Part shown: positions 1 to 64,000 of the stretch, in pieces
Layout: each line of letters begins with the position of its first letter
How positions within the stretch are numbered: the first letter of the stretch is position 1
NCBI GenBank assembly: GCA_944389885.1
Contig: CALXNZ010000002.1
Location: 124,001-188,000 of the forward strand
From: an uncultured Opitutales bacterium
Lineage (GTDB): Bacteria > Verrucomicrobiota > Verrucomicrobiia > Opitutales > Intestinicryptomonadaceae
DNA length: 64,000 bases
Reading direction: 5' to 3'
The notes under the pieces: model-generated
What the model was told of the DNA's origin: nothing
Database searches by the model: none
Seen by the model: the letters and a program-made list of their open reading frames with translations, nothing else
Program-made: the position numbers and the translations under genes

Positions 1-791
1 CGCTGATAATCTTTTAGCGGCAGGCATAACGCTCCGGAATTTCCGTAGGCGTTCTGCGACGCCGAATCGAGCGCCGTCAGGTTTTCGCGTTTTAAAAACG
101 AGCTGTATCCATAGATATCGGCGGCAAGAAGGCTTGCGAGCAATGCGAAAACCGCGAAAACCGCCGCAAAAAACCTCTTTGACAATTTGGATATATACAG
201 CATTGCAAAAAGCATTGGGAAAAATACGAGGGTCGAGCCTAAGTCAGGCTGCAAATAAATCAATAAAATTGGTACAAAAAATACGGCTCCGAGTTTGAGC
301 CAAAACTTATACGACTTCCCGGATCCGCTGGCATCTCCGCGGGCGAAAAGGGCGGCCGCCATTATGCAAGTCCCTATTTTGGCGAGTTCAGAGGGCTGAA
401 CCGAAAAAAATCCCAAGTCTATCCAGCGCGTGGCGTTAAAGCGCGTGTCCACAAAAGGAACGGGTATTCCAAAATTCTCCTTCAGGGCAAGCGGCACGAG
501 CAACAGTATCGACAATAGATATATTATATGGGCGTACGGCAAAAAAATCCTATAATCTATCCACGATAAAAAGACGTAAATAGGCAGCCCCGCAAACAAG
601 AAGAATATTATCTGTTTCACCCAAAATTGGTTTTTCAGGGGAATTTCGTCTATGTTGTATGTCTGGGACGAGTATATAAAAGCCACGCCTATTGCAAATA
701 ATATGAGCATGCATACGGGCACGACCCAATCTATTCCCATGCTTTTTAGCTTGGGAATCTTTTGTCCAAAGACTTTTTCGGGATTGTTCAC
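1..791 (-). CDS. rodA: Rod-shape SEDS protein RodA (3' end beyond window)
   Basis: SEDS-family peptidoglycan glycosyltransferase that polymerises lipid II during cell elongation with a partner PBP2. I translated the minus strand from a GTG at 791-789, five bases after the metH stop; the frame stays open to base 1, giving 263 codons of a usual ~370-400. Visible: hydrophobic helices from about residue 15, the family stretch RWIDLGFFSVQPSELAK and the motif QPDLGST. These favour RodA, although FtsW shares the fold. Start choice is uncertain: a purine-rich AGAGG touches the GTG, and an ATG about 20 codons further in (MGIDW) is an alternative. It is the last visible gene of the hprK-metH-rodA run. 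Confidence 0.82.
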   Translation of the reverse strand, partial: MNNPEKVFGQKIPKLKSMGIDWVVPVCMLILFAIGVAFIYSSQTYNIDEIPLKNQFWVKQIIFFLFAGLPIYVFLSWIDYRIFLPYAHIIYLLSILLLVPLALKENFGIPVPFVDTRFNATRWIDLGFFSVQPSELAKIGTCIMAAALFARGDASGSGKSYKFWLKLGAVFFVPILLIYLQPDLGSTLVFFPMLFAMLYISKLSKRFFAAVFAVFALLASLLAADIYGYSSFLKRENLTALDSASQNAYGNSGALCLPLKDYQ

Positions 792-795
792 CTCT

Positions 796-3700
796 CTATA
801 TAATTGAAGCCGCCATATTGCGCGATGCGTCCGCGGAGTCTCTACCGGTTCTGGCGCAAAAATCCGCTATCTGATCTTCCGCGATTTTCGCGTCTATATA
901 CCGCGCCGCGGGATTCCCTATCCACAGGGCGCATACGCTGGATTGGGGAGTCATCATATAGCTGCCGGTGAGAGATATTCCAACGGAATCTCTCATCGAG
1001 AGCAACTTTTCAAATTTCAGTTTTTGGGCGTGATCCGGGTAGCTCGGATATCCTACCGCCGCCCTTATACCGCTTGCGGCTAAATCCCCGGCCCCGCGCG
1101 CATTTGCAATCCCGAGCGCCGGCGCAAAAAACTTCAGCTGGACATAGCGCGACAGCGATTCCGCCACCATATCGCAAAGATTTTTAGCTATCATCTGCGA
1201 ATATGAATCTCCTTCTTTTGCGAAATTTCCCACAAAATCGTCGGCTTCTTTGCCAACAGTCGCAGCAAACAACGCTATTACGTCCCTGCGCGGGCCGCCT
1301 TTGGGGGCAACGAAGTCGGCAATCGACGCGCATACTCCCTCTCTTGAGGGAATTTGAGTCCTTACCGTATTTAGGACTTCGCAAGGAATCTCGCCGCCTT
1401 TCTCGTAGACCTCTATGTCCTCGCCTGAGGATACCGCCTCATAAAATCCAACGCGGACTTTCAATTTAGCAAGCTCCGCCAATCGCGACAGAACCGCGCG
1501 GGTGTCCCCATAGAAATCGTCGAGCTCTCCGCGTTTTTCATTGGAGACGCTCCAAGCTCTAAAATACATGCCCCAAGGCAAAATCTTTTCTATTTCATCA
1601 AACCCAACATCGAAAGTTTCCACCCCGAAAAACGGAGCTTTTTTCGGCGCGAATTCAAATTTTGCGCGTCTTAAGCGAGCCTCCGCAAGCGGAACAAGCT
1701 TGGCCGAATTTATCTCTTTTGAACGGGACTCCTCATAGTCCTTCCGCAATGCGCTCTGCTCGTCGGCAATTTTCAAAGCGTAAATATCGCGCTTAGGCGA
1801 TGTAAGGGCGGCACATACGCCGGCCGAAAGGCTCGCGTCTCCAACTCTCACAACTGTCCCCGAATACAGCGGAGCAAGCTTTACCGCTGTATGCAACGCG
1901 CCAGTGGCCGCCCCCCCAACCATTATCGGAACGCGCATGCCGGCGCGCTCAAACACTTCTATCGTATGGGCCATCTCGTCGAGTGACGGCGTTATGAGAC
2001 CGCTCAAGCCCACTATTTGGGCGTCTTTGGCGGCTTCGAGTATCTTCTCGGCCTCCGCCATAACTCCTACGTCCACAACACTGTATCCATTGCATGCCAA
2101 TACCGCGGCCACTATGTTTTTACCGATGTCGTGCACGTCTCCCTTTACGGTGGCCAGCACTATTTTGGGGCCGGACACTCCCTTGCTCAATCCCATAAGA
2201 GGCTCAAGCTCCGCCACTGCGCGCTTCATAACTCTGGCGCTTTTTACAACCTGCGGCAAAAACATCTTTCCCGCCCCGAAGAGCTCCCCGACCTTCTTCA
2301 TGGCCGACATCAACGGAACCTCTATGACTTTCAGGGGATCCTTTAGCTCCTCGAGATAATGCCTGACAATCTCCGATATTTTGTCCTCCTGGCCCTTTAC
2401 AAAGGCTCTTTCAAGGCGCATTTCCCAAGTCGCGGTAGCGTCATCGGCGGAATGCTCGTCCCTATGCGAAGCAGATGCCCCCTTATACGAATCCGCAAGC
2501 GCAAGAAGTTTTTCAGAGGCGTCGGCAGACGTATTGAGTATGACTGCCTCCACCGCTTCCCGCAGGGCGGGATCTATATCGTCGTACGCTGCGAGCATTC
2601 CCGCATTGACTATGCCCATATCGAGCCCGGCGCGGCGGGCATGGTAGAGAAACACGCTGTGCATGGCTTCCCTAACCACATTGTTCCCGCGGAAAGCAAA
2701 ACTCACATTGCTTATCCCTCCGCTTACGCGGGCTTTGGGACATATGCGCTTCAGCTCCCGCACAGCGTTTATGTAGTCTATGGCATATCCCGCGTGCTCC
2801 GCCATTCCGGTGCCGACGGTCAACACGTTCGGATCAAATATTATGTCCTCCGGATCAAAACCCGCCTTCTCAACGAGAATCTTATAAGCTCTTGAGCAAA
2901 TTCTAACCCGGCTATCAAAGTCGCTCGCCTGCCCGTCTTCATCGAAAGCCATTACTATGACAGCCGCCCCGAATTTTTTTATTTCCCCGGCTTTTTCAAG
3001 AAACGCCCGCTCGCCTTCCTTGAGGCTTATCGAGTTTACGATTCCCTTTCCCTGTATGCACTTGAGCCCAGCCAAGAGCGTCTTCCAATTTGATGAATCT
3101 ATCATCACGGGCACCCTTGAAACTTCGGGATCGGAACCCATAAGATTGAGAAATTTCGTCATGCAGGCCGACCCGTCCAACATTCCCTCGTCGAAATTCA
3201 CGTCTATTATGTTTGCGCCGTTTGCGACCTGGTTGCGGGCCACATTCAGGGCGTCGTCGAAGCGCCCTTCTTTGACGGCTTTGCGAAATGCCGGAGATCC
3301 CATCACATTTGTGCGTTCCCCCACAAAGGCAAACGGCGCGCCTGAGTCCTCCATTACAAAGGTTTCCAATCCGGACAGAACCAGCCCCTCTCGCGGCCTG
3401 CGCGGAACGCGCGGAGAATATATTTCGCAGGATTTTCTTATTGCGGCTATATGCTCCGGAGAAGTTCCGCAACACCCGCCTATTATGTTCAACAAACCTT
3501 CCCCGGCGTATCGGGAAAGGGTTGACGCCACCATGTCCGGAGTTTGGTCGTATCCGGTCTCCGAAAATGGGTTAGGCAAACCGGCATTCGGGTAGCAATG
3601 GGTATAGCATTCCGCGACACGGTCGAATTCCTCTATATAAGGCCGCATTTTCTCCGCCCCCAAAGAGCAATTCAACCCGACAAATAGGGGATCCGCATGG

Positions 3701-4437
3701 CGTATCGACGCGTAAAACGCGCTTATCGTCTGTCCGCTCAAAATTCTCCCCGAAGCGTCCGATACCGTCATACTCACCCCGATGGGTATACGCTCGCCGC
3801 GCTTTTCGCACACTGTCATATAAGCATGAAGCGCGGCTTTGACATTGAGGGTATCAAAAGAGGTCTCTATTATGAAGAGATCCGCTCCGGCGTCCCAAAG
3901 AGCCTCTATCTGTTCCAAATACGCTTCCTGCAAAATATCAAAAGACACCGCTCGAGCCGACGGATCGTCAACATCGGCTGCTATGCTTGCGGACTTGTTC
4001 ATTGGCCCAAGCGACGCCGCCGCAAAGAAATCCCTCTCAGCGCCCCCAAGGCGTTTTTTTGCCTCATCGGCGGCTTCGCGTATAAGCCGGATACCCTCAA
4101 CATTTATACGGCGCGTCAATTCCGCAGATATTCCGTATTCCGACTGCACAAGGCTATTTGCGCCAAAAGTATTGCTTGTGCATATATCCGCTCCAGCGAT
4201 GAAATAGCGCATATGTATGTCGCGTATAACATCCGGACGCGTAAGGTTCAAAAGATCGTTATTTCCCGCCAAACGCCTTTGGTTCTCTACAAGCTCCATA
4301 ATATTTCCGCGGAAATCTTCGTCTTTAAGGTTTCTGCGTTGAACCATTGTACCCATGGCTCCGTCGAGAAATACGATACGCTTTTCGAGCAATTCGCAGA
4401 GTTTTTGTCCGCGCGCGGTCAGTTTCAATTTAGACAT
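796..4437 (-). CDS. metH: Cobalamin-dependent methionine synthase MetH
   Basis: Transfers a methyl group from 5-methyltetrahydrofolate to homocysteine through methylcobalamin, giving methionine and free folate in the cytosol. The 1213 residues match full-length MetH with all four modules in order: homocysteine domain (about 1-340; zinc ligands Cys257 in GLNCSLGA and Cys322/Cys323 in GGCCGTS), pterin domain (about 365-640), B12 cap and B12-binding domain (about 665-900; DVHDIG at 767-772, His769 as lower cobalt ligand), and the C-terminal AdoMet reactivation domain (about 920-1213). It starts two bases after the hprK stop and is followed by rodA, so it is probably cotranscribed. No cobalamin riboswitch is visible, as expected for an internal operon gene. 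Confidence 0.97.
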   Translation of the reverse strand: MSKLKLTARGQKLCELLEKRIVFLDGAMGTMVQRRNLKDEDFRGNIMELVENQRRLAGNNDLLNLTRPDVIRDIHMRYFIAGADICTSNTFGANSLVQSEYGISAELTRRINVEGIRLIREAADEAKKRLGGAERDFFAAASLGPMNKSASIAADVDDPSARAVSFDILQEAYLEQIEALWDAGADLFIIETSFDTLNVKAALHAYMTVCEKRGERIPIGVSMTVSDASGRILSGQTISAFYASIRHADPLFVGLNCSLGAEKMRPYIEEFDRVAECYTHCYPNAGLPNPFSETGYDQTPDMVASTLSRYAGEGLLNIIGGCCGTSPEHIAAIRKSCEIYSPRVPRRPREGLVLSGLETFVMEDSGAPFAFVGERTNVMGSPAFRKAVKEGRFDDALNVARNQVANGANIIDVNFDEGMLDGSACMTKFLNLMGSDPEVSRVPVMIDSSNWKTLLAGLKCIQGKGIVNSISLKEGERAFLEKAGEIKKFGAAVIVMAFDEDGQASDFDSRVRICSRAYKILVEKAGFDPEDIIFDPNVLTVGTGMAEHAGYAIDYINAVRELKRICPKARVSGGISNVSFAFRGNNVVREAMHSVFLYHARRAGLDMGIVNAGMLAAYDDIDPALREAVEAVILNTSADASEKLLALADSYKGASASHRDEHSADDATATWEMRLERAFVKGQEDKISEIVRHYLEELKDPLKVIEVPLMSAMKKVGELFGAGKMFLPQVVKSARVMKRAVAELEPLMGLSKGVSGPKIVLATVKGDVHDIGKNIVAAVLACNGYSVVDVGVMAEAEKILEAAKDAQIVGLSGLITPSLDEMAHTIEVFERAGMRVPIMVGGAATGALHTAVKLAPLYSGTVVRVGDASLSAGVCAALTSPKRDIYALKIADEQSALRKDYEESRSKEINSAKLVPLAEARLRRAKFEFAPKKAPFFGVETFDVGFDEIEKILPWGMYFRAWSVSNEKRGELDDFYGDTRAVLSRLAELAKLKVRVGFYEAVSSGEDIEVYEKGGEIPCEVLNTVRTQIPSREGVCASIADFVAPKGGPRRDVIALFAATVGKEADDFVGNFAKEGDSYSQMIAKNLCDMVAESLSRYVQLKFFAPALGIANARGAGDLAASGIRAAVGYPSYPDHAQKLKFEKLLSMRDSVGISLTGSYMMTPQSSVCALWIGNPAARYIDAKIAEDQIADFCARTGRDSADASRNMAASII

Positions 4438-4439
4438 AT

Positions 4440-5411
4440 CTATTGTTTTTCTACGTTTTGCTTGGTCATTGCCGCGATGAGCCTGTCGTTAAAAGTTTTT
4501 GCGCCGTCGTGGCCCATGAGCCTTAGGGCGTGCACCATTGCCGCCACCTCCACGAGCCTTGCCATATCGCGGCCGGGGCGCACGGGTATTATGAAATGCG
4601 GAACCTGAATCCCCAATATGTCTATGCAATTTGTCTCGAGCCCCGTGCGTTCCTCCACTATACCGGGTGCCCATTCTATAAATGTCACCACCATATCTAT
4701 GGACTTCTCCAAACTGACGCAGCGCACGCCGAAGAGCTCGGCAACATTTATTATGCCTATGCCGCGACATTCCATATATCCCCTGCTCAATTCGCTGCTG
4801 CGGCCCAATATTATTTTGTCGCTAATGCGCTCGCAGTACACATGGTCGTCGGCTACGAGAGAATGTCCGTGATCGATGAGAGCCAAGGCGCATTCGCTTT
4901 TGCCTATGCCGCTGTCTCCGCGAATCAGAGTTCCTATACCCTTTATGTCCATGAGCGTCCCGTGCAAGGCCATCTTTGGAACGAATAGCCTGTCGAGCCT
5001 TACCAAAACTTCGGCTGAAAATTCTTTTGATTTCATCTTCGTCCGAATGAGTGGTATCCCATATTTGTCGGCGGCGTCGAGCATCGGCTTTGTCGGCGCG
5101 AGATTGCGCGATATCACCATGCACGGAATCGACTTGGATATCATCTCGTCGAGCATTCGAGCCTGTTCCGCATCGGACAAATCCCGCATATACGCCATTT
5201 CCCCAGCTCCAAAGAGCTGTATGCGCTTTGCCGCAAAGTTCTTGTAGTATCCCGTTATGGCAAGAGCCGGCCTATTTAGACTCGGCTCGAGAATGATGCG
5301 ATCCAAACCCTTTTCTCCCGCCAAGAGCTCGAGCTGCAACATATCTTTAAACTTATCGAAAAATTCTCTTACGGATATCTCCTCAGAAGGCTTTATCAAT
5401 TTTGCAGACAT
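4440..5411 (-). CDS. hprK: HPr kinase/phosphorylase
   Basis: Bifunctional enzyme that phosphorylates and dephosphorylates HPr on serine, linking carbon or phosphate status to regulation. Seen: N-terminal HprK domain (about 1-130), His150 in [10 protein letters not shown]-loop GDSGIGKS at 165-172, and the signatures [10 protein letters not shown] and [12 protein letters not shown]. The frame is open upstream to 5519, but the ATG at 5411 has AAAGGG just before it and begins at the usual point for the family ([10 protein letters not shown]); the longer form would overlap lptB. Length 323 aa is normal. It lies between lptB and metH. In Gram-negatives hprK often accompanies an Npr/PTS-Ntr system, but no HPr or PTS gene is in this window, so its partner is elsewhere. 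Confidence 0.95.
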
Positions 5412-5440
5412 AAACGCACCCTTTGTATTGTCCCAATATG

Positions 5441-6181
5441 CTACATTGTGAAATTCTCGCCCAGATAGAATTTGCGGCTCTGGGGATCGTTCACAAGGAA
5501 ATCGCTCGTCCCCTCGCACAAGACCGAACCGTCGTGAATGAGGTATGCCCTATCCACAATGCTAAGCGTTTCCCTCACGTTGTGGTCGGTTATTAGAACC
5601 CCTATATTTTTCTCCTTCAATCCCCGTATTATATCCTGCACTTCCGACACGCTTATTGGATCGACTCCGCTAAATGGCTCGTCCATGAGCAGAAATTTTG
5701 GGCGCGCCGTAAGGGCTCTTGTAATCTCGAGGCGCCTGCGCTCCCCTCCGGATAATGTGAAAGCTTTTTGTTTGGCGAGATGCGCCAACGCAAGCTCGTC
5801 GAGCATCGAATAGACAAAATCTTTTACCTGGCGCTTTGGTATAGGCAGCATTTCCGCCACCGCGGCAATATTTTCATAGACGGTCAGCTTCCTAAAAACG
5901 GACGGCTCCTGCGGAAGATAACCTATTCCCATACGCGAACGCTTGTACATGGGAACTTTTGTTATGTCTGTCCCGTCTAAAAACACGCGCCCCGACGTTG
6001 CCGGGACAAGTCCAACTATCATGTAGAAACTTGTTGTCTTCCCCGCCCCGTTTGGCCCTAAGAGGCCGACAATCTCGCCGGATTTAAGCGATATGTTTAC
6101 CCCCTTTACCACGCGCCGCCTGCCGTATTCTTTTACCAAATCCTCGGTTCGTATGGAAACGTTGTTTTCCTTTAACTCCAT
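5441..6181 (-). CDS. lptB: LPS export ABC transporter ATPase LptB
   Basis: Cytoplasmic ATPase that drives LptFG extraction of lipopolysaccharide from the inner membrane. Seen: Walker [11 protein letters not shown]-loop [18 protein letters not shown] (a stretch typical of LptB), signature [11 protein letters not shown], Walker [14 protein letters not shown], and H-loop DHNVRETL. Length 246 aa from the ATG at 6181. A TTG at 6217 would add 12 residues; neither start has a convincing Shine-Dalgarno, and the ATG agrees better with family length. It is followed 29 bases later by hprK. The LptFG, LptA and LptC genes are not in the window. Confidence 0.94.
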
Positions 6182-6365
6182 GTCAGAAAAAGAAACAGAA
6201 AAGCCCGCGCCTTGCAATATTTTAATCTTTGCAAAACCAATGCTAAAAATTGCTCCTCATTTAACGCCTACACAGTATCAAAACAGACGAAAACAACAAT
6301 ATTCACAACGGTTAATCATGAAAAATCGGCCGCGAAACCTTGTAAAAATTTCCCTCCCCCGCAAT

Positions 6366-6611
6366 TCAACAATCCCGCGGGAGAATTATGTGCCTGCGGC
6401 GCGACAAGGCCCATCTAAACGCATCTACAACGCAGAGGACATAGAGCACTATGGCCGACTGTATAAAAATTATCCCCAGAAGTATCATTCCCAGAAAATA
6501 TATGATGCCATACTGTATGCGACCCTGCACGACCTGTCCGAGTCCCGGCATAAGCGCGCTCAAAAGCGCATCCAGGAAAGCGTTAAAATATACTTTTAAT
6601 TTTTCGGACAT
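6366..6611 (-). CDS. Small membrane protein with GLGQ motif, unknown role
   Basis: I do not recognise a named gene. The 81-residue product has a short amphipathic start (MSEKLKVYFNAFLDALLSA), then MPGLGQVVQGR, two hydrophobic helices (about 34-50 and 52-68) and a basic, Cys-ending tail. The PGLGQ stretch before two helices resembles small TM2/DUF5683-type membrane proteins that have a PGxGQ turn. ATG at 6611 is chosen; a TTG six codons upstream is also in frame. It lies alone between a terminator on its 5' side and lptB on its 3' side, and may open the lptB-hprK-metH-rodA transcript. Confidence 0.6.
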   Translation of the reverse strand: MSEKLKVYFNAFLDALLSALMPGLGQVVQGRIQYGIIYFLGMILLGIIFIQSAIVLYVLCVVDAFRWALSRRRHIILPRDC

Positions 6612-6681
6612 GTTTTTTTTGACATTCAATTTTCACAAAATGTTTCAAAGAAGGCATTCCCGCCTAATTTTGCCAATAAAA

Positions 6682-6702
6682 AATCCCCGGCTTGCGGGGA
6701 TT
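6682..6702 (-). terminator. Rho-independent terminator after ompH/skp
   Basis: An 8-bp GC-rich inverted repeat (AATCCCCG / CGGGGATT) with a 5-base loop. Read on the minus strand it is followed directly by TTTTTTATT. It lies about 40 bases past the ompH stop and closes the dnaB-bamA-ompH unit. Confidence 0.85.
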
Positions 6703-6742
6703 GCAAAAAATAAGAGCCAAGCTCCAATAACAGGGCAGCCTG

Positions 6743-7300
6743 CTATTTCTTTGCCGCAGCCGGATCGGAGGCGTTCACAGCCTTTATGACGTCCTCGGTT
6801 ATATCGGCCTCCGGTTTGGAGAAAAGAGCCGCAGTTTTTTCGATTATAAAATCTGCCTTCTTTGCCGCCGCTATTTCGGAGACGACTTTAAGGATTTCCT
6901 GCATGTGAACTTGCCTTATGCTTCTGGCGTTTTGCTGGAGGCGTTGAGCCGCCTGGTTTCGTATGTTTTCCATATCGGCCTCAACGCGGCGGGCCTGCAA
7001 GATTTTCGGCTGGGCCTCGGTTTCTACAATCTTTTTCTTGGCGTCTTCGGTGAGAGCCGGATTGTTCACTTTCTCTTGAATGGCGTTTATTTCCTTTATG
7101 AGATCCTCTCTCTGTTTGTTCATTTTTTGTAGCTCTTGGTTGGTGTTCTCAACCGACGCGTTTATCTGCGACATAGCCTCTTTGGCTTTGTAATAGTTGT
7201 TGTACACCTTGCCCATATCCACAACATAGATTGTGGGAGCCGCACTAAGGAACGAAACCGTGGCGATGAACGCCGCCGCTACTGCTACTATTTTTTTCAT
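6743..7300 (-). CDS. OmpH/Skp-family periplasmic chaperone
   Basis: Periplasmic holdase for unfolded outer-membrane proteins on their way to the BAM complex. Seen: signal peptide (MKKIVAVAAAFIATVSFLSA, cleavage near residue 20), the family start IYVVDMGKVYNNYYKAKEA, then a long Gln/Lys/Glu-rich coiled coil (about 40-130) and a compact C-terminal segment. About 185 aa is normal. ATG at 7300 is chosen because AAAGAGA lies just upstream; an in-frame TTG adds six charged residues before the signal peptide. Its position directly after bamA is the classic bamA-skp order. Confidence 0.9.
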   Translation of the reverse strand: MKKIVAVAAAFIATVSFLSAAPTIYVVDMGKVYNNYYKAKEAMSQINASVENTNQELQKMNKQREDLIKEINAIQEKVNNPALTEDAKKKIVETEAQPKILQARRVEADMENIRNQAAQRLQQNARSIRQVHMQEILKVVSEIAAAKKADFIIEKTAALFSKPEADITEDVIKAVNASDPAAAKK

Positions 7301-7376
7301 ATTTTTTCTCTTTGCCAATTAGTATTTGAAAATAGAAATTTGTTCCAATTTTTATTACTTTTGTGCAATTTGCAAA

Positions 7377-9854
7377 TTAAAACACCGTTCCAAAGGAAAA
7401 ATTGAACTGCACGCCGTCGTCGTTGTAGTCTCCGGCTTTTACGGGAAGGCCCACGTCTATGCGCATCGGAGCTCCCATTAAGAGCACTCTCAAGCCCACG
7501 CCAACGTCCGAATTGTAATCCGATGGATCCCAATCCCAATCGGCAACGTTCACAAATCCTATATCGTAGAACACCGCAAAACGCACGGGATTGAAAAGTT
7601 CTATGGAGTATTCGAGAGCTATAAACCCGAAGGTCTGGCCTCCCATAGGTTCTCCCGTTGCGGGATCTATAGGCCCGACTTTTCTATACTTGAATCCGCG
7701 CATATTATAGGCGCCACCCAAATAACAACGCTCAAAGAAAGGCACTTCCTTGCCGCCGTATCCCATCACCGTACCTGTGCGGCCGACTATTGAAAACACC
7801 TGTGAACCAAAATCGAAAGTCGGTATCCACCAGCCGCCGCGCGCCTCTATTCTGTACAGATTTGTCTGCCCCAGCAAAGGCCCTCCGGCCAAATCCTGTA
7901 TAAATTCAAAGCGCGTGCCGCGCGTGGGCGACATAAAGCTATCCCTATCGTCCCTAAGGAACGATAGGCTTATCTGCGATATCGAGCGTTCGCCTTTTTC
8001 GTCTCTTATAAACTGCGGACAATCCGATTCGAGATCGTAGATATCCACAAGTTCCAGCTTATACGCCAACCTCGCCTCTACGAGTTCGACTATGCGCTTT
8101 CTGAGAAAGTTCACGGCTCCAAGTCGCACCTCGGAATAATAGTCCGAATAATATCCCGTATCAGTTCTATATACATCTATACCGTAGCCAAGTTCGCGAT
8201 TGAATACCCACGGTTCCTCAAAGCTGACAATCACCTGGTTCGATTCCAAACCTATGGTTCCCCTTATCCTAAACTTCTGGCCGGCTCCCTGAAAATAATT
8301 TTTATAATTTTTGTAGTCGAAATTGCTCTGCGTGACCTCCACCGTGGCCACGAGGCTCTCAACCGTACTGAAACCCGCTCCAAAAACGAGATTGCCCGTG
8401 CGCCCCTCTTTCACCACAATGCGCAAGTCGCGGTGGTTCGGTATGTTTGTAGTTTCAGGCGAAAGCGTCACTTCATCGAAAAAGCGCGTTTCTTTCAATC
8501 TGTTTTCAGACGCCTTCATTCTGGCCAGATCGAAAATATCGCCCGGGGCAAGGGCAAGCTCCCTTATTATGACCTCGCTCTTAGTTTTAGTATTGCCGCG
8601 TATATTTATGGATTCGAGGTAAAACTTTCCGCTCTCTATTATATCTATCGTAAGGTCTATATCTCCCGTCTCAAGATTTGGGCGGCGCAACGCCCTGACT
8701 ATAGTGTCTATATAACCGTACTCCCCGTAGTACGTCTTTATCTTGTCTATCATCTCATCGACTCTCGCAGGGGAAAACACTCCCCCCTTAGTCAGCCCAT
8801 AACCCTCGACGAACGGCATCAGTTGTTCGGTGGTAAAAATTTTGTTGTTCTTAAATTTAACTTCTCCGACGTGGTACTGGCGGTTCGGAACAACGTTTAT
8901 CACTATATCCATATCTCCGGGCTCGTCGGGATCAGGAAATTCAAACTTAATTTTCGACTCGTCTATTTCAACGTCGAGATAGCCCTTATTGCGATAATAC
9001 TTGCGCAGGTTTTCTATATCGGTTTGAAACTCATCTTCTTTGAATCTGCCGTTGTCGGTAATATGAGATATAATCGGAATCCATGTATCCGTTTTCATCT
9101 CGTCTTTCAGCTTTATGGAGTTAATTTCTTCGGGATTGTCTTTGGCAAACATAGACTTCCACAGTTTTCCCCAAAACCCATATTCTTTCTCCGCGTTGGG
9201 GTCTCCGACAAAGCGTATATTTTGTATCTCTATGTCCCCGCCCTCGGTTATCTCAAAGAGCACCGCTCCAACTCCGGCTTCGTCGTTGCGCTCTATGGTG
9301 TAATTGACTTTGGCTAAAGAATACCCCTTTTTTACATAATATTCCCTTATTTTATCGGCGTCGCGCTTTACGGTGACCTCATTCAAAGTAGAACCGGCAT
9401 ACGACTCTATCTCGTCTTGGAGGCGCCGCGCGCTTATCTGTTCGTTCCCAGAGAAAGATATGGTATTTATCTTGTACTTGGCCACTATGACAAACTCTAT
9501 ATCCATTTTACCCGACGGCAGAAGCGTGCGCTTAGCTTCTATGAAATCATATAGGCCCGTATTGTACAAGGAGCGTATGGATTGATCCAAAGCTTTTTGA
9601 TCGAACGCCATGCCCTTGCGCAAACGCACATGAGCGCTTACCGCAGATTCCGATATATTGCGCGGCCCCTCAAATTTATAGCTAATCTGGTCCACAATCG
9701 GAGCCGCTGCCGCCTGGGTCTGCGGAGCGCCGTCAACCTGCGCAAGCGCCGCCGGCGCCAAAAGGCCCGATACGGCAAACGCGGCCGACGCCAACGCGGA
9801 TCCAATCGACCAGCGCGCGGCGGCGTAAAATATTCTTGTCTTAAATGTTGGCAT
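7377..9854 (-). CDS. bamA: Outer-membrane protein assembly factor BamA
   Basis: Essential outer-membrane barrel that inserts other beta-barrel proteins. Seen: a signal peptide ending ALAQ (about residue 38 after the chosen ATG), a series of POTRA repeats (about 50-430; each with a pattern such as GNTKTKSEVIIREL), then a C-terminal beta-barrel with YNMRGFKYRKVGP (the conserved VRGF/Y element) and a terminal Phe in NFSFGTVF, the BAM recognition signature. The frame is open to 9950, but ATG 9854 has AGAGAAG at good spacing and starts just before the signal peptide. The start overlaps the dnaB 3' end by 14 bases, so translation is probably coupled. Length 825 aa. Confidence 0.95.
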   Translation of the reverse strand: MPTFKTRIFYAAARWSIGSALASAAFAVSGLLAPAALAQVDGAPQTQAAAAPIVDQISYKFEGPRNISESAVSAHVRLRKGMAFDQKALDQSIRSLYNTGLYDFIEAKRTLLPSGKMDIEFVIVAKYKINTISFSGNEQISARRLQDEIESYAGSTLNEVTVKRDADKIREYYVKKGYSLAKVNYTIERNDEAGVGAVLFEITEGGDIEIQNIRFVGDPNAEKEYGFWGKLWKSMFAKDNPEEINSIKLKDEMKTDTWIPIISHITDNGRFKEDEFQTDIENLRKYYRNKGYLDVEIDESKIKFEFPDPDEPGDMDIVINVVPNRQYHVGEVKFKNNKIFTTEQLMPFVEGYGLTKGGVFSPARVDEMIDKIKTYYGEYGYIDTIVRALRRPNLETGDIDLTIDIIESGKFYLESINIRGNTKTKSEVIIRELALAPGDIFDLARMKASENRLKETRFFDEVTLSPETTNIPNHRDLRIVVKEGRTGNLVFGAGFSTVESLVATVEVTQSNFDYKNYKNYFQGAGQKFRIRGTIGLESNQVIVSFEEPWVFNRELGYGIDVYRTDTGYYSDYYSEVRLGAVNFLRKRIVELVEARLAYKLELVDIYDLESDCPQFIRDEKGERSISQISLSFLRDDRDSFMSPTRGTRFEFIQDLAGGPLLGQTNLYRIEARGGWWIPTFDFGSQVFSIVGRTGTVMGYGGKEVPFFERCYLGGAYNMRGFKYRKVGPIDPATGEPMGGQTFGFIALEYSIELFNPVRFAVFYDIGFVNVADWDWDPSDYNSDVGVGLRVLLMGAPMRIDVGLPVKAGDYNDDGVQFNFSFGTVF

Positions 9855-11271
9855 CTTCTCTCTGCGTATAGTTTTCGTATCGGGTGTAGCTTCTGTTGAA
9901 AAGAAGCGTAGCAATTCCAGTGGGCCCGTTTCTGTTCTTGGCAAGTTCAACCCTTATCAGCCACTGGGAACTTGAAATAGTCTCCCCGTCCGTGTCGGCT
10001 TTACGTTTTGGACTTAAAAGCAATATGGCGTCGGCGTCCTGTTCTATTGCCCCGGATTCGCGCAAATCGCTCGGTCTCGGATTGCGGGTCTCCTTTTCAC
10101 TCTCGCGGTTCAGCTGCGCCAATACTATAACCGGTACTTTTAACTCTTTTGCCATGGCTTTCATTCCGCGCGATATTTCGGCAACTTGCTGCTCGCGAGG
10201 AACTGAAGAATCCATACCGTTTAAAAGTTGGAGATAATCGACTATTACCAAGCCCAGCTTACCTCCTATTTGCTGGTTCAAGCGCCTTGCCTTTGCGCGC
10301 ATTTCAAGTATATTTATATTGGACGTATCGTCTATCCAAAGCGGAACGCCTTTTAATTCTTTGGCTGTCGCATTTATATCGGCTATGCTGTCTTTTGAAA
10401 CGAATCCCCGGCTCAAATCCCTCTGGTCTATTCTGGCCCTTGATGCTATCATTCTCTGATACAGATTCTCAGCCATCATTTCCAACGAAAATATCAAAGT
10501 CGGAATCGGATTTTTACTGAAAAGCGCGCTCTCTGCTATATTCAAAGCTATCGAGGTTTTTCCAGTCCCGGGGCGCCCGGCAATCACTATCATCTCGTTG
10601 GCATGAAGCCCGCGCATAAGGGCGTCGAGTTCAGTAAAACCGGTAGGCACGCCAGTGAGCTGCCCCTTGCTCATTATTTGCTGGTTAATAAGCTGCACCG
10701 CCCCTTCTACCTGCAAGCTCGCCTTCTTGACGGAATCTCCCACTTTATCTTGGCTTATTCCCAAAACTTTTTCTTCGACTCTGGCTATAAAGGAATCTAT
10801 ATCCCCTCTATTTGCATATGCGTCCTCTATAATCTGGGCGCAAGAATGTATAAGAGTTCTCAAAAAGTATTTCTCGCGCAATATTTCTACCCACTGGCGG
10901 TAATGCGCGTAAGTTTCTATCCTGCCGGCTATGCGCGCTATCGCCGCTACTCCCCCGACATCTTCCAACTTATTTGACGAGGACAGGTATTCCGCAAGCA
11001 CGATTTCGTCTATGGGCTTGCCTTGGTTAAACAGCTCAACCATTGCCGCAAACATTACCTGATGTTGTGGAATAAAGAAATATTCGTCGCGTATTTTTAA
11101 CGCGAGGCAGGAGTTTATCACTTCATTTCCACCGTCCAAAATTATGGAGGCCAAGACGCCCTCTTCCGCGTCCATGTTATACGGCAATTCCCTGCCCGCA
11201 ATCTTGTAATCGCGAACATCGTCGTCGGAGCGCTTGCGCTTCCCCGAATTGCCTTTAACACTTCCCGCCAT
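9841..11271 (-). CDS. dnaB: Replicative DNA helicase DnaB
   Basis: Hexameric 5'-3' helicase of the replication fork. Seen: N-terminal DnaB domain (about 25-130; PYNMDAEEGVLASII), a linker, RecA-like core with Walker A GRPGTGKT, Walker B LVIVDYLQLL, and later motifs around LNRESEKETRNPRPSDLRESG and FNRSYTRYENY. Length 476 aa is normal; no intein. An N-terminal basic tail (KGNSGKRKRSDDD) precedes the domain. ATG at 11271. It is first in a unit with bamA and ompH, an unusual pairing of replication and envelope genes. Confidence 0.96.
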   Translation of the reverse strand: MAGSVKGNSGKRKRSDDDVRDYKIAGRELPYNMDAEEGVLASIILDGGNEVINSCLALKIRDEYFFIPQHQVMFAAMVELFNQGKPIDEIVLAEYLSSSNKLEDVGGVAAIARIAGRIETYAHYRQWVEILREKYFLRTLIHSCAQIIEDAYANRGDIDSFIARVEEKVLGISQDKVGDSVKKASLQVEGAVQLINQQIMSKGQLTGVPTGFTELDALMRGLHANEMIVIAGRPGTGKTSIALNIAESALFSKNPIPTLIFSLEMMAENLYQRMIASRARIDQRDLSRGFVSKDSIADINATAKELKGVPLWIDDTSNINILEMRAKARRLNQQIGGKLGLVIVDYLQLLNGMDSSVPREQQVAEISRGMKAMAKELKVPVIVLAQLNRESEKETRNPRPSDLRESGAIEQDADAILLLSPKRKADTDGETISSSQWLIRVELAKNRNGPTGIATLLFNRSYTRYENYTQREDANI

Positions 11272-11551
11272 GAGTTATATTAAGTAAATAAGACTATCGG
11301 GCTTCCGCCTTGAAGACGATAAAGCCCCCATAAATCTATTCATTAAGATTCAGATATTCCGGACTCATTTTCAACCTTTTTTTACATGCGAATGCTTCCC
11401 CCAAGAGACTTTAATTCCAGATATAATAAAAATATTTATTACCTACATCGCACATCTTGTCATATCGAATACCGCGGCGATTTTAAATCTATTCTAAGCA
11501 ATCTTTGAGCCGCAAACTTTGAACTGCCGCAGCACTCAAACATTTGCAAAA
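11272..11551. other. Intergenic region upstream of dnaB
   Basis: 280 bases with no plausible gene on either strand. It should hold the minus-strand promoter of dnaB; an AT-rich stretch (TTTACTTAATATAAC on the minus strand) just before the start could be a -10 region, but no matching -35 is clear. I see no structured RNA that I can name. Confidence 0.4.
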
Positions 11552-11580
11552 AAAATCCCGAACTTCACGTTCGGGATTTT
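11552..11580 (-). terminator. Rho-independent terminator after the CoA-transferase gene
   Basis: A perfect 12-bp inverted repeat with core TCCCGAAC / GTTCGGGA and a 5-base loop, flanked by A-run and T-run on the two sides, so it can work in both directions. It sits 22 bases past the stop at 11602. Confidence 0.88.
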
Positions 11581-11601
11581 TATCAACGCGTTTTCGACGG
11601 C

Positions 11602-13083
11602 TTAAAACTCTGCCTTGTGCATATCCTTAAACTTAAGGAAGGCCTCATGGAACGCGTAGGCATTTGCAAGGGTCTGCGGCGTATGTCCAAGCGGAACCGT
11701 AGCAAGGAATTTTTTGAGCAATTCCTTATAATCGGGGTGCGCGCAATTCTCTATGAGAATATGGGCCCTTTCCAAGGGGGTCTTGCCGCGTAAATCCGCA
11801 ACGCCGTACTCGGTAGCCACTATATTTACGCTGTGCTCTGTATGGTCGCAATGGGATACATTCGGAACTATCGCGCTGATGGCGCCTCCCTTGGCTACTG
11901 AAGGACAGGTATATATCGAAAGATACGCCGACCTTGTGAAATCTCCGCTGCCGCCTATTCCGTTCATTATGTTCTTCCCCATAATGTGCGAACTGTTGAC
12001 ATTCCCGCTCAAATCAACCTCTATCGCAGTATTGATGGACACCACTCCAATTCTGCGCGCGACTTCGGGGCTGTTGGAAATCTCCTGGGGCCTGAGTATA
12101 ATCTTGTCCCTGAAGAACTTGGGATTCTGGTAAATCTCCTGTATTTTTTCGGGAGTGACTGTGAGAGAAGTCGCGCTTGCGAACTTGATTCTTCCCGACT
12201 CCACAAGATTTATCACCGAATCCTGCAATACCTCCGAATACATACAAAAGTCCGGAATATCCGGATTGGCTCCCAATGAACCAAGAACCGCATTGGCTAT
12301 ATTACCGACTCCGCTCTGTATTGGCAAAAATTCCTGAGGAATCCTACCGGCCTTCATTTCTTCGGCGAGAAATTCCGCCACATTGTACCCTATCTTTTCG
12401 GTGATAGGATCTGAAGCCTTAAATGGTTTCACCTCGTCGGCCTTATTGGTCAGCACTATACCGGCTATTTTAGAGGGGTCTATCTTTACCACTTCCGAAC
12501 CTATCCTATCGCCGGCCGAATATATAGGTATCTCGCGGCGATAGGGTGGATTCGCCGTCTCGTATATGTCGTGGAAGCCGCGCAACTCCTTTGAGTGGTA
12601 CTCGTTCAGCTCTATCAAGACTTTCTTTGCCAACTTTAAGCCTGTCGGAGCGGTTCCAACAGACGTTGTCAGAAGTATTTCGCCGTCGTCGGAAACATCG
12701 GCAGCCTCGACTATCGCCCAATCGTACTCGCCCATGAAACCGTAGTTCATATACTGCGGCATCATTGACAAGTGGAAGTCGCAATAGTTTATATCTCCGG
12801 CGTTTATCCCAGCGCGGGTATCCGCATTTGTCTGGTAGGGATAACGGTGCGATACCGCCTTGGCTCTCGCAAGAACTCCGTCGCAGGAATCGCCGGTGGA
12901 AGCCCCGGTGGTAATCTTTATCTTAAATTCGCGCCCCGCCGCATGTTCGGCCTCGGCTTTGGCTGCTATCGCAACAGGTATCGACTTCGTGGCGCCCGCC
13001 GGAGTAAAACCGCTAAAGGCTATCTGTTGTCCGTTTTGAATGAGGCTGGCAGCCTCCTCTGGAGTCATTATCGTATAACGCAT
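11602..13083 (-). CDS. Acetyl-CoA hydrolase/CoA-transferase, succinate type
   Basis: Family I CoA-transferase of the acetyl-CoA hydrolase/succinate CoA-transferase group; moves CoA between succinate and acetate or propionate in the cytosol. Seen: two Rossmann-like halves, QSGVGNIANAVLG, and MYSEVLQD, where Glu284 matches the catalytic glutamate that forms the acyl-CoA anhydride. GIGGSGDFTR and ATEYGVADLRG are further family motifs. Length 493 aa is typical. Flanked by its own terminator and separated by another from the decarboxylase genes upstream. With the methylmalonyl-CoA genes nearby it probably activates succinate using propionyl- or acetyl-CoA; the exact acyl specificity cannot be read from sequence. 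Confidence 0.9.
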   Translation of the reverse strand: MRYTIMTPEEAASLIQNGQQIAFSGFTPAGATKSIPVAIAAKAEAEHAAGREFKIKITTGASTGDSCDGVLARAKAVSHRYPYQTNADTRAGINAGDINYCDFHLSMMPQYMNYGFMGEYDWAIVEAADVSDDGEILLTTSVGTAPTGLKLAKKVLIELNEYHSKELRGFHDIYETANPPYRREIPIYSAGDRIGSEVVKIDPSKIAGIVLTNKADEVKPFKASDPITEKIGYNVAEFLAEEMKAGRIPQEFLPIQSGVGNIANAVLGSLGANPDIPDFCMYSEVLQDSVINLVESGRIKFASATSLTVTPEKIQEIYQNPKFFRDKIILRPQEISNSPEVARRIGVVSINTAIEVDLSGNVNSSHIMGKNIMNGIGGSGDFTRSAYLSIYTCPSVAKGGAISAIVPNVSHCDHTEHSVNIVATEYGVADLRGKTPLERAHILIENCAHPDYKELLKKFLATVPLGHTPQTLANAYAFHEAFLKFKDMHKAEF

Positions 13084-13105
13084 ATTATTTCCTATTAAGT
13101 TTTAT

Positions 13106-13140
13106 AAAAAAATATGGCGCAATGCGTAAGATTGCGCCAT
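13106..13140 (-). terminator. Terminator after the decarboxylase beta gene
   Basis: A 10-bp perfect inverted repeat (ATGGCGCAAT / ATTGCGCCAT, 13114-13123 and 13131-13140) with a 7-base loop. On the minus strand it is followed by ATTTTTTTATAAAA. It separates the beta-subunit gene from the CoA-transferase. Confidence 0.85.
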
Positions 13141-13153
13141 CGGTTCAATGTTT

Positions 13154-14737
13154 TTAATGAGAAGTCAAAGTGGCTATGAAGAATCCTGCGACCATTGCCG
13201 TTCCTATTACCCCCGCGACATTCGGCCCCATGGCATGCATGAGCAGGAAGTTTGAAGGATCGGCCTTTGCCCCCTCTACTTGAGATACGCGGGCGGCCAT
13301 CGGAACCGCGGAAACACCAGCGGAACCTATTAGCGGATTGATTTTCTCCTTCAAAAATAGGTTCATAACCTTCGCCATTATGACTCCAGCCGCAGTTGAA
13401 AAACCGAATGCGACAACGCCAAGGGCGAGTATTGAGAGAGTGTCAACGCGTATAAACCTGTCGCCTGTCATAGTTATGCCAACGGAAGTGCCGAGGAATA
13501 TTGTCACCACGTTTATAAGCTCATTCTGAGCCGCCTTGCTCAAGCGTTCACAGACTCCGCATTCACGCAAGAAATTGCCGAGCATAAGCATACCAATCAA
13601 TGCGGACACGTCCGGAACCAACAGAATACAGAACACCGTGACAACAAGCGCAAACAGTAGTTTTTCCAATCTCGACACTTTTCTGAGGCTCTTCATCCTG
13701 ATTTTGCGCTCTTTTACAGTTGTTAGCGCACGCATAATCGGAGGTTGAATTATGGGCACAAGAGCCATATAGCTATATGCCGCCACCGCTATCGGAGCCA
13801 ATAGATGCGGAGCAAGTTTGTTGGAGATAAATATTGATGTAGGACCGTCCGCTCCTCCTATGATTCCTATGGAAGCCGCTTCCGGAGAAGTAAAATTCAG
13901 AAATATTGCCCCTATGAAAGTAGCAAACACGCCGAACTGCGCCGCTCCGCCCAACAATAGCATTTTAGGATTGGCAATTAGCGGACCAAAATCCGTAAGG
14001 GCTCCAACTCCCAAAAATATTAGCGGTGGAAATATTTCCAGCAATACGCCCATCTGTATGTAGTTGTAAAGACCGCCTGTACGACTGCTGTAAACGCTCA
14101 TTACAGGAGTCCCCGCTGGAACTTTGTCGCCGCGCACAACCGGCACCGACACTACGTCTCCGGACGACTTAGCCCAAATGAACATATCTTCTCCCAAGAG
14201 CTCAAGCTTTTTGCCTTTGTAGTCTACTACAATCGCCAGCTTCTGTTCAGCAAGCTCCTTGGCCGTGGACGCAGATGGCTTATCCGGACGCACTATGGCC
14301 AACAGATCGGGAATACCTTTAGCCTTTTTAAAAGTGTCTTTGCGGGCGTCCTTTGAGGTGACGTCGGCAACCATTTTCAAATATGCCTCAACGTCCGACT
14401 TCGCTGTTGCGTCGCTCTTTATAATATCCGAGACTCTTGTAGGCACCTCGCGCACCATTCGCGGCACGAATACAGTATCGCCCTCTTTGAAGAATACAGA
14501 GCGAACTTCCGCAGCCTGTGGCACCACGATATCTCCAGCCGGCTTATTTACCACCCCTTCTGTCGGAAGATTCGCCAAAAGAGCGCCAAAGGCTATAGGC
14601 ACCAGCAAGAGCGGTTCGTAATTGCGGAATACCGCAAGGTACAGCAAGACGAGCACAACAGCCCACATTACAAGCATTCGCCAGTCAACGTAGAAAAATC
14701 CCGTATCCAGCAACAAATCCAAAAGACTCTGTAGCAT
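13154..14737 (-). CDS. Na+-pumping decarboxylase beta subunit with large insertion
   Basis: Membrane subunit (OadB/GcdB/MmdB family) that decarboxylates carboxybiotin and exports Na+. The core is clear: FPPLIFLGVGALTDFGPL (about 236-253), SIGIIGGADGPTSIFISNK, QPPIMRAL, and the C-terminal GSAGVSAVPMAARV and LMHAMGPNVAGVIG, with about ten membrane helices. The protein is 527 aa because a ~160-residue soluble segment (about 60-220) sits between the second helix and the core. That insert contains FKEGDTVFVP and SVPVVRGDKVPAGTPVMSV, which look like strands of a barrel-sandwich (biotinyl/lipoyl-like) fold but without a lysine motif. It is the last gene of the unit, after an internal terminator. Confidence 0.93.
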   Translation of the reverse strand: MLQSLLDLLLDTGFFYVDWRMLVMWAVVLVLLYLAVFRNYEPLLLVPIAFGALLANLPTEGVVNKPAGDIVVPQAAEVRSVFFKEGDTVFVPRMVREVPTRVSDIIKSDATAKSDVEAYLKMVADVTSKDARKDTFKKAKGIPDLLAIVRPDKPSASTAKELAEQKLAIVVDYKGKKLELLGEDMFIWAKSSGDVVSVPVVRGDKVPAGTPVMSVYSSRTGGLYNYIQMGVLLEIFPPLIFLGVGALTDFGPLIANPKMLLLGGAAQFGVFATFIGAIFLNFTSPEAASIGIIGGADGPTSIFISNKLAPHLLAPIAVAAYSYMALVPIIQPPIMRALTTVKERKIRMKSLRKVSRLEKLLFALVVTVFCILLVPDVSALIGMLMLGNFLRECGVCERLSKAAQNELINVVTIFLGTSVGITMTGDRFIRVDTLSILALGVVAFGFSTAAGVIMAKVMNLFLKEKINPLIGSAGVSAVPMAARVSQVEGAKADPSNFLLMHAMGPNVAGVIGTAMVAGFFIATLTSH

Positions 14738-14802
14738 ATTTTAAGTGGTTTGATTTTAAAACGGTATATTATTTGCGCCAATACAGCGTAAAGGCGTATA
14801 AA

Positions 14803-14831
14803 AAACGCGACCCGCCGTTTTTCGGGCCGCG
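14803..14831 (-). terminator. Internal terminator between biotin carrier and beta genes
   Basis: On the minus strand the stem CGCGGCCCG / CGGGTCGCG (one G-U pair) with an 8-base loop is followed by TTTTTTATA, eight bases after the biotin-carrier stop. It could lower or separate expression of the beta-subunit gene; a minus-strand promoter in the following AT-rich ~65 bases is possible. Confidence 0.75.
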
Positions 14832-14838
14832 AGAATTA

Positions 14839-15231
14839 TTATTCGAAGCTCACCAAAGATTGCCCCTCTTGAACGCTCTGGCCTGCGGAGACGTTCACGG
14901 CCGCTATCTTGCCGGAGCGCGGCGAATTCACGGGGGTGTTCATCTTCATAGCCTCGAGCATGACGAGGAGATCGCCCTCTTTAACTTCCTGGCCTGGTTT
15001 GACATTGACGGAAACCACAACCGCCGCCAAAGGACAAGCTATGTCTCCGGTTCCTGCGGGAGCGGGGGCAGCCGCCGGTTTCGGAGCCGGCGCAGGGACG
15101 GGGGCAGCCACGGGAGCCGCAACTGGAGCGGCAGCTGCGGGAGCCGGAGCGGCCGCTACAACTTTTGAGCCGATTACCTCGACTTCAACTTCATATGTTT
15201 TTCCATCAACTGTAATGCGTAATTTTTTCAT
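14839..15231 (-). CDS. Biotin carboxyl carrier subunit
   Basis: Carries CO2 on biotin between the carboxyltransferase alpha subunit and the membrane beta subunit. Seen: N-terminal strand motif LRITVDGKTYEVEVE, a flexible Ala/Pro linker (about 25-60), then the biotinyl domain with EAMKM at 93-97 (Lys96 is the biotin site). 130 aa matches the MmdC/OadA-type carrier. The codons of the linker are highly repetitive GCC/GCG/CCG, an ordinary feature of such linkers. Its neighbours are the two small membrane subunits and the beta subunit. Confidence 0.95.
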   Translation of the reverse strand: MKKLRITVDGKTYEVEVEVIGSKVVAAAPAPAAAAPVAAPVAAPVPAPAPKPAAAPAPAGTGDIACPLAAVVVSVNVKPGQEVKEGDLLVMLEAMKMNTPVNSPRSGKIAAVNVSAGQSVQEGQSLVSFE

Positions 15232-15284
15232 TGGATTTTTATTGTCTGTTAATTGTAAAAAGATGTCGCTTCCGCTTTCAAAAA

Positions 15285-15719
15285 CTATTTTAGCGGAACG
15301 GAACGCGGTACATAATTTTTCGAGGAGAACAGCTGCTGCCTGCCCTGCCTTGCATAGTTCATATCCGGAGATATGTCCTTATAGCGGATTACTACACATT
15401 CTTCGCCTATAGCCGCATATGCCGCAGCCGCGAGAACCGCCACAAGTTCGCCTTCGTCGCCCAGCTGGGGCATTACAGCCGCAACCGCCGCCGATATTAC
15501 AAGCTCGTGTTCCGGCGAAACGCCATTATTGCCGGAATCCGCGCTTTCACTCACAGAATCCGATTTCCTGAACGACCTAAAAAACGAAGCCAAAGCCTCG
15601 ACTATCGGACGCTCAAAAATCACAACGGCAAATAGCGCTACCAACACTATTCCTATCGCTATCAGGCACGGAACCAGTGAAGGGTTTTGCTCTAATATAG
15701 ATACAGCGCCGTCTTCCAT
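15285..15719 (-). CDS. OadG-like small membrane subunit of the decarboxylase
   Basis: Gamma/delta-type subunit expected to hold the alpha subunit against the membrane beta subunit. Seen: one N-terminal helix (about 17-37), a charged Ser-rich linker (about 46-66), then a helical segment ELVISAAVAAVMPQLG and AVLAAAAYAAIGEECVVIR, ending in a basic RQGRQQLFSSKNYVPRS tail, as in OadG-family proteins. It starts one base after the stop of the 56-residue gene upstream (TAATATG), so the two are translationally close. Assignment rests on layout and position more than on a strong motif. Confidence 0.7.
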   Translation of the reverse strand: MEDGAVSILEQNPSLVPCLIAIGIVLVALFAVVIFERPIVEALASFFRSFRKSDSVSESADSGNNGVSPEHELVISAAVAAVMPQLGDEGELVAVLAAAAYAAIGEECVVIRYKDISPDMNYARQGRQQLFSSKNYVPRSVPLK

Positions 15720-15720
15720 A

Positions 15721-15891
15721 TTATTTGTCTTTCTTTGCAGCTTCGGCCGCCTTGAAAAATACTCCTATAAAAGAAGATAAAAACGAGAGTATCACCAGAA
15801 CAAACATCACTACCCCAAAGCCCATGAGGCTGAATATCAACATTTGCTCCATTGAAGGATGCGCGTCTATTATCGACAACAAACTTGCCAT
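15721..15891 (-). CDS. 56-residue single-helix membrane protein, OadG/MmdD-like
   Basis: Found by reading the gap between the alpha subunit and the 144-residue gene. Starts ATG 15891 after an excellent Shine-Dalgarno (GGAGG, 6-7 bases away) and ends TAA at 15721. Residues about 16-45 are a strong membrane helix (MLIFSLMGFGVVMFVLVILS), followed by FFKAAEAAKKDK. Small single-helix subunits of this form accompany Na+-pump decarboxylases (OadG, MmdD); position between alpha and carrier genes supports that. Two such small subunits in one operon is a point of interest. Confidence 0.75.
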   Translation of the reverse strand: MASLLSIIDAHPSMEQMLIFSLMGFGVVMFVLVILSFLSSFIGVFFKAAEAAKKDK

Positions 15892-15903
15892 AGCGTACCT
15901 CCT

Positions 15904-17457
15904 TTACATTGGGATATTGCCGTGCTTCTTGGGCAGGCGGGTCTCGCGCTTAGACAATGTAGCGCGCAAAGCCATAGCTATTGCGCCCCTCGTCTCGGCG
16001 GGATCTATTACGTCGGTAATCATACCCTTGCTCGCAGCCTGATAGGGACTCTGGAATTTCTCGCTGTATTCCTCGCGGAGTTTCGCGGCGAGCTCCTCCG
16101 GATTTTCCGCAGTTTTAAGCTCTTTCCCGTACAACACATTTACGGCTCCCTTTGCGCCCATCACCGCGATTTCGGCGGTCGGCCACGCAAACACCATATC
16201 GGCCCCCATATCAACGCAGCACATCGCCAGATACGCGCCGCCATAAGCCTTGCGCATTATCAAAGTAATCTTCGGAACGGTCGCAGAGGCATACGCAAAT
16301 AGCATTTTTGCGCCGTGGCGTATTATGCCGCCTCTTTCCTGAGCCAATCCCGGCATAAATCCGGGCACGTCCACAAGGTTTACTATCGGCACGTTGAACA
16401 CGTTGCATGTGCGTATAAAGCGCGAGGCTTTGTCCGATGCGTCTATATCGAGGCAGCCCGCCTTGTACGCAGGCTGGTTGGCAATTATTCCAACAACCAT
16501 TCCCTGGATTCTCGCAAACCCGGTGACTATGTTGCGCGCAAAATTTGCCTGTATTTCAAAGAAAGAATCCGCATCGACAAGTTTGGATATCACTTTGTAA
16601 ACGTCGAGAGCCTCTTGCGGGCTTGCAGGAATCACGGCGTTAAAAGACTCGTCGCGCTCGCGCTTCACCGGTTGGGAGAAGTCGTGCGGAGGTTCCTGCA
16701 TATTATTCGACGGGAGGTAAGAAAGAAGTTTCTCGGCCAGCAGTATGGCGTGCTTATCGTCATTGGCGACCAAGTGGATATTGCCGGAAACCGTAGCGTG
16801 GGCGTCTGCAGTGGCAAACATTTCCACGGAAGCCTCTTCGCCGGTAGCCGCCTTTATCACTTGCGGCCCGCAAATAAAGAGGTCCGAATTCTTTTTGGTC
16901 ATTATGATGAAGTCCATCAGGGCCGGGCTGTAAGCCGCGCCTCCGGCGCAGGGGCCGGCTATAATAGAAACTTGCGGCACAACGCCCGACAAAGCCACAT
17001 TTTGATAGAAAATCTGGCCATATCCGGCGAGAGCCTCCACGCCTTCCTGTATTCTTGCCCCGCCGCTATCGTTAATTCCGATTACCGGCATGCCGGTCTT
17101 GCCCGCAAACTTCATCAAATCCACGATTTTCTTTGCATGGTTCGAGCCAAGCGAGCCTCCGGATACCGTAAAATCCTGGCTAAACGCGGCCACCGGACGC
17201 CCGCCCACGAGGCCTATGCCCGTGATTACACCGTCCGCGGGAAGAACTTTCTTCTCCATGCCGAAGTTGTGGCAGTTGTGCTGCACATGCATGCCAAACT
17301 CTTGAAAGCTGCCTTCATCGAAAAGGGCCTCAAGCCTCTCGCGCGCCGAAAGCAATCCCTTTTGGCGACGTTTTTCAAGTTTATCCTTACCTCCGGCCGC
17401 GAACACCGCGTTGCGGCGCTTATAGAGTTCTTCCATCAATTTGTCTGCGATAGCCAT
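15904..17457 (-). CDS. mmdA: Methylmalonyl-CoA decarboxylase/acyl-CoA carboxylase alpha (carboxyltransferase)
   Basis: Cytosolic carboxyltransferase of the crotonase-like acyl-CoA carboxylase family; moves the carboxyl group between methylmalonyl-CoA and biotin. Seen: KRRQKGLLSARERLEALFD, SQDFTVSGGSLGSNHAKK, INDSGGARIQEGVEAL, GPCAGGAAYSPAL (oxyanion loop) in the N half, and DVPGFMPGLAQERGGIIRHGAK and RKAYGGAYLAMCC in the C half. Length 517 aa is standard. No biotin carboxylase gene is present, and beta and small membrane subunits follow, which favours the Na+-pump decarboxylase over an ATP-driven propionyl-CoA carboxylase. First gene of the subunit operon, 97 bases after the epimerase. Confidence 0.93.
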   Translation of the reverse strand: MAIADKLMEELYKRRNAVFAAGGKDKLEKRRQKGLLSARERLEALFDEGSFQEFGMHVQHNCHNFGMEKKVLPADGVITGIGLVGGRPVAAFSQDFTVSGGSLGSNHAKKIVDLMKFAGKTGMPVIGINDSGGARIQEGVEALAGYGQIFYQNVALSGVVPQVSIIAGPCAGGAAYSPALMDFIIMTKKNSDLFICGPQVIKAATGEEASVEMFATADAHATVSGNIHLVANDDKHAILLAEKLLSYLPSNNMQEPPHDFSQPVKRERDESFNAVIPASPQEALDVYKVISKLVDADSFFEIQANFARNIVTGFARIQGMVVGIIANQPAYKAGCLDIDASDKASRFIRTCNVFNVPIVNLVDVPGFMPGLAQERGGIIRHGAKMLFAYASATVPKITLIMRKAYGGAYLAMCCVDMGADMVFAWPTAEIAVMGAKGAVNVLYGKELKTAENPEELAAKLREEYSEKFQSPYQAASKGMITDVIDPAETRGAIAMALRATLSKRETRLPKKHGNIPM

Positions 17458-17483
17458 AAAGCGTAATTTATATTCAGTTTTTC

Positions 17484-17516
17484 GCGCGCCGTCCGCAACG
17501 GCGGAATCCTGCGCGC
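17484..17516 (-). other. Stem-loop in the leader of the decarboxylase alpha gene
   Basis: Nested inverted repeat: outer GCGCGC arms at 17484-17489 and 17511-17516, inner TCCGC / GCGGA at 17492-17505. On the minus strand it is not followed by a T-run, so it is more likely a leader or mRNA-stability structure than a terminator. A possible minus-strand -10 (TATAAG) lies just upstream of it. Confidence 0.35.
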
Positions 17517-17554
17517 TTATAGTTTGATTTTGACAGAGTGCCGGCGCGGCAAAA

Positions 17555-17974
17555 TTACCCGCAGCAGCATTCTCCGTCTTGGCAAAGTTCCGTCAGCACT
17601 CCCTTTGTGCTCTTGGGGTGGAGGAAGGCTATTTTCTTGGAGTGAGCCCCGATTTTCGGAGTTTCATTTATGAGGAGAACTCCGTTTTCTTTGGCGCGCG
17701 CCAAGGAATCTACAACATCCTCGCAATTGAAGGCTATGTGGTGCACCCCGCCATGCGGATTCTTTTCCAGAAACTTCGCGATGGGGCTTTCCGGAGATGT
17801 AGGTTCAAGGAGCTCAAGATGAACTCCGCCAACGTTGAAAAACGCCGTCTTTACCTTCTGGTCGGCGACTTCCTCTATTCCTTCGCACTTTAATCCGAGG
17901 GCTTTCTCGTAATAGGGGACAGAATCGTCAATCGATTTGACTGCAATACCTATATGGTCTATCTTTTTAATCAT
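17555..17974 (-). CDS. mce: Methylmalonyl-CoA epimerase
   Basis: Interconverts (R)- and (S)-methylmalonyl-CoA, linking the mutase product to the decarboxylase. Glyoxalase/VOC fold of two repeated beta-alpha-beta modules: DHIGIAVKSID (His7 metal ligand) with VHLELLEP, and GVHHIAFNCEDV with TKGVLTELCQ (C-terminal Glu ligand). 139 aa is normal. The C-terminus ends in an unusual Cys-rich tail, ECCCG. First gene of the unit leading to the decarboxylase; mutA/mutB are on the other strand about 3 kb away. Confidence 0.95.
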   Translation of the reverse strand: MIKKIDHIGIAVKSIDDSVPYYEKALGLKCEGIEEVADQKVKTAFFNVGGVHLELLEPTSPESPIAKFLEKNPHGGVHHIAFNCEDVVDSLARAKENGVLLINETPKIGAHSKKIAFLHPKSTKGVLTELCQDGECCCG

Positions 17975-18108
17975 TGCCTTAAACCTTTTCTAAAAAAAAT
18001 TACTTTTGAGAATTATGCGTTTGCTCCGCATTGTCAACCTTTTTAAGATTCGGCCGTAAACCTGCCAAAATCTGGCCTTTGAAAGATTCAAACAAGGATC
18101 CAACAATT

Positions 18109-18134
18109 AAGCCCCGGAGTTTGCGCCGGGGCTT
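18109..18134 (-). terminator. Inverted repeat after the oxidoreductase gene, probable terminator
   Basis: A 9-bp perfect repeat (AAGCCCCGG / CCGGGGCTT) with an 8-base loop, 28 bases past the stop at 18163. The following bases on the minus strand (AATTGTTGG) are only weakly T-rich, so termination may be inefficient. Confidence 0.55.
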
Positions 18135-18162
18135 AAGGCTTTATTTGCGAAATCCGCCAAGG

Positions 18163-19545
18163 CTAAACCTGCGCCGCGGGAATTGGAGGAACTTCCCAAC
18201 CCGCCCTTTCGGGTTCGCGTATTAGCTGGGCCGCTTCAGGCCTATTCGGAGAGACCATATTCTTCGCGTCCCATTCTATTTTCCCTCCCAAGCGCTGGGC
18301 CAAAACTCCCAGCAACGCGACTTCCGTCAGTTGCGACGCGTATCCAAAATTGGAACCGCATTCCGGGCCGTCTCCGCGTATGGCGTCGAACCATTCAAAA
18401 TACAAGTTATCCTTGCGCACGCGCGGAATTGTCTTGGGCGGGGCGTTTCTCCTAAACTCCTTGAAGAACTCCGTATTCGACATTCTCGGGCTGAAATTGG
18501 GGCGACTTCCGGTTTCCATCGTATGCTTATCGCCGACCATCAGCATGGCTCCCTTAAAATCGAAAGCCCTATCGGCAGGCCAATCGTGCGGTTTCTTTGT
18601 GGGAATCTTTCCGCCGTCGTACCAGTACATATCCACCGCTTCCCGCTTATCGGTGGCAGGGAAGCTCCACTTTACAACCGACGAATTCGATATCAGAACG
18701 TTTCTATCCAATGAGGAATCCGACTCCAACAATTCCACCGAAACGGGATCTTTCAAGTCGAGACACCAAACCGGGGCGTCTCCGGTGTGGCAGAACCAGT
18801 CGCCCAACATTCCCGTACCGTACTCCCAAAAGCTGCGCCAAGTAAGCGGGTGGTAAAATTGGCTGAACTCGACGCTCTTGGCCTGGTTAAGCCACAGATC
18901 CCATTTTAGATTGTCGGGAACTGGAGAGCTTGGCGGGGGCAAGCTCGCGGGTTTTTTGAAGTAAACCGACGACCAATCGGGGCCGGTGCTCATTACATAT
19001 ACTTCGCGCACGGGGCCGAGCACGCCGCTATCGTACCATTCTTTTAACATTCTTATGGAATCGGTGGCATGCCCCTGGTTCATCATTTGAGTTTGAACCT
19101 TGTAATATTTGCGGGCTTTTGCGAGCTCGCGAGCCTGCCAGACATTATGGGTAAGGGGCTTTTGAACGGCAACATGCTTGCCGCACTGCATTGCGTCCAT
19201 GGTTATTTTAAAGTGTGAATGGTCGGGAGTGGACACGCACACGGCGTCTATATCCTTGCCCATCTTTTCGAGCATTACGCGATAATCTTCAAAGAATGCG
19301 GCGTCGGGAGCAAATTTCTTGCGGTTGCCGGCGCTATATTTTGTATCCACGTCGCATATAGCCACGATATTCGCTTCGCCTTTCCCTATGCCGCTAAAGG
19401 TCATAGAACCTATGCCGCCCACGCCTACGCAGGCCAGATTTATCATATTATTTGGCGACTTGTTTTTGGCTATTGAAAACCTCGGCAAAACAAATGCCGA
19501 TCCGGCCGCCAACCCCATATTTTTTATGAACTTTCTTCTATCCAT
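18163..19545 (-). CDS. Tat-exported Gfo/Idh/MocA family oxidoreductase
   Basis: NAD(P)-dependent sugar or inositol oxidoreductase of the secreted type common in Verrucomicrobiota and Planctomycetes. Seen: twin-arginine signal MDRRKFIKNMGLAAGSAFV, Rossmann start INLACVGVGGIGS, and AVQKPLTHNVWQAREL (the EKP-like motif has become QKP, altering the usual Lys-Pro context but keeping the Lys). ATG 19545 is chosen because AAGGAG precedes it; the frame is open ten codons further up. C-terminal half contains substrate-domain motifs such as GMLGDWFCHTGD. Adjacent to another Tat-exported sugar-type enzyme upstream, 58 bases away. The substrate is not readable. Confidence 0.88.
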   Translation of the reverse strand: MDRRKFIKNMGLAAGSAFVLPRFSIAKNKSPNNMINLACVGVGGIGSMTFSGIGKGEANIVAICDVDTKYSAGNRKKFAPDAAFFEDYRVMLEKMGKDIDAVCVSTPDHSHFKITMDAMQCGKHVAVQKPLTHNVWQARELAKARKYYKVQTQMMNQGHATDSIRMLKEWYDSGVLGPVREVYVMSTGPDWSSVYFKKPASLPPPSSPVPDNLKWDLWLNQAKSVEFSQFYHPLTWRSFWEYGTGMLGDWFCHTGDAPVWCLDLKDPVSVELLESDSSLDRNVLISNSSVVKWSFPATDKREAVDMYWYDGGKIPTKKPHDWPADRAFDFKGAMLMVGDKHTMETGSRPNFSPRMSNTEFFKEFRRNAPPKTIPRVRKDNLYFEWFDAIRGDGPECGSNFGYASQLTEVALLGVLAQRLGGKIEWDAKNMVSPNRPEAAQLIREPERAGWEVPPIPAAQV

Positions 19546-19603
19546 AACACTCCTTAAAAAATGTTTTTTATGCAATCAAAACCAATTTAACAGCGTCTGA
19601 AAA

Positions 19604-20545
19604 CTATGCAAAAGATTTTTTTATTACAGATTCCGTCTTTTGCCTGCAGACCTTCAAAAGTTCGGTGGGGGAATATTTGCTCCAATACCCTTTGTTGAAT
19701 AGCTCCACCGACAGCGCCCCGCGAAATCCGTTCGCGTAAAGCTGAGGCAAAATTTTTTGAAAGTCGCATATGCCGTCCCCGGGAAATACGCGGTCGGCAT
19801 CCGTCAATTTATAATATTCAGGAACCGCGGGATAATCGTTTATGTGAAAAACCGGAAGAGCCGCGCAATTTATCTGATTCAAGCTGTCAAATGAGTTCCC
19901 GCCTCGATAAAGATGATAGAAATCCAGCAAAAGGTTCGCATTGGGCCTGCCCGCTCCTATGGCAATAGACGCAACATCATCAAGCCGGTGCCACGCCCTA
20001 TGCCCCCAAAGTTCCAAAAGAGGCACAACCCCGTGGGGAGCGGCAAAATCCAAAAGTTCGCGATAACGCCCTTTACACCATTCAAGCTTTTCAGGCGTAA
20101 GTTTTTCCATTCCGTACCCCGTAGCGGCGAGATATCCGCATTTCAAATCCCGCGCCACGAGAATCTCTCTCTTTATTTGCGCAAATCCATCGGCCGCGAC
20201 CTTCGGATCGTCATGGCACCAGAGCGCAAATCCCAAAATATTGTAAAGCTTTAATCCGCAAGAATCCAACAGCCCGCGTATTTTTCCGCAGGTTCCTCCA
20301 CCATCAATATATTTTACTATGTCCGGCATCCAAAGCTCTACACCGTCATAGCCGGCTTCCGCACACAAACATATTTGCTCATCGACAGGCAGGGCATAGT
20401 GTTTAAGCGTCCCAGAATTCATCGATATGGGAAAGCGCGCCCCGCCGGCTGCAGAACCGTAAACTTTTCCGCAGGCTCCTCCCATGGCAAGCGATAAAAT
20501 CGCTGACTTCAGAAAAATTCTCCTATTTACATTAGCCTCTCCCAT
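19604..20545 (-). CDS. Exported sugar phosphate isomerase/epimerase-like TIM barrel
   Basis: AP-endonuclease-2/xylose-isomerase-like TIM-barrel protein. Seen: Tat-type signal (NRRIFLKSAILSLAMGG), then barrel strands AGYDGVELW, LKLYNILGFALW, VVPLLELWG, NLLLDFYHLYRGG, LPVFHINDYPA and GALSVELFN, with metal-ligand Glu/Asp/His at the strand ends. 314 aa. ATG at 20545; an in-frame TTG lies three codons upstream. It probably works with the Gfo/Idh protein downstream on one exported carbohydrate or cyclitol. Specific activity unknown. Confidence 0.82.
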   Translation of the reverse strand: MGEANVNRRIFLKSAILSLAMGGACGKVYGSAAGGARFPISMNSGTLKHYALPVDEQICLCAEAGYDGVELWMPDIVKYIDGGGTCGKIRGLLDSCGLKLYNILGFALWCHDDPKVAADGFAQIKREILVARDLKCGYLAATGYGMEKLTPEKLEWCKGRYRELLDFAAPHGVVPLLELWGHRAWHRLDDVASIAIGAGRPNANLLLDFYHLYRGGNSFDSLNQINCAALPVFHINDYPAVPEYYKLTDADRVFPGDGICDFQKILPQLYANGFRGALSVELFNKGYWSKYSPTELLKVCRQKTESVIKKSFA

Positions 20546-20649
20546 GCAAGCCAAACTAAGAAACTATATACATAAATTCAATACTTTTCCAAAAAACCAT
20601 AAAAGCTTGACTAAATTACCCGAAAGTCCGAACCTTGCATTGTGGGAGA

Positions 20650-20678
20650 TTCTACAATACTCCCTATACCTATATAAT
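20650..20678 (+). promoter_or_regulatory. Possible promoter for mutA-mutB
   Basis: TATAAT at 20673-20678 with a weak -35 (TTCTAC at 20650-20655, 17-base spacer). It is the best -10 in the 207-base divergent gap. I found no B12-box or other cobalamin riboswitch sequence in the leader. Confidence 0.35.
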
Positions 20679-20701
20679 ATTAGACATAAAAGAAACGCGA
20701 G

Positions 20702-20717
20702 TCCCCCGCAAGGGGGA
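20702..20717 (+). other. Short GC hairpin in the mutA leader
   Basis: Six-bp stem (TCCCCC / GGGGGA) closed by a GCAA tetraloop, 44 bases before the mutA start and followed by a moderately T-rich stretch. It could be a 5' stabilising stem or a weak attenuator. Confidence 0.4.
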
Positions 20718-20761
20718 ATGCTTTGCTTTTGCCGAAAGATTTTTAACCAAAACCAAAACCG

Positions 20762-22840
20762 ATGAAAGACGAAAACAAATTGTTCGCAGAATTCAAACCT
20801 TCTACATACGAAGAATGGTATGCCGAGGCAGTAAAACTGCTAAAGGGCGCGCCGTTCGATAAGAAGATGTACACAAAGACCCCCGAAGGTATAACGCTGA
20901 AACCGATATACAATAAAGAGGATGTCGATTTTGAAATTCCCCTTCCCGGCAGCGGAAACTATGTCAGGGGAACTAAGGTTGACGGAAACAAAACCGCCCC
21001 CTGGAAGATCTCGCAAGAGATAGCCGCTTCAACTCCAGAAGAATTCAACTCGAAAATTCTCGACGCCCTCAACAAAGGACAGACATCGGTGGAAATTGTC
21101 CTCGACTGCCCGAGCTCTTGCGGCAAAGACGCCGACGAAGCTGTCTGCGAACGCATCGGCAAATGCGGCTTATCCGTTTCTACGGCGAAAGATTTTGAGC
21201 GCGCCCTTAAAGGTGTCGAGACAAATTGCATAGACGTAAACATACATACCGGCTGCGCAGGTTCGGCGGTCGAGGCGATATTTTTCGCCTCCCAAAAAGG
21301 CAAAAAGCTCTCCGGCGGCATATACTTCGACCCAATAGGCAGGCTCGCCCGCCGCGGGAAGCTCTGCCGCAAGCTCGACTGCGCCTATGACGACATGTTC
21401 GCGATGGCTTCGTACAACGCAAAGAATATGCCGGACTTCGGAGCCATAGGCATAGACACCATGCCATATTCCAACGCCGGAGCCAGCGCCGTACAGGAAC
21501 TTGGAGCGGCAATGGCAACCGCAACCTCATATTTGAGGGCTATGCTTGCGCGCGGCATGAATATAGACACCGCCGCATCGCAAACGAGATTCCGCTTCAG
21601 TTTGGGCTCAAACTTTTTCATGGAGATCTCAAAACTGAGGGCATCAAGAATGCTTTGGTCTAAAGTTGTCGAAGAATTTGGAGGCGGAGACGAGGCGAGA
21701 AAGATAAAGATGAACGTCCGCACTGCCAAGTTCAACAAGACAGTATGCGACCCCTATGTAAATATGCTCCGCACAACCACGGAGGCTTTCTCGGGCGTTT
21801 TAGGCGGCGCCGACAGCATGACAATAGGCGCTTTTGACGAAATTATACGCCGACCCGATGAATTCTCCGAGCGCATAGCCCGCAACCAGCAGATAATACT
21901 TCAAGAAGAATGCAATCTAACGGAAGTGATAGACCCCGCGGGCGGTTCCTACTTTGTGGAAGTGCTTACAAAACAGGTAGCCGAAAAAGCATGGGAATTC
22001 TTCACTAAGATTGAAGCTGCCGGCGGAATGGAAAAAGCCCTCGAAAGCGGCATGGTGCAAGACGCCATCGCCGAGACCGCCGCTGCAAGAAAGAAGCTCT
22101 ACGATACCCGCCGCAGCTCCGTGGTGGGCACAAATAATTACGCCAACCTCTTGGAAAAGCCGCTCGCGGCTGCGCAATGCGCGTGCGCCGAGACGGCAAA
22201 AGCAAGGATTGAACAGGTCAAATCCGACAAATCTGACAAACCTGTGGATTTGGGAGGCTCGAAAGGAGCCGAAGCCCTTGAGAAAATGATTGCCGCCGCA
22301 GAATCCGGAGCAGGACTCTCGGCTCTGTCAAAATCAATATGCGGATGCTCAGAGGGAATAGAAGTAAAAGCCCTCGACGCCCATAGGGCAGTCGAGCACT
22401 TTGAGGCTCTCCGCAAGGCGAGCGCCGATTATAAGGCAAAGAACGGACACGGCCCAAAATTGTTCCTCGCCACAATGGGGCCCTTGCTCCAGCACAAGAT
22501 AAGGGCGGACTTCATACGCGGATTCTTTGAGGTCGGCGGTTTTGAAGTTATATACCCCAACGGATTCGACACGCCCGAAGACGCTGCAAAAGCGTTTAAG
22601 GAAAGCGGTGCCAAATATGCGGTTATATGCTCCACCGACGCCACTTATCCGGAACTTGTTCCCGCGGTGACCAAGGCGATAAAATCGCTTTCTCCCGACG
22701 CGGTAGTGTACATGGCGGGAGCCCCCGCTCCGGAAGCCGAACCATCATACAAGGAGGCCGGATACGACGGCGGCATAAGCATAAAGAGCAACAACTACGA
22801 GACTCTGAAAGCAATGCTTACAAACTTGGGCGTCCTCTAA
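20762..22840 (+). CDS. mutA: Methylmalonyl-CoA mutase small subunit
   Basis: Non-catalytic partner of MutB in the heterodimeric mutase. Seen: mutase TIM-barrel region with weakly conserved active-site motifs, then a linker and a degenerate C-terminal B12-binding fold starting near residue 568, where the catalytic subunit's DGHDRG is replaced by [10 protein letters not shown]. That loss of cobalt-binding residues is normal for MutA. 692 aa. The ATG at 20762 has no Shine-Dalgarno; the leader is ACC/AAA-rich. It is followed by mutB after 19 bases. Confidence 0.95.
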
Positions 22841-22859
22841 TAAGAAAGGAAAATTTAAG

Positions 22860-25043
22860 ATGAATAAGAATCCAGATTTCACAAAGATAGCCTTTGACGG
22901 CGGCGCCTCGAATATGTCTTTAAAAGAATGGCAGAGCGCCCTTGAAAAGAAAACCGGCAAGAACATAGACGACCTCATGTTCGACACCATGGAACAAATA
23001 GCCCTAAAGCCTCTTTACACAAAAGAAGACTACGAGGGCATGGAACATCTCGGTTTTACGGCGGGGATAGCGCCAAACCTTAGAGGCCCCTATGCGACAA
23101 TGTATGTGGTGCGCCCATGGACCGTCCGCCAATATGCGGGGTTCTCAACAGCGGAAGAATCCAACGCATTTTACCGCAGAAACCTCGCCGCAGGACAAAA
23201 AGGCTTGTCGGTGGCATTCGACCTTGCGACACACCGCGGATACGACTCGGATCATCCGAGGGTGGTGGGAGACGTCGGAAAAGCGGGAGTCGCGGTTGAC
23301 TCCATAATGGATATGCAAGTGCTGTTCGACAAGATTCCGCTTTCAAACGTGTCGGTGTCGATGACCATGAACGGGGCCGTTCTGCCGATAATGGCTTTCT
23401 ATATTGTAGCCGGCTTGGAGCAGGGCGCAAAGCTTGAACAGCTGACCGGAACCATACAGAACGATATCCTAAAGGAATTCATGGTGCGCAACACCTATAT
23501 TTATCCGCCGACCCCGTCCATGAAGATAATCGGCGACATATTTGCGTACACCTCCAAGAATATGCCCAAATTCAACAGCATATCGATTTCCGGATACCAT
23601 ATGCAGGAGGCAGGCGCAACCGCCGACCTCGAAATGGGCTATACGCTCGCCGACGGACTTGAATACCTGCGCCAGGGAGTCAAGGCAGGACTTGGAGTTG
23701 ACGATTTTGCTCCCCGCCTGAGTTTCTTCTGGGCAATAGGCAAGAACTACTTCATGGAAGTGGCAAAAATGCGCGCGGCGAGAATGTTGTGGGCAAAAAT
23801 AATAAAAGGCTTCGATCCTAAAAATCCGAAGAGCCTCGCCCTCCGCACACACTCGCAGACAAGCGGCTGGTCGCTAACTGAACAGGATCCTTTCAACAAT
23901 GTGGCAAGAACTTGCATAGAGGCGATGGGGGCGGCCCTCGGACACACGCAGAGCCTGCACACGAACGCCCTCGACGAAGCAATAGCCCTTCCCACAGACT
24001 TCTCCGCGAGAATCGCCCGCAATACGCAGCTCTACCTGCAGGACGAAACGGGAATATGCAATGTCATAGACCCATGGGCTGGTTCGTACTATGTCGAAAG
24101 CCTGACCCAGGCTCTCGCAAAGCGCGCGTGGTCGCATATAGAAGAGGTCGAAAAACACGGAGGCATGACAAAGGCAATCGAAGCCGGCCTGCCGAAACTT
24201 CGCATTGAGGAGGCTTCCGCCCGCCGCCAAGCCAGAATAGACTCAGGCCAGGAAACGATAGTCGGCCTCACCAAATACAAGCTCGATAAGGAAGAAGCTC
24301 TCGATATTCTCGATATCGACAACACCGCAGTCCGCGAAGCCCAAATCAAGAAGCTCGAAATTCTCCGCAAGAACCGCGACAATACAAAAGTCCGCCAGAT
24401 TCTTGAGGAGATAACAAAATGCGCCGAAACGGGACAAGGCAACCTGCTCGAACTGAGCGTTGAAGCGGCAAAGGCAAGAGCAAGCCTTGGAGAAATATCG
24501 TCGGCGTGCGAAAAGGTATTCGGCAGATACAAGGCTGTAATACGTTCTATAAGCGGAGTTTACGAAAAGGAATTCAAGAAGGACGGCGGAAATATGGCTA
24601 TCATCGACTCTATCGCTAAGAAAGTAAAAGCCTTCGAGGAGAAGGAGGGAAGGAAACCCAGAATTCTCGTGGCGAAGATGGGACAGGACGGTCACGACCG
24701 CGGCGCAAAAGTTGTCGCCACGGCCTACGCCGACCTCGGGTTCGACGTCGATATGGGGCCCCTCTTCCAAACTCCGGAAGAAACAGCCCAAATGGCGGTC
24801 GAAAACGACGTTCACATCGTGGCAATGAGTTCCCTTGCAGCCGGACATAAGACATTGCTTCCGGCTCTTGTCGAAGAGCTGAAAAAGCGCGGGCGCGAAG
24901 ACATAATGGTGGTTGTAGGCGGTGTAATTCCCGCGCAAGACTACGATTTCCTTCTCAAGCACGGCGCAAGTGCAATATTCGGCCCCGGTACGGTAATCCC
25001 GAAAGCGGCCGAAAAGATGCTCGACCTCTTGTTGGAACAATAA
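22860..25043 (+). CDS. mutB: Methylmalonyl-CoA mutase large (catalytic) subunit
   Basis: Adenosylcobalamin-dependent isomerase of succinyl-CoA and (R)-methylmalonyl-CoA. Seen: N-terminal TIM barrel with [21 protein letters not shown] and [27 protein letters not shown] (catalytic His region), [16 protein letters not shown], and the C-terminal B12 domain with DGHDRG at 610-615 (His612 binds cobalt). 727 aa is standard. AAAGGA is well placed before the ATG. Cotranscribed with mutA and closed by a strong terminator. Supplies methylmalonyl-CoA to the epimerase and decarboxylase on the opposite strand. Confidence 0.98.
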
Positions 25044-25067
25044 AATCAGAATATTGCGAAATCATCT

Positions 25068-25098
25068 CGGAGCCGCCGCAAGGCGGCTCCGTATTTTT
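25068..25098 (+). terminator. Strong rho-independent terminator after mutB
   Basis: Perfect 10-bp stem (CGGAGCCGCC / GGCGGCTCCG) closed by a GCAA tetraloop and followed by TATTTTTTG, 25 bases after the mutB stop. It separates the mutase from the polyene-like cluster. Confidence 0.95.
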
Positions 25099-25280
25099 TG
25101 TATTCATTGAGTTGTGCAAGTGTAGTTGACTGTATAGTTCTAATATTATGGCGCTTGTCGGGGGCGGAAAAAGTTAAAATAAAAGCTATTGCAGCGAAAA
25201 ACATTGCGCCATTGCTTGCAAACAGGGGTTATAATGATTGAAAATGGCATAAGAATCATTTTGACTCTGCATAAAAAAGA

Positions 25281-26375
25281 ATGAACAGCGCAATAACAGC
25301 AATAAGCTATGCCGTACCCGACGGGAGGCTGACCCATGCGGAGCTCTGCTCGCGCTTCGGGACTTCCGTAATGGACAAGGTATCGAAATTGAGCGGAATA
25401 TTGGAGCGCAGGATATGCGCGGACGGCGAATGCGCTTCGGATTTGGCCGCACAAGCTGCAAAGAGGCTGTTCTATACGTCGGGAATCGGGCCGGACTCCA
25501 TAGATTTGCTGTTAATGGCTACCCAGACGCCCGACTTTGCGATGCCCACCACAGCCTGCATTCTGCAAGATAGATTAAGCATAAGCAAGTCGGCCGCATG
25601 TCTCGACATAAATCTCGGCTGTACCCAATTTATATACGCCATTGCCACGGCGCAATCATGGATTGCTTCCGGCTTGGCCAAGCGCGCTCTCGTTCTTTGC
25701 GCTGACACCCCGTCAAAACTGATAAATAAAATGGACAGGAGTGCCGTATCGATTTTCGGGGACGCCGCATGCGCCATACTTATAGAAAAGAGCCGCCTTC
25801 CCTCAATTATAGGATTCGACTTCGGCAGCGACGGTTCCGGATACGATGCCCTTATATGCCCATGTTCGGGAATGAGAAATCCGCCTTCGCCTCCAGACGC
25901 TGAAGAAAAACGCGATGCCGACGGAAACGTAAGAAGCAATATGAACATGAAGGTTGACGGGTTGAGGATTTTTGCCTTTGCCTACAAGACAATCCCGGAA
26001 TCGGTAAGCAATCTTTTAAATAAACGCGGGCTAAAAGTCTCCAATATAGACTTGTTCGTGTTTCATCAAGCCGGCTATAAGATTGTATCCGACGCCGCTG
26101 AACGTTTAAAAATCCCCAGAAAAAAAGTTTACTATAAAATGCACGACATCGGCAACTGCGGAGGCGCAAGCATAGGCATAGCATTGGCCGACGCCGTGTC
26201 CACAGGCAGATTAAGGCCGGGAATGAAAGTAGTATGCTGCGCATTCGGGGTCGGTTTATCGTGGGGGTCGGCCCTCATCGAATGGAGTGGAAATTTCCGT
26301 TCGGCATCACGCGTGGGAGATTTCTCGCGCAGTCCAGAAAAGCCAGAACAACAGCGCTGCGCGGATATGATATAA
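25281..26375 (+). CDS. 3-oxoacyl-ACP synthase III (FabH-like)
   Basis: Thiolase-fold ketosynthase that usually condenses an acyl-CoA starter with malonyl-ACP. The Cys-His-Asn triad is intact: Cys114 (NLGCTQF), His262 (FHQAGY), Asn292 (GNCGGAS). 364 aa, with a ~30-residue charged C-terminal extension beyond the normal end (GVGLSWGSALIEW). It has SDGSGYDALICPCSG in place of the usual central loop. No Shine-Dalgarno is obvious. It stands alone on the plus strand at the edge of the cluster, its stop touching the stop of the radical SAM fusion. A role as priming enzyme is inferred; a housekeeping FabH is the alternative but the sequence is divergent from it. Confidence 0.88.
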   Translation: MNSAITAISYAVPDGRLTHAELCSRFGTSVMDKVSKLSGILERRICADGECASDLAAQAAKRLFYTSGIGPDSIDLLLMATQTPDFAMPTTACILQDRLSISKSAACLDINLGCTQFIYAIATAQSWIASGLAKRALVLCADTPSKLINKMDRSAVSIFGDAACAILIEKSRLPSIIGFDFGSDGSGYDALICPCSGMRNPPSPPDAEEKRDADGNVRSNMNMKVDGLRIFAFAYKTIPESVSNLLNKRGLKVSNIDLFVFHQAGYKIVSDAAERLKIPRKKVYYKMHDIGNCGGASIGIALADAVSTGRLRPGMKVVCCAFGVGLSWGSALIEWSGNFRSASRVGDFSRSPEKPEQQRCADMI

Positions 26376-29300
26376 TCAGGGCTCCCTGCCTATAACCAGA
26401 GCGTAATTATTGCCTGTAAATCCGGAAGAAATACACAGTATGCGCTTGGCCATGTCGGGGAGATGGGCCCCGTCTATATCAGGATTCCCGGTTATCTGGG
26501 GCCAAAGCCTATCCGCGGAAAGGGCGCAAGCCAAAGAAAGCATTGCCGAAGTCGTTTCAATTTTTCCCGTATTAAACACCGTAGTTATAAGCGGGACTCC
26601 CTCAAACATATCGGTTGCTAAATCCAACACTTTCTTATCCTGCGCGTTTCCAAAGGGGCTGAACACTATCAAGTCAATATCCTCCGCCGCGCACCGCGAT
26701 TTCTCCAATGCCTCTATTACGGCGGACTTGAGGCATGCCCCTCCCAAATCCGGCTCGAGAAAATCCCCGCCGGACTGAAAAGCGCCGAATCCCATTATTT
26801 CTCCAAGTATCGCAGCCCCCCTGGTCTTTGCGTCGGATTCCCGCTCCAACATAAACGCAACGGCGCCCTCTCCCATGACAGTCTTTAGCGCATCTGCACA
26901 ACTGAGTCTGAAGTCTTTCTGCTCCTCCCCTGAATAAAGGCGCCCCACAAGCGAATATCCGCAGAGTTCCTGGGCGTACAACTCGTCCGCGGCGACAGCC
27001 AGCATAGCAGTCGCCGCCCCGTCCGCTATTTGCCTGCGCGCAAATTCAACGGCTTGCAGCCCGCAGTCGGAGCCCGATGTAAGAGTAATATTTGCCCCCC
27101 TCAACTCGAGAGCTTTTGAGACCCAGCCCGCAGTGGAATTAGCCGTGACATTTGAGAAACACGCAACATTTCCCTTCCCGTCTTTTGACGAGAATACCGC
27201 GTCCATATGAGGAGCCTCGTTGGAGCCCCTGCTTACAGACATTGCCAACCCAACCTTATCGGACAATTCCCGCCTTATTTTGAGCCCGGAAGAATCCAGA
27301 GCCGATTTTGCCGCAAGAGTCGCAAAAATACTTATCGGATTCATTCCGCTGAGATCGAGCCTCCTGTCGAGGGAACGCGCGGAGGGTAGCCGCACATTTC
27401 CCGACATAGAATCTGAATGGAAACGTTCCGGACAGCCTATCGCCACAACTCCATTATTTAATGCCGATAAGTTATCGGCCACGGTGAGCCCGAGGGGGCT
27501 GACAGCCCCGACACCGCTTATCACAATTTTTTCGGAGCCGCTTTCCCGCGATTTTGGGAGAGGCGAAATAAAATCGCGCTTGGCCACCACAATGGCCGCG
27601 TTATTCCCTGCAAAAGCATAATTGGCCGATAGAAAGCAATCGTAAGAGACATCTAAACGCTTATCCAGCGCCTCAACCTTGCAGCCCGAACGCAGCCCTA
27701 CATTATGAAGGGTCGCCGGAATAAAGTTTTCGTTCATAGCCAATAGTTGGCAAGTGGCTTCAAGTATGCCGGTGGCTCCCATACAGTGCCCCATATATGA
27801 TTTCGTGGACGTTATAGGAAGTTTGGCGGAACCGAGAAATTTCAATATGCCCTTAGACTCGGCCATATCGTTTGCGGCAGTGCCGGATCCGTGGGCATTT
27901 ATACAACCCAAATCTTCCGGATTAACCCCGGCATTGTCCGATGCGGCCTTCATCACCCTGAATGCGCCATCTCCGCGGGGATCCGGCTGCGTTGGATGAT
28001 GGGCGTCGGCTCCGCTGGCATGGCCTATGACCTTCCCGTAGCAGCGCGCCCTGCGCAGTAGAGCCGCCCCCATATTTTCTATAATCCAGAAAGCCGCGCC
28101 CTCGCCTATATTCATGCCCTCGGGGGTTGAAAATGGAGCTATTTTATTGGGTGAGACAACCTTTATAGCGCAAAACCCGGCGTAATTTGACAAAGCCACA
28201 GCATCGGCTCCGCCCACGAGCACAATTTCGCAATCTCCCGATTCTATAAGCGACTCCGCCAAGCCTATTGCCGCCGTAGAGCCCGAACATGCCGTATTAA
28301 CTACCCAGCAATCTCCAGATATTCCAAGGGCCGACGACATCGCTTTCGCCACGGCGTAGAACTCCGACTGGCTTGATACGGACAAATCAAAACGAGCCGA
28401 CGAATCGCCATATTTCTTTCTGTATTCAATCTCCCCGGAATTTAAGCCGGCATTGCATGTTGCAAGCACCATTCCGAACTTTTTCCCAATATTACGCAAA
28501 TCAATCCCGGCGTCCCTCAACGCCATGCGAGCCGCGCATATGGCCATGCGCAAATAAGGATCCGTAAAGGTCCGCATTTCACTTTCAGACATCAACAAAG
28601 ACGGATTGAAATCCTTAACCTCCGCGCACAGATGCCCCACAAACCTTGAAGTGTCTATTTTTGACGCCTCGGAGATTCCGTCCCTACCCTCGCGCAAAGC
28701 CTGCACCACGCTCTCCTTGTCGCAGCCCACAGGAGACAATATGCCAATTCCCGTTATTGCCGCTTCATGGCCGACTCCACGTTTTTGCATGCTTTTGCTT
28801 ATGGAAATCTCTCCTTTGTCCCACACCGACGGTTCCATGTGGGCTATATTTCTCTGGTGATTCATATCGTAAAACCCCTTCCAACAATTTACGAACTGCG
28901 AATACAAGGTGTCGGCCGACATTCGGGCAGGCTTGAATACGACATTCGCCCCATTGTATTTATGCCATTGGCGGGACGTTATCCTGCCCTGAGACATAAG
29001 CCTATCCCAATGCCTCGATCCGGGATAGGGGGAAAATATAAAAAATTCCGCGGTGTTTATATCGGCGTACGAGCAAAGCTCCAAAACTCTGTCCGATATG
29101 GAATCGTCGTCCCAATCCCTGCCTATTCCAAAAGACGCAAAAAAACCGATTCCCAATCCCCTGAGAGTGTCGGCAAAGTCTTTAAAGCGCGCCCTCAATC
29201 CCCTGTCATCTCCGCGCAAGAGCGCTATGGAAAGCGGATCAACATTCATAGTGCAATAAAAATTGCGCACTCCAGCCTTCGCGGCCTTCTCAATAAAATC

Positions 29301-30092
29301 CACACCGCAATTTAACGCGAGAGTGGAAGACACAAAAAACTTTTTTCCGGAATCGGCGATGGCGTCAAAAAACTTCTCCGCGTATTCCCTGACAGATTTC
29401 TGGGGAAAGAACAGTGAGTCGTCTGTAAGATACACGTTCTCGAACTTCAGCCTGGAAATCTCATCTACGGCCATATCAATCGGCTTAAACCTTATCCTGC
29501 CGCCCATGTGGCGCGGAATTATGCACATCGCGCAGTCGTAGTAGCAGCCGCGCGTAAGCTGTATAAGATCCTCGTCCCAATCGTACGATTGTTTGCCGTA
29601 AAACAAATCCCTGCGGGGTTCAGGCACATCGGCCATATCTACCGGACGCGACGCCTTGTATAAAGGCCTTAATTTTCCGGACCTCATATCCTCTATCACC
29701 TGGGGCCAGATGAGCTCCCCTTCCCCAACGCAAACGCTGTCCGCGTACTTTAGACATTCATCCGGCATGAAAGACGGAAACATTCCGCCCATAACGCACT
29801 TTTTGCCGCGCTCTTTGCACATGCGGGCAATCTCGAGGGCTCTCGTCCCCTGGGGGGTAAAGCTGCTTATCGCGTACAAATCGGATCCGTCCTCAAAATC
29901 CAGTGGTTCCCCGGCGTTGTCGTCGGTAAATGCAATATCTATATCCGGAGGCGTAATGGCCGCCAAAATCGGAATTCCGAGCGCCGGCGGACATGTAAAT
30001 TTCCCGACTGTAAAAAATCTGCTCTCCTCCTTCATGTTTGCGACGGAATCGAGAAACTTTTCAAAACGCGGATATATAAAATTTATTTTCAT
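26376..30092 (-). CDS. B12-type radical SAM + ketosynthase + chain-length-factor fusion
   Basis: Single 1238-residue frame with three units. (1) About 1-430: N-terminal B12-binding-like domain (PPALGIPILAA, VGEGELIWPQVIEDM) and radical SAM barrel with Cys183, Cys187, Cys190 in RGCYYDCAMC, which bind the 4Fe-4S cluster. (2) About 443-840: ketosynthase of KAS I/II type with the full triad, Cys602 (NTACSGS), His734 (NAHGSGT) and His769 (KSYMGHCMGA). (3) About 855-1238: second KAS fold in which the Cys position is Ser1008 (SGSDCGLQAV), the first His is lost (SPFGNAQD) and the second is Lys1177 (NTGKIETT), as in chain-length factors. The lipoprotein gene before it overlaps its start by 4 bases. 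I know no described enzyme with this order. No frameshift or internal start is needed to explain it. Confidence 0.9.
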   Translation of the reverse strand: MKINFIYPRFEKFLDSVANMKEESRFFTVGKFTCPPALGIPILAAITPPDIDIAFTDDNAGEPLDFEDGSDLYAISSFTPQGTRALEIARMCKERGKKCVMGGMFPSFMPDECLKYADSVCVGEGELIWPQVIEDMRSGKLRPLYKASRPVDMADVPEPRRDLFYGKQSYDWDEDLIQLTRGCYYDCAMCIIPRHMGGRIRFKPIDMAVDEISRLKFENVYLTDDSLFFPQKSVREYAEKFFDAIADSGKKFFVSSTLALNCGVDFIEKAAKAGVRNFYCTMNVDPLSIALLRGDDRGLRARFKDFADTLRGLGIGFFASFGIGRDWDDDSISDRVLELCSYADINTAEFFIFSPYPGSRHWDRLMSQGRITSRQWHKYNGANVVFKPARMSADTLYSQFVNCWKGFYDMNHQRNIAHMEPSVWDKGEISISKSMQKRGVGHEAAITGIGILSPVGCDKESVVQALREGRDGISEASKIDTSRFVGHLCAEVKDFNPSLLMSESEMRTFTDPYLRMAICAARMALRDAGIDLRNIGKKFGMVLATCNAGLNSGEIEYRKKYGDSSARFDLSVSSQSEFYAVAKAMSSALGISGDCWVVNTACSGSTAAIGLAESLIESGDCEIVLVGGADAVALSNYAGFCAIKVVSPNKIAPFSTPEGMNIGEGAAFWIIENMGAALLRRARCYGKVIGHASGADAHHPTQPDPRGDGAFRVMKAASDNAGVNPEDLGCINAHGSGTAANDMAESKGILKFLGSAKLPITSTKSYMGHCMGATGILEATCQLLAMNENFIPATLHNVGLRSGCKVEALDKRLDVSYDCFLSANYAFAGNNAAIVVAKRDFISPLPKSRESGSEKIVISGVGAVSPLGLTVADNLSALNNGVVAIGCPERFHSDSMSGNVRLPSARSLDRRLDLSGMNPISIFATLAAKSALDSSGLKIRRELSDKVGLAMSVSRGSNEAPHMDAVFSSKDGKGNVACFSNVTANSTAGWVSKALELRGANITLTSGSDCGLQAVEFARRQIADGAATAMLAVAADELYAQELCGYSLVGRLYSGEEQKDFRLSCADALKTVMGEGAVAFMLERESDAKTRGAAILGEIMGFGAFQSGGDFLEPDLGGACLKSAVIEALEKSRCAAEDIDLIVFSPFGNAQDKKVLDLATDMFEGVPLITTVFNTGKIETTSAMLSLACALSADRLWPQITGNPDIDGAHLPDMAKRILCISSGFTGNNYALVIGREP

Positions 30093-30637
30093 TTTTCAAA
30101 GTCCAATACCCGAAGTTTAATGCCTAATAACGATTGTTCCGCCGAGATCTCCATAGGCGCCGATACATCTCCTACGCGCGCAAAATTTGAAAAGCTTAAA
30201 ACCATATCGGAGGATTTTAGACGGATAGCATTTCCCTCTGCCGAATACTCGATTTCCCTGTCGCAAGAGCCGTCAACTATGCCCAAAGCCGCCCGCATAA
30301 AATCAGAGACAAAGCCGCGGGCGACATTCTCGGGAAAACCGTTGTAAACATCGATTTTATTTTCCTTGCCCGAATTGAACAGCCAAATTTTTGCAAGAGT
30401 ACCGCCGTCGCTTGACAGGGATATTTTAAGAAATCCGCCGGAAAGCGCAGCGCGCAGTATTACAGGAAATTCCGAATTGCCGACCCTGAACTCGCCTCTC
30501 GCCATAAAATAAGACAGACGGGAAAGCCCGAATCCGTCCAAGCGCACAAAGTTCCCGGATGTACGCGGAGTCAATATGTTGCATGCGGCAACATTAAGCA
30601 CAATGAGCACAAAGAGTATGCACTTGTAGAAATTCAC
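30089..30637 (-). CDS. Lipoprotein in polyene-like cluster (DUF3261-like layout)
   Basis: Signal peptide with lipobox LNVAAC (lipidated Cys19), then a ~160-residue domain with alternating short strands (GEFRVGNSEFPVILRAAL, LKISLSSDGGTLAKIWLF) and a C-terminal LLGIKLRVLDFEK. Aryl-polyene loci carry an outer-membrane-type lipoprotein of similar size (DUF3261) beside a LolA-like gene, and this pair has the same arrangement; I assign it by context, not by a diagnostic motif. It sits 3 bases after the LolA-like gene and overlaps the radical SAM fusion by 4 bases. Confidence 0.68.
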   Translation of the reverse strand: MNFYKCILFVLIVLNVAACNILTPRTSGNFVRLDGFGLSRLSYFMARGEFRVGNSEFPVILRAALSGGFLKISLSSDGGTLAKIWLFNSGKENKIDVYNGFPENVARGFVSDFMRAALGIVDGSCDREIEYSAEGNAIRLKSSDMVLSFSNFARVGDVSAPMEISAEQSLLGIKLRVLDFEK

Positions 30638-30640
30638 GCC

Positions 30641-31243
30641 TTAAAACTCGAATTTTAGAAAATCAGGGTTTCTCTCGTCAAGGGCGCCCCCTATATTGGA
30701 AGGGTTTTCCTTTACCGAAGAAAAATCAATTTCCCTCGTATCCCCGTCGATATAACGGAGCCTTATTTTCTTCGGGACAGTCCCATTTGAAGCGTAAAAA
30801 GACTCTATGCTGAGCAGGCCAGAGGGATCGTCCTTTGGCATTTTTACAACAATCCCGCCGGCGATTTTTTCAAGCTTCCAGCTGGGATCCGCCTTTCCTC
30901 CCAATACCATCGCGGCTATTCTCTTTACGAGAGCTCCCGCTTTCTCGGACGCCGAAGGGGAACTCAATCTGCGCCATTTTCCGTCTGCAAATTCGTAAAA
31001 CGACACTGAGCCGTCGGAAAACAGCGTTATGGATTTTGACGGGCTCAAAGTCTGCCACCGCACGCTTCCCGAAGAATTTGCCACCATAAATCCTGACGAG
31101 CGCAACGGCTTATCAAACATATTCGACTCAAGCCGGCTCTCAAATTTCAGTATCACTCCCGACAATCCCTTGAGTTCGGCCGCAAAGAGCTGGCTCCCAA
31201 ATACCGCGCATAGCGCTAAAAAAATTCCCAATATTTTTTTCAT
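30641..31243 (-). CDS. LolA-like periplasmic carrier protein
   Basis: Signal peptide (MKKILGIFLALCAVFGSQLFA), then a beta-rich domain with the LolA pattern: an amphipathic start (LKGLSGVILKFESRLESNMF), paired strands such as SSGSVRWQTLSPSKSITLFS, and PKKIRLRYIDGDTREIDFSSV near the end, which matches the LolA C-terminal half. About 200 aa. ATG 31243 has AAAGGG at good spacing. In polyene clusters such carriers are thought to move a lipid or product-lipid conjugate across the periplasm; that is inferred here. Confidence 0.8.
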   Translation of the reverse strand: MKKILGIFLALCAVFGSQLFAAELKGLSGVILKFESRLESNMFDKPLRSSGFMVANSSGSVRWQTLSPSKSITLFSDGSVSFYEFADGKWRRLSSPSASEKAGALVKRIAAMVLGGKADPSWKLEKIAGGIVVKMPKDDPSGLLSIESFYASNGTVPKKIRLRYIDGDTREIDFSSVKENPSNIGGALDERNPDFLKFEF

Positions 31244-31244
31244 T

Positions 31245-33374
31245 TTATACCCTTTCAAAAATCAATATTCCCACAAATCCCGTACTCGACAAGTTCCAGT
31301 GCGCAAAATAACGGCCTTCCGTCCTATCAGCGGCGCAGAAAATCCCACCGGACTTTGAATAGTTGTCCGACAGCGGAGAAATCATCTTAAAAGAATATCC
31401 AAGTTCCGACTGAAGGTTTTCCGAAAACTTGCGCGCGAATTTCCCCACGGGAGGCAGAGAAAAAAACGCGTCTATTTTAGACAAGTCGAATTCAAAACGT
31501 TTGAAGTCCTCCGCAATCATGTCGCGCTCAGCTTTCGGAGTCGATGCCCTCGCCCTATTAAAGACCCCGATTATCCTAAATTTAGGACGCATACCCGACA
31601 TCAACAAATCGCCCCCCAGCAAGTGCGCGGCTGAATAATCCGACGACGGGTAGGCGGAAGAATCCCGGCGATATCTTGCAAAATCGTCCGCCCACTTGTT
31701 CGTCATATCTCCGGCACACGCAAGCACCGCATCGAGTTTTCCGGTCCGCAGAGATGAGAAGGCCTGCTTTAGGGCGCACTCAAAAGATATTTCGCCGGCT
31801 GTCGCCGCGGAGTTTAGACCCTTAAATCCGAAATGCATAGCCAATAACGATGGCGGGGCATTGTGAACGGAGTTTACAAAAGATGTCGGAATGGGCTCGC
31901 TCTCGCGCTTTTTTATAGTCGCAGTCAGAAATTTTTCGATTTCGTCGGTCATTCCAAGTCCGGTTCCCCAACACACTCCTATTCTATTGGTATCTATTCT
32001 TTCGGAAAGTCTGGATAACTCCAAAGGCCGCGCAACTTCCAAGGCCATCTGTTGAAGCTTTGCCCATTTGCGTTTCTTGAGCTGAGGAATATCCTTAAGA
32101 AGTCCCGAGGCGTCGATTGCGCCATTGCCCCCTATTTCATGAGAGCCAAACACATAAACAGCGGAAGTTTTCCCATGGCGGATTTCGGGGCGAGCTCGAA
32201 CGCCGCGCCTTGAAACTACGGCGCAAGAATTGTTCCCGCCAAATCCGAAGCTCGCGCTCAATACATGCTCAATTTGCGCGTGAATCGGAGCTCCGACCGG
32301 GGACAATCCTATTTGCGGATCGACGGTTCTAAAACCCGCGCTCGGGGGAATTATGGAGCGCGATGCGCAAAATGCCGACACTATAACATTTAACACTCCG
32401 CTTGCGCCGAGAGTGTGTCCCACCACCCCTTTTATAGATGAGAATGGCGGCGGGACATCTCCGAATACACTCCGCAAAGCCTGAGCTTCCGACAGGTCGT
32501 TCCCCCGAGTTCCCGTTCCGTGGGCGCAATAAAAAGAGATGTCTTTCGGGGAGATTCCGGCAAGTTCAACCGCCAATTTCATCGCCCTGGCGGCGCCATC
32601 GCCGTCGGGACGCGGCGCGGTAGCGTGATACGCGTCCGCGGAAAGCCCCCATCCGGAGATATGCGCTATGGGCTTGAGAGAATGATTGTAGGCAAAAGAT
32701 TCCGAAGCCAGAACAATCACTCCAGCTCCCTCCCCAAGATTTATGCCGTCGCGATTTGCGTCAAATGGCCGCGAATCCGAATCGGAAAGCAACATTAGAG
32801 AGCCGAATCCGTTTACGGTCGTGCGCGATAGCGAATCCGCCCCGCAGACTACCGCCAACTCGAGCTCTCCGGAAGATATGGCCTCGCACGCCTCCGCTAT
32901 GGCTATGCCGGAACTCGAACACGCTGTGGAAAAAGTGCTGCAAGCACCCTTGCAACCAAGGCGTTTCGCCACAAACTCCGCCATATATGAACACTCGTAC
33001 TTTCCCAATACGCCTATATCCGGAACACCTCCCCGGTCGAGATATTTAGCCAACATATTTTCGGCGTCCAATACGCCTCCTATGCTCGTACCAAGAAATA
33101 CTCCAGAATTAGCGCCGCGCGGAAGATTCAGGTTTTCCAAAGCCTCGTCGAGAGCCGACAGCAAAATGCAACCGCAATTAGAAATCCCATGCCCGAGCCA
33201 CGAATGATTTATCGGGGCAATGCCAAATTTTTTATTTCCGAAGCGGGGGCTGTCGAAAATAGTCTGCCTACCGAAGAGGGGACGCCCTTCGAGAACGGCA
33301 TTCCACAATTTCTCCGCTCCCTGTCCGGCGCATGTGCATGCGCCTATAGAAACTATCAGCGGGGCGGAATTCAT
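31245..33374 (-). CDS. Ketosynthase fused to inactive KAS-like (chain-length-factor) domain
   Basis: 709 aa. Residues about 1-390 are a KAS II-type ketosynthase with Cys152 (STACSSSG), His285 (CAHGTGT) and His320 (KGVVGHTLGASG). Residues about 404-700 form a second domain like the N-terminal ketosynthase homologues (Ketoacyl-synt_2) used as chain-length factors in aryl-polyene synthesis: SFVNSVHNAPPSLLAMHFG and AATAGEISFECALKQA, with no catalytic Cys. It presumably extends the chain with ACP partners. Its start overlaps the ACP gene by 4 bases. KS and CLF are normally separate subunits, so this is a fusion of an obligate pair. Confidence 0.9.
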   Translation of the reverse strand: MNSAPLIVSIGACTCAGQGAEKLWNAVLEGRPLFGRQTIFDSPRFGNKKFGIAPINHSWLGHGISNCGCILLSALDEALENLNLPRGANSGVFLGTSIGGVLDAENMLAKYLDRGGVPDIGVLGKYECSYMAEFVAKRLGCKGACSTFSTACSSSGIAIAEACEAISSGELELAVVCGADSLSRTTVNGFGSLMLLSDSDSRPFDANRDGINLGEGAGVIVLASESFAYNHSLKPIAHISGWGLSADAYHATAPRPDGDGAARAMKLAVELAGISPKDISFYCAHGTGTRGNDLSEAQALRSVFGDVPPPFSSIKGVVGHTLGASGVLNVIVSAFCASRSIIPPSAGFRTVDPQIGLSPVGAPIHAQIEHVLSASFGFGGNNSCAVVSRRGVRARPEIRHGKTSAVYVFGSHEIGGNGAIDASGLLKDIPQLKKRKWAKLQQMALEVARPLELSRLSERIDTNRIGVCWGTGLGMTDEIEKFLTATIKKRESEPIPTSFVNSVHNAPPSLLAMHFGFKGLNSAATAGEISFECALKQAFSSLRTGKLDAVLACAGDMTNKWADDFARYRRDSSAYPSSDYSAAHLLGGDLLMSGMRPKFRIIGVFNRARASTPKAERDMIAEDFKRFEFDLSKIDAFFSLPPVGKFARKFSENLQSELGYSFKMISPLSDNYSKSGGIFCAADRTEGRYFAHWNLSSTGFVGILIFERV

Positions 33375-33643
33375 TTTGATCTGGCCATGACAAAATCGGC
33401 CAAAGCCGCCGGAGAGCGGAATATCTTTTTCACGTCGTCCTTATTGTCAACTGAAACGGAATACTTGGACTCTATCATAACAACGAGTTCAAGGGCATCG
33501 ACAGAATCCAAACCGAGTCCGGAATCTCCGAAGAACTCCGCGTCGTCGGCGATATCGGACGCGGACATATCGCCGAGATTTAACGCGCTTATGACATTCT
33601 TTTTTATATCTTCGATTAAGCTTTGTCTATCCATACCGGTCAT
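33371..33643 (-). CDS. Acyl carrier protein (cluster copy 1)
   Basis: Carries the growing chain on phosphopantetheine. Motif GLGLDSVDALEL gives the attachment serine (Ser47 counted from this ATG). The acidic helix II ELVVMIESKYSVSVD follows. ATG 33643 is chosen for 90 aa, with AAAGTGG upstream; an ATG three codons later is equally possible, and the frame is open to 33679. It overlaps the ketosynthase gene by 4 bases, which fits direct partnership. Confidence 0.9.
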   Translation of the reverse strand: MTGMDRQSLIEDIKKNVISALNLGDMSASDIADDAEFFGDSGLGLDSVDALELVVMIESKYSVSVDNKDDVKKIFRSPAALADFVMARSK

Positions 33644-33691
33644 ATCGCGCCACTTTAGGGCGGGAAGAATCATTATCAAGAATAAATATGC

Positions 33692-36600
33692 CTACTGTCC
33701 CCAAAAGTCGAAGAAATTGTACCACTGAAAAGGATGTTTTTTCAAAGCTTTAGAGAGTTCCGATAAGAATTTTTCCGCCGCTGCGGCGCATTCCCCAGCG
33801 GAGGCGTTTTTGCGTATGGGAATTTCAATCGCGCGCATGGAGTATTCAGCGTATCCTGTCTTAAAGCACACAACCAAAACAAGAGCCGCTCCGGACTTTG
33901 CGGCTAATATATATGGCGCAAGGGGAACGCGCAGAGTCGAACCTAAAAATTCCGCATTCACATAGCGTCCGCCAGCGTATCTGTCGGCATGCATTGCCAC
34001 AATTCCGCCCCCTTTCAATACAGAATAGGCGGACAACATTCCTGATGCGTCCCCGGAGTCACCTATAAATTTTGGGCGGGCTTTCCTCATTCTCGATTCA
34101 AAGAGCTCGCGAATGTCGCTTCTCTCAAGCTCCGCCCCCACCAAGCCGACTTCCACCCCATATTTGAGAAGTTCTCCCGATGAAATCTGCCACCCCCCCG
34201 CATGAGCCGTCAGGACCACAACGCCGCAGCCGCGCCCCAACCCTTCGCGGACTACATGCTCGGCAGAATCCCTGCAACGTATCTTGCCGGAATCTGAAAA
34301 ATAGGCCACCCTGTCTATTATCGACATTCCGAAAGAATAAAGCAGCCTGTATAGCTTAAAAGGCATAAAACCGCGTTTTTCTCCAAACAATTTGTCGAGA
34401 TATACCCGCGAATACACGCACAATCCGCTCCTAAACACTTGAAAGAACCCCGCGACAAAGACGAGCAAAACATATGCGGGAAGAAGTCCAATTCTCAAGA
34501 GAAGCAAAAAACAAAAGTTTCCCCAATATCCGCCGCGGGTCCTACCCGTCCAACCCGCATTTGGATTCCCATCTCCTTCTCCCCGCGCCAACAGCGGGGG
34601 CACAGTGAGCAATGTTGCCGCATATATAAACACTATCGAAAGCCCCGCCGCTATTCCGAGCGAGCTCAAAACGGGGTGCTTGGCCGCAGCCAAAACTCCG
34701 AACGCTGCGGCCGTCGTCAAAGCCGAGGCCGCCGTAGATCTCAAAGACGCCGCACAATTCCCGTTTTTACGGTAATCGTAAATCATAAAGACGGCATAAT
34801 CCTGGGCCAGGCACACCGCAAATACGACAAATACCGCATTCACCATGTTTACGGGTTCCCCAATCAAAGACATTGTCGCGAATGTCCACAGCAAGCCTAT
34901 TGCCACAGGCGTCAAAGCCGTAAATGCGCCCTTCACTCCCCCGAGCGCTACAAATAGATAAATCGCCACAAGAACAAATGTAGCCGCCGCAAAATTGCGA
35001 AGCCAAACCGACGCGATGTCGGATATTTCTCCGGATAGAAAATCTGCATCTGCAAACGCCGCGTTCGGGAAAGAGTCCGAAAGAGACTTTGCAAATGCCG
35101 CCCTGTCCGCATCGTCTCCAAATTCCACTAATGTGAGAATAGACACTCCATTCGCGCCGCAAGCTATTCTTCCCTTAAAAATAGATTCGAGCTTGGAAGT
35201 ATCCAGGGGAGTCGGAGATGCGTCTGCAAGCGACATGGAATCGGAAAATACCGCCTCCTTCACTCCGCATTCCGCGCACGCATCTTTCAAGTTGCGCATA
35301 AAATCCGCCTTCCGCTGCGGACTCCAAAAATGTTTCCAACGCTCAAAGTTTTTTCCCGCCGACGAAGCGTCGGGAAGCAAATGGGCGAGGGAATAGTATT
35401 TTATACCTTTTATTCCTGACAGAAAAGAACTTAACTTAGAATTCTCCGCAAGCGCCGAACTCATATCCGAACCGCGCGCGATTATCGCCGAACGCTTCAA
35501 AGCGCCTCCCCAAATTTCACGCAGCTTATCGGAATCATTTTGGGCTTCAGGGCCGAGGCCGTTAAAGGAATCCGGCGAACCGTCAAAATTCAGATTTTGA
35601 ATTTCCCACAAAGACAATCCCGATAGAATCGCGCAAGCGCAAAAACCGCGCAATCCCAGTCTTTTGAGCCGTGGATAGAATGTCTCTGCCGCGATTCCGA
35701 ACGCGCTTCTGCCGGATTTTTTCAATCTGATTCCCGATAAAAATGCGGGCAGGAATAAGACGCACAGCAATGCCGAAAAAGTTATGCCAAGCCCGCCTAT
35801 AACTCCAATTTGAACAAAGCCTGATTCACCCAATACAGCCATGGCGGCAAAAGCGATGAGTGTGGAACCCGCCACCACAGATATGGGCCGCGCAAACATC
35901 TCCGAAGTTTCAGCGGCAAGTTTGGGCGTTATTTTTTCAAAAATGTCAAGCCTGCTTAAAACATGAATTGCGTAATCTATGCTCACACCCACAGAGATGC
36001 CTGCAAACGCCGAAGCTATGGGGGATATCTCCGTAAAAAAGCAACGGGAACACGCGAATCCAAACAAAGCCCCAAGCATTGACGGAATAATCGCCGCAAA
36101 AGCGAACCATACATTGCGGAACGCCAGAAACGTTATTGCCAACATAGCCGCCAGGGTAAGAAACAGACAAAACTTTGAGTCCGCAGAAGCAGTCGAAAAA
36201 TTCTCCGCGGCAATCCGACACGCCCCCGACCAGAATATTTCCGCTCCGGTTTTTCTTTCTATCTCGCTAACGGTATCGGATATGCGCTCCGAAATCTTCC
36301 GAGCCGCGGAAGCGTCCGAAGTATCGCTTAAAAGCTCTCCGACAATTAGTATCGCCCTGCCGTCAGAACAGCCCGACATCTCACTTGAAAATGCCGACAA
36401 GTCCGACGGCGACACGGATTTCTTTAATTTCTGGAGCCAGATTCCCAAAATATTTGCCGGATCCCCCGAAAACACCCCCCTCAACTGCGGAGACGCCCCC
36501 AAAGCCATGCGCTCTTTAAAATATTCGATGCGCCGCTTTAGAAAATCTTTGCGGATACCCAATTCCAAAGAAGATTCAGCCTCAGAATCAAAAATATATG

Positions 36601-36964
36601 GGAATGCCGAAATCAAAGCCCCGATAAAATCGCCATTGAGAAATTCTCCGGCCCCATTTCCCGGGAAAGACGCCAGTTTTCCTCCCTGAAGTTTTTCGGT
36701 GAGCAATTTAGCGGCGGCGGACGAATCCTCTGCGCTATTTCCGCAGACCCCGAAAAACACTGCGCGAGTTTGGCCGAATAATTCCGCAGCCCCCCTATAA
36801 TCGTCCAACACCGAATTGCGGAACGGCAATATGCCGTATATGTTTTCGCCATATCTGGCTCCAACCGCAAAAAAAGCCGAAACCGCCGTCGAGATTGCCA
36901 ATAGGGCGATGAACACAAATTTGCGGGCGCATACAAGCTCCGCTATTCTCCTTGAAACTCTCAT
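33692..36964 (-). CDS. MMPL/RND exporter fused to LpxL-like acyltransferase
   Basis: 1090 aa. Residues about 1-790 are an RND/MMPL transporter with two sets of membrane helices and two periplasmic loops; ISVGVSIDYAIHVLSR and AVCLAQDYAVFMIYDYR mark the proton-relay helices of each half. Residues about 800-1090 match the LpxL/HtrB lysophospholipid acyltransferase family: VVVLTAHAGGWQ, FIGDSGDASG, AMHADRYAGGRYV, PFQWYNFFDFW. The usual HX4(D/E) active site reads His921...Gln926, so the acidic residue is missing. Probably exports the cluster product or its lipid and acylates it. It starts inside the GT2 3' end (4-base overlap). Upstream MMPL exporters occur in aryl-polyene and xanthomonadin loci; the fusion is less usual. 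Confidence 0.88.
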   Translation of the reverse strand: MRVSRRIAELVCARKFVFIALLAISTAVSAFFAVGARYGENIYGILPFRNSVLDDYRGAAELFGQTRAVFFGVCGNSAEDSSAAAKLLTEKLQGGKLASFPGNGAGEFLNGDFIGALISAFPYIFDSEAESSLELGIRKDFLKRRIEYFKERMALGASPQLRGVFSGDPANILGIWLQKLKKSVSPSDLSAFSSEMSGCSDGRAILIVGELLSDTSDASAARKISERISDTVSEIERKTGAEIFWSGACRIAAENFSTASADSKFCLFLTLAAMLAITFLAFRNVWFAFAAIIPSMLGALFGFACSRCFFTEISPIASAFAGISVGVSIDYAIHVLSRLDIFEKITPKLAAETSEMFARPISVVAGSTLIAFAAMAVLGESGFVQIGVIGGLGITFSALLCVLFLPAFLSGIRLKKSGRSAFGIAAETFYPRLKRLGLRGFCACAILSGLSLWEIQNLNFDGSPDSFNGLGPEAQNDSDKLREIWGGALKRSAIIARGSDMSSALAENSKLSSFLSGIKGIKYYSLAHLLPDASSAGKNFERWKHFWSPQRKADFMRNLKDACAECGVKEAVFSDSMSLADASPTPLDTSKLESIFKGRIACGANGVSILTLVEFGDDADRAAFAKSLSDSFPNAAFADADFLSGEISDIASVWLRNFAAATFVLVAIYLFVALGGVKGAFTALTPVAIGLLWTFATMSLIGEPVNMVNAVFVVFAVCLAQDYAVFMIYDYRKNGNCAASLRSTAASALTTAAAFGVLAAAKHPVLSSLGIAAGLSIVFIYAATLLTVPPLLARGEGDGNPNAGWTGRTRGGYWGNFCFLLLLRIGLLPAYVLLVFVAGFFQVFRSGLCVYSRVYLDKLFGEKRGFMPFKLYRLLYSFGMSIIDRVAYFSDSGKIRCRDSAEHVVREGLGRGCGVVVLTAHAGGWQISSGELLKYGVEVGLVGAELERSDIRELFESRMRKARPKFIGDSGDASGMLSAYSVLKGGGIVAMHADRYAGGRYVNAEFLGSTLRVPLAPYILAAKSGAALVLVVCFKTGYAEYSMRAIEIPIRKNASAGECAAAAEKFLSELSKALKKHPFQWYNFFDFWGQ

Positions 36965-37674
36965 TTCCCGAGGGCGATTTTCCTAAGTTTTTCTCTCGAA
37001 AACACGAGGCTTTGAAACCAAAGCTTCGCATTCATTATCGAGAATTTCACGGTGTCTGCAATGGGCCTATAATGGGATCTCGCCAGAACACCGGCATTAT
37101 ATATTGTCGGAATCTCGAGTGGAATGATACCGATTCCAGCCCAAGCAGCCTTCACAAGAAGCTCGCTTTCAAATGTAAATCCGTCAAAAGACATGTCCAA
37201 CCCGGATATTTTGGAAATTGGATAACACCTGAATCCGCACTGGGTATCTCCCAAACGAACTCCCGTTTCAGCCTTGAACCAGAAATTGGAAAATCTGTTC
37301 ATAAACCTGCGCGATACGGGAACGGTGGAATCCGAAAAATTGCGCACACCCGCAACTATGCAATCCGGATTTCCAGCGGCGGCCTCAAGAAATCGACCCA
37401 CCTCGGAAGGCGGATGCTGCCCGTCGGAATCCATTGTCACCGCGTGCGTGTAGCCATCGCATAATGCCCTTTTAAAAGCCGCCTTCAATGCGTAAGCCTT
37501 TCCATGGTTTTTATCAAACCTAATGAGTCTGACGCCCCCAAAAGTATCGGATATCGACACGGGCGGAACGGAGCCGTCGTCCACCACAAAAATATCCGCG
37601 CCGGATATTCCGCCCAAGACTTCCGCAAGGGAGTCCCCGTGATTATGGCATGGAATAATGACGCAGAATCTCAT
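36961..37674 (-). CDS. Family 2 glycosyltransferase
   Basis: 237 aa GT-A fold enzyme of the dolichyl-phosphate-mannose-synthase type. Seen: FCVIIPCHNHGDSLAEVL, VVDDGS, DSDGQHPPSEV (metal-binding DxD), GDTQCGFRCYP and a basic C-terminus without membrane helices. A similar GT2 is found beside the MMPL gene in aryl-polyene clusters, where a glycosyl head group is thought to be added. First gene of the minus-strand run of the cluster; its start faces the divergent ACP gene across 89 bases. Confidence 0.9.
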   Translation of the reverse strand: MRFCVIIPCHNHGDSLAEVLGGISGADIFVVDDGSVPPVSISDTFGGVRLIRFDKNHGKAYALKAAFKRALCDGYTHAVTMDSDGQHPPSEVGRFLEAAAGNPDCIVAGVRNFSDSTVPVSRRFMNRFSNFWFKAETGVRLGDTQCGFRCYPISKISGLDMSFDGFTFESELLVKAAWAGIGIIPLEIPTIYNAGVLARSHYRPIADTVKFSIMNAKLWFQSLVFSREKLRKIALGK

Positions 37675-37763
37675 GACACTTGATTTTACCTTGAAATGGC
37701 CCTACAAATCTTTTTTATTTTCCGACAGTTTTTTACATAAATTTATTTTTGCAATTACAAAAA
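37675..37763. promoter_or_regulatory. Divergent promoter region of the cluster
   Basis: Only gap between oppositely pointing runs in the cluster, 89 bases and AT-rich, so it must drive GT2 > ... > radical SAM fusion on the minus strand and ACP > GcvT-like > thioesterase > FabG on the plus strand. TTGAAA at 37691 and TACATA at 37734 are candidate plus-strand elements but their spacing is poor; no operator is clear. Confidence 0.4.
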
Positions 37764-38051
37764 ATGCCAAGCAATACGGAAAGATTTGCCGAGCGCAAAG
37801 AAATAACTGAAACACTGAAGGCCAGACTCATAGAAAACCTGGATATTCCATACCGCCCGGACGATATAAGCGACGACGTTGCGCTGATAGGTTCGGGGCT
37901 CGGGCTGGATTCGCTCGACGTGCTGGAGATAGTTTTGTGCGTGGAAAACAATTTCGGAGTAAAAGTTCCGGAATCGAGTTCCCATATACTCCGTTCCCTG
38001 AACACCTTGGCGGATTTCATAATGGAGGAACGCGGCAAATGCGCAAACTGA
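37764..38051 (+). CDS. Acyl carrier protein (cluster copy 2)
   Basis: 95 aa. Attachment serine in GSGLGLDSLDVLEIVL (Ser50 from this ATG). Closest in pattern to the first cluster ACP (both have GLGLDS), which suggests paralogues with separate jobs, as in aryl-polyene loci that carry two ACPs. ATG 37764 is used; a TTG five codons upstream is in frame. Overlaps the GcvT-like start by 13 bases. Confidence 0.9.
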   Translation: MPSNTERFAERKEITETLKARLIENLDIPYRPDDISDDVALIGSGLGLDSLDVLEIVLCVENNFGVKVPESSSHILRSLNTLADFIMEERGKCAN

Positions 38052-39130
38052 CACTTGAAAAACTCTGGGAGGCGGAGGGAGCAAACTTCGGGCAAGCGGG
38101 GGGCGCGCAATGCGTCGCTGACTTCGGGAATGCCGACGCCGAATACGGGAAGCTTCGCAACAGCGCGGCTCTCTGCGATTTTTCATTCACCCAACGCCTA
38201 TCCTTTGACGAATCCGACGGAATCGACTTTCTCGATTCAATGCTCGCTGCCAATATACTGAAACTGCGATACGGAAGAATAACCGACACTTATCTCGCCG
38301 ACGAATACGGCAATATTAGAGCCGAAGTGCTCGCCGGAAATATAGACGATAAAATAATCGCCGTACTCGAATCGCTCGACGACTCATGCTCGAAATGCCT
38401 TTCTGATGGTTCCGCACAATGCTCCGATTTAACAGATTCCCATATCCTATTATCGGTTGACGGCCCGGATTCATGGAAGGTCGCAGTGGCGGTATTCGGA
38501 ACCGACATACTCAACCTTCCATTTATGTCGGTAGAAAAGTATCGCTATGAAGACGCCGACACTTATCTAATGCGCAGCGGAAAAACCGGGGAATACGGCT
38601 ATCAGTTCATGGCCCCAAACGCGATTGCGGAGAAACTCGCAAAACGCCTTTTGGAGGAATCTAAAAAGCTCGGGGGCGGACTGTGCGGAATGGCCGCGCA
38701 CGCCCTTGCAAGGCTCGACGGAAATTTTTTTAATATATACGGGGAAGGCGCAAGAGTACTGAACCCTCTAAAACTCGGCCTGCAATGGATGACGGATTTT
38801 GAAAAGGAAAAATTTCCGGGTTCCGAAAAAATATACTCGGAACGCGACTCCGGTATTTCACAAAAAATCTGCGCCGTGCAATCGGCCGGAGACACCCCCC
38901 TCAATCCCGGGGATAAAATATTCGACTCCGACGATGAAGTAGGGGAAGTTGTACACGCCCTAAGATCTCCAATATCCGGGAAATGGACCGGGCTCGCCCT
39001 CATGAAATCGCATTGCGCGTTTTCCGGTTTTGGTTTTTCAAGAACCCCAAACGGCGGCGAAGAAATATTCACCGTTTCACGCCCGACAGTGCTCGCCAAA
39101 AGCCTCAGCAAACCTATGCTTCAAGAATAA
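38039..39130 (+). CDS. GcvT/YgfZ-like folate-binding protein in lipid cluster
   Basis: 363 aa with the aminomethyltransferase fold: NSAALCDFSFTQRLSF, the VDGPDSWKVAVAVFG segment (GcvT has a similar GP motif), SGKTGEYGYQFMAP (like GcvT tGexGye), and NPLKLGLQWMTDFEKEKFPG. True glycine-cleavage T-protein would sit with gcvH/gcvP; none are here. Folate or one-carbon chemistry on a small molecule is possible, as is a non-enzymatic role like YgfZ. ATG 38039 is chosen from the start of the domain and the ACP overlap. Ends with TAATG, sharing a base with the thioesterase. Confidence 0.82.
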   Translation: MRKLTLEKLWEAEGANFGQAGGAQCVADFGNADAEYGKLRNSAALCDFSFTQRLSFDESDGIDFLDSMLAANILKLRYGRITDTYLADEYGNIRAEVLAGNIDDKIIAVLESLDDSCSKCLSDGSAQCSDLTDSHILLSVDGPDSWKVAVAVFGTDILNLPFMSVEKYRYEDADTYLMRSGKTGEYGYQFMAPNAIAEKLAKRLLEESKKLGGGLCGMAAHALARLDGNFFNIYGEGARVLNPLKLGLQWMTDFEKEKFPGSEKIYSERDSGISQKICAVQSAGDTPLNPGDKIFDSDDEVGEVVHALRSPISGKWTGLALMKSHCAFSGFGFSRTPNGGEEIFTVSRPTVLAKSLSKPMLQE

Positions 39131-39552
39131 TGCCGCGAAGAATAACACGCAGGCTCGAATTCACACCGGAATTCAGAGAATTCGACATGATGGGCGTAGC
39201 CCATAACGCCGCTTATTTTAATTGGTTTGAAAGGGGGAGATTCCAAATACTCAACGATATAATGCCGATGTCGGAATCTTTAAGAAACAAGCTCGCAGTG
39301 GTCGTTCTGGAAAATCGCTGCAAGTATGTGGAATCAATCCGATACGAAGAGCCGCTCCTGCTGATTACCCGCCATAAAATAGACGACTTTTACACGGGCC
39401 GCCTCGAGTTTGAGCATGAACTCTCAGGCCTAAACACAAAGCGCCTGCACGCTACGGGATTTTGCATGTGCTCAATAATAAATACCGACACCGGCGCTCT
39501 CGCCCGCGAATTCCCGCAGGAATTATGGCAGAAATACTCTTCTCTAAAATGA
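39130..39552 (+). CDS. 4HBT-family acyl thioesterase
   Basis: Hot-dog-fold thioesterase of 140 aa. The motif [20 protein letters not shown] fits YbgC-type enzymes (catalytic Asp in FDMMG), followed by [12 protein letters not shown] and a C-terminal strand region. Likely releases the ACP- or CoA-bound product, or proofreads. Shares one base with the upstream gene and overlaps the FabG start by 4 bases. Confidence 0.88.
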
Positions 39553-40283
39553 ATCTCGAAGGAAAAACAGCAATCGTAACAGGTGGCTCGCGGGGAATAG
39601 GCGCGGCCGTCGTGGAGAAATTGTCGGAGCTTGGCGCAAAGGTCTATTTCACTTATCAAAAAAGCGCCGCCAGCGCCGAAGCTTTGGCCGAACGCTGTAA
39701 AGCCCGCGCAATGCTATGCCCCCAATCTGACGGTGAATCCATATCGAAACGTGTAGCTGAAATACTTTCTGAATGCGGTTCAATAGACATTCTCGTAAAC
39801 AATGCGGGCATCACAAGAGACACATATCTGCCTCTCATGCCGGAATCCGAATGGAACACGGTAATAGACACAAATCTGAACGGCGCATACCGTTGGACAA
39901 AAGCCGTATCAAAATCTATGTACTCAAACAGGAGAGGAAGCATAGTATTCATATCCTCTGTATCGGGCCTGGTGGGAATTCCCGGGCAGACAAACTATGC
40001 GGCGAGCAAGGGCGCAATATGTTCATTTATGCGGGCTATCGCCGCGGAATTCGGAACAAGGGGAATACGCGCAAACTGTGTGTGCCCGGGGTTTATTTCC
40101 ACAGATATGACCGCAAAAATCCCGCGGGACATCGCAAACGCCCAAAAGAAAAGGATAGTTATGGGGCGTTTCGGGAATCCTTCTGAGGTCGCCGACGCGG
40201 TGGCGTTTTTGGCCTCTGATAAAGCATCGTATATAACAGGCCAAATACTCACCGTTGACGGAGGCTTGACGGGCTGCGCCTAA
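39549..40283 (+). CDS. 3-oxoacyl-ACP reductase (FabG-like SDR)
   Basis: NADPH-dependent ketoreductase, 244 aa. Seen: [14 protein letters not shown] cofactor loop, NNAGIT, SSVSG with the catalytic Ser, YAASKG (Tyr/Lys), [13 protein letters not shown], and VDGGLTG at the end. Frame is open upstream, but ATG 39549 overlaps the thioesterase stop (ATGA) and matches the family start [12 protein letters not shown]. Its stop overlaps the stop of the opposite-strand flavin reductase by 4 bases. Confidence 0.95.
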
Positions 40284-41353
40284 GCGTTTCCGCGGGGAAA
40301 AATGCGATTGAGCTTTGCCATGAGCGACAAGTCTCCCTCAACTTTCAAAAAGCCTTTCTTCATCTCCTCAATAGCATTTTTACGCCCCGAAGACAGCCCT
40401 ACCCAGACTTCCGGAGCGCAATACACGGCCAACTGCTCCTTAAAATCCGAACTGCGGCAAAGTTCGCACGAGCCTTCAGCGATTTTTATGGAATAGACGC
40501 GCGAATCCCCAAAGTCAAAGCGTATTGACGCGTTCTTTGGCGAGTTTTGCGGAGAAAACCTCTTGCACATTTCAGAAAGAAGAATTCCCATATCTTCGGA
40601 AGCCGCCCCGGAGGAAAATCCACCACGACTATCCCCGCGTTTCCTCAAAGCCCAGAATACTTTAGCGTTTGCGGCAAAGGCTGCGTCGCTCTCAGCCAAT
40701 TCAAGTTCCGCCGTTCTCAATGTGCGCGGCTGTATAAAACCTTCCAAGCCGAATTGCTCTCCGGCCTTCACCATTGCGTCAAGCACGCGCCGGACACGCA
40801 GGGACATTCCGCCGAGTATGGAAAAATATGGAGACTCACCACGCCTAATGTCGGCCACATATTCTATGCCCAAAGCCCCGGCTATAGATGCATATGTCGC
40901 CGACATGGCATCAAACGAACCTCTCAGCCTCCCGGAAGCAATGCTTATTGTGACAAGCTTTTTAGGCTTTAGAGGAAATGAGGTTATATTTATCAAATTG
41001 CCCTTTTCCTTATCGAAGTCGTATCCCTTGACGAAAGGAAAACATCTGTCAAAGAACGCCTTCATCTGGGCGCTCATTCCATAGAAGTATACCGGTGAGA
41101 CACAAACTAAGGCGTCGGCCTCCTCAACCAAGGGTATGATGGCGCGCATATCGTCGTTTATCGGGCAAGCTCCGCGCGCGCTGTCGGACGAAGAGCATAT
41201 AAAGCAACCTCTGCACGGGTTTATATTTGACGAACACAAGTCTACATCGTCCACATGCGCGGGAGTTCTGCGCAAGCCTTCCGCGAACAGATCGGCCATT
41301 TTGTCCGATACCCCTCCTTTGCGGGGATTCCCTCTCAGAATCAACACCCTCAT
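40280..41353 (-). CDS. NADPH-dependent FMN reductase with SCP2-like C-terminal domain
   Basis: 357 aa, two parts. N-terminal flavodoxin-like reductase (about 1-185): [18 protein letters not shown] (FMN phosphate loop), Cys47-x2-Cys50-x2-Cys53 with Cys63 (ferredoxin-like iron-sulfur flavoprotein layout), [19 protein letters not shown]-terminal ~100 residues (about 255-357): [15 protein letters not shown] and [37 protein letters not shown] match the sterol-carrier-2 lipid-binding domain. A redox enzyme carrying its own lipid-binding domain could act on the cluster's acyl product, perhaps saturating or desaturating it. Start overlaps the FabZ stop by 4 bases. Confidence 0.82.
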
Positions 41354-41793
41354 ATTGCGACATTTTCCGCAGACACCAAAACCAGCACTCCCGAAGCCAC
41401 AAGGCGCTGTTCGGACAATGCCTCCACCGAGAAACGGCAGAGACCGCCGTATTCGCGCTCGAGACGAGATTTAAGCTCAAGAGTTTCGCCTGCGCGAGCC
41501 ACGCTTACAAATTTAATATTGTTTGACGCCAGAAAGAACATTTTGTTCCCGGGTTCCGAATCTGCTTTTAGAGCCAAAAGCAATCCGCTCGCCTGGGCAA
41601 GGGCCTCAACTGCTATAACTCCGGGAAGTATGGGCATGTTCGGGAAATGCCCCTTAAAAAAGGGCAATTCCGGTTTTAGCTCAAAAGTTGCGCATATGCT
41701 TCCGCGCTTCTCGAAAGACGCGACCGAATCCACAAATAAAAACGGATCGCGATGCGGTAAATAATTCTTTACGCTTTCCCTATTTAAAATCAT
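41350..41793 (-). CDS. 3-hydroxyacyl-ACP dehydratase (FabZ-like)
   Basis: 147 aa hot-dog dehydratase. NYLPHRDPFLFVD at the start, GHFPNMPILPGVIAVEALAQASG with His49 and Glu63 as the likely catalytic pair. Dehydrates the ketoreduced chain; the only dehydratase in the locus. Sits between PlsC-like and flavin reductase genes in an operon led by addB. Confidence 0.93.
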   Translation of the reverse strand: MILNRESVKNYLPHRDPFLFVDSVASFEKRGSICATFELKPELPFFKGHFPNMPILPGVIAVEALAQASGLLLALKADSEPGNKMFFLASNNIKFVSVARAGETLELKSRLEREYGGLCRFSVEALSEQRLVASGVLVLVSAENVAI

Positions 41794-41801
41794 CTGCTAC
41801 G

Positions 41802-42578
41802 TCATTTAAACGATTGGCGCAGTTGGGCAAGTTTTTTCGAAATTCTCGAATAGGCCGCGTCCGACATTTTCCCATACGATAATCCCGATTCTAAAGGCGG
41901 CAAAAAGTCTATTATGAATTTGTTTCCCTTTTTTTGAGGAAGCCACGGTTGCCCTTTTGAAAGAAATGGATACCTTGAAAATACCACGCAAGGATAAACC
42001 GGAGCATTGCTCTCATGGGCAAGCTTAAACGCGAGCCCCTGAAAGTCTTGAAGCCTGCCGTTCTTGCTGCGTTTGCCTTCGGGAAACACTATCAGATTGC
42101 GCCCGGAAGCCAGAATTTTACGCGCGGAGGAAAACGCCGCAGCCGCGGCTGCGGGAGAGCGACTGTCTATAACGCAGAAGTCGAATATTTTTATAAGCAC
42201 CCAGACCGCCAACCAGTTCTTATATTTTCTTTTTATGACAACCCCGGCGTTTGGAATCAGCGACAACAAAAACAGCGGATCCAAAAGCGACGAATGGTTG
42301 CATACATAAACGCAGCCGGATTTCTCACTCAAAGCCGGAGGCAGTTCGATTTCATACATGCCCAGCCGCGGCCAAAGCTTGAGAGTTTGGAAAGCCAATA
42401 TATGCCGGAGAGCGCGGGACAAAAACAACTTGCGTTTATGCGGAGCAAACGCAACACATATCGCGGCAGATGAAATTATAAATATCAGATTGGCGAAGAT
42501 ATAAATTATCCCGCAGGCTATAAATTTGAAATTGAAGAGTGCCCCGCCAATTCCGGAAAATTTTTCTGTACGCTCCAT
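41802..42578 (-). CDS. 1-acyl-sn-glycerol-3-phosphate acyltransferase-like (PlsC family)
   Basis: 258 aa membrane-bound LPLAT. Hydrophobic N-terminus (about 18-45), HX4D active site His95...Asp100 (CNHSSLLDPLF), and FPEGKRSKNGRL acceptor motif. Probably attaches the cluster product, or a fatty acid, to a lipid backbone. Eight bases separate it from fabZ. Confidence 0.9.
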   Translation of the reverse strand: MERTEKFSGIGGALFNFKFIACGIIYIFANLIFIISSAAICVAFAPHKRKLFLSRALRHILAFQTLKLWPRLGMYEIELPPALSEKSGCVYVCNHSSLLDPLFLLSLIPNAGVVIKRKYKNWLAVWVLIKIFDFCVIDSRSPAAAAAAFSSARKILASGRNLIVFPEGKRSKNGRLQDFQGLAFKLAHESNAPVYPCVVFSRYPFLSKGQPWLPQKKGNKFIIDFLPPLESGLSYGKMSDAAYSRISKKLAQLRQSFK

Positions 42579-42595
42579 TTTTTATAATAGAGAAA

Positions 42596-43276
42596 TCACA
42601 AGCGAGCACCCTTTTCAAGGCTTAACCTATCCGCAAAAACCAATCCGAAATGCCGGAATATCGCCAAAACCGCAACCAATAGCGCGAATACGGGAATTCC
42701 CACCCACGAAGAATCGGCCGCCGCCGCCCCAATGCAAATTACGGCCAAAGCTATGGCTCCCTGAACAAACAGCCCTACAAAAAAGTAAACTCCGAACCTG
42801 ACCGACAAGGCTCCAAGAAAAATATTCTGCAGCCAGTAGGGAACACCCGGCACGGCTCTAATAAAAAAGCATATGTCAAAATCCGCTCTGGCAGTCCCGA
42901 TTTTACCGACGACATTCCCCACTCCCATTTTAGCCATAACACCCGACAACGCGGAACGCTTTAGACGGGATTCCGCCCAGCCGCAAGGGAGAATAAAGCG
43001 TCCCGCAAAAAAACCCATGGTTGAACTCAAAACCAGAGCCATGAGGCACAAGCCCCACCCTTCAAGTATTCCGAAAGCCGCCCCGGCCGAAAAATAACAC
43101 AGTGAAACCGGCAGCCCCAAGGCGCATCCTATTCCCATTCCCAAGAAAAACAATTCCGCGCTACCCGACTCCAACGCCAACATTTTCATTTCTTCAAACA
43201 CCACGCCCCAACCGAATGCATACTCCACAAGCGCAATTATAGAGCAAAACAGCGCCACTCTCAAAAAGATTTTCAT
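42596..43276 (-). CDS. TVP38/TMEM64 (VTT-domain) membrane protein
   Basis: 226 aa with five to six helices. The SNARE-associated/VTT signature FFIRAVPGVPYWLQNIFLGAL and GFFAGRFIL identify the family, related to phospholipid scramblases and DedA proteins. ATG 43276 overlaps the addA stop (ATGA). Possible role in moving a lipid intermediate, inferred only from its neighbours. Confidence 0.85.
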   Translation of the reverse strand: MKIFLRVALFCSIIALVEYAFGWGVVFEEMKMLALESGSAELFFLGMGIGCALGLPVSLCYFSAGAAFGILEGWGLCLMALVLSSTMGFFAGRFILPCGWAESRLKRSALSGVMAKMGVGNVVGKIGTARADFDICFFIRAVPGVPYWLQNIFLGALSVRFGVYFFVGLFVQGAIALAVICIGAAAADSSWVGIPVFALLVAVLAIFRHFGLVFADRLSLEKGARL

Positions 43277-46200
43277 ATAAATCTCAATATTCCCGAAGAA
43301 TTCACGTCCACAATCCACAGGGACACATTTTCAGTGCCGAACAGTTTCCGCGCCGCGGTTTTATAAGCAGACATCTGCCCGGAATACTTATGGAGCAAGT
43401 CGGCCCCGGATTCAGAGGACGCCTTGAAATCGAGAACATCTACCTCTTTGCCTCCGGATTCCGAAATCCTAATATTTACGCGGTCGAACACTCCCTTAAT
43501 TAAGGCCCCGGAATCGGAGCACACAAATGGATACTCCCTGTAAATTTCCGCAAATTCCCCCGCGTTGAAATAACGCGATATATCAGAATTGGACAGGCAC
43601 GATTTTACAAGTTCAACCGCTCTCCCAGAATGCTCCGACAATCTCTCAAAATTCTTAAACGGCACTCCGTCAACATCGGACGTATCTTCCAACAACGCAA
43701 ACGCCCTGTGCACGAGTTCGCCGAAATCGGAATGCTCCGTACAAACGGCTCTCGAGTATCTCCTTCGCGGAAATTTCATATTATTATCCGACGGACGCAT
43801 AAAGACAAAATTCGGCGCAGGTTTGCCCGCATTCGCAATTAAACTCCACGGCGCGCTTTTAACCTCCTCGCGCGGTTCGGTTAGCGCGGGAATTTTTGAG
43901 AACCAATCCCAATCACCAAACGCTACGCGAGTGCCCATTCCGCACTTTACACTCTCCGGCGCAAACTCAAATGCTTTCCCGGCATGCTCGGCGAAAGAAT
44001 ACGCGGCTGTCCCCTTTTTCCATGAGCCGTCGGATATCAAATACAGGGCTTTCTTCGATCTGGTGACCCCCACATAGAAAGAGCATATCCGCCCCAAGGC
44101 CTCCGTCTCCCTTATCTTTTCATAGCACTTAAAGAGCTGGGGGTCCATTGCGCATATATTCGACGGGGGAAGTGCAATGACGACTTCACCGCCGTCCGAA
44201 GCCTCCATTTTTACCAACTTTACGGAATCCGACGCCGATCTCGGATTGTCGAGTTGGGGCATTATGACAATGTCAAAGCCAAGCCCCTTTGACTTGTGGA
44301 TAGTCATAACCCTGACCATGTTTCCTTCGGTGCGCTCCCTGACTGTATAGGAGGCGGCATACGATTCAAACGAATCAATGTCCAAGCCGCATTCCGAAGC
44401 GTCAAATTCCGCGGCGCAACTCGACAATGCCGACAAGCGCGCCAGGGAAAATTCGTCTGAAACCGCTTTTAAGACATATTCCCCAATAACCCCGACCGCT
44501 CTTTCCATACCGCCATCGGAAGCCGCTTGCAGAATCTTCGCGCGCCATGCGTCTCCATCTAAAAATCCGGCCAGAGGAGTCATTCTAACATAGGCCTCGG
44601 CGGCGCTGTCCGTTGGATGGAAAGCGCAATGCAACAGCTTTAGAACAGCCGGAACAACCATGTTGTCGCCAGTTATTCCGCTCTCCAATTCGGAATCGGC
44701 GGAGAATCCCACAAGGCCGTCTCTATCGGCAAATCTGCGCAAATCCTCAACTATGGAAACCGCCAAATCATTTCTTTGGACGAGAATCGCGCAGCTTAGA
44801 CCGCGTACCCACGGCTTTATCTCGAACAATATCCTATACACCGCCTCCGCGACACTCTCCCCGGACTCCCTCTCCAAAAACGCCGCGCAGCCATTGTTTC
44901 CAAGGCTCGGGTGGGAACTGTGCCGGCTCCACATGTCTCCCCATACTTTCCCGGCCCCCTCATTGAATCCAGACAGGGAATCGGCGTCCGAAAATAAAAG
45001 GTTTACCGCGTCGATAACAGGTTTACTCGATCTGTACGATACGTTTAGAGGCTCGCCGTCGTTTATATTTCCATTGTGCGCATTGAAAATCTCGTCAAAA
45101 AGTTCCGGAGCCCCCCCTCTCCAGGAATACAGAGACTGCTTCTTATCGCCCACATAATATAATGTTCTCTCGCCCGACGTATCCTGTAAAATTTCCTCAA
45201 GAAGCCCCGACAGCGCCCTCCACTGGAGCCTCGACGTATCTTGAAATTCGTCCAAGAGCCAGTGATCGTGCCTGGCGTCCAGCCTGTATTCCACCATGCC
45301 GCGCTCCGCGTCAAACGACGGATCGGAAAGCAAAACGGGAATGTCGTCGAACCTCAGGAATCCGGCCATTCTCACCCTTCTGGAATATTCCATTTCAAAC
45401 CGTTCTGCAAATTTCCCCATAGCCGAAGCCGCGCGCAGGGAATTTCCCAGACAGGCTCCGAATAACATTTTCGACAGGCTAAGAAGAAGTTTTTTTTGAG
45501 TCTCAGAAAGAAGCGTTTTCCCGATGCTAAGTTCCGCAGAACCGCCTTCGCAAATCCTACCGTCCCTCAACATTTCAATAAATTCCGACAGCCCCTTCGC
45601 CTTTGAAGAACTGACATCTCCAACGGAGGATTTCTTGAAAAAGGTCAATATCGACCCGACATCGCGGCTCACTTTACCGGAAACCTTATCGCGCAAGGAT
45701 TCCTCAAGCTCGCCCAGGCGCGACGCATACGCCTCCTGATCCCATTCCTCTACGGGAAAGGCCGTATTTGAAAGCAGCTTTACATTTCCCCAACGCCCCT
45801 TGTACGGAAATGAACAGTAGATAGGATATATCCACTGCAAGAATTTAAGCGCCCTATCGAAGAGCCTCTTGCTGTTTTTTCCACCGGAGATATGCGATAA
45901 TATCTCGTCGAGTCTCGATGAATCGGAAGGGCTGCGGTTTGCATCTTGGAACACCGCCCTCAAGGATTCCGCTTCCGCCCGTTTCCGTTCGAATTCCCCT
46001 ATTATTTTTATTCCGCCGAGAATCCCGAGCTCCGAGGCAAACGCCTGCACAAATCTCGCCTCAAATGAATCTATAGTGCGCAAATCCAAGCGCGGAATAT
46101 CGCTTACTATTTTTTCCAATAATTCCGCGAAATCGCCACGGGACATTCCCTTGCGCCCACCAAGTTTTTCGACCTCGTCCGCCAATCGGCGCGCGTCGCC

Positions 46201-46413
46201 CTCCGATTCCGCGGCTCCGGCAATTCTATCGAGTATTTTATCCATGAACTCCGCGGCCGCCGTTCTGGAGAAAGTCAGGGCGCAAATGCTGCGCGGGGGA
46301 TAGATTGTGGACAAGGCTATAAAACGGCTCGTTAGGGCGTAAGTTTTGCCCGAACCCGCCGATGCCACGGTGCGCTCATTGGAAAATATGCGTCCTCTTT
46401 TCTCTGATGTCAT
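43273..46413 (-). CDS. addA: AddA-like helicase-nuclease
   Basis: UvrD/RecB-type superfamily 1 helicase with a C-terminal nuclease, part of a double-strand-break end-processing complex. 1046 aa. Walker A ASAGSGKT (about 17-24), LTFSRTAAAEFMDKIL (motif Ia), HDHWLLDEFQDTSRLQW (motif II), YVGDKKQSLYSWRGG (III), VMTIHKSKGLGFDIVIMPQ (V), YVGVTRSKKALYLIS (VI). PD-(D/E)XK core: VDVLDFKAS (Asp995, Lys997) and YSGQMSAYK. Overlaps addB by 4 bases and the VTT gene by 4 bases. Confidence 0.9.
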   Translation of the reverse strand: MTSEKRGRIFSNERTVASAGSGKTYALTSRFIALSTIYPPRSICALTFSRTAAAEFMDKILDRIAGAAESEGDARRLADEVEKLGGRKGMSRGDFAELLEKIVSDIPRLDLRTIDSFEARFVQAFASELGILGGIKIIGEFERKRAEAESLRAVFQDANRSPSDSSRLDEILSHISGGKNSKRLFDRALKFLQWIYPIYCSFPYKGRWGNVKLLSNTAFPVEEWDQEAYASRLGELEESLRDKVSGKVSRDVGSILTFFKKSSVGDVSSSKAKGLSEFIEMLRDGRICEGGSAELSIGKTLLSETQKKLLLSLSKMLFGACLGNSLRAASAMGKFAERFEMEYSRRVRMAGFLRFDDIPVLLSDPSFDAERGMVEYRLDARHDHWLLDEFQDTSRLQWRALSGLLEEILQDTSGERTLYYVGDKKQSLYSWRGGAPELFDEIFNAHNGNINDGEPLNVSYRSSKPVIDAVNLLFSDADSLSGFNEGAGKVWGDMWSRHSSHPSLGNNGCAAFLERESGESVAEAVYRILFEIKPWVRGLSCAILVQRNDLAVSIVEDLRRFADRDGLVGFSADSELESGITGDNMVVPAVLKLLHCAFHPTDSAAEAYVRMTPLAGFLDGDAWRAKILQAASDGGMERAVGVIGEYVLKAVSDEFSLARLSALSSCAAEFDASECGLDIDSFESYAASYTVRERTEGNMVRVMTIHKSKGLGFDIVIMPQLDNPRSASDSVKLVKMEASDGGEVVIALPPSNICAMDPQLFKCYEKIRETEALGRICSFYVGVTRSKKALYLISDGSWKKGTAAYSFAEHAGKAFEFAPESVKCGMGTRVAFGDWDWFSKIPALTEPREEVKSAPWSLIANAGKPAPNFVFMRPSDNNMKFPRRRYSRAVCTEHSDFGELVHRAFALLEDTSDVDGVPFKNFERLSEHSGRAVELVKSCLSNSDISRYFNAGEFAEIYREYPFVCSDSGALIKGVFDRVNIRISESGGKEVDVLDFKASSESGADLLHKYSGQMSAYKTAARKLFGTENVSLWIVDVNSSGILRFI

Positions 46414-49151
46414 TTTTCAAACTCCAAAAATTTACCCAATGCGTCACCGGCAAAATCGAAATATCCGCTATAATTATCATATTTAGGCGCCTTATCCAAA
46501 GGCTCAAAACGCCTTTTGAGAATACAATCAGCTATTCTCCCGGCCTCCGACAGCGCAGATTCCATTTCTTCGCCGGAAATGTCCCAATATGACATGCCCG
46601 TATTATTATCGTCGGCCGACACCAAGAAATATGCGCACACTATCTTTCTGCCAGGAAATGCCGCAGAAAGAGCGGCCCTATTTAACGGAAGCTGCAAATC
46701 CTCCCACACTTTTCCCTTTGAGCCGTCTGGAAGACGCCTTGAAGGGTGATGCGAATCCTCCGCGGCAGAAGGTCCTGAAATCGAGTCCTTAAGTTTGTAG
46801 TCTATCACCAAGAGGGACGAATCGGGCGCGACGTCTATTCTGTCAATTCTCATGCGTATGGGAATTCCGGATATTTCTATTTGCGGGGGAGTGAATTCGC
46901 TTTCCAAAATGCGATAGCCACTCGACCTCAAGTCCGCCTGTTTACGGGCAAACGCCGGTATGCGACGCTTCAGGGAACGCAGCTGAAAAGCCAGCGCGGC
47001 CGAACATGAACGCCCGTACATCGAGTAAAATTCCCTATCCAGACAGTCCGACAATGCCTCTGCAATCTCCGATTCGTCGGAGGAATTTGCAAACTCCCCT
47101 TTGGAGAAATGGTCGAGGGCATTGTGGAAGACTGTTCCTATCGCGCTGTCGTCAAGCTCGTCGTAGTCGGGGTCAAAGCGCCTCAATTTTAAAACGTAAT
47201 CCAAGTAGAATCTAAACGGACAATTTAAATAAGACTTAAACGCGCTCGGAGAAAGGGTCTCGGGCAGGCTCCCAAACGGAACCTTCAAATTCCACGATTT
47301 GTGAAAAAACAAGGCCGCGGTATTTTCCGGCGGATTGCAAAACAGCTTTTTTACCCGCGACGGCAAGAGTTCCGCAGGGCACTGAAGGAGTATGCGCGAT
47401 GCTATCGCCCCCTCTCCTTCTCCGTTCTTTCGCGGAAAGCAAATCAATACTCTCCCCCCCACAGCCCTGCGCGATTCCAACATAACGCAGAGCATATAGG
47501 CATCGCGCGCATGTCTCATTTCCGAAGTTTGCAAGCCAAGAACCTCCAACGCGGCAGGAGGCAAAAATGGATTTAGAGAAGGCGCCCGAGGTACGATACC
47601 GTCGTTCATGTCCGCCAGCAGAAGCTGGGATTGAGGCTCCCAAAAAATTTCGACCCAGTCCAACAATCCCACGCTTCGGCCGTCCTTTTTAGGAGATGAG
47701 AACATGCGCAGCGACTGCTCCCTCAAAGATTTTAAGGCGTTAGGAACATCGAGCGCCGCCTCCAATGAGCCCTCGGAATCGGCGAGAGCCTTTAGAGACG
47801 CGTCCAAGAAAATCGAAACTTTGTCCGCCGCATTCTCATCGTCCGGGCCATCGGACACTTCGCCAAAGAACGCATTAAACACGCCCTCCAAAAAAATCGA
47901 CGCAGATTCTTTAGGGGCGAAAACGGCTTCCGTTTCATCAAAAATGCGCCTCTCCAAAGAACCGGGCGCCGCAAGCGCCCCAAATTCCGCAAAACTCATG
48001 GGCATGCGATTTTCGCGAAAGTTATCCACAGCAGACAAGATATTTTCTGAACTTTCACCCAACACTCCCGACAAATAGGACAACATGTATGGAGAGCGCA
48101 ACAATACGGAAAATTCAGCCATACCTTTGTTTTCGTAAAAATTTCCTAATATTCCCAGGAAAGAAATGCGACCGTCGCGGGCATAGGAGTCATCGCGTGG
48201 GCAATACGAAGCTATCCCACGCTCTTTAAGGCGCAATCCAATCAGTTTTGACGAATCCCCCTCCCCGCACGCCACCGCGCAGGAATTCGCCGCGTTTTCA
48301 CCCGCCTCCGCGAGGGCTTCGGCAACCTTTGACGCCTGAGCGGCAACGCTTGAAAACACGGCAATCGAAGCATCGTCCTTGCAGGCGAATTTAGACGCCC
48401 ATTCATGAGAAGGCCTTCCCCACTCGTCGAACATATTTGAATCCGAAGGATCGGCAATTACGCACACTTCCACGGATTTTTCTCTCAATCCCGATATTGC
48501 GCGCAAAAATACCGGGGCGGGATCGCACACGCCGAGCAGCACAATTCTGTCAAAGGGCACAGTGGAAGCTTGCGCAGCTATCCCTTCGATTCCGAGGGCC
48601 AAAGAATCCGGAGGATTAACCTTGTTGCGCTCAAAAATTGATAGATAGCGCCGCTCCAAGCCGGCGAGATCCGCAAGCCTGCGGGGATCGTCCATATCTT
48701 GGAGTTTATTCTGTAAATCCTCCATGCGCAATCCCACGTCCGAAAGCAGTGAGCGCAAGCTTGATAGCGTTTTCGCCAAAGCAGGATACTCCCGCGGCAA
48801 AGGCAGGCCGCGCGGAAACAAACCCGACACATCGGAAGAACGCAATTTCTTAAACACCGAAATCCATGCCGACAAGTTGTGAAATTCGCCCGCTTCTTTA
48901 AAATCCGCTCCGAGAATCGATATAAAGATTTCCGGGGTGACAAGAGACAATCCGCCAAAAGGTTTCAGATCGCCCTTCAAAACCTTGTCAGACAGAATGG
49001 TCGTCACGTTGTGAACAGCGGAGCGCGTGGGCAGTATATAAAATGTTTTTGACAGGGCCGCCGGCGCAAGAGACGATATTTCGTCGGATATAAAATCTGC
49101 GGCGATGTAAACCGGAGGTTTTTGTGCGCCTAAGAAACGCATTAAAGGCAT
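46410..49151 (-). CDS. addB: AddB-like nuclease subunit
   Basis: Partner of AddA in DNA-end resection. About 913 aa from ATG 49151; the open frame continues further up but overlaps tRNA-Thr on the opposite strand, so a start near 49151-49142 is required. N-terminal inactivated helicase-like region (TFYILPTRSAVHNVTTILSDKVL), C-terminal RecB-family nuclease: SAFKSYLNCPFRFYLDYVL, AIGTVFHNALDHF and LLVIDYKLKD (PD-(D/E)XK). The cysteine cluster that holds the 4Fe-4S in Bacillus AddB is absent from the C-terminus. Leads the addAB-VTT-plsC-fabZ-flavin reductase run. Confidence 0.85.
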   Translation of the reverse strand: MPLMRFLGAQKPPVYIAADFISDEISSLAPAALSKTFYILPTRSAVHNVTTILSDKVLKGDLKPFGGLSLVTPEIFISILGADFKEAGEFHNLSAWISVFKKLRSSDVSGLFPRGLPLPREYPALAKTLSSLRSLLSDVGLRMEDLQNKLQDMDDPRRLADLAGLERRYLSIFERNKVNPPDSLALGIEGIAAQASTVPFDRIVLLGVCDPAPVFLRAISGLREKSVEVCVIADPSDSNMFDEWGRPSHEWASKFACKDDASIAVFSSVAAQASKVAEALAEAGENAANSCAVACGEGDSSKLIGLRLKERGIASYCPRDDSYARDGRISFLGILGNFYENKGMAEFSVLLRSPYMLSYLSGVLGESSENILSAVDNFRENRMPMSFAEFGALAAPGSLERRIFDETEAVFAPKESASIFLEGVFNAFFGEVSDGPDDENAADKVSIFLDASLKALADSEGSLEAALDVPNALKSLREQSLRMFSSPKKDGRSVGLLDWVEIFWEPQSQLLLADMNDGIVPRAPSLNPFLPPAALEVLGLQTSEMRHARDAYMLCVMLESRRAVGGRVLICFPRKNGEGEGAIASRILLQCPAELLPSRVKKLFCNPPENTAALFFHKSWNLKVPFGSLPETLSPSAFKSYLNCPFRFYLDYVLKLRRFDPDYDELDDSAIGTVFHNALDHFSKGEFANSSDESEIAEALSDCLDREFYSMYGRSCSAALAFQLRSLKRRIPAFARKQADLRSSGYRILESEFTPPQIEISGIPIRMRIDRIDVAPDSSLLVIDYKLKDSISGPSAAEDSHHPSRRLPDGSKGKVWEDLQLPLNRAALSAAFPGRKIVCAYFLVSADDNNTGMSYWDISGEEMESALSEAGRIADCILKRRFEPLDKAPKYDNYSGYFDFAGDALGKFLEFEK

Positions 49152-49261
49152 AGGTGGAATAAAAAGAAATAGAAGGAATAATACAAGTTGAAAGTGGAAA
49201 ATGGGAAAAAATGGATTGACTAACTTTTTAAGAAAAAGAAAATTCGGTTTTAAAAATTTGT

Positions 49262-49337
49262 GCCGAAATAGCTCAGTTGGTAGAGCAACGCTTTCGTAAA
49301 GCGTGGGTCGTCGGTTCAAGTCCGACTTTCGGCTCCA
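49262..49337 (+). tRNA. tRNA-Thr (CGU anticodon)
   Basis: 76 bases including an encoded CCA. Acceptor GCCGAAA / TTTCGGC, D arm GCTC..GAGC, anticodon stem ACGCT / AGCGT with loop TTCGTAA (anticodon CGT at 49295-49297), T arm GTCGG TTCAAGT CCGAC. All stems pair perfectly. It reads ACG threonine codons. Confidence 0.97.
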
Positions 49338-49495
49338 TTTTTAAATTACGCAAATAATCGGGATTCAAATTGCACTAAAACTATCCCGGCATTTAGCTCA
49401 AATTTTACGCAATACTCGAGCATCTTTACTGCATTTTAATATGCGGCTTCTTCTATTCCCGCTTTAGCTTATTGCGGAAATTCTTAAACTAAGTC

Positions 49496-50104
49496 CTACT
49501 TTTCAAATTTTGCCTGTTTTTTAGTTATATAAATATCAATCCAAGCCTTTACCCACGCCAAAGCCTCCCTGGAATTATTGCGAAGCTTATATGCAAAAGG
49601 CACGTCGGCAGGCGCCTCAAATGCGGAAGCCCCTTTTATATTATTCTTATCGCATAAAAATAACGCCCTCTTTGCGTGATAGTATTGAGTCACTATAATA
49701 GGAGCTTTTATTCCAAATACGTTTTTTGCCCGCCTTACTGAATCAAGAGTCCTAAGTCCAGCATAGTCGCATATTATGGAATCTTCGGGAACTCCCTTGT
49801 CTATTAAATCCTCCTTCATCGTCTCAGGCTCATTGTAATCCGACGAAGAATTATCTCCGGAGACCAAGATACTTTTTACTTTGCCGCTCTTGTATAATTT
49901 AGCGGCAGCTTCTATGCGCCCCCAATAATATTTATTAGGCCTTTCGTTCCCAACAAATTTTCCTGTCCCCAACACCAATGCCACATCGGACGAACTAATT
50001 TCGGAAATATCTTGATAAACTTTGTACGACGATATTTCACAAAATATGTATCCTATAAAACACACACCGCATATTATAAGTACCGTTAGAAATTTTTTTC
50101 TCAT
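49496..50104 (-). CDS. SanA/YdcF-like DUF218 protein
   Basis: 202 aa. One N-terminal membrane helix (FLTVLIICGVCFIGYIFCE), then the DUF218 domain: DVALVLGTGKFVG, YYWGRIEAAAKLYKSGKVKSILVSGD, DYAGLRTLDSVRRAKNVFG, IIVTQYYHAKRALFLC, typical of SanA/YdcF proteins linked to envelope barrier function and cell-wall or lipid metabolism. The active-site Asp/His/Arg pattern is retained (SGD, YHAKRA). Stands alone between the tRNA and the surface protein. Confidence 0.87.
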   Translation of the reverse strand: MRKKFLTVLIICGVCFIGYIFCEISSYKVYQDISEISSSDVALVLGTGKFVGNERPNKYYWGRIEAAAKLYKSGKVKSILVSGDNSSSDYNEPETMKEDLIDKGVPEDSIICDYAGLRTLDSVRRAKNVFGIKAPIIVTQYYHAKRALFLCDKNNIKGASAFEAPADVPFAYKLRNNSREALAWVKAWIDIYITKKQAKFEK

Positions 50105-50232
50105 TTACGCAATTTAGATAAAAGTTATTAGGCAATATATTAACATGCCCCGAATCCAAAGATTCTCTATTCTTTTACATACCCCTTCGCTACATCATAG
50201 TGCATGGAACAAAATATTCTTCAAAGAAAAAA

Positions 50233-50258
50233 AGGGGTTCCCTGTTTCGAGAACCCCT
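50233..50258 (-). terminator. Terminator after the PEP-CTERM gene
   Basis: 8-bp stem (AGGGGTTC / GAACCCCT) with a 10-base loop; the minus strand continues TTTTTTTTC. It lies 21 bases past the stop at 50279. Confidence 0.82.
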
Positions 50259-50278
50259 AAAAATAACTCCAGGCTTTC

Positions 50279-53257
50279 TTACCTCATTCTCCTATACGCC
50301 ACCAATGCCACAGCCAGAACTCCAAGCATTACAGCATATGCAGATGGCTCCGGTATCGCAGCATAACCGTACTCAGAAAAGTGGGAAACTATAAACGAAA
50401 GATATTCGCCGTCATACATTAAGTTGTCAATGTCATCGGCAACCGCCCATTCCCCGCCTTCAGATCTATGGTATATTGTAAAGTCTGCGGCATTCAAAGT
50501 AGAGTCTCCTATTAGAAAACTCAACACAACGGTATCGCCCGCATTCATCGTCACGTCGAAACTATAGGCTCCCATCGCAGAAAATTCAGAACCTATTGCC
50601 TCTTGCAAGGATTGAGTTGTCGTATTTACGGCGTTTACAGTAGCGCTACCGGAATTGAAGGACATCACTATTGAGGCTTCTCCATTGCTCAACTCTACGC
50701 GCCCATTATCTGCCACGCTCACGCTCTCGCCCGCAACATCTATAGACATACTTTTGGCTTCTCCAACCTTGAATATGTTTCCCTCAAGATTGCCACCGTA
50801 TGTTTTAGTTGTCCCATAGCTGCTTATACCGCTGGCTGACACAGTATATTCTCCGGCGGAAAGCCCCGCGCCTGCAGATATGGCAAGCGCGCCATTGTTT
50901 GAAAGCGTAAGAGCCGAATTGGAAAGGATATTATTGCCATTTACCTGCAAAGCAAGAGTAGCCCCTTGAGCGATTGTTATGGAGCTTGCGCCAAGCCCAT
51001 TATTTATATTAAGCGTGCCTTCATTGACATTTAAGCTTCCAAAAAACTTATCCATCGACGAATTCACGGTAAGTATGCCAGTACCGCTTTTTGATATCGC
51101 AGATTTGTCAACACCCTCAATCGAATCGGTCGCAGCATTAGCAGCGCCTATAACGAGATTAGCGCCGCCAGATACGTTAAATGTGGCACTTGAAGCGGTA
51201 GAGCCGCTCTCGTCGTAATCCAAGAAAAGGAAGCCGCCCTCTTCCGCGCTATTTCCGGCATACTGCATGTCTTTTGTCGCATTGAGAGTCATAGTGGCGC
51301 CTCCCAAATAAATAGCTCCGCCTTTCGTATCGGCCGAATTGGAAGTAAACACTGTATCTGTTATAGACAGGCTCACATCTTTTCCCCTATTGTATGCCAT
51401 TATAGCTCCGCCCATAGTCGTGGCGCCGGACTTTTCTGAAACGATTTTATTCCCGACAAAAGAGCTATTAGAAACATTCAATGCCACGTTGTCGGCGCTT
51501 TTGCTTTCTATATAAACCGTGCCGCCTGCCAAACTCTCGTTAGCATAACCGACATTGCCTTTAAATTCGGATCCTTCTATTGTTAAACTATGGTTATTTG
51601 CATAGGCCACAGTGCCGCGAACTTTATCTCCGGTGGCGCGAACCGTATTATTTTCAAACGTAGAGTCCTCAAATTTGAAATCGGAACTAAGTCCATAGAA
51701 AAATCCGCCTTGGGCGTAGTTGTTTTCAATGACGTTGTCTTTCACTACAGTGTTGTTAAACGTCACAAAAGTACTTGCAGGGTCGTTCGCATAATCCGTA
51801 AAAATACCCCCGAAACCGGTTCCGTTATTATAAACATTGCCGATAAATTCGGAATCCTTAAACACCACGTTTCCTCCCCATATGTAGGAGGTAGCATTCT
51901 CGGCCTTAATGTTGTTCATCTTCGCAATAAAAGTGATATTGCCTTGGATAGACGAGCCCTGCAACATATCCACATAAAGATTATTTATAACAGCATCGCC
52001 AACGCCGGAAAATGAGTTAAAGCCGTCAACCTTCAACCCGGATATGTCTTTATAAAATTGTATTGAAGACGTCCCGGAAACAGCCGCTTTTGAACCGGCT
52101 TCTTTCCCGCCGTGAATTACCCCCGAAACAGTCGCGTTTTCGCTGTTGTCGCCAAAGATTACACTAACATCGCCCAAAACTGTTCCGTTATTGCCGGCCG
52201 CATAGATATCCCCGTTTAATATACCCGAATTCATCGATATGCGCGCGCCTCCAACCGTCGAGCCGTCGCCCACGCCGTACAAATTACCGTTAAGCGTTGC
52301 GCCCCTCAGCGAAACGGAAGAAACGCCAACGACCTTATCGTTTATTCCGGAACCATAGACATTACCGTCGATGACGCCCGCATCCAAATATACGTTGGAT
52401 TTTCCTTCTATAGTGCCGCCGTTCCCGCCGCCGTGAATGTCACCGGTGAGAGTTCCGTTGGAAAAATATATGTTTGCATCACCCTTGACCGAAGTATCTC
52501 CCTCGGATCCTCCGGAAAATATATCGCCTTTTATGGTGCCGCCGCGAATCGAAATACTTGATGCTCCCACGTACGCGCCATTATTTCTGGCTCCTGCATA
52601 AATATTGCCGGTGATGTCGGCTGTGTTAGAAACGACAATATCCACAATACCCTCAACATTAGAATAGGAACCTCCGCCGCCGCGGATTGCATCGGAGCCT
52701 TTCCCGGTAATTGTACCGCCGCTTATATTGATTTTCACGCTGTTCACAGATGACGATATGTCGGAAATGTTGCTGGCACTATTGATATTGTTGCCGCCGC
52801 GAATCATATTTACCGTGCCGCCGCTCATGTTGAGCACAATATCGCCGAGCTTGGCATCGGAACTTTCGCCTACATTCAAATATGTGCCCAAAACAAGCCC
52901 GTCGCTTGGCGTGAGCGTTCCGCCGGAAAAATTCACGGTTATGTTTGTGCCGTCGGGAACTATCGGCAATGAATCTCCGGAAGTTGTTGGCCACCAGTGC
53001 GACCCACCGGCAATATTATGCCCGATAACCGCGCCGTCCTTTATGTTCAAAATTATGTTTCCGCCGTCGTAATTCGTGCCGACACCGTAGAAATCATAAT
53101 ATTCGGAATCCAAAGTAGTAATATAGTTTGTTCCGCTATACTCACCGTTTCCCACATACTCCGTCACCGTTGCAGTTTTACTTCCAGCCGCAAACATTGA
53201 ATTTGCAAGCAGCGCCGCAGACGCCGGAAGCAATATCTTTATATATTTAATATTCAT
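50279..53257 (-). CDS. Large PEP-CTERM surface protein, beta-helix repeats
   Basis: 992 aa. Signal peptide (MNIKYIKILLPASAALLANSMFA) and C-terminal sorting tail AAIPEPSAYAVMLGVLAV then a helix and basic end YRRMR, the exosortase (PEP-CTERM) signal. The body (about 60-420) is made of repeating stretches such as GGTIKGDIFSGG, GTLTGDIHGGG and GVIDGNVYGSG, about every 24-30 residues, forming a probable right-handed beta-helix, followed by parallel-helix-type regions rich in FENNTVRATG and GGAIYLGGATM (autotransporter/Pmp-like). Likely a cell-surface adhesin or matrix protein. Upstream gap is AT-rich. Exosortase is not in the window. Confidence 0.85.
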   Translation of the reverse strand: MNIKYIKILLPASAALLANSMFAAGSKTATVTEYVGNGEYSGTNYITTLDSEYYDFYGVGTNYDGGNIILNIKDGAVIGHNIAGGSHWWPTTSGDSLPIVPDGTNITVNFSGGTLTPSDGLVLGTYLNVGESSDAKLGDIVLNMSGGTVNMIRGGNNINSASNISDISSSVNSVKINISGGTITGKGSDAIRGGGGSYSNVEGIVDIVVSNTADITGNIYAGARNNGAYVGASSISIRGGTIKGDIFSGGSEGDTSVKGDANIYFSNGTLTGDIHGGGNGGTIEGKSNVYLDAGVIDGNVYGSGINDKVVGVSSVSLRGATLNGNLYGVGDGSTVGGARISMNSGILNGDIYAAGNNGTVLGDVSVIFGDNSENATVSGVIHGGKEAGSKAAVSGTSSIQFYKDISGLKVDGFNSFSGVGDAVINNLYVDMLQGSSIQGNITFIAKMNNIKAENATSYIWGGNVVFKDSEFIGNVYNNGTGFGGIFTDYANDPASTFVTFNNTVVKDNVIENNYAQGGFFYGLSSDFKFEDSTFENNTVRATGDKVRGTVAYANNHSLTIEGSEFKGNVGYANESLAGGTVYIESKSADNVALNVSNSSFVGNKIVSEKSGATTMGGAIMAYNRGKDVSLSITDTVFTSNSADTKGGAIYLGGATMTLNATKDMQYAGNSAEEGGFLFLDYDESGSTASSATFNVSGGANLVIGAANAATDSIEGVDKSAISKSGTGILTVNSSMDKFFGSLNVNEGTLNINNGLGASSITIAQGATLALQVNGNNILSNSALTLSNNGALAISAGAGLSAGEYTVSASGISSYGTTKTYGGNLEGNIFKVGEAKSMSIDVAGESVSVADNGRVELSNGEASIVMSFNSGSATVNAVNTTTQSLQEAIGSEFSAMGAYSFDVTMNAGDTVVLSFLIGDSTLNAADFTIYHRSEGGEWAVADDIDNLMYDGEYLSFIVSHFSEYGYAAIPEPSAYAVMLGVLAVALVAYRRMR

Positions 53258-53994
53258 ATTTATAAACACTTTCGTACATTTAATGATGTATTTAAATGTA
53301 ATTTTAAATACAAGTTTAATTAAATTAAGAGCATACTCATATAGTTGATTGTTAGTTTGTAAAGATTTTAATTATCTATCGAATTTTACATGCTTAATGC
53401 GGATGTTAAAGTTCCTCTTATGTAGAATATAAATTTTCATTTTCAATTCAAACTAATTAAATTATAAAATAAATTACCTATATACATATTAGTTATATAT
53501 TTTAACAATAGAAAACTTGATAATTTAATATATAAATATGGTTTGTCGAATTAATGTGCCGGGAAAGAAACATACACCTATATATAGGCCATAATGCTTT
53601 TATACCAAATGACTTATATTTTTATATTTACTATACATATATTGCAGAAAAAGAAAGCTTACAAAAAATGCGCATGCAATTATCAACCTTATCGACATTT
53701 TCTCACGCTCCAGGCCCTTTTATTTCTCTTCCGAATAGCATTTTCTGAAATGAAAAATTCAGAATATATCAATTTTCTCGTTATCAATTAAATATTTTTT
53801 CGCGCATCATATATCCAAAAGAAAAAATTATAAACTCACACTGCATAAATATCCACTTTTGTAATCTTATAAACCAGACAATATCAAGGTTTGCATTATA
53901 GATTCTAACAAATGCATAAAAAGTGAGCTGCTCATTAAAAGGCTATATATTTTTTAATTCGACTTTTGGGCAAAATTGTATTCTCATTTTGAGA
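53258..53994. other. Long AT-rich intergenic region
   Basis: About 740 bases, strikingly AT-rich (runs such as TATATTTTAACAATAG), unlike both flanks. I see no supported gene, tRNA or repeat: the short frames in it have no Shine-Dalgarno or recognisable motif. It must contain the promoter of the PEP-CTERM gene and of the DUF374 gene. Possible silencing or regulatory target, or old transferred DNA. Confidence 0.5.
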
Positions 53995-54654
53995 ATGGCC
54001 GCCAATGTCAAAAATCCCAGATGGTATCACTATCTGGCAATATTTCCGTTATTTGCCATTATACGCATATGGCAGGCCTCATTGCGCCTCGTCCCCCAAA
54101 AAGGCTCCAAACGCTATATGATCTCTCCCGATAGAATGGTGGGCATAGCATGGCACGACTCCATATTCTTTCTGCCAATGGCAAAGCGGACCTTTCGCAA
54201 AAAATTCCCCATGGCCGGCCTCGTGAGCGCAAGCAGAGACGGCTCATACCTTTGCGCTTTCTTTAAATTCTGCGGCATAGGAACCGTAAGGGGCTCAAGC
54301 AGAAAACGCGCCGCAACTTCCGCAATCGGACTAATCGACACAATCAGAAAAGGATCCGACGTATTTATAACCCCGGACGGCCCATTGGGTCCCGCCCACA
54401 AGGCAAAAAACGGCTTTCTGACCGTCGCCAAAGAGACGCAGTCGCGAATCCTACTCCTGCATATACGCCCAAGACATTTTCGGCGCCTAAAAACATGGGA
54501 CGGCTTCATGCTCCCCTTGCCATTCAGCCGCGTGGACATATCTGCGTTTGAATTTAAAAGTGCGGATAGCCTCGAAGAAATCGCCCGCGCGGCAAACACA
54601 TCCCCGGAAGTATATGTGGGACGCTTCCTATCAAACGGCTCTTTTGAGGCGTGA
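53995..54654 (+). CDS. DUF374-family lysophospholipid acyltransferase
   Basis: 219 aa from ATG 53995; the frame opens earlier but the sequence before it is low-complexity. WHDSIFFLPMAK (HX4-type active site), RGSSRKRAATSA, TPDGPLGPAHKAKNG and the typical LLLHIRPRHFRRLKTWDGFMLPLPFSRVDI region define the DUF374/LPLAT domain, found in Gram-negative lipid A or phospholipid pathways. A short spacing puts it before purH, but probably as a separate unit. Confidence 0.85.
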   Translation: MAANVKNPRWYHYLAIFPLFAIIRIWQASLRLVPQKGSKRYMISPDRMVGIAWHDSIFFLPMAKRTFRKKFPMAGLVSASRDGSYLCAFFKFCGIGTVRGSSRKRAATSAIGLIDTIRKGSDVFITPDGPLGPAHKAKNGFLTVAKETQSRILLLHIRPRHFRRLKTWDGFMLPLPFSRVDISAFEFKSADSLEEIARAANTSPEVYVGRFLSNGSFEA

Positions 54655-54731
54655 CATGTTAAAATCGCCTTCCCCATAGATAATCCTCTCTTATAAACAA
54701 TAAAAAGCTTGTAAGAAAGGGGAGAATTTCA

Positions 54732-56270
54732 TTGAAAAAGAATATGGAAAAGCGGGCATTGATATCTGTCAGCGATAAAACTGGCGTTGTTGAATTTGCG
54801 AAGGAGATTGTGCGCAAGCACGGCTATTCGATTCTTTCCACCGGAGGAACGGCGAAACTATTGGCCGCCAACGGAGTTCCGGTGACGGAAGTAAGCGATT
54901 ATACGGGATTTCCGGAAATGATGAACGGTAGGGTGAAAACGCTTCATCCAAAAATTCACGGTGGCCTGCTTTGCCTCAGATCTTCCGAAGAACATATGGC
55001 CCAAGCAAAAGAGCACGGCATTGGTATGATAGATCTCGTGGTGGTAAATCTTTATCCATTCAAGGCGACAGTCGCAAAGCCGGACTGCACACTGGAGGAC
55101 GCAATAGAAAACATAGATATAGGGGGCCCGTCAATGCTCCGCTCCGCGGCTAAAAATCATGCGAGCGTCACGGTTGTGTGCGACAGCAAAGACTATCCGC
55201 GCACCCTTGAAGCCCTGCGAAAAGGCGGAGAAGAACTCCAGAGTCTCCGCAGAGAGCTCGCCCTCAAAGTCTATCAGCGCACAAGCGCATACGACGCTGC
55301 CATTGCCAATTACCTAAACGCAAAATATAAAAATAACGAACTTCCAGACACCTTAAATGTTGGGTTGCCACTCGTCCAAAAAATGCGCTACGGGGAAAAT
55401 CCCCACCAAAACGCCGCCCTATACGGAGATTTCAACAAGAAATTCAGGCAGCTTCAGGGTAAGGAACTCTCTTACAACAATATCATAGATATAAGTGCAG
55501 CCGCAGAACTCATCTCGGAATTCGAAGCTCCTACAGTCGCCATACTCAAGCACACCAACCCCTGCGGTGTCGCCAGTTGCGACAACCTGCTCACGGCATG
55601 GGAACGCGCCTTTGAAACCGACAAACAGGCTCCTTTCGGCGGCATAATAACCGTAAATAGAACCCTCGAAAAAGATTTGGCCGAAGCCATAGCCCATATA
55701 TTCTGCGAAGTTATCATTGCGCCAAATTTCTCGGACGAGGCTCTTGAAATTTTCTCTAAAAAGAAAAATTTGCGACTAATGATATGGGATTGCAAGAAAG
55801 TTCCGCACCGCGTGATGAAAAGCGTTCTCGGCGGAGTTCTCGTGCAGGATTCAGACTCCATTGAGGAATTGCGCGCAAATATGACTGTCCCGACTAAACG
55901 CCAACCTACCGAAGAAGAATGGAAAGCCCTTTTATTCGGCTGGAAAGTCGTAAAGCATGTAAAGAGCAATGCCATAGTGTACGCAGGGCAAGAACGCACT
56001 CTCGGCATAGGCGCCGGGCAGATGTCCCGTGTTGACAGCTCTCAAATCGCCGTATGGAAGGCCGGAAACGCCAAATTGGATTTGAAGGGAGCCGTAATCG
56101 CCTCCGACGCATTCTTCCCGTTCGCCGACGGACTTGTAGCCGCCGCGGAAGCCGGGTGCACCGCAGCCATACAGCCAGGAGGCTCCGTTCGCGATGCAGA
56201 AGTAATAGCGGCCGCAGACGCCAACAACATGGCAATGGTGTTTACCGGAATCCGCCATTTCAGACATTAG
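54732..56270 (+). CDS. purH: Bifunctional AICAR transformylase/IMP cyclohydrolase
   Basis: Last two steps of IMP synthesis. N-terminal MGS-like cyclohydrolase domain ([40 protein letters not shown]), C-terminal AICAR transformylase ([47 protein letters not shown]). 512 aa from a TTG at 54732, chosen because GGGGAG lies seven bases upstream; the first ATG, at 54744, is 19 bases from that element. So TTG initiation is the best reading. Confidence 0.97.
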
Positions 56271-56277
56271 TAAAACG

Positions 56278-57096
56278 ATGTTCGGCATAATTACAGATTT
56301 GTGGAAATGCGTTATAACAACGGCCGCAATGCTGTTTTTATGCCTTTATATAATGGGGGCCGGCGGCTGTGATTTCGGAGAGGGGGAAGTCGTAAAAGAA
56401 ACGGGAGAGCCGTCGTTTTTGCGCGGAAAGGAAGAGTTGCAACGCGGGAACACCGCAGAGGCGATGTCCGCTTTTTTGAAGGTCGTTGAAAAACGCAGAG
56501 ACGCCCCGGAATCACACTTTGAACTCGGCCGCATATATTTGGATCAAATGAACGACCAAATAGAGGCGATACACCATTTCAGAAAGTATCTGGAATTAAA
56601 GCCGGACTCCCAAACATCGCCTATGGTGCGCCAAATGATAGAAACCGCGCAAAAGAAATACGCTGCATCGCTTCCGGAAAGCCCATTTGAAAATAACATA
56701 CGCCGCCTTGAACTCGAGGAAATAGTCCAAAAGATGCAAAAGGAGAACCTCGAGCTAAAACAGAAACTCGCCGCGGCAGTTGAAACCATAGATAGGCTTG
56801 AAGCCACTCAACGTGTAAACATAGCTCCGCAAAGGCCAAGGGCAGAAGCTGTTAATACCTCGCAAGTGCGTCGCACCCAAAATGCGGTACAGCAGACCCA
56901 AGATAGGCAAAATGTAAGTGTGCGCCCGGATACTCCATCAACATATACTGTAAAAAGCGGCGATACCCTATCCACAATAAGCCGCAAAATATACGGCACT
57001 AAAAACCGCTGGAAAGAGATTTTCAGGGCTAATCGCGACAGAATGGCCACACCTGAAGCCTTGAGGGCCGGACAAATACTGAGAATTCCACGTTAA
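56278..57096 (+). CDS. TPR and LysM lipoprotein
   Basis: 272 aa. Lipobox IMGAGGC near residue 31 after a long hydrophobic segment, a TPR-like region (FLRGKEELQRGNTAEAMSAFLKV, PESHFELGRIYLD, AIHHFRKYLELKPD), a coiled coil (IRRLELEEIVQKMQ, residues about 140-180), a Gln-rich linker, and a C-terminal LysM domain (YTVKSGDTLSTISRKIYG, FRANRD, LRAGQILRIP). An envelope protein that probably binds peptidoglycan while anchored in the outer membrane. It starts 7 bases after purH, so it is likely cotranscribed. Confidence 0.9.
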   Translation: MFGIITDLWKCVITTAAMLFLCLYIMGAGGCDFGEGEVVKETGEPSFLRGKEELQRGNTAEAMSAFLKVVEKRRDAPESHFELGRIYLDQMNDQIEAIHHFRKYLELKPDSQTSPMVRQMIETAQKKYAASLPESPFENNIRRLELEEIVQKMQKENLELKQKLAAAVETIDRLEATQRVNIAPQRPRAEAVNTSQVRRTQNAVQQTQDRQNVSVRPDTPSTYTVKSGDTLSTISRKIYGTKNRWKEIFRANRDRMATPEALRAGQILRIPR

Positions 57097-57113
57097 AAAT
57101 ATTATTATATTTC

Positions 57114-57749
57114 TCAATAACTTCCAACATTTATAGTACACTTGGCCTCATGCACATAAGATACTTCTTCAGCATAAGCATAAGTCCTCGGAATTGTGAC
57201 GGCCAATTTTATGGAAGATCCAAAAAATGAAATCTCTTTTTCTTCTATAACCTTGTAATCAAAAGAATCCTCAGGCGGACGAGAAGACGATATGCTGAGA
57301 CCGCACGATAACACAAACATTATATCAGGCTGGAAATAAAACTGCATATCTTCAAGCTTGGTATCCATCGAATAGGAGCGCGCAAAATACGGGCCTGAAA
57401 TGCCTGCCCATGAAGCCGCCGTATTGGGATCTCTGGCGAAAGCCAAGGACATTGAATCTTTGTATTTCAAGCGCATATGTGGAGATAGTGCTGCAAGGCT
57501 CTCGTTTTCGTCTATGCTCACACTCCATGACGAATCCTCATTTGCGATTTCAACACTGCTGCCGGAAATATTCTGCCAAGCCCTAAAATATAAATAAGCC
57601 TCCGCCGAAAAAGAATTCATACGCCAAAATATCTCCGTGGCCTTTGCCGCTGAATAAGGCCCAAACATTGGATTCGTGGAAGTCGGAGAAGCAACAACCA
57701 TTGGAAAAGGCAACGGCAACAACGATATAAAACTTTTAAATTCCGCCAT
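57114..57749 (-). CDS. Phage-region protein, unknown function
   Basis: 211 aa, no recognisable family. Beta-rich with FGPYSAAKATEIFWRMNSF, SWSVSIDENESLA and FYFQPDIMFVLSCGL; no signal peptide or membrane helix. Starts two bases after the tail protein gene and is the last gene before the host boundary. A tail or baseplate-tip function is guessed from position only. Confidence 0.55.
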   Translation of the reverse strand: MAEFKSFISLLPLPFPMVVASPTSTNPMFGPYSAAKATEIFWRMNSFSAEAYLYFRAWQNISGSSVEIANEDSSWSVSIDENESLAALSPHMRLKYKDSMSLAFARDPNTAASWAGISGPYFARSYSMDTKLEDMQFYFQPDIMFVLSCGLSISSSRPPEDSFDYKVIEEKEISFFGSSIKLAVTIPRTYAYAEEVSYVHEAKCTINVGSY

Positions 57750-57751
57750 AA

Positions 57752-59461
57752 TCAGACCTTCTCCGGTTCCGTCATAAGCACTTTAGCCTTGGCCAAGAAT
57801 CCGTCGCTGCAAACATAGACTTCTTTAAATTCGGCTTTATCGGACTTATTCAACTTGCCGGCGTCAATATCCACCTTCGCATCCAGAGAATCGCAATTTA
57901 TCACAAAGCGCTCGTATCTGACTGTCCCGTGGGATTCCGTATAGTCGGGAGTATCGCCCTCTATATGGGTCGAAGCCGAAGTGCCGCGCCCGCTTATTCT
58001 CGACGTCGTGGAAGCCGGAGCGTTGCGGTTCCTGTTTATGCGAAACAGTTCCGCGATGCCGTCGGGATACAGATGTTTTGGAGGGCCGAATTTCAGGCGC
58101 AAAATGGATTTAGACAAGTCCTCTTCAGTGCATATCACCGGCGCCGACACATTTTCCTCCAAGAAGAGTTTTCTGGCAAAGAAATCGGAAGACCGGGCGT
58201 CGACAAGCGTACACTCGCCCTCGTATTTTAAATCCGAAGCCGCCGAATATACCGCCTCTGCCAAGCCTGTTGGAGTCTCCTCAACGCTCTGGCTTTGAGT
58301 CCACAAGGTGTGCGTGCCGCTTACGGCATTTGTTGCGACAAGAGTTATAGCCACTTTTCTGCGCACCGACGACCCATCTGAATCAGTATAACGCACGGTG
58401 GCAGATATTCTATCGCGCTGGGTCTTATAGTTTAATTTTGAGCTTACTGTACCCCTTACAAGCTCTCTCGGCAATTCTGGGTACAGGCGCGACCAGGATT
58501 CTATTACCAATCCATATACCTCCTTTAATACGGGTATGTGTTCCGACCACCAATTAGAGCTGTCCATGTCTATGGGGTCGCAGACTATCGTATTTTGCTG
58601 GCAAGCGGATTTGCTTCCGGCAAGCTCAACGCTCATGACGAGCGCCCGAGCTTGTTTTGCGTCGAAATCCGGAGGATATTTATCCTCTTCAAGGGTTATC
58701 CAGGAAAAATCTTCCGCCTTGTTTTCGCGCTCGTATTTTATCACCACGCCCGATACTTCGAGGTCGTGCCTGGCCCAATATTTCAGGGATTTTACAACGC
58801 GTCCGTCAAGATTCCCCTCAAGGGCATTTTGGCGCATTATGATATTTATAGCCGGAAGTCCTTCTTTAGAATAATCAAAGTAAACCAAGGTGTTTGGAAG
58901 CCATTTAAGAACCCGCCTAATACATTCAGCGCAACTCAAATCTTTGGCCTCGTCCAATAGCATCTTGGCATCGGCGGATATTTCCCCGATACAAAATTCC
59001 GCTCCGCATGATACGGCATATTCCAATATATCCATCAGTTGCGCTGCAACTCCTATCTGGACTCCATCGGAATTTTGCCCCAAAACTACCTTGCTTCGAT
59101 AGACAGGGGAAAGCACTGCCTCTCCGGACGCCGTATCAGCGCTCTGCCACAGTTGCTGATATATAATTTCCGACATCGTGCTCCATGCATTTTCCGCAAA
59201 GAGCTCAACAGTCCCGTCGAGAGCCGATTCACCTAAAGGCAGTTTTAGGATTTTGCCGGAAAATGTACGCACTCCGCCCTGAAACAACTCTACAGAGTCC
59301 CCCACCGACAGGCCGGCAGTGTCCGCGGCCGATGAAAATCTTAAGTTCAGAGAATCCGCCGCGCAATTTTTGCGCACCAAATTAGCTCCAACCACCCCCC
59401 AATCGCAAGGGGATTTTGACACGCCGGAAATAATTAAAGCGGTGTCCATATCATTCGCCAA
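57752..59461 (-). CDS. Phage tail protein, hub/late-control-D-like layout
   Basis: 569 aa from TTG 59461 (565 from ATG 59449). The N-terminus (ADSLNLRFSSAADTAGLSVGDSVELFQGGVRTFSGKI, shown in parts) resembles the first barrel of baseplate hub or D-type tail proteins: a field that maps a GDxVEL..G...F.G pattern. Middle region ECIRRVLKWLPNTLVYFDYS is in keeping with that. Function assigned by pattern and position; no strong motif. Overlaps the coiled-coil gene by about 10 bases. Confidence 0.5.
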   Translation of the reverse strand: MANDMDTALIISGVSKSPCDWGVVGANLVRKNCAADSLNLRFSSAADTAGLSVGDSVELFQGGVRTFSGKILKLPLGESALDGTVELFAENAWSTMSEIIYQQLWQSADTASGEAVLSPVYRSKVVLGQNSDGVQIGVAAQLMDILEYAVSCGAEFCIGEISADAKMLLDEAKDLSCAECIRRVLKWLPNTLVYFDYSKEGLPAINIIMRQNALEGNLDGRVVKSLKYWARHDLEVSGVVIKYERENKAEDFSWITLEEDKYPPDFDAKQARALVMSVELAGSKSACQQNTIVCDPIDMDSSNWWSEHIPVLKEVYGLVIESWSRLYPELPRELVRGTVSSKLNYKTQRDRISATVRYTDSDGSSVRRKVAITLVATNAVSGTHTLWTQSQSVEETPTGLAEAVYSAASDLKYEGECTLVDARSSDFFARKLFLEENVSAPVICTEEDLSKSILRLKFGPPKHLYPDGIAELFRINRNRNAPASTTSRISGRGTSASTHIEGDTPDYTESHGTVRYERFVINCDSLDAKVDIDAGKLNKSDKAEFKEVYVCSDGFLAKAKVLMTEPEKV

Positions 59462-59606
59462 GATTTATATTTTTTATTTGGTCCACACTTTCTGAAAGTT
59501 TTTCCTCTATTTGGGAAATAGAGCCCTCAAGGTCGTCGAGTTTCTGTTGGATATCGTCGAGGGCATCGTTCAAAGATTTTTCTAAAGATGTTAAATCGTC
59601 GTTCAT
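59451..59606 (-). CDS. Small coiled-coil phage protein
   Basis: 51 aa; nearly all a heptad-rich helix (LEKSLNDALDDIQQKLDDLE, then GSISQIEEKLSESVDQI). ATG 59606 overlaps the previous stop by 4 bases (ATGA). Possibly a tail assembly or scaffold helper; no family recognised. Confidence 0.55.
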   Translation of the reverse strand: MNDDLTSLEKSLNDALDDIQQKLDDLEGSISQIEEKLSESVDQIKNINLGE

Positions 59607-59983
59607 ATTCTGTTTATACTTTCGCCCGAAAATTCGTAGCTTGTTCTTGTCAGAATGCCGTCGCATTCCGTTCTAACCCTTGATACGGCGGCATTAGATA
59701 GGATAAAAGAATCCTTGTTCACCGAAAATTTGAACGCCGGGGTGGATAAGTTAGATATTTCCTCCGCGTGGGAAGCTGCAAAATCTTCGGCCAATGATTG
59801 GGTAGCGTGGGAACGCTCTATTACAAAGGACACCGCCACGCTCTTATTTTGCCTGTCGAAAATTCTGGCGTTTGGGGATCCTATCGCGTATTCGGTCTGA
59901 ATGCGCCTGCGCATATCCACACAGAAGTCTTGTGGAGTTTCTCCCCCGCCGTTCAAAAGAATTGATCCCAATGTTATCTTCAT
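59603..59983 (-). CDS. Small phage structural protein
   Basis: 126 aa. Starts MKITLGSILLNGGGETP and has a beta-strand end (LTRTSYEFSGESI); looks like a compact tail component. No family recognised. Overlaps neighbours by 4 bases on each side, so it belongs to the same transcript. Confidence 0.55.
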   Translation of the reverse strand: MKITLGSILLNGGGETPQDFCVDMRRRIQTEYAIGSPNARIFDRQNKSVAVSFVIERSHATQSLAEDFAASHAEEISNLSTPAFKFSVNKDSFILSNAAVSRVRTECDGILTRTSYEFSGESINRI

Positions 59984-60408
59984 TGCACTAACGACTGCGT
60001 TTTAAAAGTTAACTCAATGAGGGACGACATCTCCGAAGATTCGAGAGTTTTCCATGGAGATGTCTCCGCTAAAACAACTTTGCCGTATCCGCATTTAAGT
60101 GGAGGAATCCAGTTGTGAAGGGAGCGCGACACCATCTCGCAAAAAAATATTTCTCCTGGAACCCGGCTTGCGATATCGTTATGCCTCAATACTCTCACCG
60201 CAATTTCAACTTCGGAGAATGTAGTCCCGGCGGCATATTTAGAAACCTTTGTCGGCATCGGGGAAACTACGCATATATCTATGCCCAAAGCTTTTCCGCC
60301 CCTCACGGGGCCGTCGCAATCCGAATATATATCCACGCATTTTAAGTCTCCTATACTGCGCAGGTGATCTCGAATAGTGTCCCGCAATATTTCGAGAGAA
60401 CTCTTCAT
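59980..60408 (-). CDS. Phage tail-completion-like protein
   Basis: 142 aa from ATG 60408. SLEILRDTIRDHLRSIGDL followed by a strand-rich middle (TTFSEVEIAVRVLRHND) fits small head-tail joining or tail-completion proteins (about 130-160 aa, same place in Mu-like modules). No diagnostic motif. Confidence 0.5.
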   Translation of the reverse strand: MKSSLEILRDTIRDHLRSIGDLKCVDIYSDCDGPVRGGKALGIDICVVSPMPTKVSKYAAGTTFSEVEIAVRVLRHNDIASRVPGEIFFCEMVSRSLHNWIPPLKCGYGKVVLAETSPWKTLESSEMSSLIELTFKTQSLVQ

Positions 60409-60854
60409 AACATTCCCAAAGATTTGCGGCTCGATATTGTGGCGGAATTTCTGCCGCATTTTACGCCCTTTTTACTCGCCGTTCTAATTGCCATAAGCGG
60501 ACGCGATACTGGGAGTTCCCCGGAGGCCACGCGCAGCAAAGTTTCCCTTGCGGCGTCGGCTTGCCTGCTCTGCGAGGCTGAGATTTCCATGGACGGAACC
60601 CGAATCTGCAAAGCTTCTACGGCGAGGCGTAAAGCGCAATCCTTGAGTTCCGGAGGAATTCTTGAGTGGTCTGTATCGAGATAGTTTATACCGCTTGCGG
60701 CAATTTCGGCCCTGACGCGGGCTACTATATTGCCTATAACGTCGAGGGCGATGTCACGCCCGTCTCCACGGAGGGCTTGGGCTTTCAATATATCGAGTTG
60801 CGGTTTGTTTAATGCCGACTCAAGATCGTCGGCGGAAAGTCTTATCCAGTCCAT
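60405..60854 (-). CDS. Mu gp36-like head-tail connector protein
   Basis: 149 aa from ATG 60854. WIRLSADDLESALNKPQLDIL then LDVIGNIVARVRAEIAASG and a helix-rich middle (PPELKDCALRLAVEALQIRV) resemble the DUF1320/gp36 family, which lies right after the major capsid gene in Mu-like phages. The frame is open to 61010 but that extension is basic and runs into the capsid gene. Confidence 0.6.
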   Translation of the reverse strand: MDWIRLSADDLESALNKPQLDILKAQALRGDGRDIALDVIGNIVARVRAEIAASGINYLDTDHSRIPPELKDCALRLAVEALQIRVPSMEISASQSRQADAARETLLRVASGELPVSRPLMAIRTASKKGVKCGRNSATISSRKSLGML

Positions 60855-60872
60855 ATGAGAAATAGTGGTTAG

Positions 60873-60897
60873 GCGGCGGCGAAGACTTCGCCGCCGC
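60873..60897 (-). other. Strong stem-loop after the capsid gene
   Basis: 10-bp GC-rich stem (GCGGCGGCGA / TCGCCGCCGC) with a 5-base loop, between the capsid stop and the gp36-like start. No T-run follows on the minus strand, so it is more likely an RNA processing or stability element than a terminator. Confidence 0.6.
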
Positions 60898-60904
60898 TGT
60901 TTTG

Positions 60905-61825
60905 TTATTGGGCCGACACGGCCAGTTTGCGAACGCCGAGTTCGCTCGTGGCGACTATGCTTGAATAATGTTCGACACTGATGTCGGTATATTTTGCATA
61001 TTCGTCGCAATAAACCCTGAATGCGGTGCCTTCCTCCGCCGGGGTATAAAACCTTTTAAGATTAGAAGGTTCGTCTTTCGATATGGAATTCTGGGCAAAG
61101 AACGCATAGACGTTCATTCCGAGAATCGGCGACTTGCCGCTTGCAGTCTGATAGCGCGAAGACACGACTCTGCAGGAATCGAGCATGAACTTCGCGGCAA
61201 GTTCATCTTGGGCCATAGCTCCGGCCTTGAAAGCAACGGCGCTGTTCTGGGATTCCAATGCGCTCATTCTCAAATCCCATGCTCCCTCGCCGAAAAGCAG
61301 TCTGTTGGGACGCACCCCGCTCTCATTTCCGGCTTCCATAAGCATATTTCGGATTTCAGCGTCGGGATTGGACGAAGAACCCCAAACTCCGTCGGCGGAG
61401 GATTCCGCAGCTATTGTATCCAGAGCCTGAATTGCCCTGCGCAATTCGTTGCGGAGAAGTCTTTGCATGAGCATTTGAACATAACGCTCCTGCCAGTCGT
61501 CTCCGGCGACTTCGTCGTGGTCAACTCTTATCGTCAGACCCTTATTTAGAGTCTTCTCGTTTATAGATTCGCCGTCATAGCGCACGCGTTTAAATTCGGC
61601 GCCCACTGCGCGGACATCGTCGTTTTCAGAGTAAAAAGCCTGGGCGTTGTCGCTGCGCTTGAATTCAAAACGCCTGCCCACGGGAACCGGCGGGGCTATA
61701 AAATCAAGCAGTTCTGCGATATTTTCCGGATCCCTCCAACCCACCGTAAACGCGGTAAGGGCTTCGGAATAATTGCCGGCGGTAAATCTGTTTTCGTTAG
61801 CGCTTATTATTTTTTCTTCCGACAT
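60905..61825 (-). CDS. Phage major capsid protein
   Basis: 306 aa, the likely head shell protein. MSEEKIISANENRFTAGNY start; ALDTIAAESSADGVWGSSS, RPNRLLFGEGAWDLRMSALES and a C-terminal VEHYSSIVATSELGVRKLAVS, typical of the HK97-like major capsid proteins of Mu-like phages. Located between decoration and gp36-like genes as expected. Confidence 0.82.
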   Translation of the reverse strand: MSEEKIISANENRFTAGNYSEALTAFTVGWRDPENIAELLDFIAPPVPVGRRFEFKRSDNAQAFYSENDDVRAVGAEFKRVRYDGESINEKTLNKGLTIRVDHDEVAGDDWQERYVQMLMQRLLRNELRRAIQALDTIAAESSADGVWGSSSNPDAEIRNMLMEAGNESGVRPNRLLFGEGAWDLRMSALESQNSAVAFKAGAMAQDELAAKFMLDSCRVVSSRYQTASGKSPILGMNVYAFFAQNSISKDEPSNLKRFYTPAEEGTAFRVYCDEYAKYTDISVEHYSSIVATSELGVRKLAVSAQ

Positions 61826-61834
61826 TTTTAATCC

Positions 61835-62512
61835 TTAGTTTTTGCGTATTACCATCCAAACTATTTTTTCAGTTCCCGCGGAACCGGCGGCATTGAGGGT
61901 AAAGTTTATTCCGCCGTCCCCGGCGCTCGCCTTCACCGACGATACCCCGCTCGACGATTCCTGAAGAGACGCAAACACGATGTCGGCGGACGACAACCCG
62001 TTTACTTCTAACGTCTCCGCGGAATCCGATCCCTGCCAGGCATAGATTCCGCCTGCATACAACCGGAATGCGGCAGTGCCGAATCCCTGCGGATCGACCT
62101 CCACAACGCATCCGGCGCTTGACGGGCAAAGAGCTACCCCAATCTTATAAGAGCCGTCTGCGGCAACGTTGCTTACTTTGCCGGAATCGGCCGTATATAG
62201 AGAATCCCCCGCTTCGATTGTAGTAGCGCTCACGCACATAAGAGTGCTGCCGCTGCATCCGCCCAATATTACCGGAAGACGTTCTCCTTCGGCGCCGCAA
62301 TCGTCGCATACGCCTACGGGTTTGCTCGTTGCGCCGGCTATGACTATTTCATTTTGAAGGGAACCGACAGCCACAATGAGATGCGGGGTATCTATAGACT
62401 CTCCCGCGGTCATTGTGACGCTGCCGGCATGTGTGCCTTCGGCAATATTGCTGAAGGTGTTTTTTCGGATACATTTAAGAATCCGTCCGAACAATGTTTT
62501 TACATTTACCAT
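61835..62512 (-). CDS. Capsid decoration (cement) protein
   Basis: 225 aa from ATG 62512. HAGSVTMTAGESIDTPHLIVAVG, KPVGVCDDCGAEG and VLGGCSGSTLM-type strands (written in parts: PVILGGCSGS) followed by an Ig-like tail ending KIVWMVIRKN match the DUF2190 cement-protein layout. GGAG precedes the ATG inside the protease 3' end, so translation is coupled. Confidence 0.7.
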   Translation of the reverse strand: MVNVKTLFGRILKCIRKNTFSNIAEGTHAGSVTMTAGESIDTPHLIVAVGSLQNEIVIAGATSKPVGVCDDCGAEGERLPVILGGCSGSTLMCVSATTIEAGDSLYTADSGKVSNVAADGSYKIGVALCPSSAGCVVEVDPQGFGTAAFRLYAGGIYAWQGSDSAETLEVNGLSSADIVFASLQESSSGVSSVKASAGDGGINFTLNAAGSAGTEKIVWMVIRKN

Positions 62513-62513
62513 A

Positions 62514-63272
62514 TCACTCCTTGTTTTTGTTAGTTCCACCCGCGACAGTAGCGGGAGAAATTTTACCGAATTGGCGGCGAACCGCCGCAAAGCTGCTCGT
62601 GTAGGGTTCGCCGAATTTCCTGCTGCGCTCCAAAGCCAGCCTGCTCAAATTAAATTTTCCCGGGCGTTCGGTTGCGCGGGTTTCCGCCCGCGCGGCAACG
62701 CGAGACGCCACCACTGCCGACGAAATCCTAATTTCGGCTTCATTTGCGCAATCCGCACAAGCCTTTGCCCTATCCAATACTTTAGAGAATCGCCCCACCG
62801 TCTCCGATATTCTCGCCGCGGCGGCATCTATGCGGCCACGCTGGCACTTATAAACTCGTATCACTTCTCCGCTTCCCTTTATGTTGGGATTGCGCGTCAC
62901 CCCCACCGATATTAGCTTGACTGGCCTGTATTCGCCGTCCGGCAATCTCTCCATCTGCCATCTGGGAGACAGCGCCGTACCGTCCGAACGCAGGAAACTG
63001 TCTCTTATTTTGGGGTCGTAATACTCCGCGATTATCGCGATGCCTCCCTCTGTTCCGCAGATGCCCTTTACACGGCCAACAGCCTTACAAGGCATTGAGG
63101 GATTGTCGTCGGGATGTCCAACATATATTGGCACTCGCCTCCCGAACATTTTCCCGAAGGCCTTTCCCATTCTATTTGCGGCCTCGGCATCAACCATCTG
63201 CATTCCCTGCGGATGCTTCCATCTCCCGTAAGGAGTCAGAACCTGAAGGAGCCTATTAGAGTTCTCCGCCAT
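62514..63272 (-). CDS. Mu-like phage protease (prohead maturation)
   Basis: 252 aa, Mu gpI-type. VGHPDDNPSM in the N-terminal part, ALSPRWQMERLPDGEYRPVKLISVGVTRNPN near the middle (in pieces: LSPRWQM, LISVGVTRNPN) match the family, followed by a charged helical scaffold-like tail (about 140-250) that may act as internal scaffold. Overlaps the portal gene by 17 bases. Confidence 0.82.
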   Translation of the reverse strand: MAENSNRLLQVLTPYGRWKHPQGMQMVDAEAANRMGKAFGKMFGRRVPIYVGHPDDNPSMPCKAVGRVKGICGTEGGIAIIAEYYDPKIRDSFLRSDGTALSPRWQMERLPDGEYRPVKLISVGVTRNPNIKGSGEVIRVYKCQRGRIDAAAARISETVGRFSKVLDRAKACADCANEAEIRISSAVVASRVAARAETRATERPGKFNLSRLALERSRKFGEPYTSSFAAVRRQFGKISPATVAGGTNKNKE

Positions 63273-64000
63273 CGGGCCTGTCCTTTCCTTTAGTTAGCGG
63301 ATAGGCGAATTTCTCCGCCAGAGCCACTGCGTCTGGTTTCAGGCCCAATTTATAAAGCCTCTCGATAATTTCCAATTCGCACTTGTGTTCCTCGTAATCG
63401 GGAAGTTTTAATCTGAAACGCGCAAGCGGAATATCGTCGCCAAGCCCCAGACGTATCACTTGGGGATCGACCCAGCGGTTCAGAGTATCGCTTATATTTG
63501 CGGCGTCGTCCTCTTCTAAAATAGTTTCTTCATATGCCTGCACGCTTGCACCGACCTTTCCGGAAGCGCTCATAGATGACAAGTCGCTGCCCCTCCACAA
63601 AGTGCACAAAAGCCTGTCAATGCGCTCAACCAGCGCAGGATAAGGCAGCTCTCCGCGCGTGGAGACATCTATGGCCTCTATATCCGTACCCTGCGACAGC
63701 ACCGCGTGAAATTCCGCTCCGAAATCCCTGACAGCCTCGCATGCGGCCTCCCACTGCGGGGAATCCGGATATGCGTCGGTCTTGGCCTTGATTCCGGGCA
63801 TTCCGTTGCGCTCGCAATAAACAAGCCAGTCCCTCAAAGGAAGTTGCTTGAAAAGATACGCTATTGACGACGCCACCATAAGGCCGTCCCCACAACACAC
63901 CATCCACGATTCCGCATCCAATCCCCTGCCGGGAGTAAGCTGACCTTCTTTATCCAAAAGCCGCAAAACGCCTTCGGTATTTTCAAACAGCCACAGCGGA
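63256..64000 (-). CDS. Mu gp29-like portal protein (N-terminus beyond window)
   Basis: DUF935-type portal vertex. The frame is open to the window edge (248 codons seen; usual ~500), so the N-terminal half is missing. PLWLFENTEGVLRLLDKEG, FKQLPLRDWLVYCERNGMPG and RIDRLLCTLWRGSDLS are seen; a C-terminal segment LEIIERLYKLGLKPDAVALAEKF closes it. Confidence 0.8.
   Translation of the reverse strand, partial: PLWLFENTEGVLRLLDKEGQLTPGRGLDAESWMVCCGDGLMVASSIAYLFKQLPLRDWLVYCERNGMPGIKAKTDAYPDSPQWEAACEAVRDFGAEFHAVLSQGTDIEAIDVSTRGELPYPALVERIDRLLCTLWRGSDLSSMSASGKVGASVQAYEETILEEDDAANISDTLNRWVDPQVIRLGLGDDIPLARFRLKLPDYEEHKCELEIIERLYKLGLKPDAVALAEKFAYPLTKGKDRPDGGEL

Follow-up and report, generated by a model that had tools for sequence, protein, structure and literature searches.

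The 16-gene locus at 25281-43318 of the window, by which we mean the whole 64,000-nt stretch of DNA analysed and to which all coordinates refer, probably encodes a highly reducing type II polyketide synthase that would be primed by a KASIII with a short acyl-CoA and make a polyene-type chain, not an aryl one, destined for an outer-membrane lipid. This agrees with the original prediction of an aryl-polyene (APE)-like locus without an aromatic starter that might make an unusual polyene, and parts of the aromatic route were found neither in the locus nor in the syntenic regions and family genomes searched. Domain scans bore out most of the predicted gene set (KASIII, KS and CLF, two ACPs, ketoreductase (KR), dehydratase (DH), thioesterase (TE), MMPL, GT2, acyltransferases, radical SAM (rSAM), GcvT-like protein and FMN reductase-SCP2; Table 1), with some corrections. 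The last gene runs to 43318 and not, as claimed, to 43276, and what had been read as one KS paired with one CLF is in fact two KS-CLF fusion proteins, one of which has the rSAM domain as its N-terminus. The MMPL exporter is present but not free-standing; it is joined to an LpxL-like acyltransferase, whereas relatives such as L088 and L090 encode the two separately. The adjacency to mutAB (20762-25043) is not kept in the fetched family regions.

Table 1. Genes of the locus in window positions, with the supporting matches
Feature	Length (aa)	Position	Strand	Evidence and remarks
KASIII (FabH-type), putative chain initiation	364	25281..26375	+	NF006829 273 bits (cut-off 249)
Radical SAM (B12-type fold)+KS+CLF fusion	1238	26376..30092	-	PF02310, PF04055, PF00109/PF02801
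Lipoprotein	182	30089..30637	-	lipobox-like VAAC, no Pfam match; occupies DUF3261/LolB-like position of APE
LolA-fold periplasmic carrier	205	30641..31258	-	AlphaFold + Foldseek
Second KS-CLF fusion (KSB)	709	31245..33374	-	PF00109/PF02801
ACP1	102	33371..33679	-	PF00550, GLGLDS phosphopantetheine site
MMPL exporter fused to LpxL-like acyltransferase	1090	33692..36964	-	PF03176 + PF03279
GT2 glycosyltransferase	237	36961..37674	-	PF00535
ACP2	100	37749..38051	+	PF00550, GLGLDS; overlaps GcvT gene
GcvT-like folate-binding protein	363	38039..39130	+	PF01571 116 bits
Hot-dog thioesterase (4HBT_2)	140	39130..39552	+	PF13279
FabG-type ketoreductase	252	39525..40283	+	PF13561 228 bits; motifs TGGxxGIG, YxxSK
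FMN reductase-SCP2 fusion	357	40280..41353	-	PF03358 + PF02036
FabZ-like dehydratase	147	41350..41793	-	PF07977 69 bits; NF000582 109 bits (below cut-off 113)
PlsC-type acyltransferase	258	41802..42578	-	PF01553 68 bits
VTT-domain membrane protein	240	42596..43318	-	PF09335 34.4 bits (cut-off 33.9); also in L090

The catalytic sets are complete in both KSs, the KASIII, the KR and the ACPs, and both CLFs are Cys-less, which we count for the proposed synthase. Cys/His/Lys/His is intact in the KS of each fusion, and the CLF Cys is replaced by Ser in the rSAM-KS-CLF protein and by Glu in KSB; the KASIII has its motifs NLGCT, VFHQA and GNCGG. No enoyl reductase was found by the domain scans of the locus, where the only match so named is PF13561 on the FabG-type KR. 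The KASIII would condense a short acyl-CoA with malonyl-ACP, and the two KS-CLF units would elongate the chain on the two ACPs with KR and DH acting in every round, so that double bonds would remain since the locus has no enoyl reductase. Release of the chain and its attachment to a lipid or glycolipid could then fall to the TE (with 26% identity to its counterpart in E. coli APE) together with PlsC, the LpxL-like domain and GT2, and its transport to the outer membrane to MMPL, the LolA-fold protein and the lipoprotein. The export parts agree with those of APE loci, and this also speaks for our reading. The predicted LolA-like protein has no Pfam match, yet its AlphaFold model (pLDDT 79.9) resembles solved LolA structures, which are the best Foldseek matches (E 6.9e-10). 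The lipoprotein was likewise correctly predicted, its Cys following the lipobox-like VAA near the N-terminus, and nine positional homologues align with it at 15-23% identity.

The KASIII is retained in 9 of the 12 syntenic family regions, and in L093 and L095 it stands at a different place within the locus, which indicates that its linkage is maintained. It has no match in the eight distant loci and is thus outside the core shared across phyla. Since no other FabH-type match was found in this genome, it might double for ordinary fatty acid synthesis; in most relatives with the locus another, more distant KASIII copy is found elsewhere. The lone KASIII, together with the PlsC and LpxL-like acyltransferases, the FabZ-type DH and the FabG-type KR, would also fit an additional fatty acid or PUFA-type system that supplies membrane lipids, with KASIII and the acyltransferases acting in the acylation of phospholipids or lipid A and without any pigment. 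We find this unlikely, because the genome has an ordinary FabF-like KS at another place (G000:C8), which does not group with KSA or KSB in the KS tree. This tree was built on 84 of 134 domains, after second domains, duplicate loci, short fragments and a few named partial rows had been set aside. Moreover, CLF partners, a second KS-CLF, a TE and MMPL/LolA export are not known as parts of housekeeping fatty acid synthesis, and the distribution of the locus is patchy, with a strong match in 4 of 387 sampled phylum genomes, the present one counted.

The absence of the aromatic starter route was predicted from the locus and, for the ammonia-lyase and UbiC families, extends to the genome. With E. 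coli ApeH and its APE methyltransferase as queries there was no match at 20-50 kb of the window, nor in the 12 syntenic regions of the same family, some of which are short contigs. Aromatic ammonia-lyase (PF00221; control matches 5/14) and UbiC (PF04345; control match 1/14, in E. coli) gave no match in any of the 19 genomes of the family, this one included. An aromatic route beside a syntenic copy of the locus was sought in these regions and genomes and was not found. The locus also has no PPTase, as predicted, and one is encoded elsewhere in the genome; as neither ammonia-lyase nor PPTase is encoded in the E. coli APE locus, the two absences are not diagnostic against APE. Methyltransferase absence alone is weak evidence as well, since it was not matched either in the nearly complete canonical APE cluster of the sister species G295, which does not have the present locus. 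A plain APE cluster was rejected, as ApeH and the methyltransferase are missing from the locus and lyase and UbiC from the genome.

There could, however, be a divergent APE pathway working in trans, in which an unlinked ligase loads an ACP with an aromatic acid, supplied by the diet or by an unlinked enzyme, and an ordinary APE results. The parts typical of the APE class are there (KS-CLF, ACPs, KR, DH, TE, GT2, MMPL, LolA and lipoprotein), and the KS, ACP, KR, DH, TE, GT2, MMPL and acyltransferase parts resemble those of E. coli APE. A weak ApeH/AMP-ligase match, the only one in the genome, lies outside the window (G000:C2:197755-198654, E 9.1e-5, 23%), and in the distant relative L124 a methyltransferase of the APE type (46% to E. 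coli) stands near the rSAM-KS-CLF, so that an aromatic head may exist there. In AU tests (71 rows, with fewer actinobacterial rows and without L004) KSA and ApeO as one clade were not rejected (p-AU 0.326), but a grouping of KSA with ApeR was (p-AU 0.0028). The lyase and UbiC are absent from 19/19 genomes, the locus retains its KASIII and has no ApeH, and the genus has its canonical APE cluster in G295, apart from the present locus; an aromatic supply in trans thus seems improbable to us.

The rSAM domain has CxxxCxxC and a B12-binding-type N-terminal fold, and it matches PF02310 (33.0 bits, cut-off 32.1) and, below the cut-off, PF04055 (27.2 bits against 29.5). Its nearest fold is AprD4 (Z 29.1, 376 aligned, rmsd 2.8), the structure of which is titled 1,2-diol dehydratase, followed by MgmA and CysS (Z 22.7). 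To our knowledge AprD4 binds no cobalamin, and for this reason we regard B12 use, and with it cobalamin binding and methyl transfer, as putative; the candidate chemistries are C-methylation and an AprD4-like radical dehydration, which would modify the chain bound to the KS-CLF in cis. The same fusion is found in G299, G293 and eight distant loci, but of the 13 family loci in which the KS-CLF is complete, 10 lack the rSAM part. Residues 1-417 of the query had no match beyond the three fusions across the 19 family genomes, which together with the ten rSAM-less loci suggests, from sequence comparison, that the domain is optional tailoring. The rSAM tree was built on 44 of 47 rows. In a further alignment five fusion rows were untrimmed beforehand and columns filled in <30% of rows were removed.

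An rSAM beside several KSs recalls the ladderane-type clusters of anammox bacteria and Desulfotalea, where rSAM genes adjoin several FabF-like KSs (PMC2649909), and ladderane clusters have been reported from several phyla (PMC9902471), including Verrucomicrobiota, Omnitrophota and Fibrobacterota, which also bear the rSAM-KS-CLF. A ladderane-like lipid was the alternative product in the original prediction; in such a ladderane-like or otherwise cyclised lipid, the rSAM domain would close rings on the polyene. The ladderane rSAM family TIGR04072 scores 48.1 bits against a cut-off of 360, which does not support a ladderane, and no phytoene-dehydrogenase-like gene turned up when the 16 locus proteins were scanned with Pfam; with the domain also missing from most family loci, ring closure is a very improbable explanation.

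Twelve other members of the family carry the locus in synteny, and its gene order is more than chance, as it recurs in independent genomes, among them that of the fusion-bearing Puniceicoccaceae bacterium Marseille-Q1082. All eight close non-family loci, from Omnitrophota, Fibrobacterota, Kiritimatiellota and other Verrucomicrobiota, have the rSAM-KS-CLF, and in four of them (L111, L115, L117 and L124) it is accompanied by ACP2-GcvT-TE-KR; the first three also have a free malonyl-type AT. This combination is an old cross-phylum system. GcvT, KASIII and rSAM are consequently not additions, as had been suggested, since the first and last are common to several phyla and KASIII recurs within the family. 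In a plasmid search none of 1049 records had a stretch matching 80% of the query, and a first contig scan with a single protein confirmed 0 of 3 stretches. The FMN reductase-SCP2 protein has a full-length homologue in Omnitrophota (L117, 29%, E 6e-52), and its FMN-reductase part was discarded as a locus marker because it is matched in 154 of 288 phylum genomes.

ACP2 adjoins GcvT in seven family loci and four distant loci, and the GcvT-like protein might act with folate on a substrate bound to ACP2. Its profile matches the aminomethyltransferase 1yx2 (8.7e-44), with a folate-binding fold, and the DD of the 1yx2 stretch, where we presume the catalytic Asp of the T-protein to be, is aligned to A/E, so that this Asp is not found. 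Literature searches gave nothing related on GcvT with polyketide ACPs, judged by title, nothing on rSAM with cobalamin, ketosynthase and polyene together, and no account of an rSAM fused in cis to KS-CLF. We tentatively hypothesize that rSAM-KS-CLF with ACP-GcvT might be an undescribed cross-phylum class of lipid type II polyketide synthases, in which the rSAM alters the acyl chain while it is still growing on the synthase and the folate protein performs one-carbon chemistry on the carrier-bound chain, and that repeated loss of the rSAM in gut Opitutales might have created natural lipid variants. If true, the fusion would mean radical editing inside an iterative polyketide synthase. The family offers a natural comparison, with related species that have or lack the rSAM domain while the rest of the locus is kept and a sister species with canonical APE. 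The finding may also assist in sorting the many "ladderane" and "arylpolyene" calls in these phyla.

Compared with known systems, the locus shares with the APE locus of E. coli CFT073 two KSs, a CLF, two ACPs, KR, DH, TE, GT2, a lysophospholipid acyltransferase, MMPL, LolA (here by fold) and a lipoprotein, but lacks its ApeH-type synthetase and methyltransferase and has in addition the KASIII, rSAM-KS-CLF, second KS-CLF fusion, GcvT, FMN reductase-SCP2 and MMPL-LpxL fusion. APE-like clusters of other Verrucomicrobiota (L032-L036, L040-L044) have a related B12 rSAM (about 30%), and most likewise have KS, GT2, LpxL-like AT, ACP and MMPL; there, however, the rSAM is free-standing, often paired and with a SPASM rSAM, L032 also has an AMP ligase, GcvT was not matched in the loci compared, and the KSs form separate clades in the KS tree. 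Flexirubin or dialkylresorcinol synthesis was rejected from the KASIII scores to DarB/StlD-type KSs (NF005293 56 bits/450, NF053539 37/550). Ladderane-type clusters share the rSAM beside several KSs, but the rSAM here is far under the family cut-off and a phytoene-dehydrogenase-like gene is missing. The features of a highly reducing type II synthase are all found, with a KS having the catalytic Cys, a Cys-less CLF, ACP, KR and DH and no enoyl reductase, as in ishigamide Iga11-Iga12, and the CLF half weakly matches the ketosynthase chain 6kxd (2.2e-9), which we take to be the ishigamide enzyme. The present system differs from Iga11-Iga12 in having KS and CLF in one chain, an rSAM in cis and genes for lipid export.

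The locus consists of 16 genes according to the ORF listing and the Pfam and NCBIfam scans, and lies in a genome of 2.2 Mb that is 95.9% complete in 27 contigs. An alignment to the FabF-like KS of this genome and the KSs of the E. coli aryl polyene (APE) locus shows that the KSs of both fusion proteins retain Cys, His, Lys and His, while the CLF halves lack the Cys and have Ser in one and Glu in the other. The Cys, His and Asn motifs are retained in the KASIII, both ACPs have the GLGLDS site, and the KR has the motifs TGGxxGIG and YxxSK. A LolA-like protein had been claimed in the original prediction; it has no Pfam match, but its model (pLDDT 79.9) resembles solved LolA structures with a best E of 6.9e-10, which bears the claim out. 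No FabH-type match other than the KASIII was found in the genome, and most locus-bearing relatives have a second copy; it may do two jobs, or the assembly may lack a further copy. The neighbouring mutase-type genes make a propionyl starter tempting, but the family regions that were fetched do not keep this arrangement.

Features of the locus, its surroundings and the related loci (L numbers, in their own coordinates)
Sequence	Positions	Strand	Feature
Window	20762-25043		Methylmalonyl-CoA mutase-type genes, ending just 5' of the KASIII gene
Window	25281-43318		Whole locus
Window	25281-26375		KASIII
Window	26376-30092	-	rSAM–KS–CLF, largest, single ORF of 1238 aa: B12-binding-type/radical SAM ~1-440, KS ~441-840, then CLF
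Window			Second KS–CLF protein, 709 aa: KS plus CLF again
L102	G295:C11:20001-40000		APE cluster, nearly complete
L118	3-3952		ORFs of MetH-like homocysteine methyltransferase type (B12-binding domains in one), immediately upstream of the rSAM–KS–CLF gene of Chitinispirillaceae
L124	2-2002		MMPL–methyltransferase ORF
L124	3028-4794		Aminotransferase-type protein (weak GNAT match)
L124	16013-17359		Methyltransferase, 46% identical to that of the E. coli APE

The domains, residues, linkage and fusion, and the lack of the fusion in relatives, are observed; the pathway that we infer is one in which the KASIII would prime with a short acyl-CoA, the KS–CLF units would extend the chain, KR and DH would leave double bonds as there is no ER in the locus, the TE and acyltransferases would put the chain onto a lipid, and MMPL and LolA would export it. 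The model of the rSAM part (pLDDT 84) is nearest to AprD4 (Z 29.1, 376 aligned, rmsd 2.8), followed by MgmA and CysS (22.7), and with these as the nearest folds methylation and radical dehydration are both possible. Aminomethyltransferases are matched by the GcvT profile (8.7e-44), yet A or E stands at the position of what we take to be the catalytic Asp of T-protein, so that ordinary glycine cleavage is unlikely.

The full rSAM–KS–CLF is present in three of the 19 family genomes, namely the window's own, G299 and G293, the last of which the genome collection places in the window's genus. Ten have the same KS–CLF without rSAM, one (G300) is truncated where its contig stops, and five have no such protein. 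Among the family records, Puniceicoccaceae bacterium Marseille-Q1082 has the NCBI lineage Verrucomicrobiota, Opitutia, Puniceicoccales, and other records are titled Opitutales. The single-contig genome G296, of the genus, matches neither ordinary FabF nor FabH and is suspect (masked, mis-binned or odd). Across the 19 genomes, query residues 1-417, the rSAM part, match nothing outside the three fusions, and the rSAM has therefore not relocated in detectable form. All 12 fetched syntenic regions of the family (L087-L098) contain the KS–CLF, nine the KASIII (which in L093 and L095 is found at the opposite end) and seven the ACP2–GcvT pair; several of the others are short contigs, and L094, long enough to show the pair, lacks it. 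TE, KR, DH, FMN-reductase and PlsC adjoin the locus in some family members only, and SCP2 was not found in L096.

The KSs of the rSAM fusion (22 rows) and of the second fusion (13 rows) are each set apart by a branch of 99% SH-aLRT. A grouping of the former with ApeR is rejected (p-AU 0.0028), and one with ApeO is not (p-AU 0.326). The fused rSAMs are one clade (100%), which groups with the free-standing rSAM of APE-like clusters from other Verrucomicrobiota (95%), one other sequence being closer. The presence of rSAM requires at least three changes on the KS–CLF tree, and four if only losses are counted on the tree as drawn; we prefer an old fusion followed by repeated loss of the rSAM, and rank it above regain. 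In the APE-like clusters (L032, L035 and the related L033-L044) B12 radical SAM genes are often paired side by side. These clusters also have a SPASM radical SAM, which in L035 comes with an ApeP-like dehydratase stretch, and L032 has an AMP ligase. Twelve genomes other than the window's were searched for aromatic lyase, and none gave a match.

When the genome-contig collection was scanned with an alignment of the KS–CLF, 55 candidate stretches came up and 31 were confirmed: 12 family loci, eight distant relatives (43-48% identity) and 11 KS/CLF stretches of Actinomycetota and Chloroflexota at 27-33%. The distant relatives belong to Omnitrophota (three), Verrucomicrobiales, subdivision 3, other Verrucomicrobiota, Chitinispirillaceae and Kiritimatiellia (one each), and all eight have the rSAM part at 49-53% identity. 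ACP2–GcvT–TE–KR accompany it in L111, L115, L117 and L124; the contigs of L112, L118 and L119 are short, and L114, with 17.6 kb, is without them. A free-standing PF00698 acyltransferase follows the KR in L111, L115 and L117, and L117 also has a full-length FMN-reductase–SCP2 (29%, E 6e-52). The KASIII is absent from all eight, which counts against a non-aryl, KASIII-primed product, and the APE-type methyltransferase near the fusion gene of L124, with the aminotransferase-type protein and the MMPL–methyltransferase ORF, likewise counts against a non-aryl reading. Within the phylum such systems are rare: strong matches occur in four of 387 sampled genomes including the window's own; one of them, G338, is without rSAM.

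Our yardstick was the APE locus of E. coli CFT073, with gene letters that are partly our assumption. When its 17 proteins were searched by tblastn in window 20-50 kb, both KSs, the KR, both DHs, MMPL, TE, GT2, one ACP and LPLAT were matched, and ApeH, the methyltransferase, CLF, the other ACP, LolA, DUF3261 and the 582-base gene were not. The predicted lack of a methyltransferase thus agrees with this search, and that of an ammonia-lyase with the genome-wide absence of aromatic lyase (PF00221) from all 19 family genomes; chorismate lyase (PF04345) is likewise in none, and controls were positive for both. ApeH has clear genome-wide matches only in G290 (E 1.7e-30) and G295 (E 3.9e-25), and weak ones in the window's genome, G297 and G301 (E 3e-5 to 1.3e-4). 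The window's genome has one AcpS-type PPTase, outside the locus. The argument against an APE from a missing lyase and PPTase is not diagnostic, since in the account of PMC8253772 the E. coli APE receives its 4-hydroxybenzoate from UbiC and its cluster has no dedicated PPTase. The telling gaps are those of the synthetase and the aromatic source.

Clusters of rSAM and FabF with phytoene-dehydrogenase-like genes are described for Kuenenia and Desulfotalea (PMC2649909), and ladderane cluster calls for Verrucomicrobiota, Omnitrophota and Fibrobacterota among others, with unknown function outside anammox taxa (PMC9902471). APEs are covered by PMC8358021 and PMC8253772, and type II KS–CLFs are catalogued in PMC10132072, whose main text contains neither the word "radical" nor "fusion". 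No description of an rSAM–KS–CLF fusion appeared among the open-access papers listed for radical SAM in combination with ketosynthases, aryl polyenes or chain length factors.

A natural comparison is G295, of the same genus, which lacks the window's locus and has a canonical APE cluster instead. In its region L102, 14 of the yardstick's 17 proteins are matched, including ApeH, CLF, both ACPs, ApeR (56%) and KR (59%), with LolA, DUF3261 and the methyltransferase unmatched, and Pfam shows an AMP-binding–ApeI fusion. Neither aromatic lyase nor UbiC is matched in the G295 genome, so these two families do not explain its own aromatic source and their absence alone does not exclude an aryl starter. 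The genus therefore has both systems, and the locus of the window is a different one from the canonical APE.

Follow-up and report, generated by a model that had tools for sequence, protein, structure and literature searches.

A predicted B12-type radical SAM domain fused to a ketosynthase–CLF-like pair in an aryl-polyene-like gene cluster of Verrucomicrobiota

Introduction

Radical SAM chemistry and ketosynthase (KS) chain building are normally carried by separate proteins. Most of the characterised cobalamin radical SAM enzymes are methylating; TsrM, MgmA and CysS are C-methylases, AprD4 is a diol dehydratase and OxsB a ring-contracting enzyme. We know of no test on residues that would tell the methylases apart from cyclases or ring-contracting enzymes. 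The substrate that CysS methylates is bound to a carrier protein (PMC8992657). For Kuste2803, a B12-type radical SAM protein of anammox ladderane synthesis, a role in cyclisation has been proposed and is unproven (PMC2649909). In the ApeO–ApeC pair of the aryl polyene (APE) pathway the inactive half shapes the pocket (PMC8358021), and in E. coli the APE head group is methylated by a separate SAM methyltransferase, ApeB (PMC8253772).

We describe here a protein of an uncultured Opitutales bacterium that joins a radical SAM domain to a KS and a CLF-like half. It was analysed in a window of 64 000 nucleotides (contig CALXNZ010000002.1, positions 124 001 to 188 000). The order radical SAM–KS–CLF appears to be new; each part, and the KS–CLF fusion, are of kinds already known.

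Results

Domain structure of the fusion protein

Translation of 26376–30092 on the minus strand gave one frame of 1238 residues with 0 internal stops. The initial annotation had been right in describing an uninterrupted frame with three domains, and its residue numbers (Cys183/187/190, Ser1008 and Lys1177) were correct; the strand was absent from it. It had proposed a domain search and structure prediction as checks. Pfam and NCBIfam models recovered the B12-binding, Radical_SAM, KS and second KS-like regions, and confident AlphaFold models were obtained for the radical SAM part and for the KS–CLF part, as two separate models built on relatives. The fusion and its domains are as follows.

26376–30092, minus strand: B12-type radical SAM–ketosynthase–CLF-like fusion, 1238 aa (single frame; architecture repeated in other genomes)
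28818–30092, minus strand: cobalamin-binding-type Rossmann and radical SAM domain, residues 1–425 (Pfam/NCBIfam, invariant Cys, AlphaFold, Foldseek)
27573–28772, minus strand: active FabF-like ketosynthase, about residues 441–840, with Cys602, His734 and His769 (profiles, alignments, AlphaFold model, structure match)
26379–27545, minus strand: inactive KS-fold CLF-like half, about residues 850–1238, with Ser1008 and Lys1177 (profiles, alignment, AlphaFold; nearest whole structure PfaC KS–CLF, 6RIW)

In the N-terminal part, the B12-binding domain was placed at residues 70–128, with a PF02310 score (33.0 bits) barely above the cut-off of 32.1, and Radical_SAM at residues 177–316 (Pfam/NCBIfam). 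The CX3CX2C motif, Cys183/187/190, was invariant in an alignment of 20 relatives and the GG/GE(G/V)E loop was retained in the fusions. The AlphaFold model (pLDDT 89.5, pTM 0.88) contained Rossmann-type strands and helices. Two marks of a cobalamin-dependent radical SAM enzyme were thus found: CX3CX2C in a radical SAM barrel and an N-terminal Rossmann domain of the B12 kind. Fold neighbours identified with Foldseek were mainly B12-type radical SAM enzymes (AprD4, MgmA, TsrM, CysS and OxsB), at 13–16% identity over the aligned structures. AprD4 was the best match. We infer that the module is of the predicted cobalamin type; methylation is not implied by the fold, which alone leaves the reaction unsettled, as the case of AprD4 illustrates, and another radical step is possible. 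The presence of adjoining methylmalonyl-CoA mutase genes suggests that cobalamin is used in the source cell.

The nearest named NCBIfam models were TIGR04013 (55 bits) and TIGR04072 ‘lipid biosynthesis’ (48.1 bits). Membership of TIGR04072 was dropped, the score lying far below the equivalog cut-off of 360 bits, and no TIGR04072 protein was found at E 1e-30 in the genome or genus of the window.

The ketoacyl-synthase N and C models covered residues 445–796, and a FabF-like model residues 445–836 (Pfam/NCBIfam). The triad Cys602, His734 and His769 was invariant across 19 aligned relatives; numbering in the KS–CLF alignment is shifted by 424 relative to the fusion protein. The second KS-like half matched PRK06519 at residues 853–1101 and PRK06147 at 1006–1143. 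Here Ser1008 occupies the nucleophile position, where most relatives have Pro; the first His is missing and Lys1177 replaces the second. Wherever a relative had a CLF half, its Cys site carried Ser, Pro or some residue other than Cys, and the His were lacking. A KS–CLF pair, i.e. a catalytic Cys–His–His half and a KS-fold partner lacking the nucleophile, is therefore present. The AlphaFold model of this part (pLDDT 89.1, pTM 0.93) had as its top structural match the PfaC KS–CLF didomain (6RIW; E 3e-46, TM 0.76, 17% identity). Because of this resemblance, the pair should condense malonyl units on chains bound to an acyl carrier protein (ACP). The novelty claimed initially has to be narrowed accordingly: a KS–CLF fusion alone is known from the 6RIW didomain, and the N-terminal radical SAM domain is the unusual part.

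Gene cluster around the fusion

The neighbouring genes form a conserved type II FAS/PKS-like cluster.

25281–26375, plus strand: KAS III (FabH-like), convergent with the fusion (tail to tail) and probably the priming enzyme (profiles; same neighbour in relatives)
30089–30637, minus strand: small secreted or lipoprotein-like ORF, 182 aa, with a 4-base overlap with the fusion start and an apeN-like position (conserved in relatives)
30641–31243, minus strand: LolA-like carrier, apeL-like (profile matches LolA structures at E 7e-6; homologues above the PF03548 cut-off)
31245–33374, minus strand: second fusion of a KS and a degenerate KS, 709 aa (its KS half most like PRK09185)
33371–33679, minus strand: acyl carrier protein 1, PRK09184-like (profiles)
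33692–36964, minus strand: MMPL/RND exporter joined to an LpxL-like acyltransferase (profiles)
36961–37674, minus strand: family 2 glycosyltransferase (profiles)
37749–38051, plus strand: acyl carrier protein 2 (PP-binding, E 5e-7; conserved in relatives)
37937–39130, plus strand: GcvT-fold protein, start probably near 38039 (profiles; conserved in relatives)
38983–39552, plus strand: 4HBT thioesterase, apeK-like role, start probably near 39130 (profiles)
39462–40283, plus strand: FabG-like ketoreductase (profiles)
40280–41353, minus strand: FMN-reductase/flavodoxin-like and SCP2 domain protein (profiles)
41350–41793, minus strand: FabZ-like dehydratase (profiles)
41802–42578, minus strand: PlsC-like acyltransferase (profiles)

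Profile searches with the 182-aa ORF gave no family match and no structure match. With the product of 31245–33374, the cluster carries two single-chain KS–CLF-like enzymes, and in the loci seen the radical SAM domain is on only one of them. At 33692–36964 the MMPL and LpxL-like parts share one frame of 1090 aa; they are separate genes in different frames in 10 of the 10 relatives having both, and the join is either a private fusion or an assembly frame error. The GcvT-fold (aminomethyltransferase-like) protein beside ACP2 is kept in clusters with and without the radical SAM domain. Further along the window, 57114–63966 holds prophage-like genes in a row, among them those for a Mu-type portal and a phage cement protein.

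Most functions in the E. coli ape gene table are matched by this cluster (PMC8253772). Among the cluster ORFs scanned there was neither an ApeH-like starter-activating ligase nor an ApeB-like methyltransferase, and no aromatic ammonia-lyase (PF00221; flexirubin-type starter route) was found in the genus of the window. The nearest PaaK/FlxY-like ligase in the genome lies outside the cluster and is distant (189 vs 520 bits). An aryl starter is therefore doubtful, and the cluster is called ‘aryl-polyene-like’ only. A stretch of E. coli CFT073 examined as an APE yardstick did not contain the ape genes, which we take to lie in a pathogenicity island of that strain.

Recurrence of the fusion in other genomes

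A search of other genomes for the same architecture, also proposed at the outset, recovered the three-domain order in 11 records including the window, from several orders of Verrucomicrobiota; 2 of the 11 are cut by a contig edge. Independent full-length copies shared 46–65% identity with the window protein. The closest were those of G007 (GenBank CALXLN010000132, ‘uncultured Opitutales’; 65%) and G001 (62%), both full length. Fusions at 46–47% were found in Verrucomicrobiales JAEUHG010000226 (G565), Verrucomicrobia JABGOW010000380 and Victivallales CAILUI010000303. The remaining records came from G573, G644 and G418, with contig-edge fragments in G430 and G890. All the fusions that reach the motifs retain both the KS triad and the radical SAM cysteines; the nucleophile is missing from each CLF half present.

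The fusion is rare among the genomes sampled: it occurred in 3 of 373 for the order, about 7 of 384 for the class and 2 of 388 for the phylum, with overlap between these samples. The wider contig scan used short exact peptide patterns, which a fusion outside Verrucomicrobiota could escape. Of the wide distribution anticipated as support, recurrence was borne out; the spread is patchy and, as searched, confined to Verrucomicrobiota, and the clusters of most close relatives are without the radical SAM domain. No Pfam or NCBIfam model match spans the fusion, the structure searches returned no PDB entry joining these domains, and the fusion is not described in the open-licence literature searched; the initial remark that no characterised protein of this order was known held in all three. 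Chance, or a joining of separate genes during sequencing or assembly, for which no supporting point was found, is excluded by the presence of the same fusion in independent assemblies at 46–65% identity.

Presence and absence of the radical SAM domain

Nine other genomes of the genus of the window and two of a sister genus carry the same gene cluster with an orthologue of the KS–CLF half only. These orthologues have about 780–840 residues and start at the KS boundary. In G006 (same genus) only a contig-edge fragment of the orthologue was present; G010 (same genus, listed as 95% complete) was left out of all counts, as even rpoB gave no match. No comparable radical SAM protein was found elsewhere in the genomes of relatives lacking the domain at E 1e-20. 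The module is therefore an optional tailoring unit, dispensable in close relatives; since the shorter orthologues begin at the KS boundary within the same cluster, it is an add-on to a working KS–CLF enzyme.

The KS–CLF tree groups the distant fusions in one clade; within the family of the window it mixes proteins with and without the module, with at least three changes and several weak forks. The fused radical SAM domains fall together in one clade (100/99), separate from ten standalone relatives, and one fusion event is accordingly likely. The simplest reading is one ancient fusion with several later losses, whose number is loose because of the weak forks. Recent transfer of the radical SAM domain into the genus of the window was considered and is disfavoured: the fused domains make up a single clade, whose deep division mirrors that of the KS–CLF.

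Of the three domains, the radical SAM domain is the best conserved, with 70–72% identity to G001 and G007 vs 65–68% for the KS and 49–54% for the CLF half. Its pN/pS, 0.25–0.29, is the lowest of the three, pS being near saturation so that the ratios are rough. High identity and low pN/pS together indicate that this part is under purifying selection.

A counterpart in separate genes

In G624, G644, G565 and G573 a TIGR04072 (ladderane-type) radical SAM gene is followed by a second B12-type radical SAM gene, a KS gene and a gene for a short inactive KS-like protein, all separate. The order of the last three is the domain order of the fusion, and the second radical SAM protein is 30–32% identical to the fused domain. 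G418 has the split set minus the second radical SAM gene; G644, G565 and G573 have both fusion and split operon. The split operon repeats the pattern of an optional radical SAM partner to a KS–CLF pair. The Victivallales fusion locus (L084) contains two further radical SAM genes, at 1629–3059 and 6420–7760: one is TIGR04072-like (327 bits, cut-off 360), the other HpnR-like. On one contig of another genome from the order of the window (G041, L048 1–13890), four B12-type radical SAM genes are clustered.

Discussion

We read the protein most readily as a condensing enzyme in the synthesis of an aryl-polyene-like envelope lipid or polyketide, with a predicted B12-type radical SAM module that would C-methylate the ACP-bound chain; we give this a probability of about 0.5. 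The single-chain KS–CLF pair would elongate the ACP-bound chain, its inactive half shaping the pocket. The radical SAM module would modify the same chain, its presumed substrate, either at the synthase or in passing. For C-methylation, a 5′-deoxyadenosyl radical would take H from an sp3 carbon and methylcobalamin would give the methyl group. In relatives without the module the chain would be made and left unmodified. The likeness to PfaC, the radical SAM C-methylase folds and the carrier-bound substrate of CysS together make modification of an ACP-bound chain, most likely by methylation, the favoured inference. The radical chemistry tied to chain building that was suggested initially is supported by the conserved fusion, the FAS/PKS-like cluster and the split counterpart of the same gene order.

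There is a real, if lesser, chance that the same enzyme acts on the ACP-bound chain in a non-methylating way, whether by oxidative cyclisation, anaerobic dehydrogenation, dehydration or rearrangement, much as cyclisation has been proposed for Kuste2803 (PMC2649909). The best fold match is a dehydratase and OxsB contracts a ring, the nearest named models include TIGR04072 (48 bits) and TIGR04013 (55 bits), and TIGR04072-type proteins flank the split operon, with a diverged one in the Victivallales fusion locus. The fusion is nevertheless far under the TIGR04072 cut-off (48 vs 360 bits), no TIGR04072 protein turned up in the genus of the window at E 1e-30, and methylation prevails among the characterised cobalamin enzymes. 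It is unlikely that the radical SAM domain acts on another molecule, such as a starter acid, a head group or the finished lipid, and was fused just for co-expression or localisation. The domain is dispensable in close relatives and missing from most clusters, and E. coli methylates the APE head group with the separate ApeB (PMC8253772), but it is always N-terminal on the same one of the two KS–CLF proteins, and split operons place it directly before the KS–CLF. Repeated absence from relatives, which marks the domain as inessential, would also fit a non-catalytic remnant; with the three Cys and the GG/GE(G/V)E loop kept and the lowest pN/pS of the three domains, a remnant is very improbable. 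An artefactual join of separate genes can be practically discounted.

Returning to the favoured reading, the radical SAM domain and the KS–CLF pair probably share a substrate, since their covalent link has been evolutionarily stable. The recurrent fusion suggests that the synthesis of a membrane-lipid-like polyketide includes an unusual radical modification as an integral step. More tentatively, the fusion may stand for a class of multifunctional condensing enzymes whose cobalamin radical SAM domain acts during elongation, on the synthase, altering an unactivated chain carbon to give an undescribed modified polyene or lipid, the split operon being a distant counterpart. With the two activities linked in this way, the substrate of a whole range of orphan B12-type radical SAM enzymes of lipid clusters, including those beside ladderane-type genes, becomes testable on one protein, and the natural presence or absence of the domain between close relatives provides a ready product comparison.

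Comparison with known systems

As in the neighbourhoods of Kuste2803 and TIGR04072, a B12-type radical SAM protein lies here in a FAS II-like lipid cluster that also encodes inactive FabF paralogues; unlike TIGR04072 proteins, the fusion scores 48 bits against 360, and ladderane synthesis is itself unproven. With CysS, TsrM, MgmA, OxsB and AprD4 it shares a Rossmann domain, a radical SAM barrel and CX3CX2C. It differs from them in its fusion to a ketosynthase, none being described for these enzymes in the literature searched. As in PfaC of PUFA synthase (6RIW), KS and CLF are in one chain. In contrast to PfaC, whose 6RIW structure is without a radical SAM domain, the window has a type II cluster of discrete proteins, its ACPs free, and the multi-ACP type I organisation of a Pfa megasynthase was not found.

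The closest likeness in gene content is to APE clusters and ApeO–ApeC: a KS with an inactive partner, two ACPs, a ketoreductase, a dehydratase, a 4HBT thioesterase, a LolA-like carrier, an MMPL/RND exporter and acyl- and glycosyltransferases, the second KS and the ACP matching PRK09185 and PRK09184 best. The APE set of KS, CLF, ACPs, ketoreductase, dehydratase, thioesterase, LolA/MMPL export and acyltransferases is thus present. Unlike APE clusters, that of the window has KS and CLF fused, two such fusions, a KAS III, a GcvT-like protein and the N-terminal radical SAM domain.
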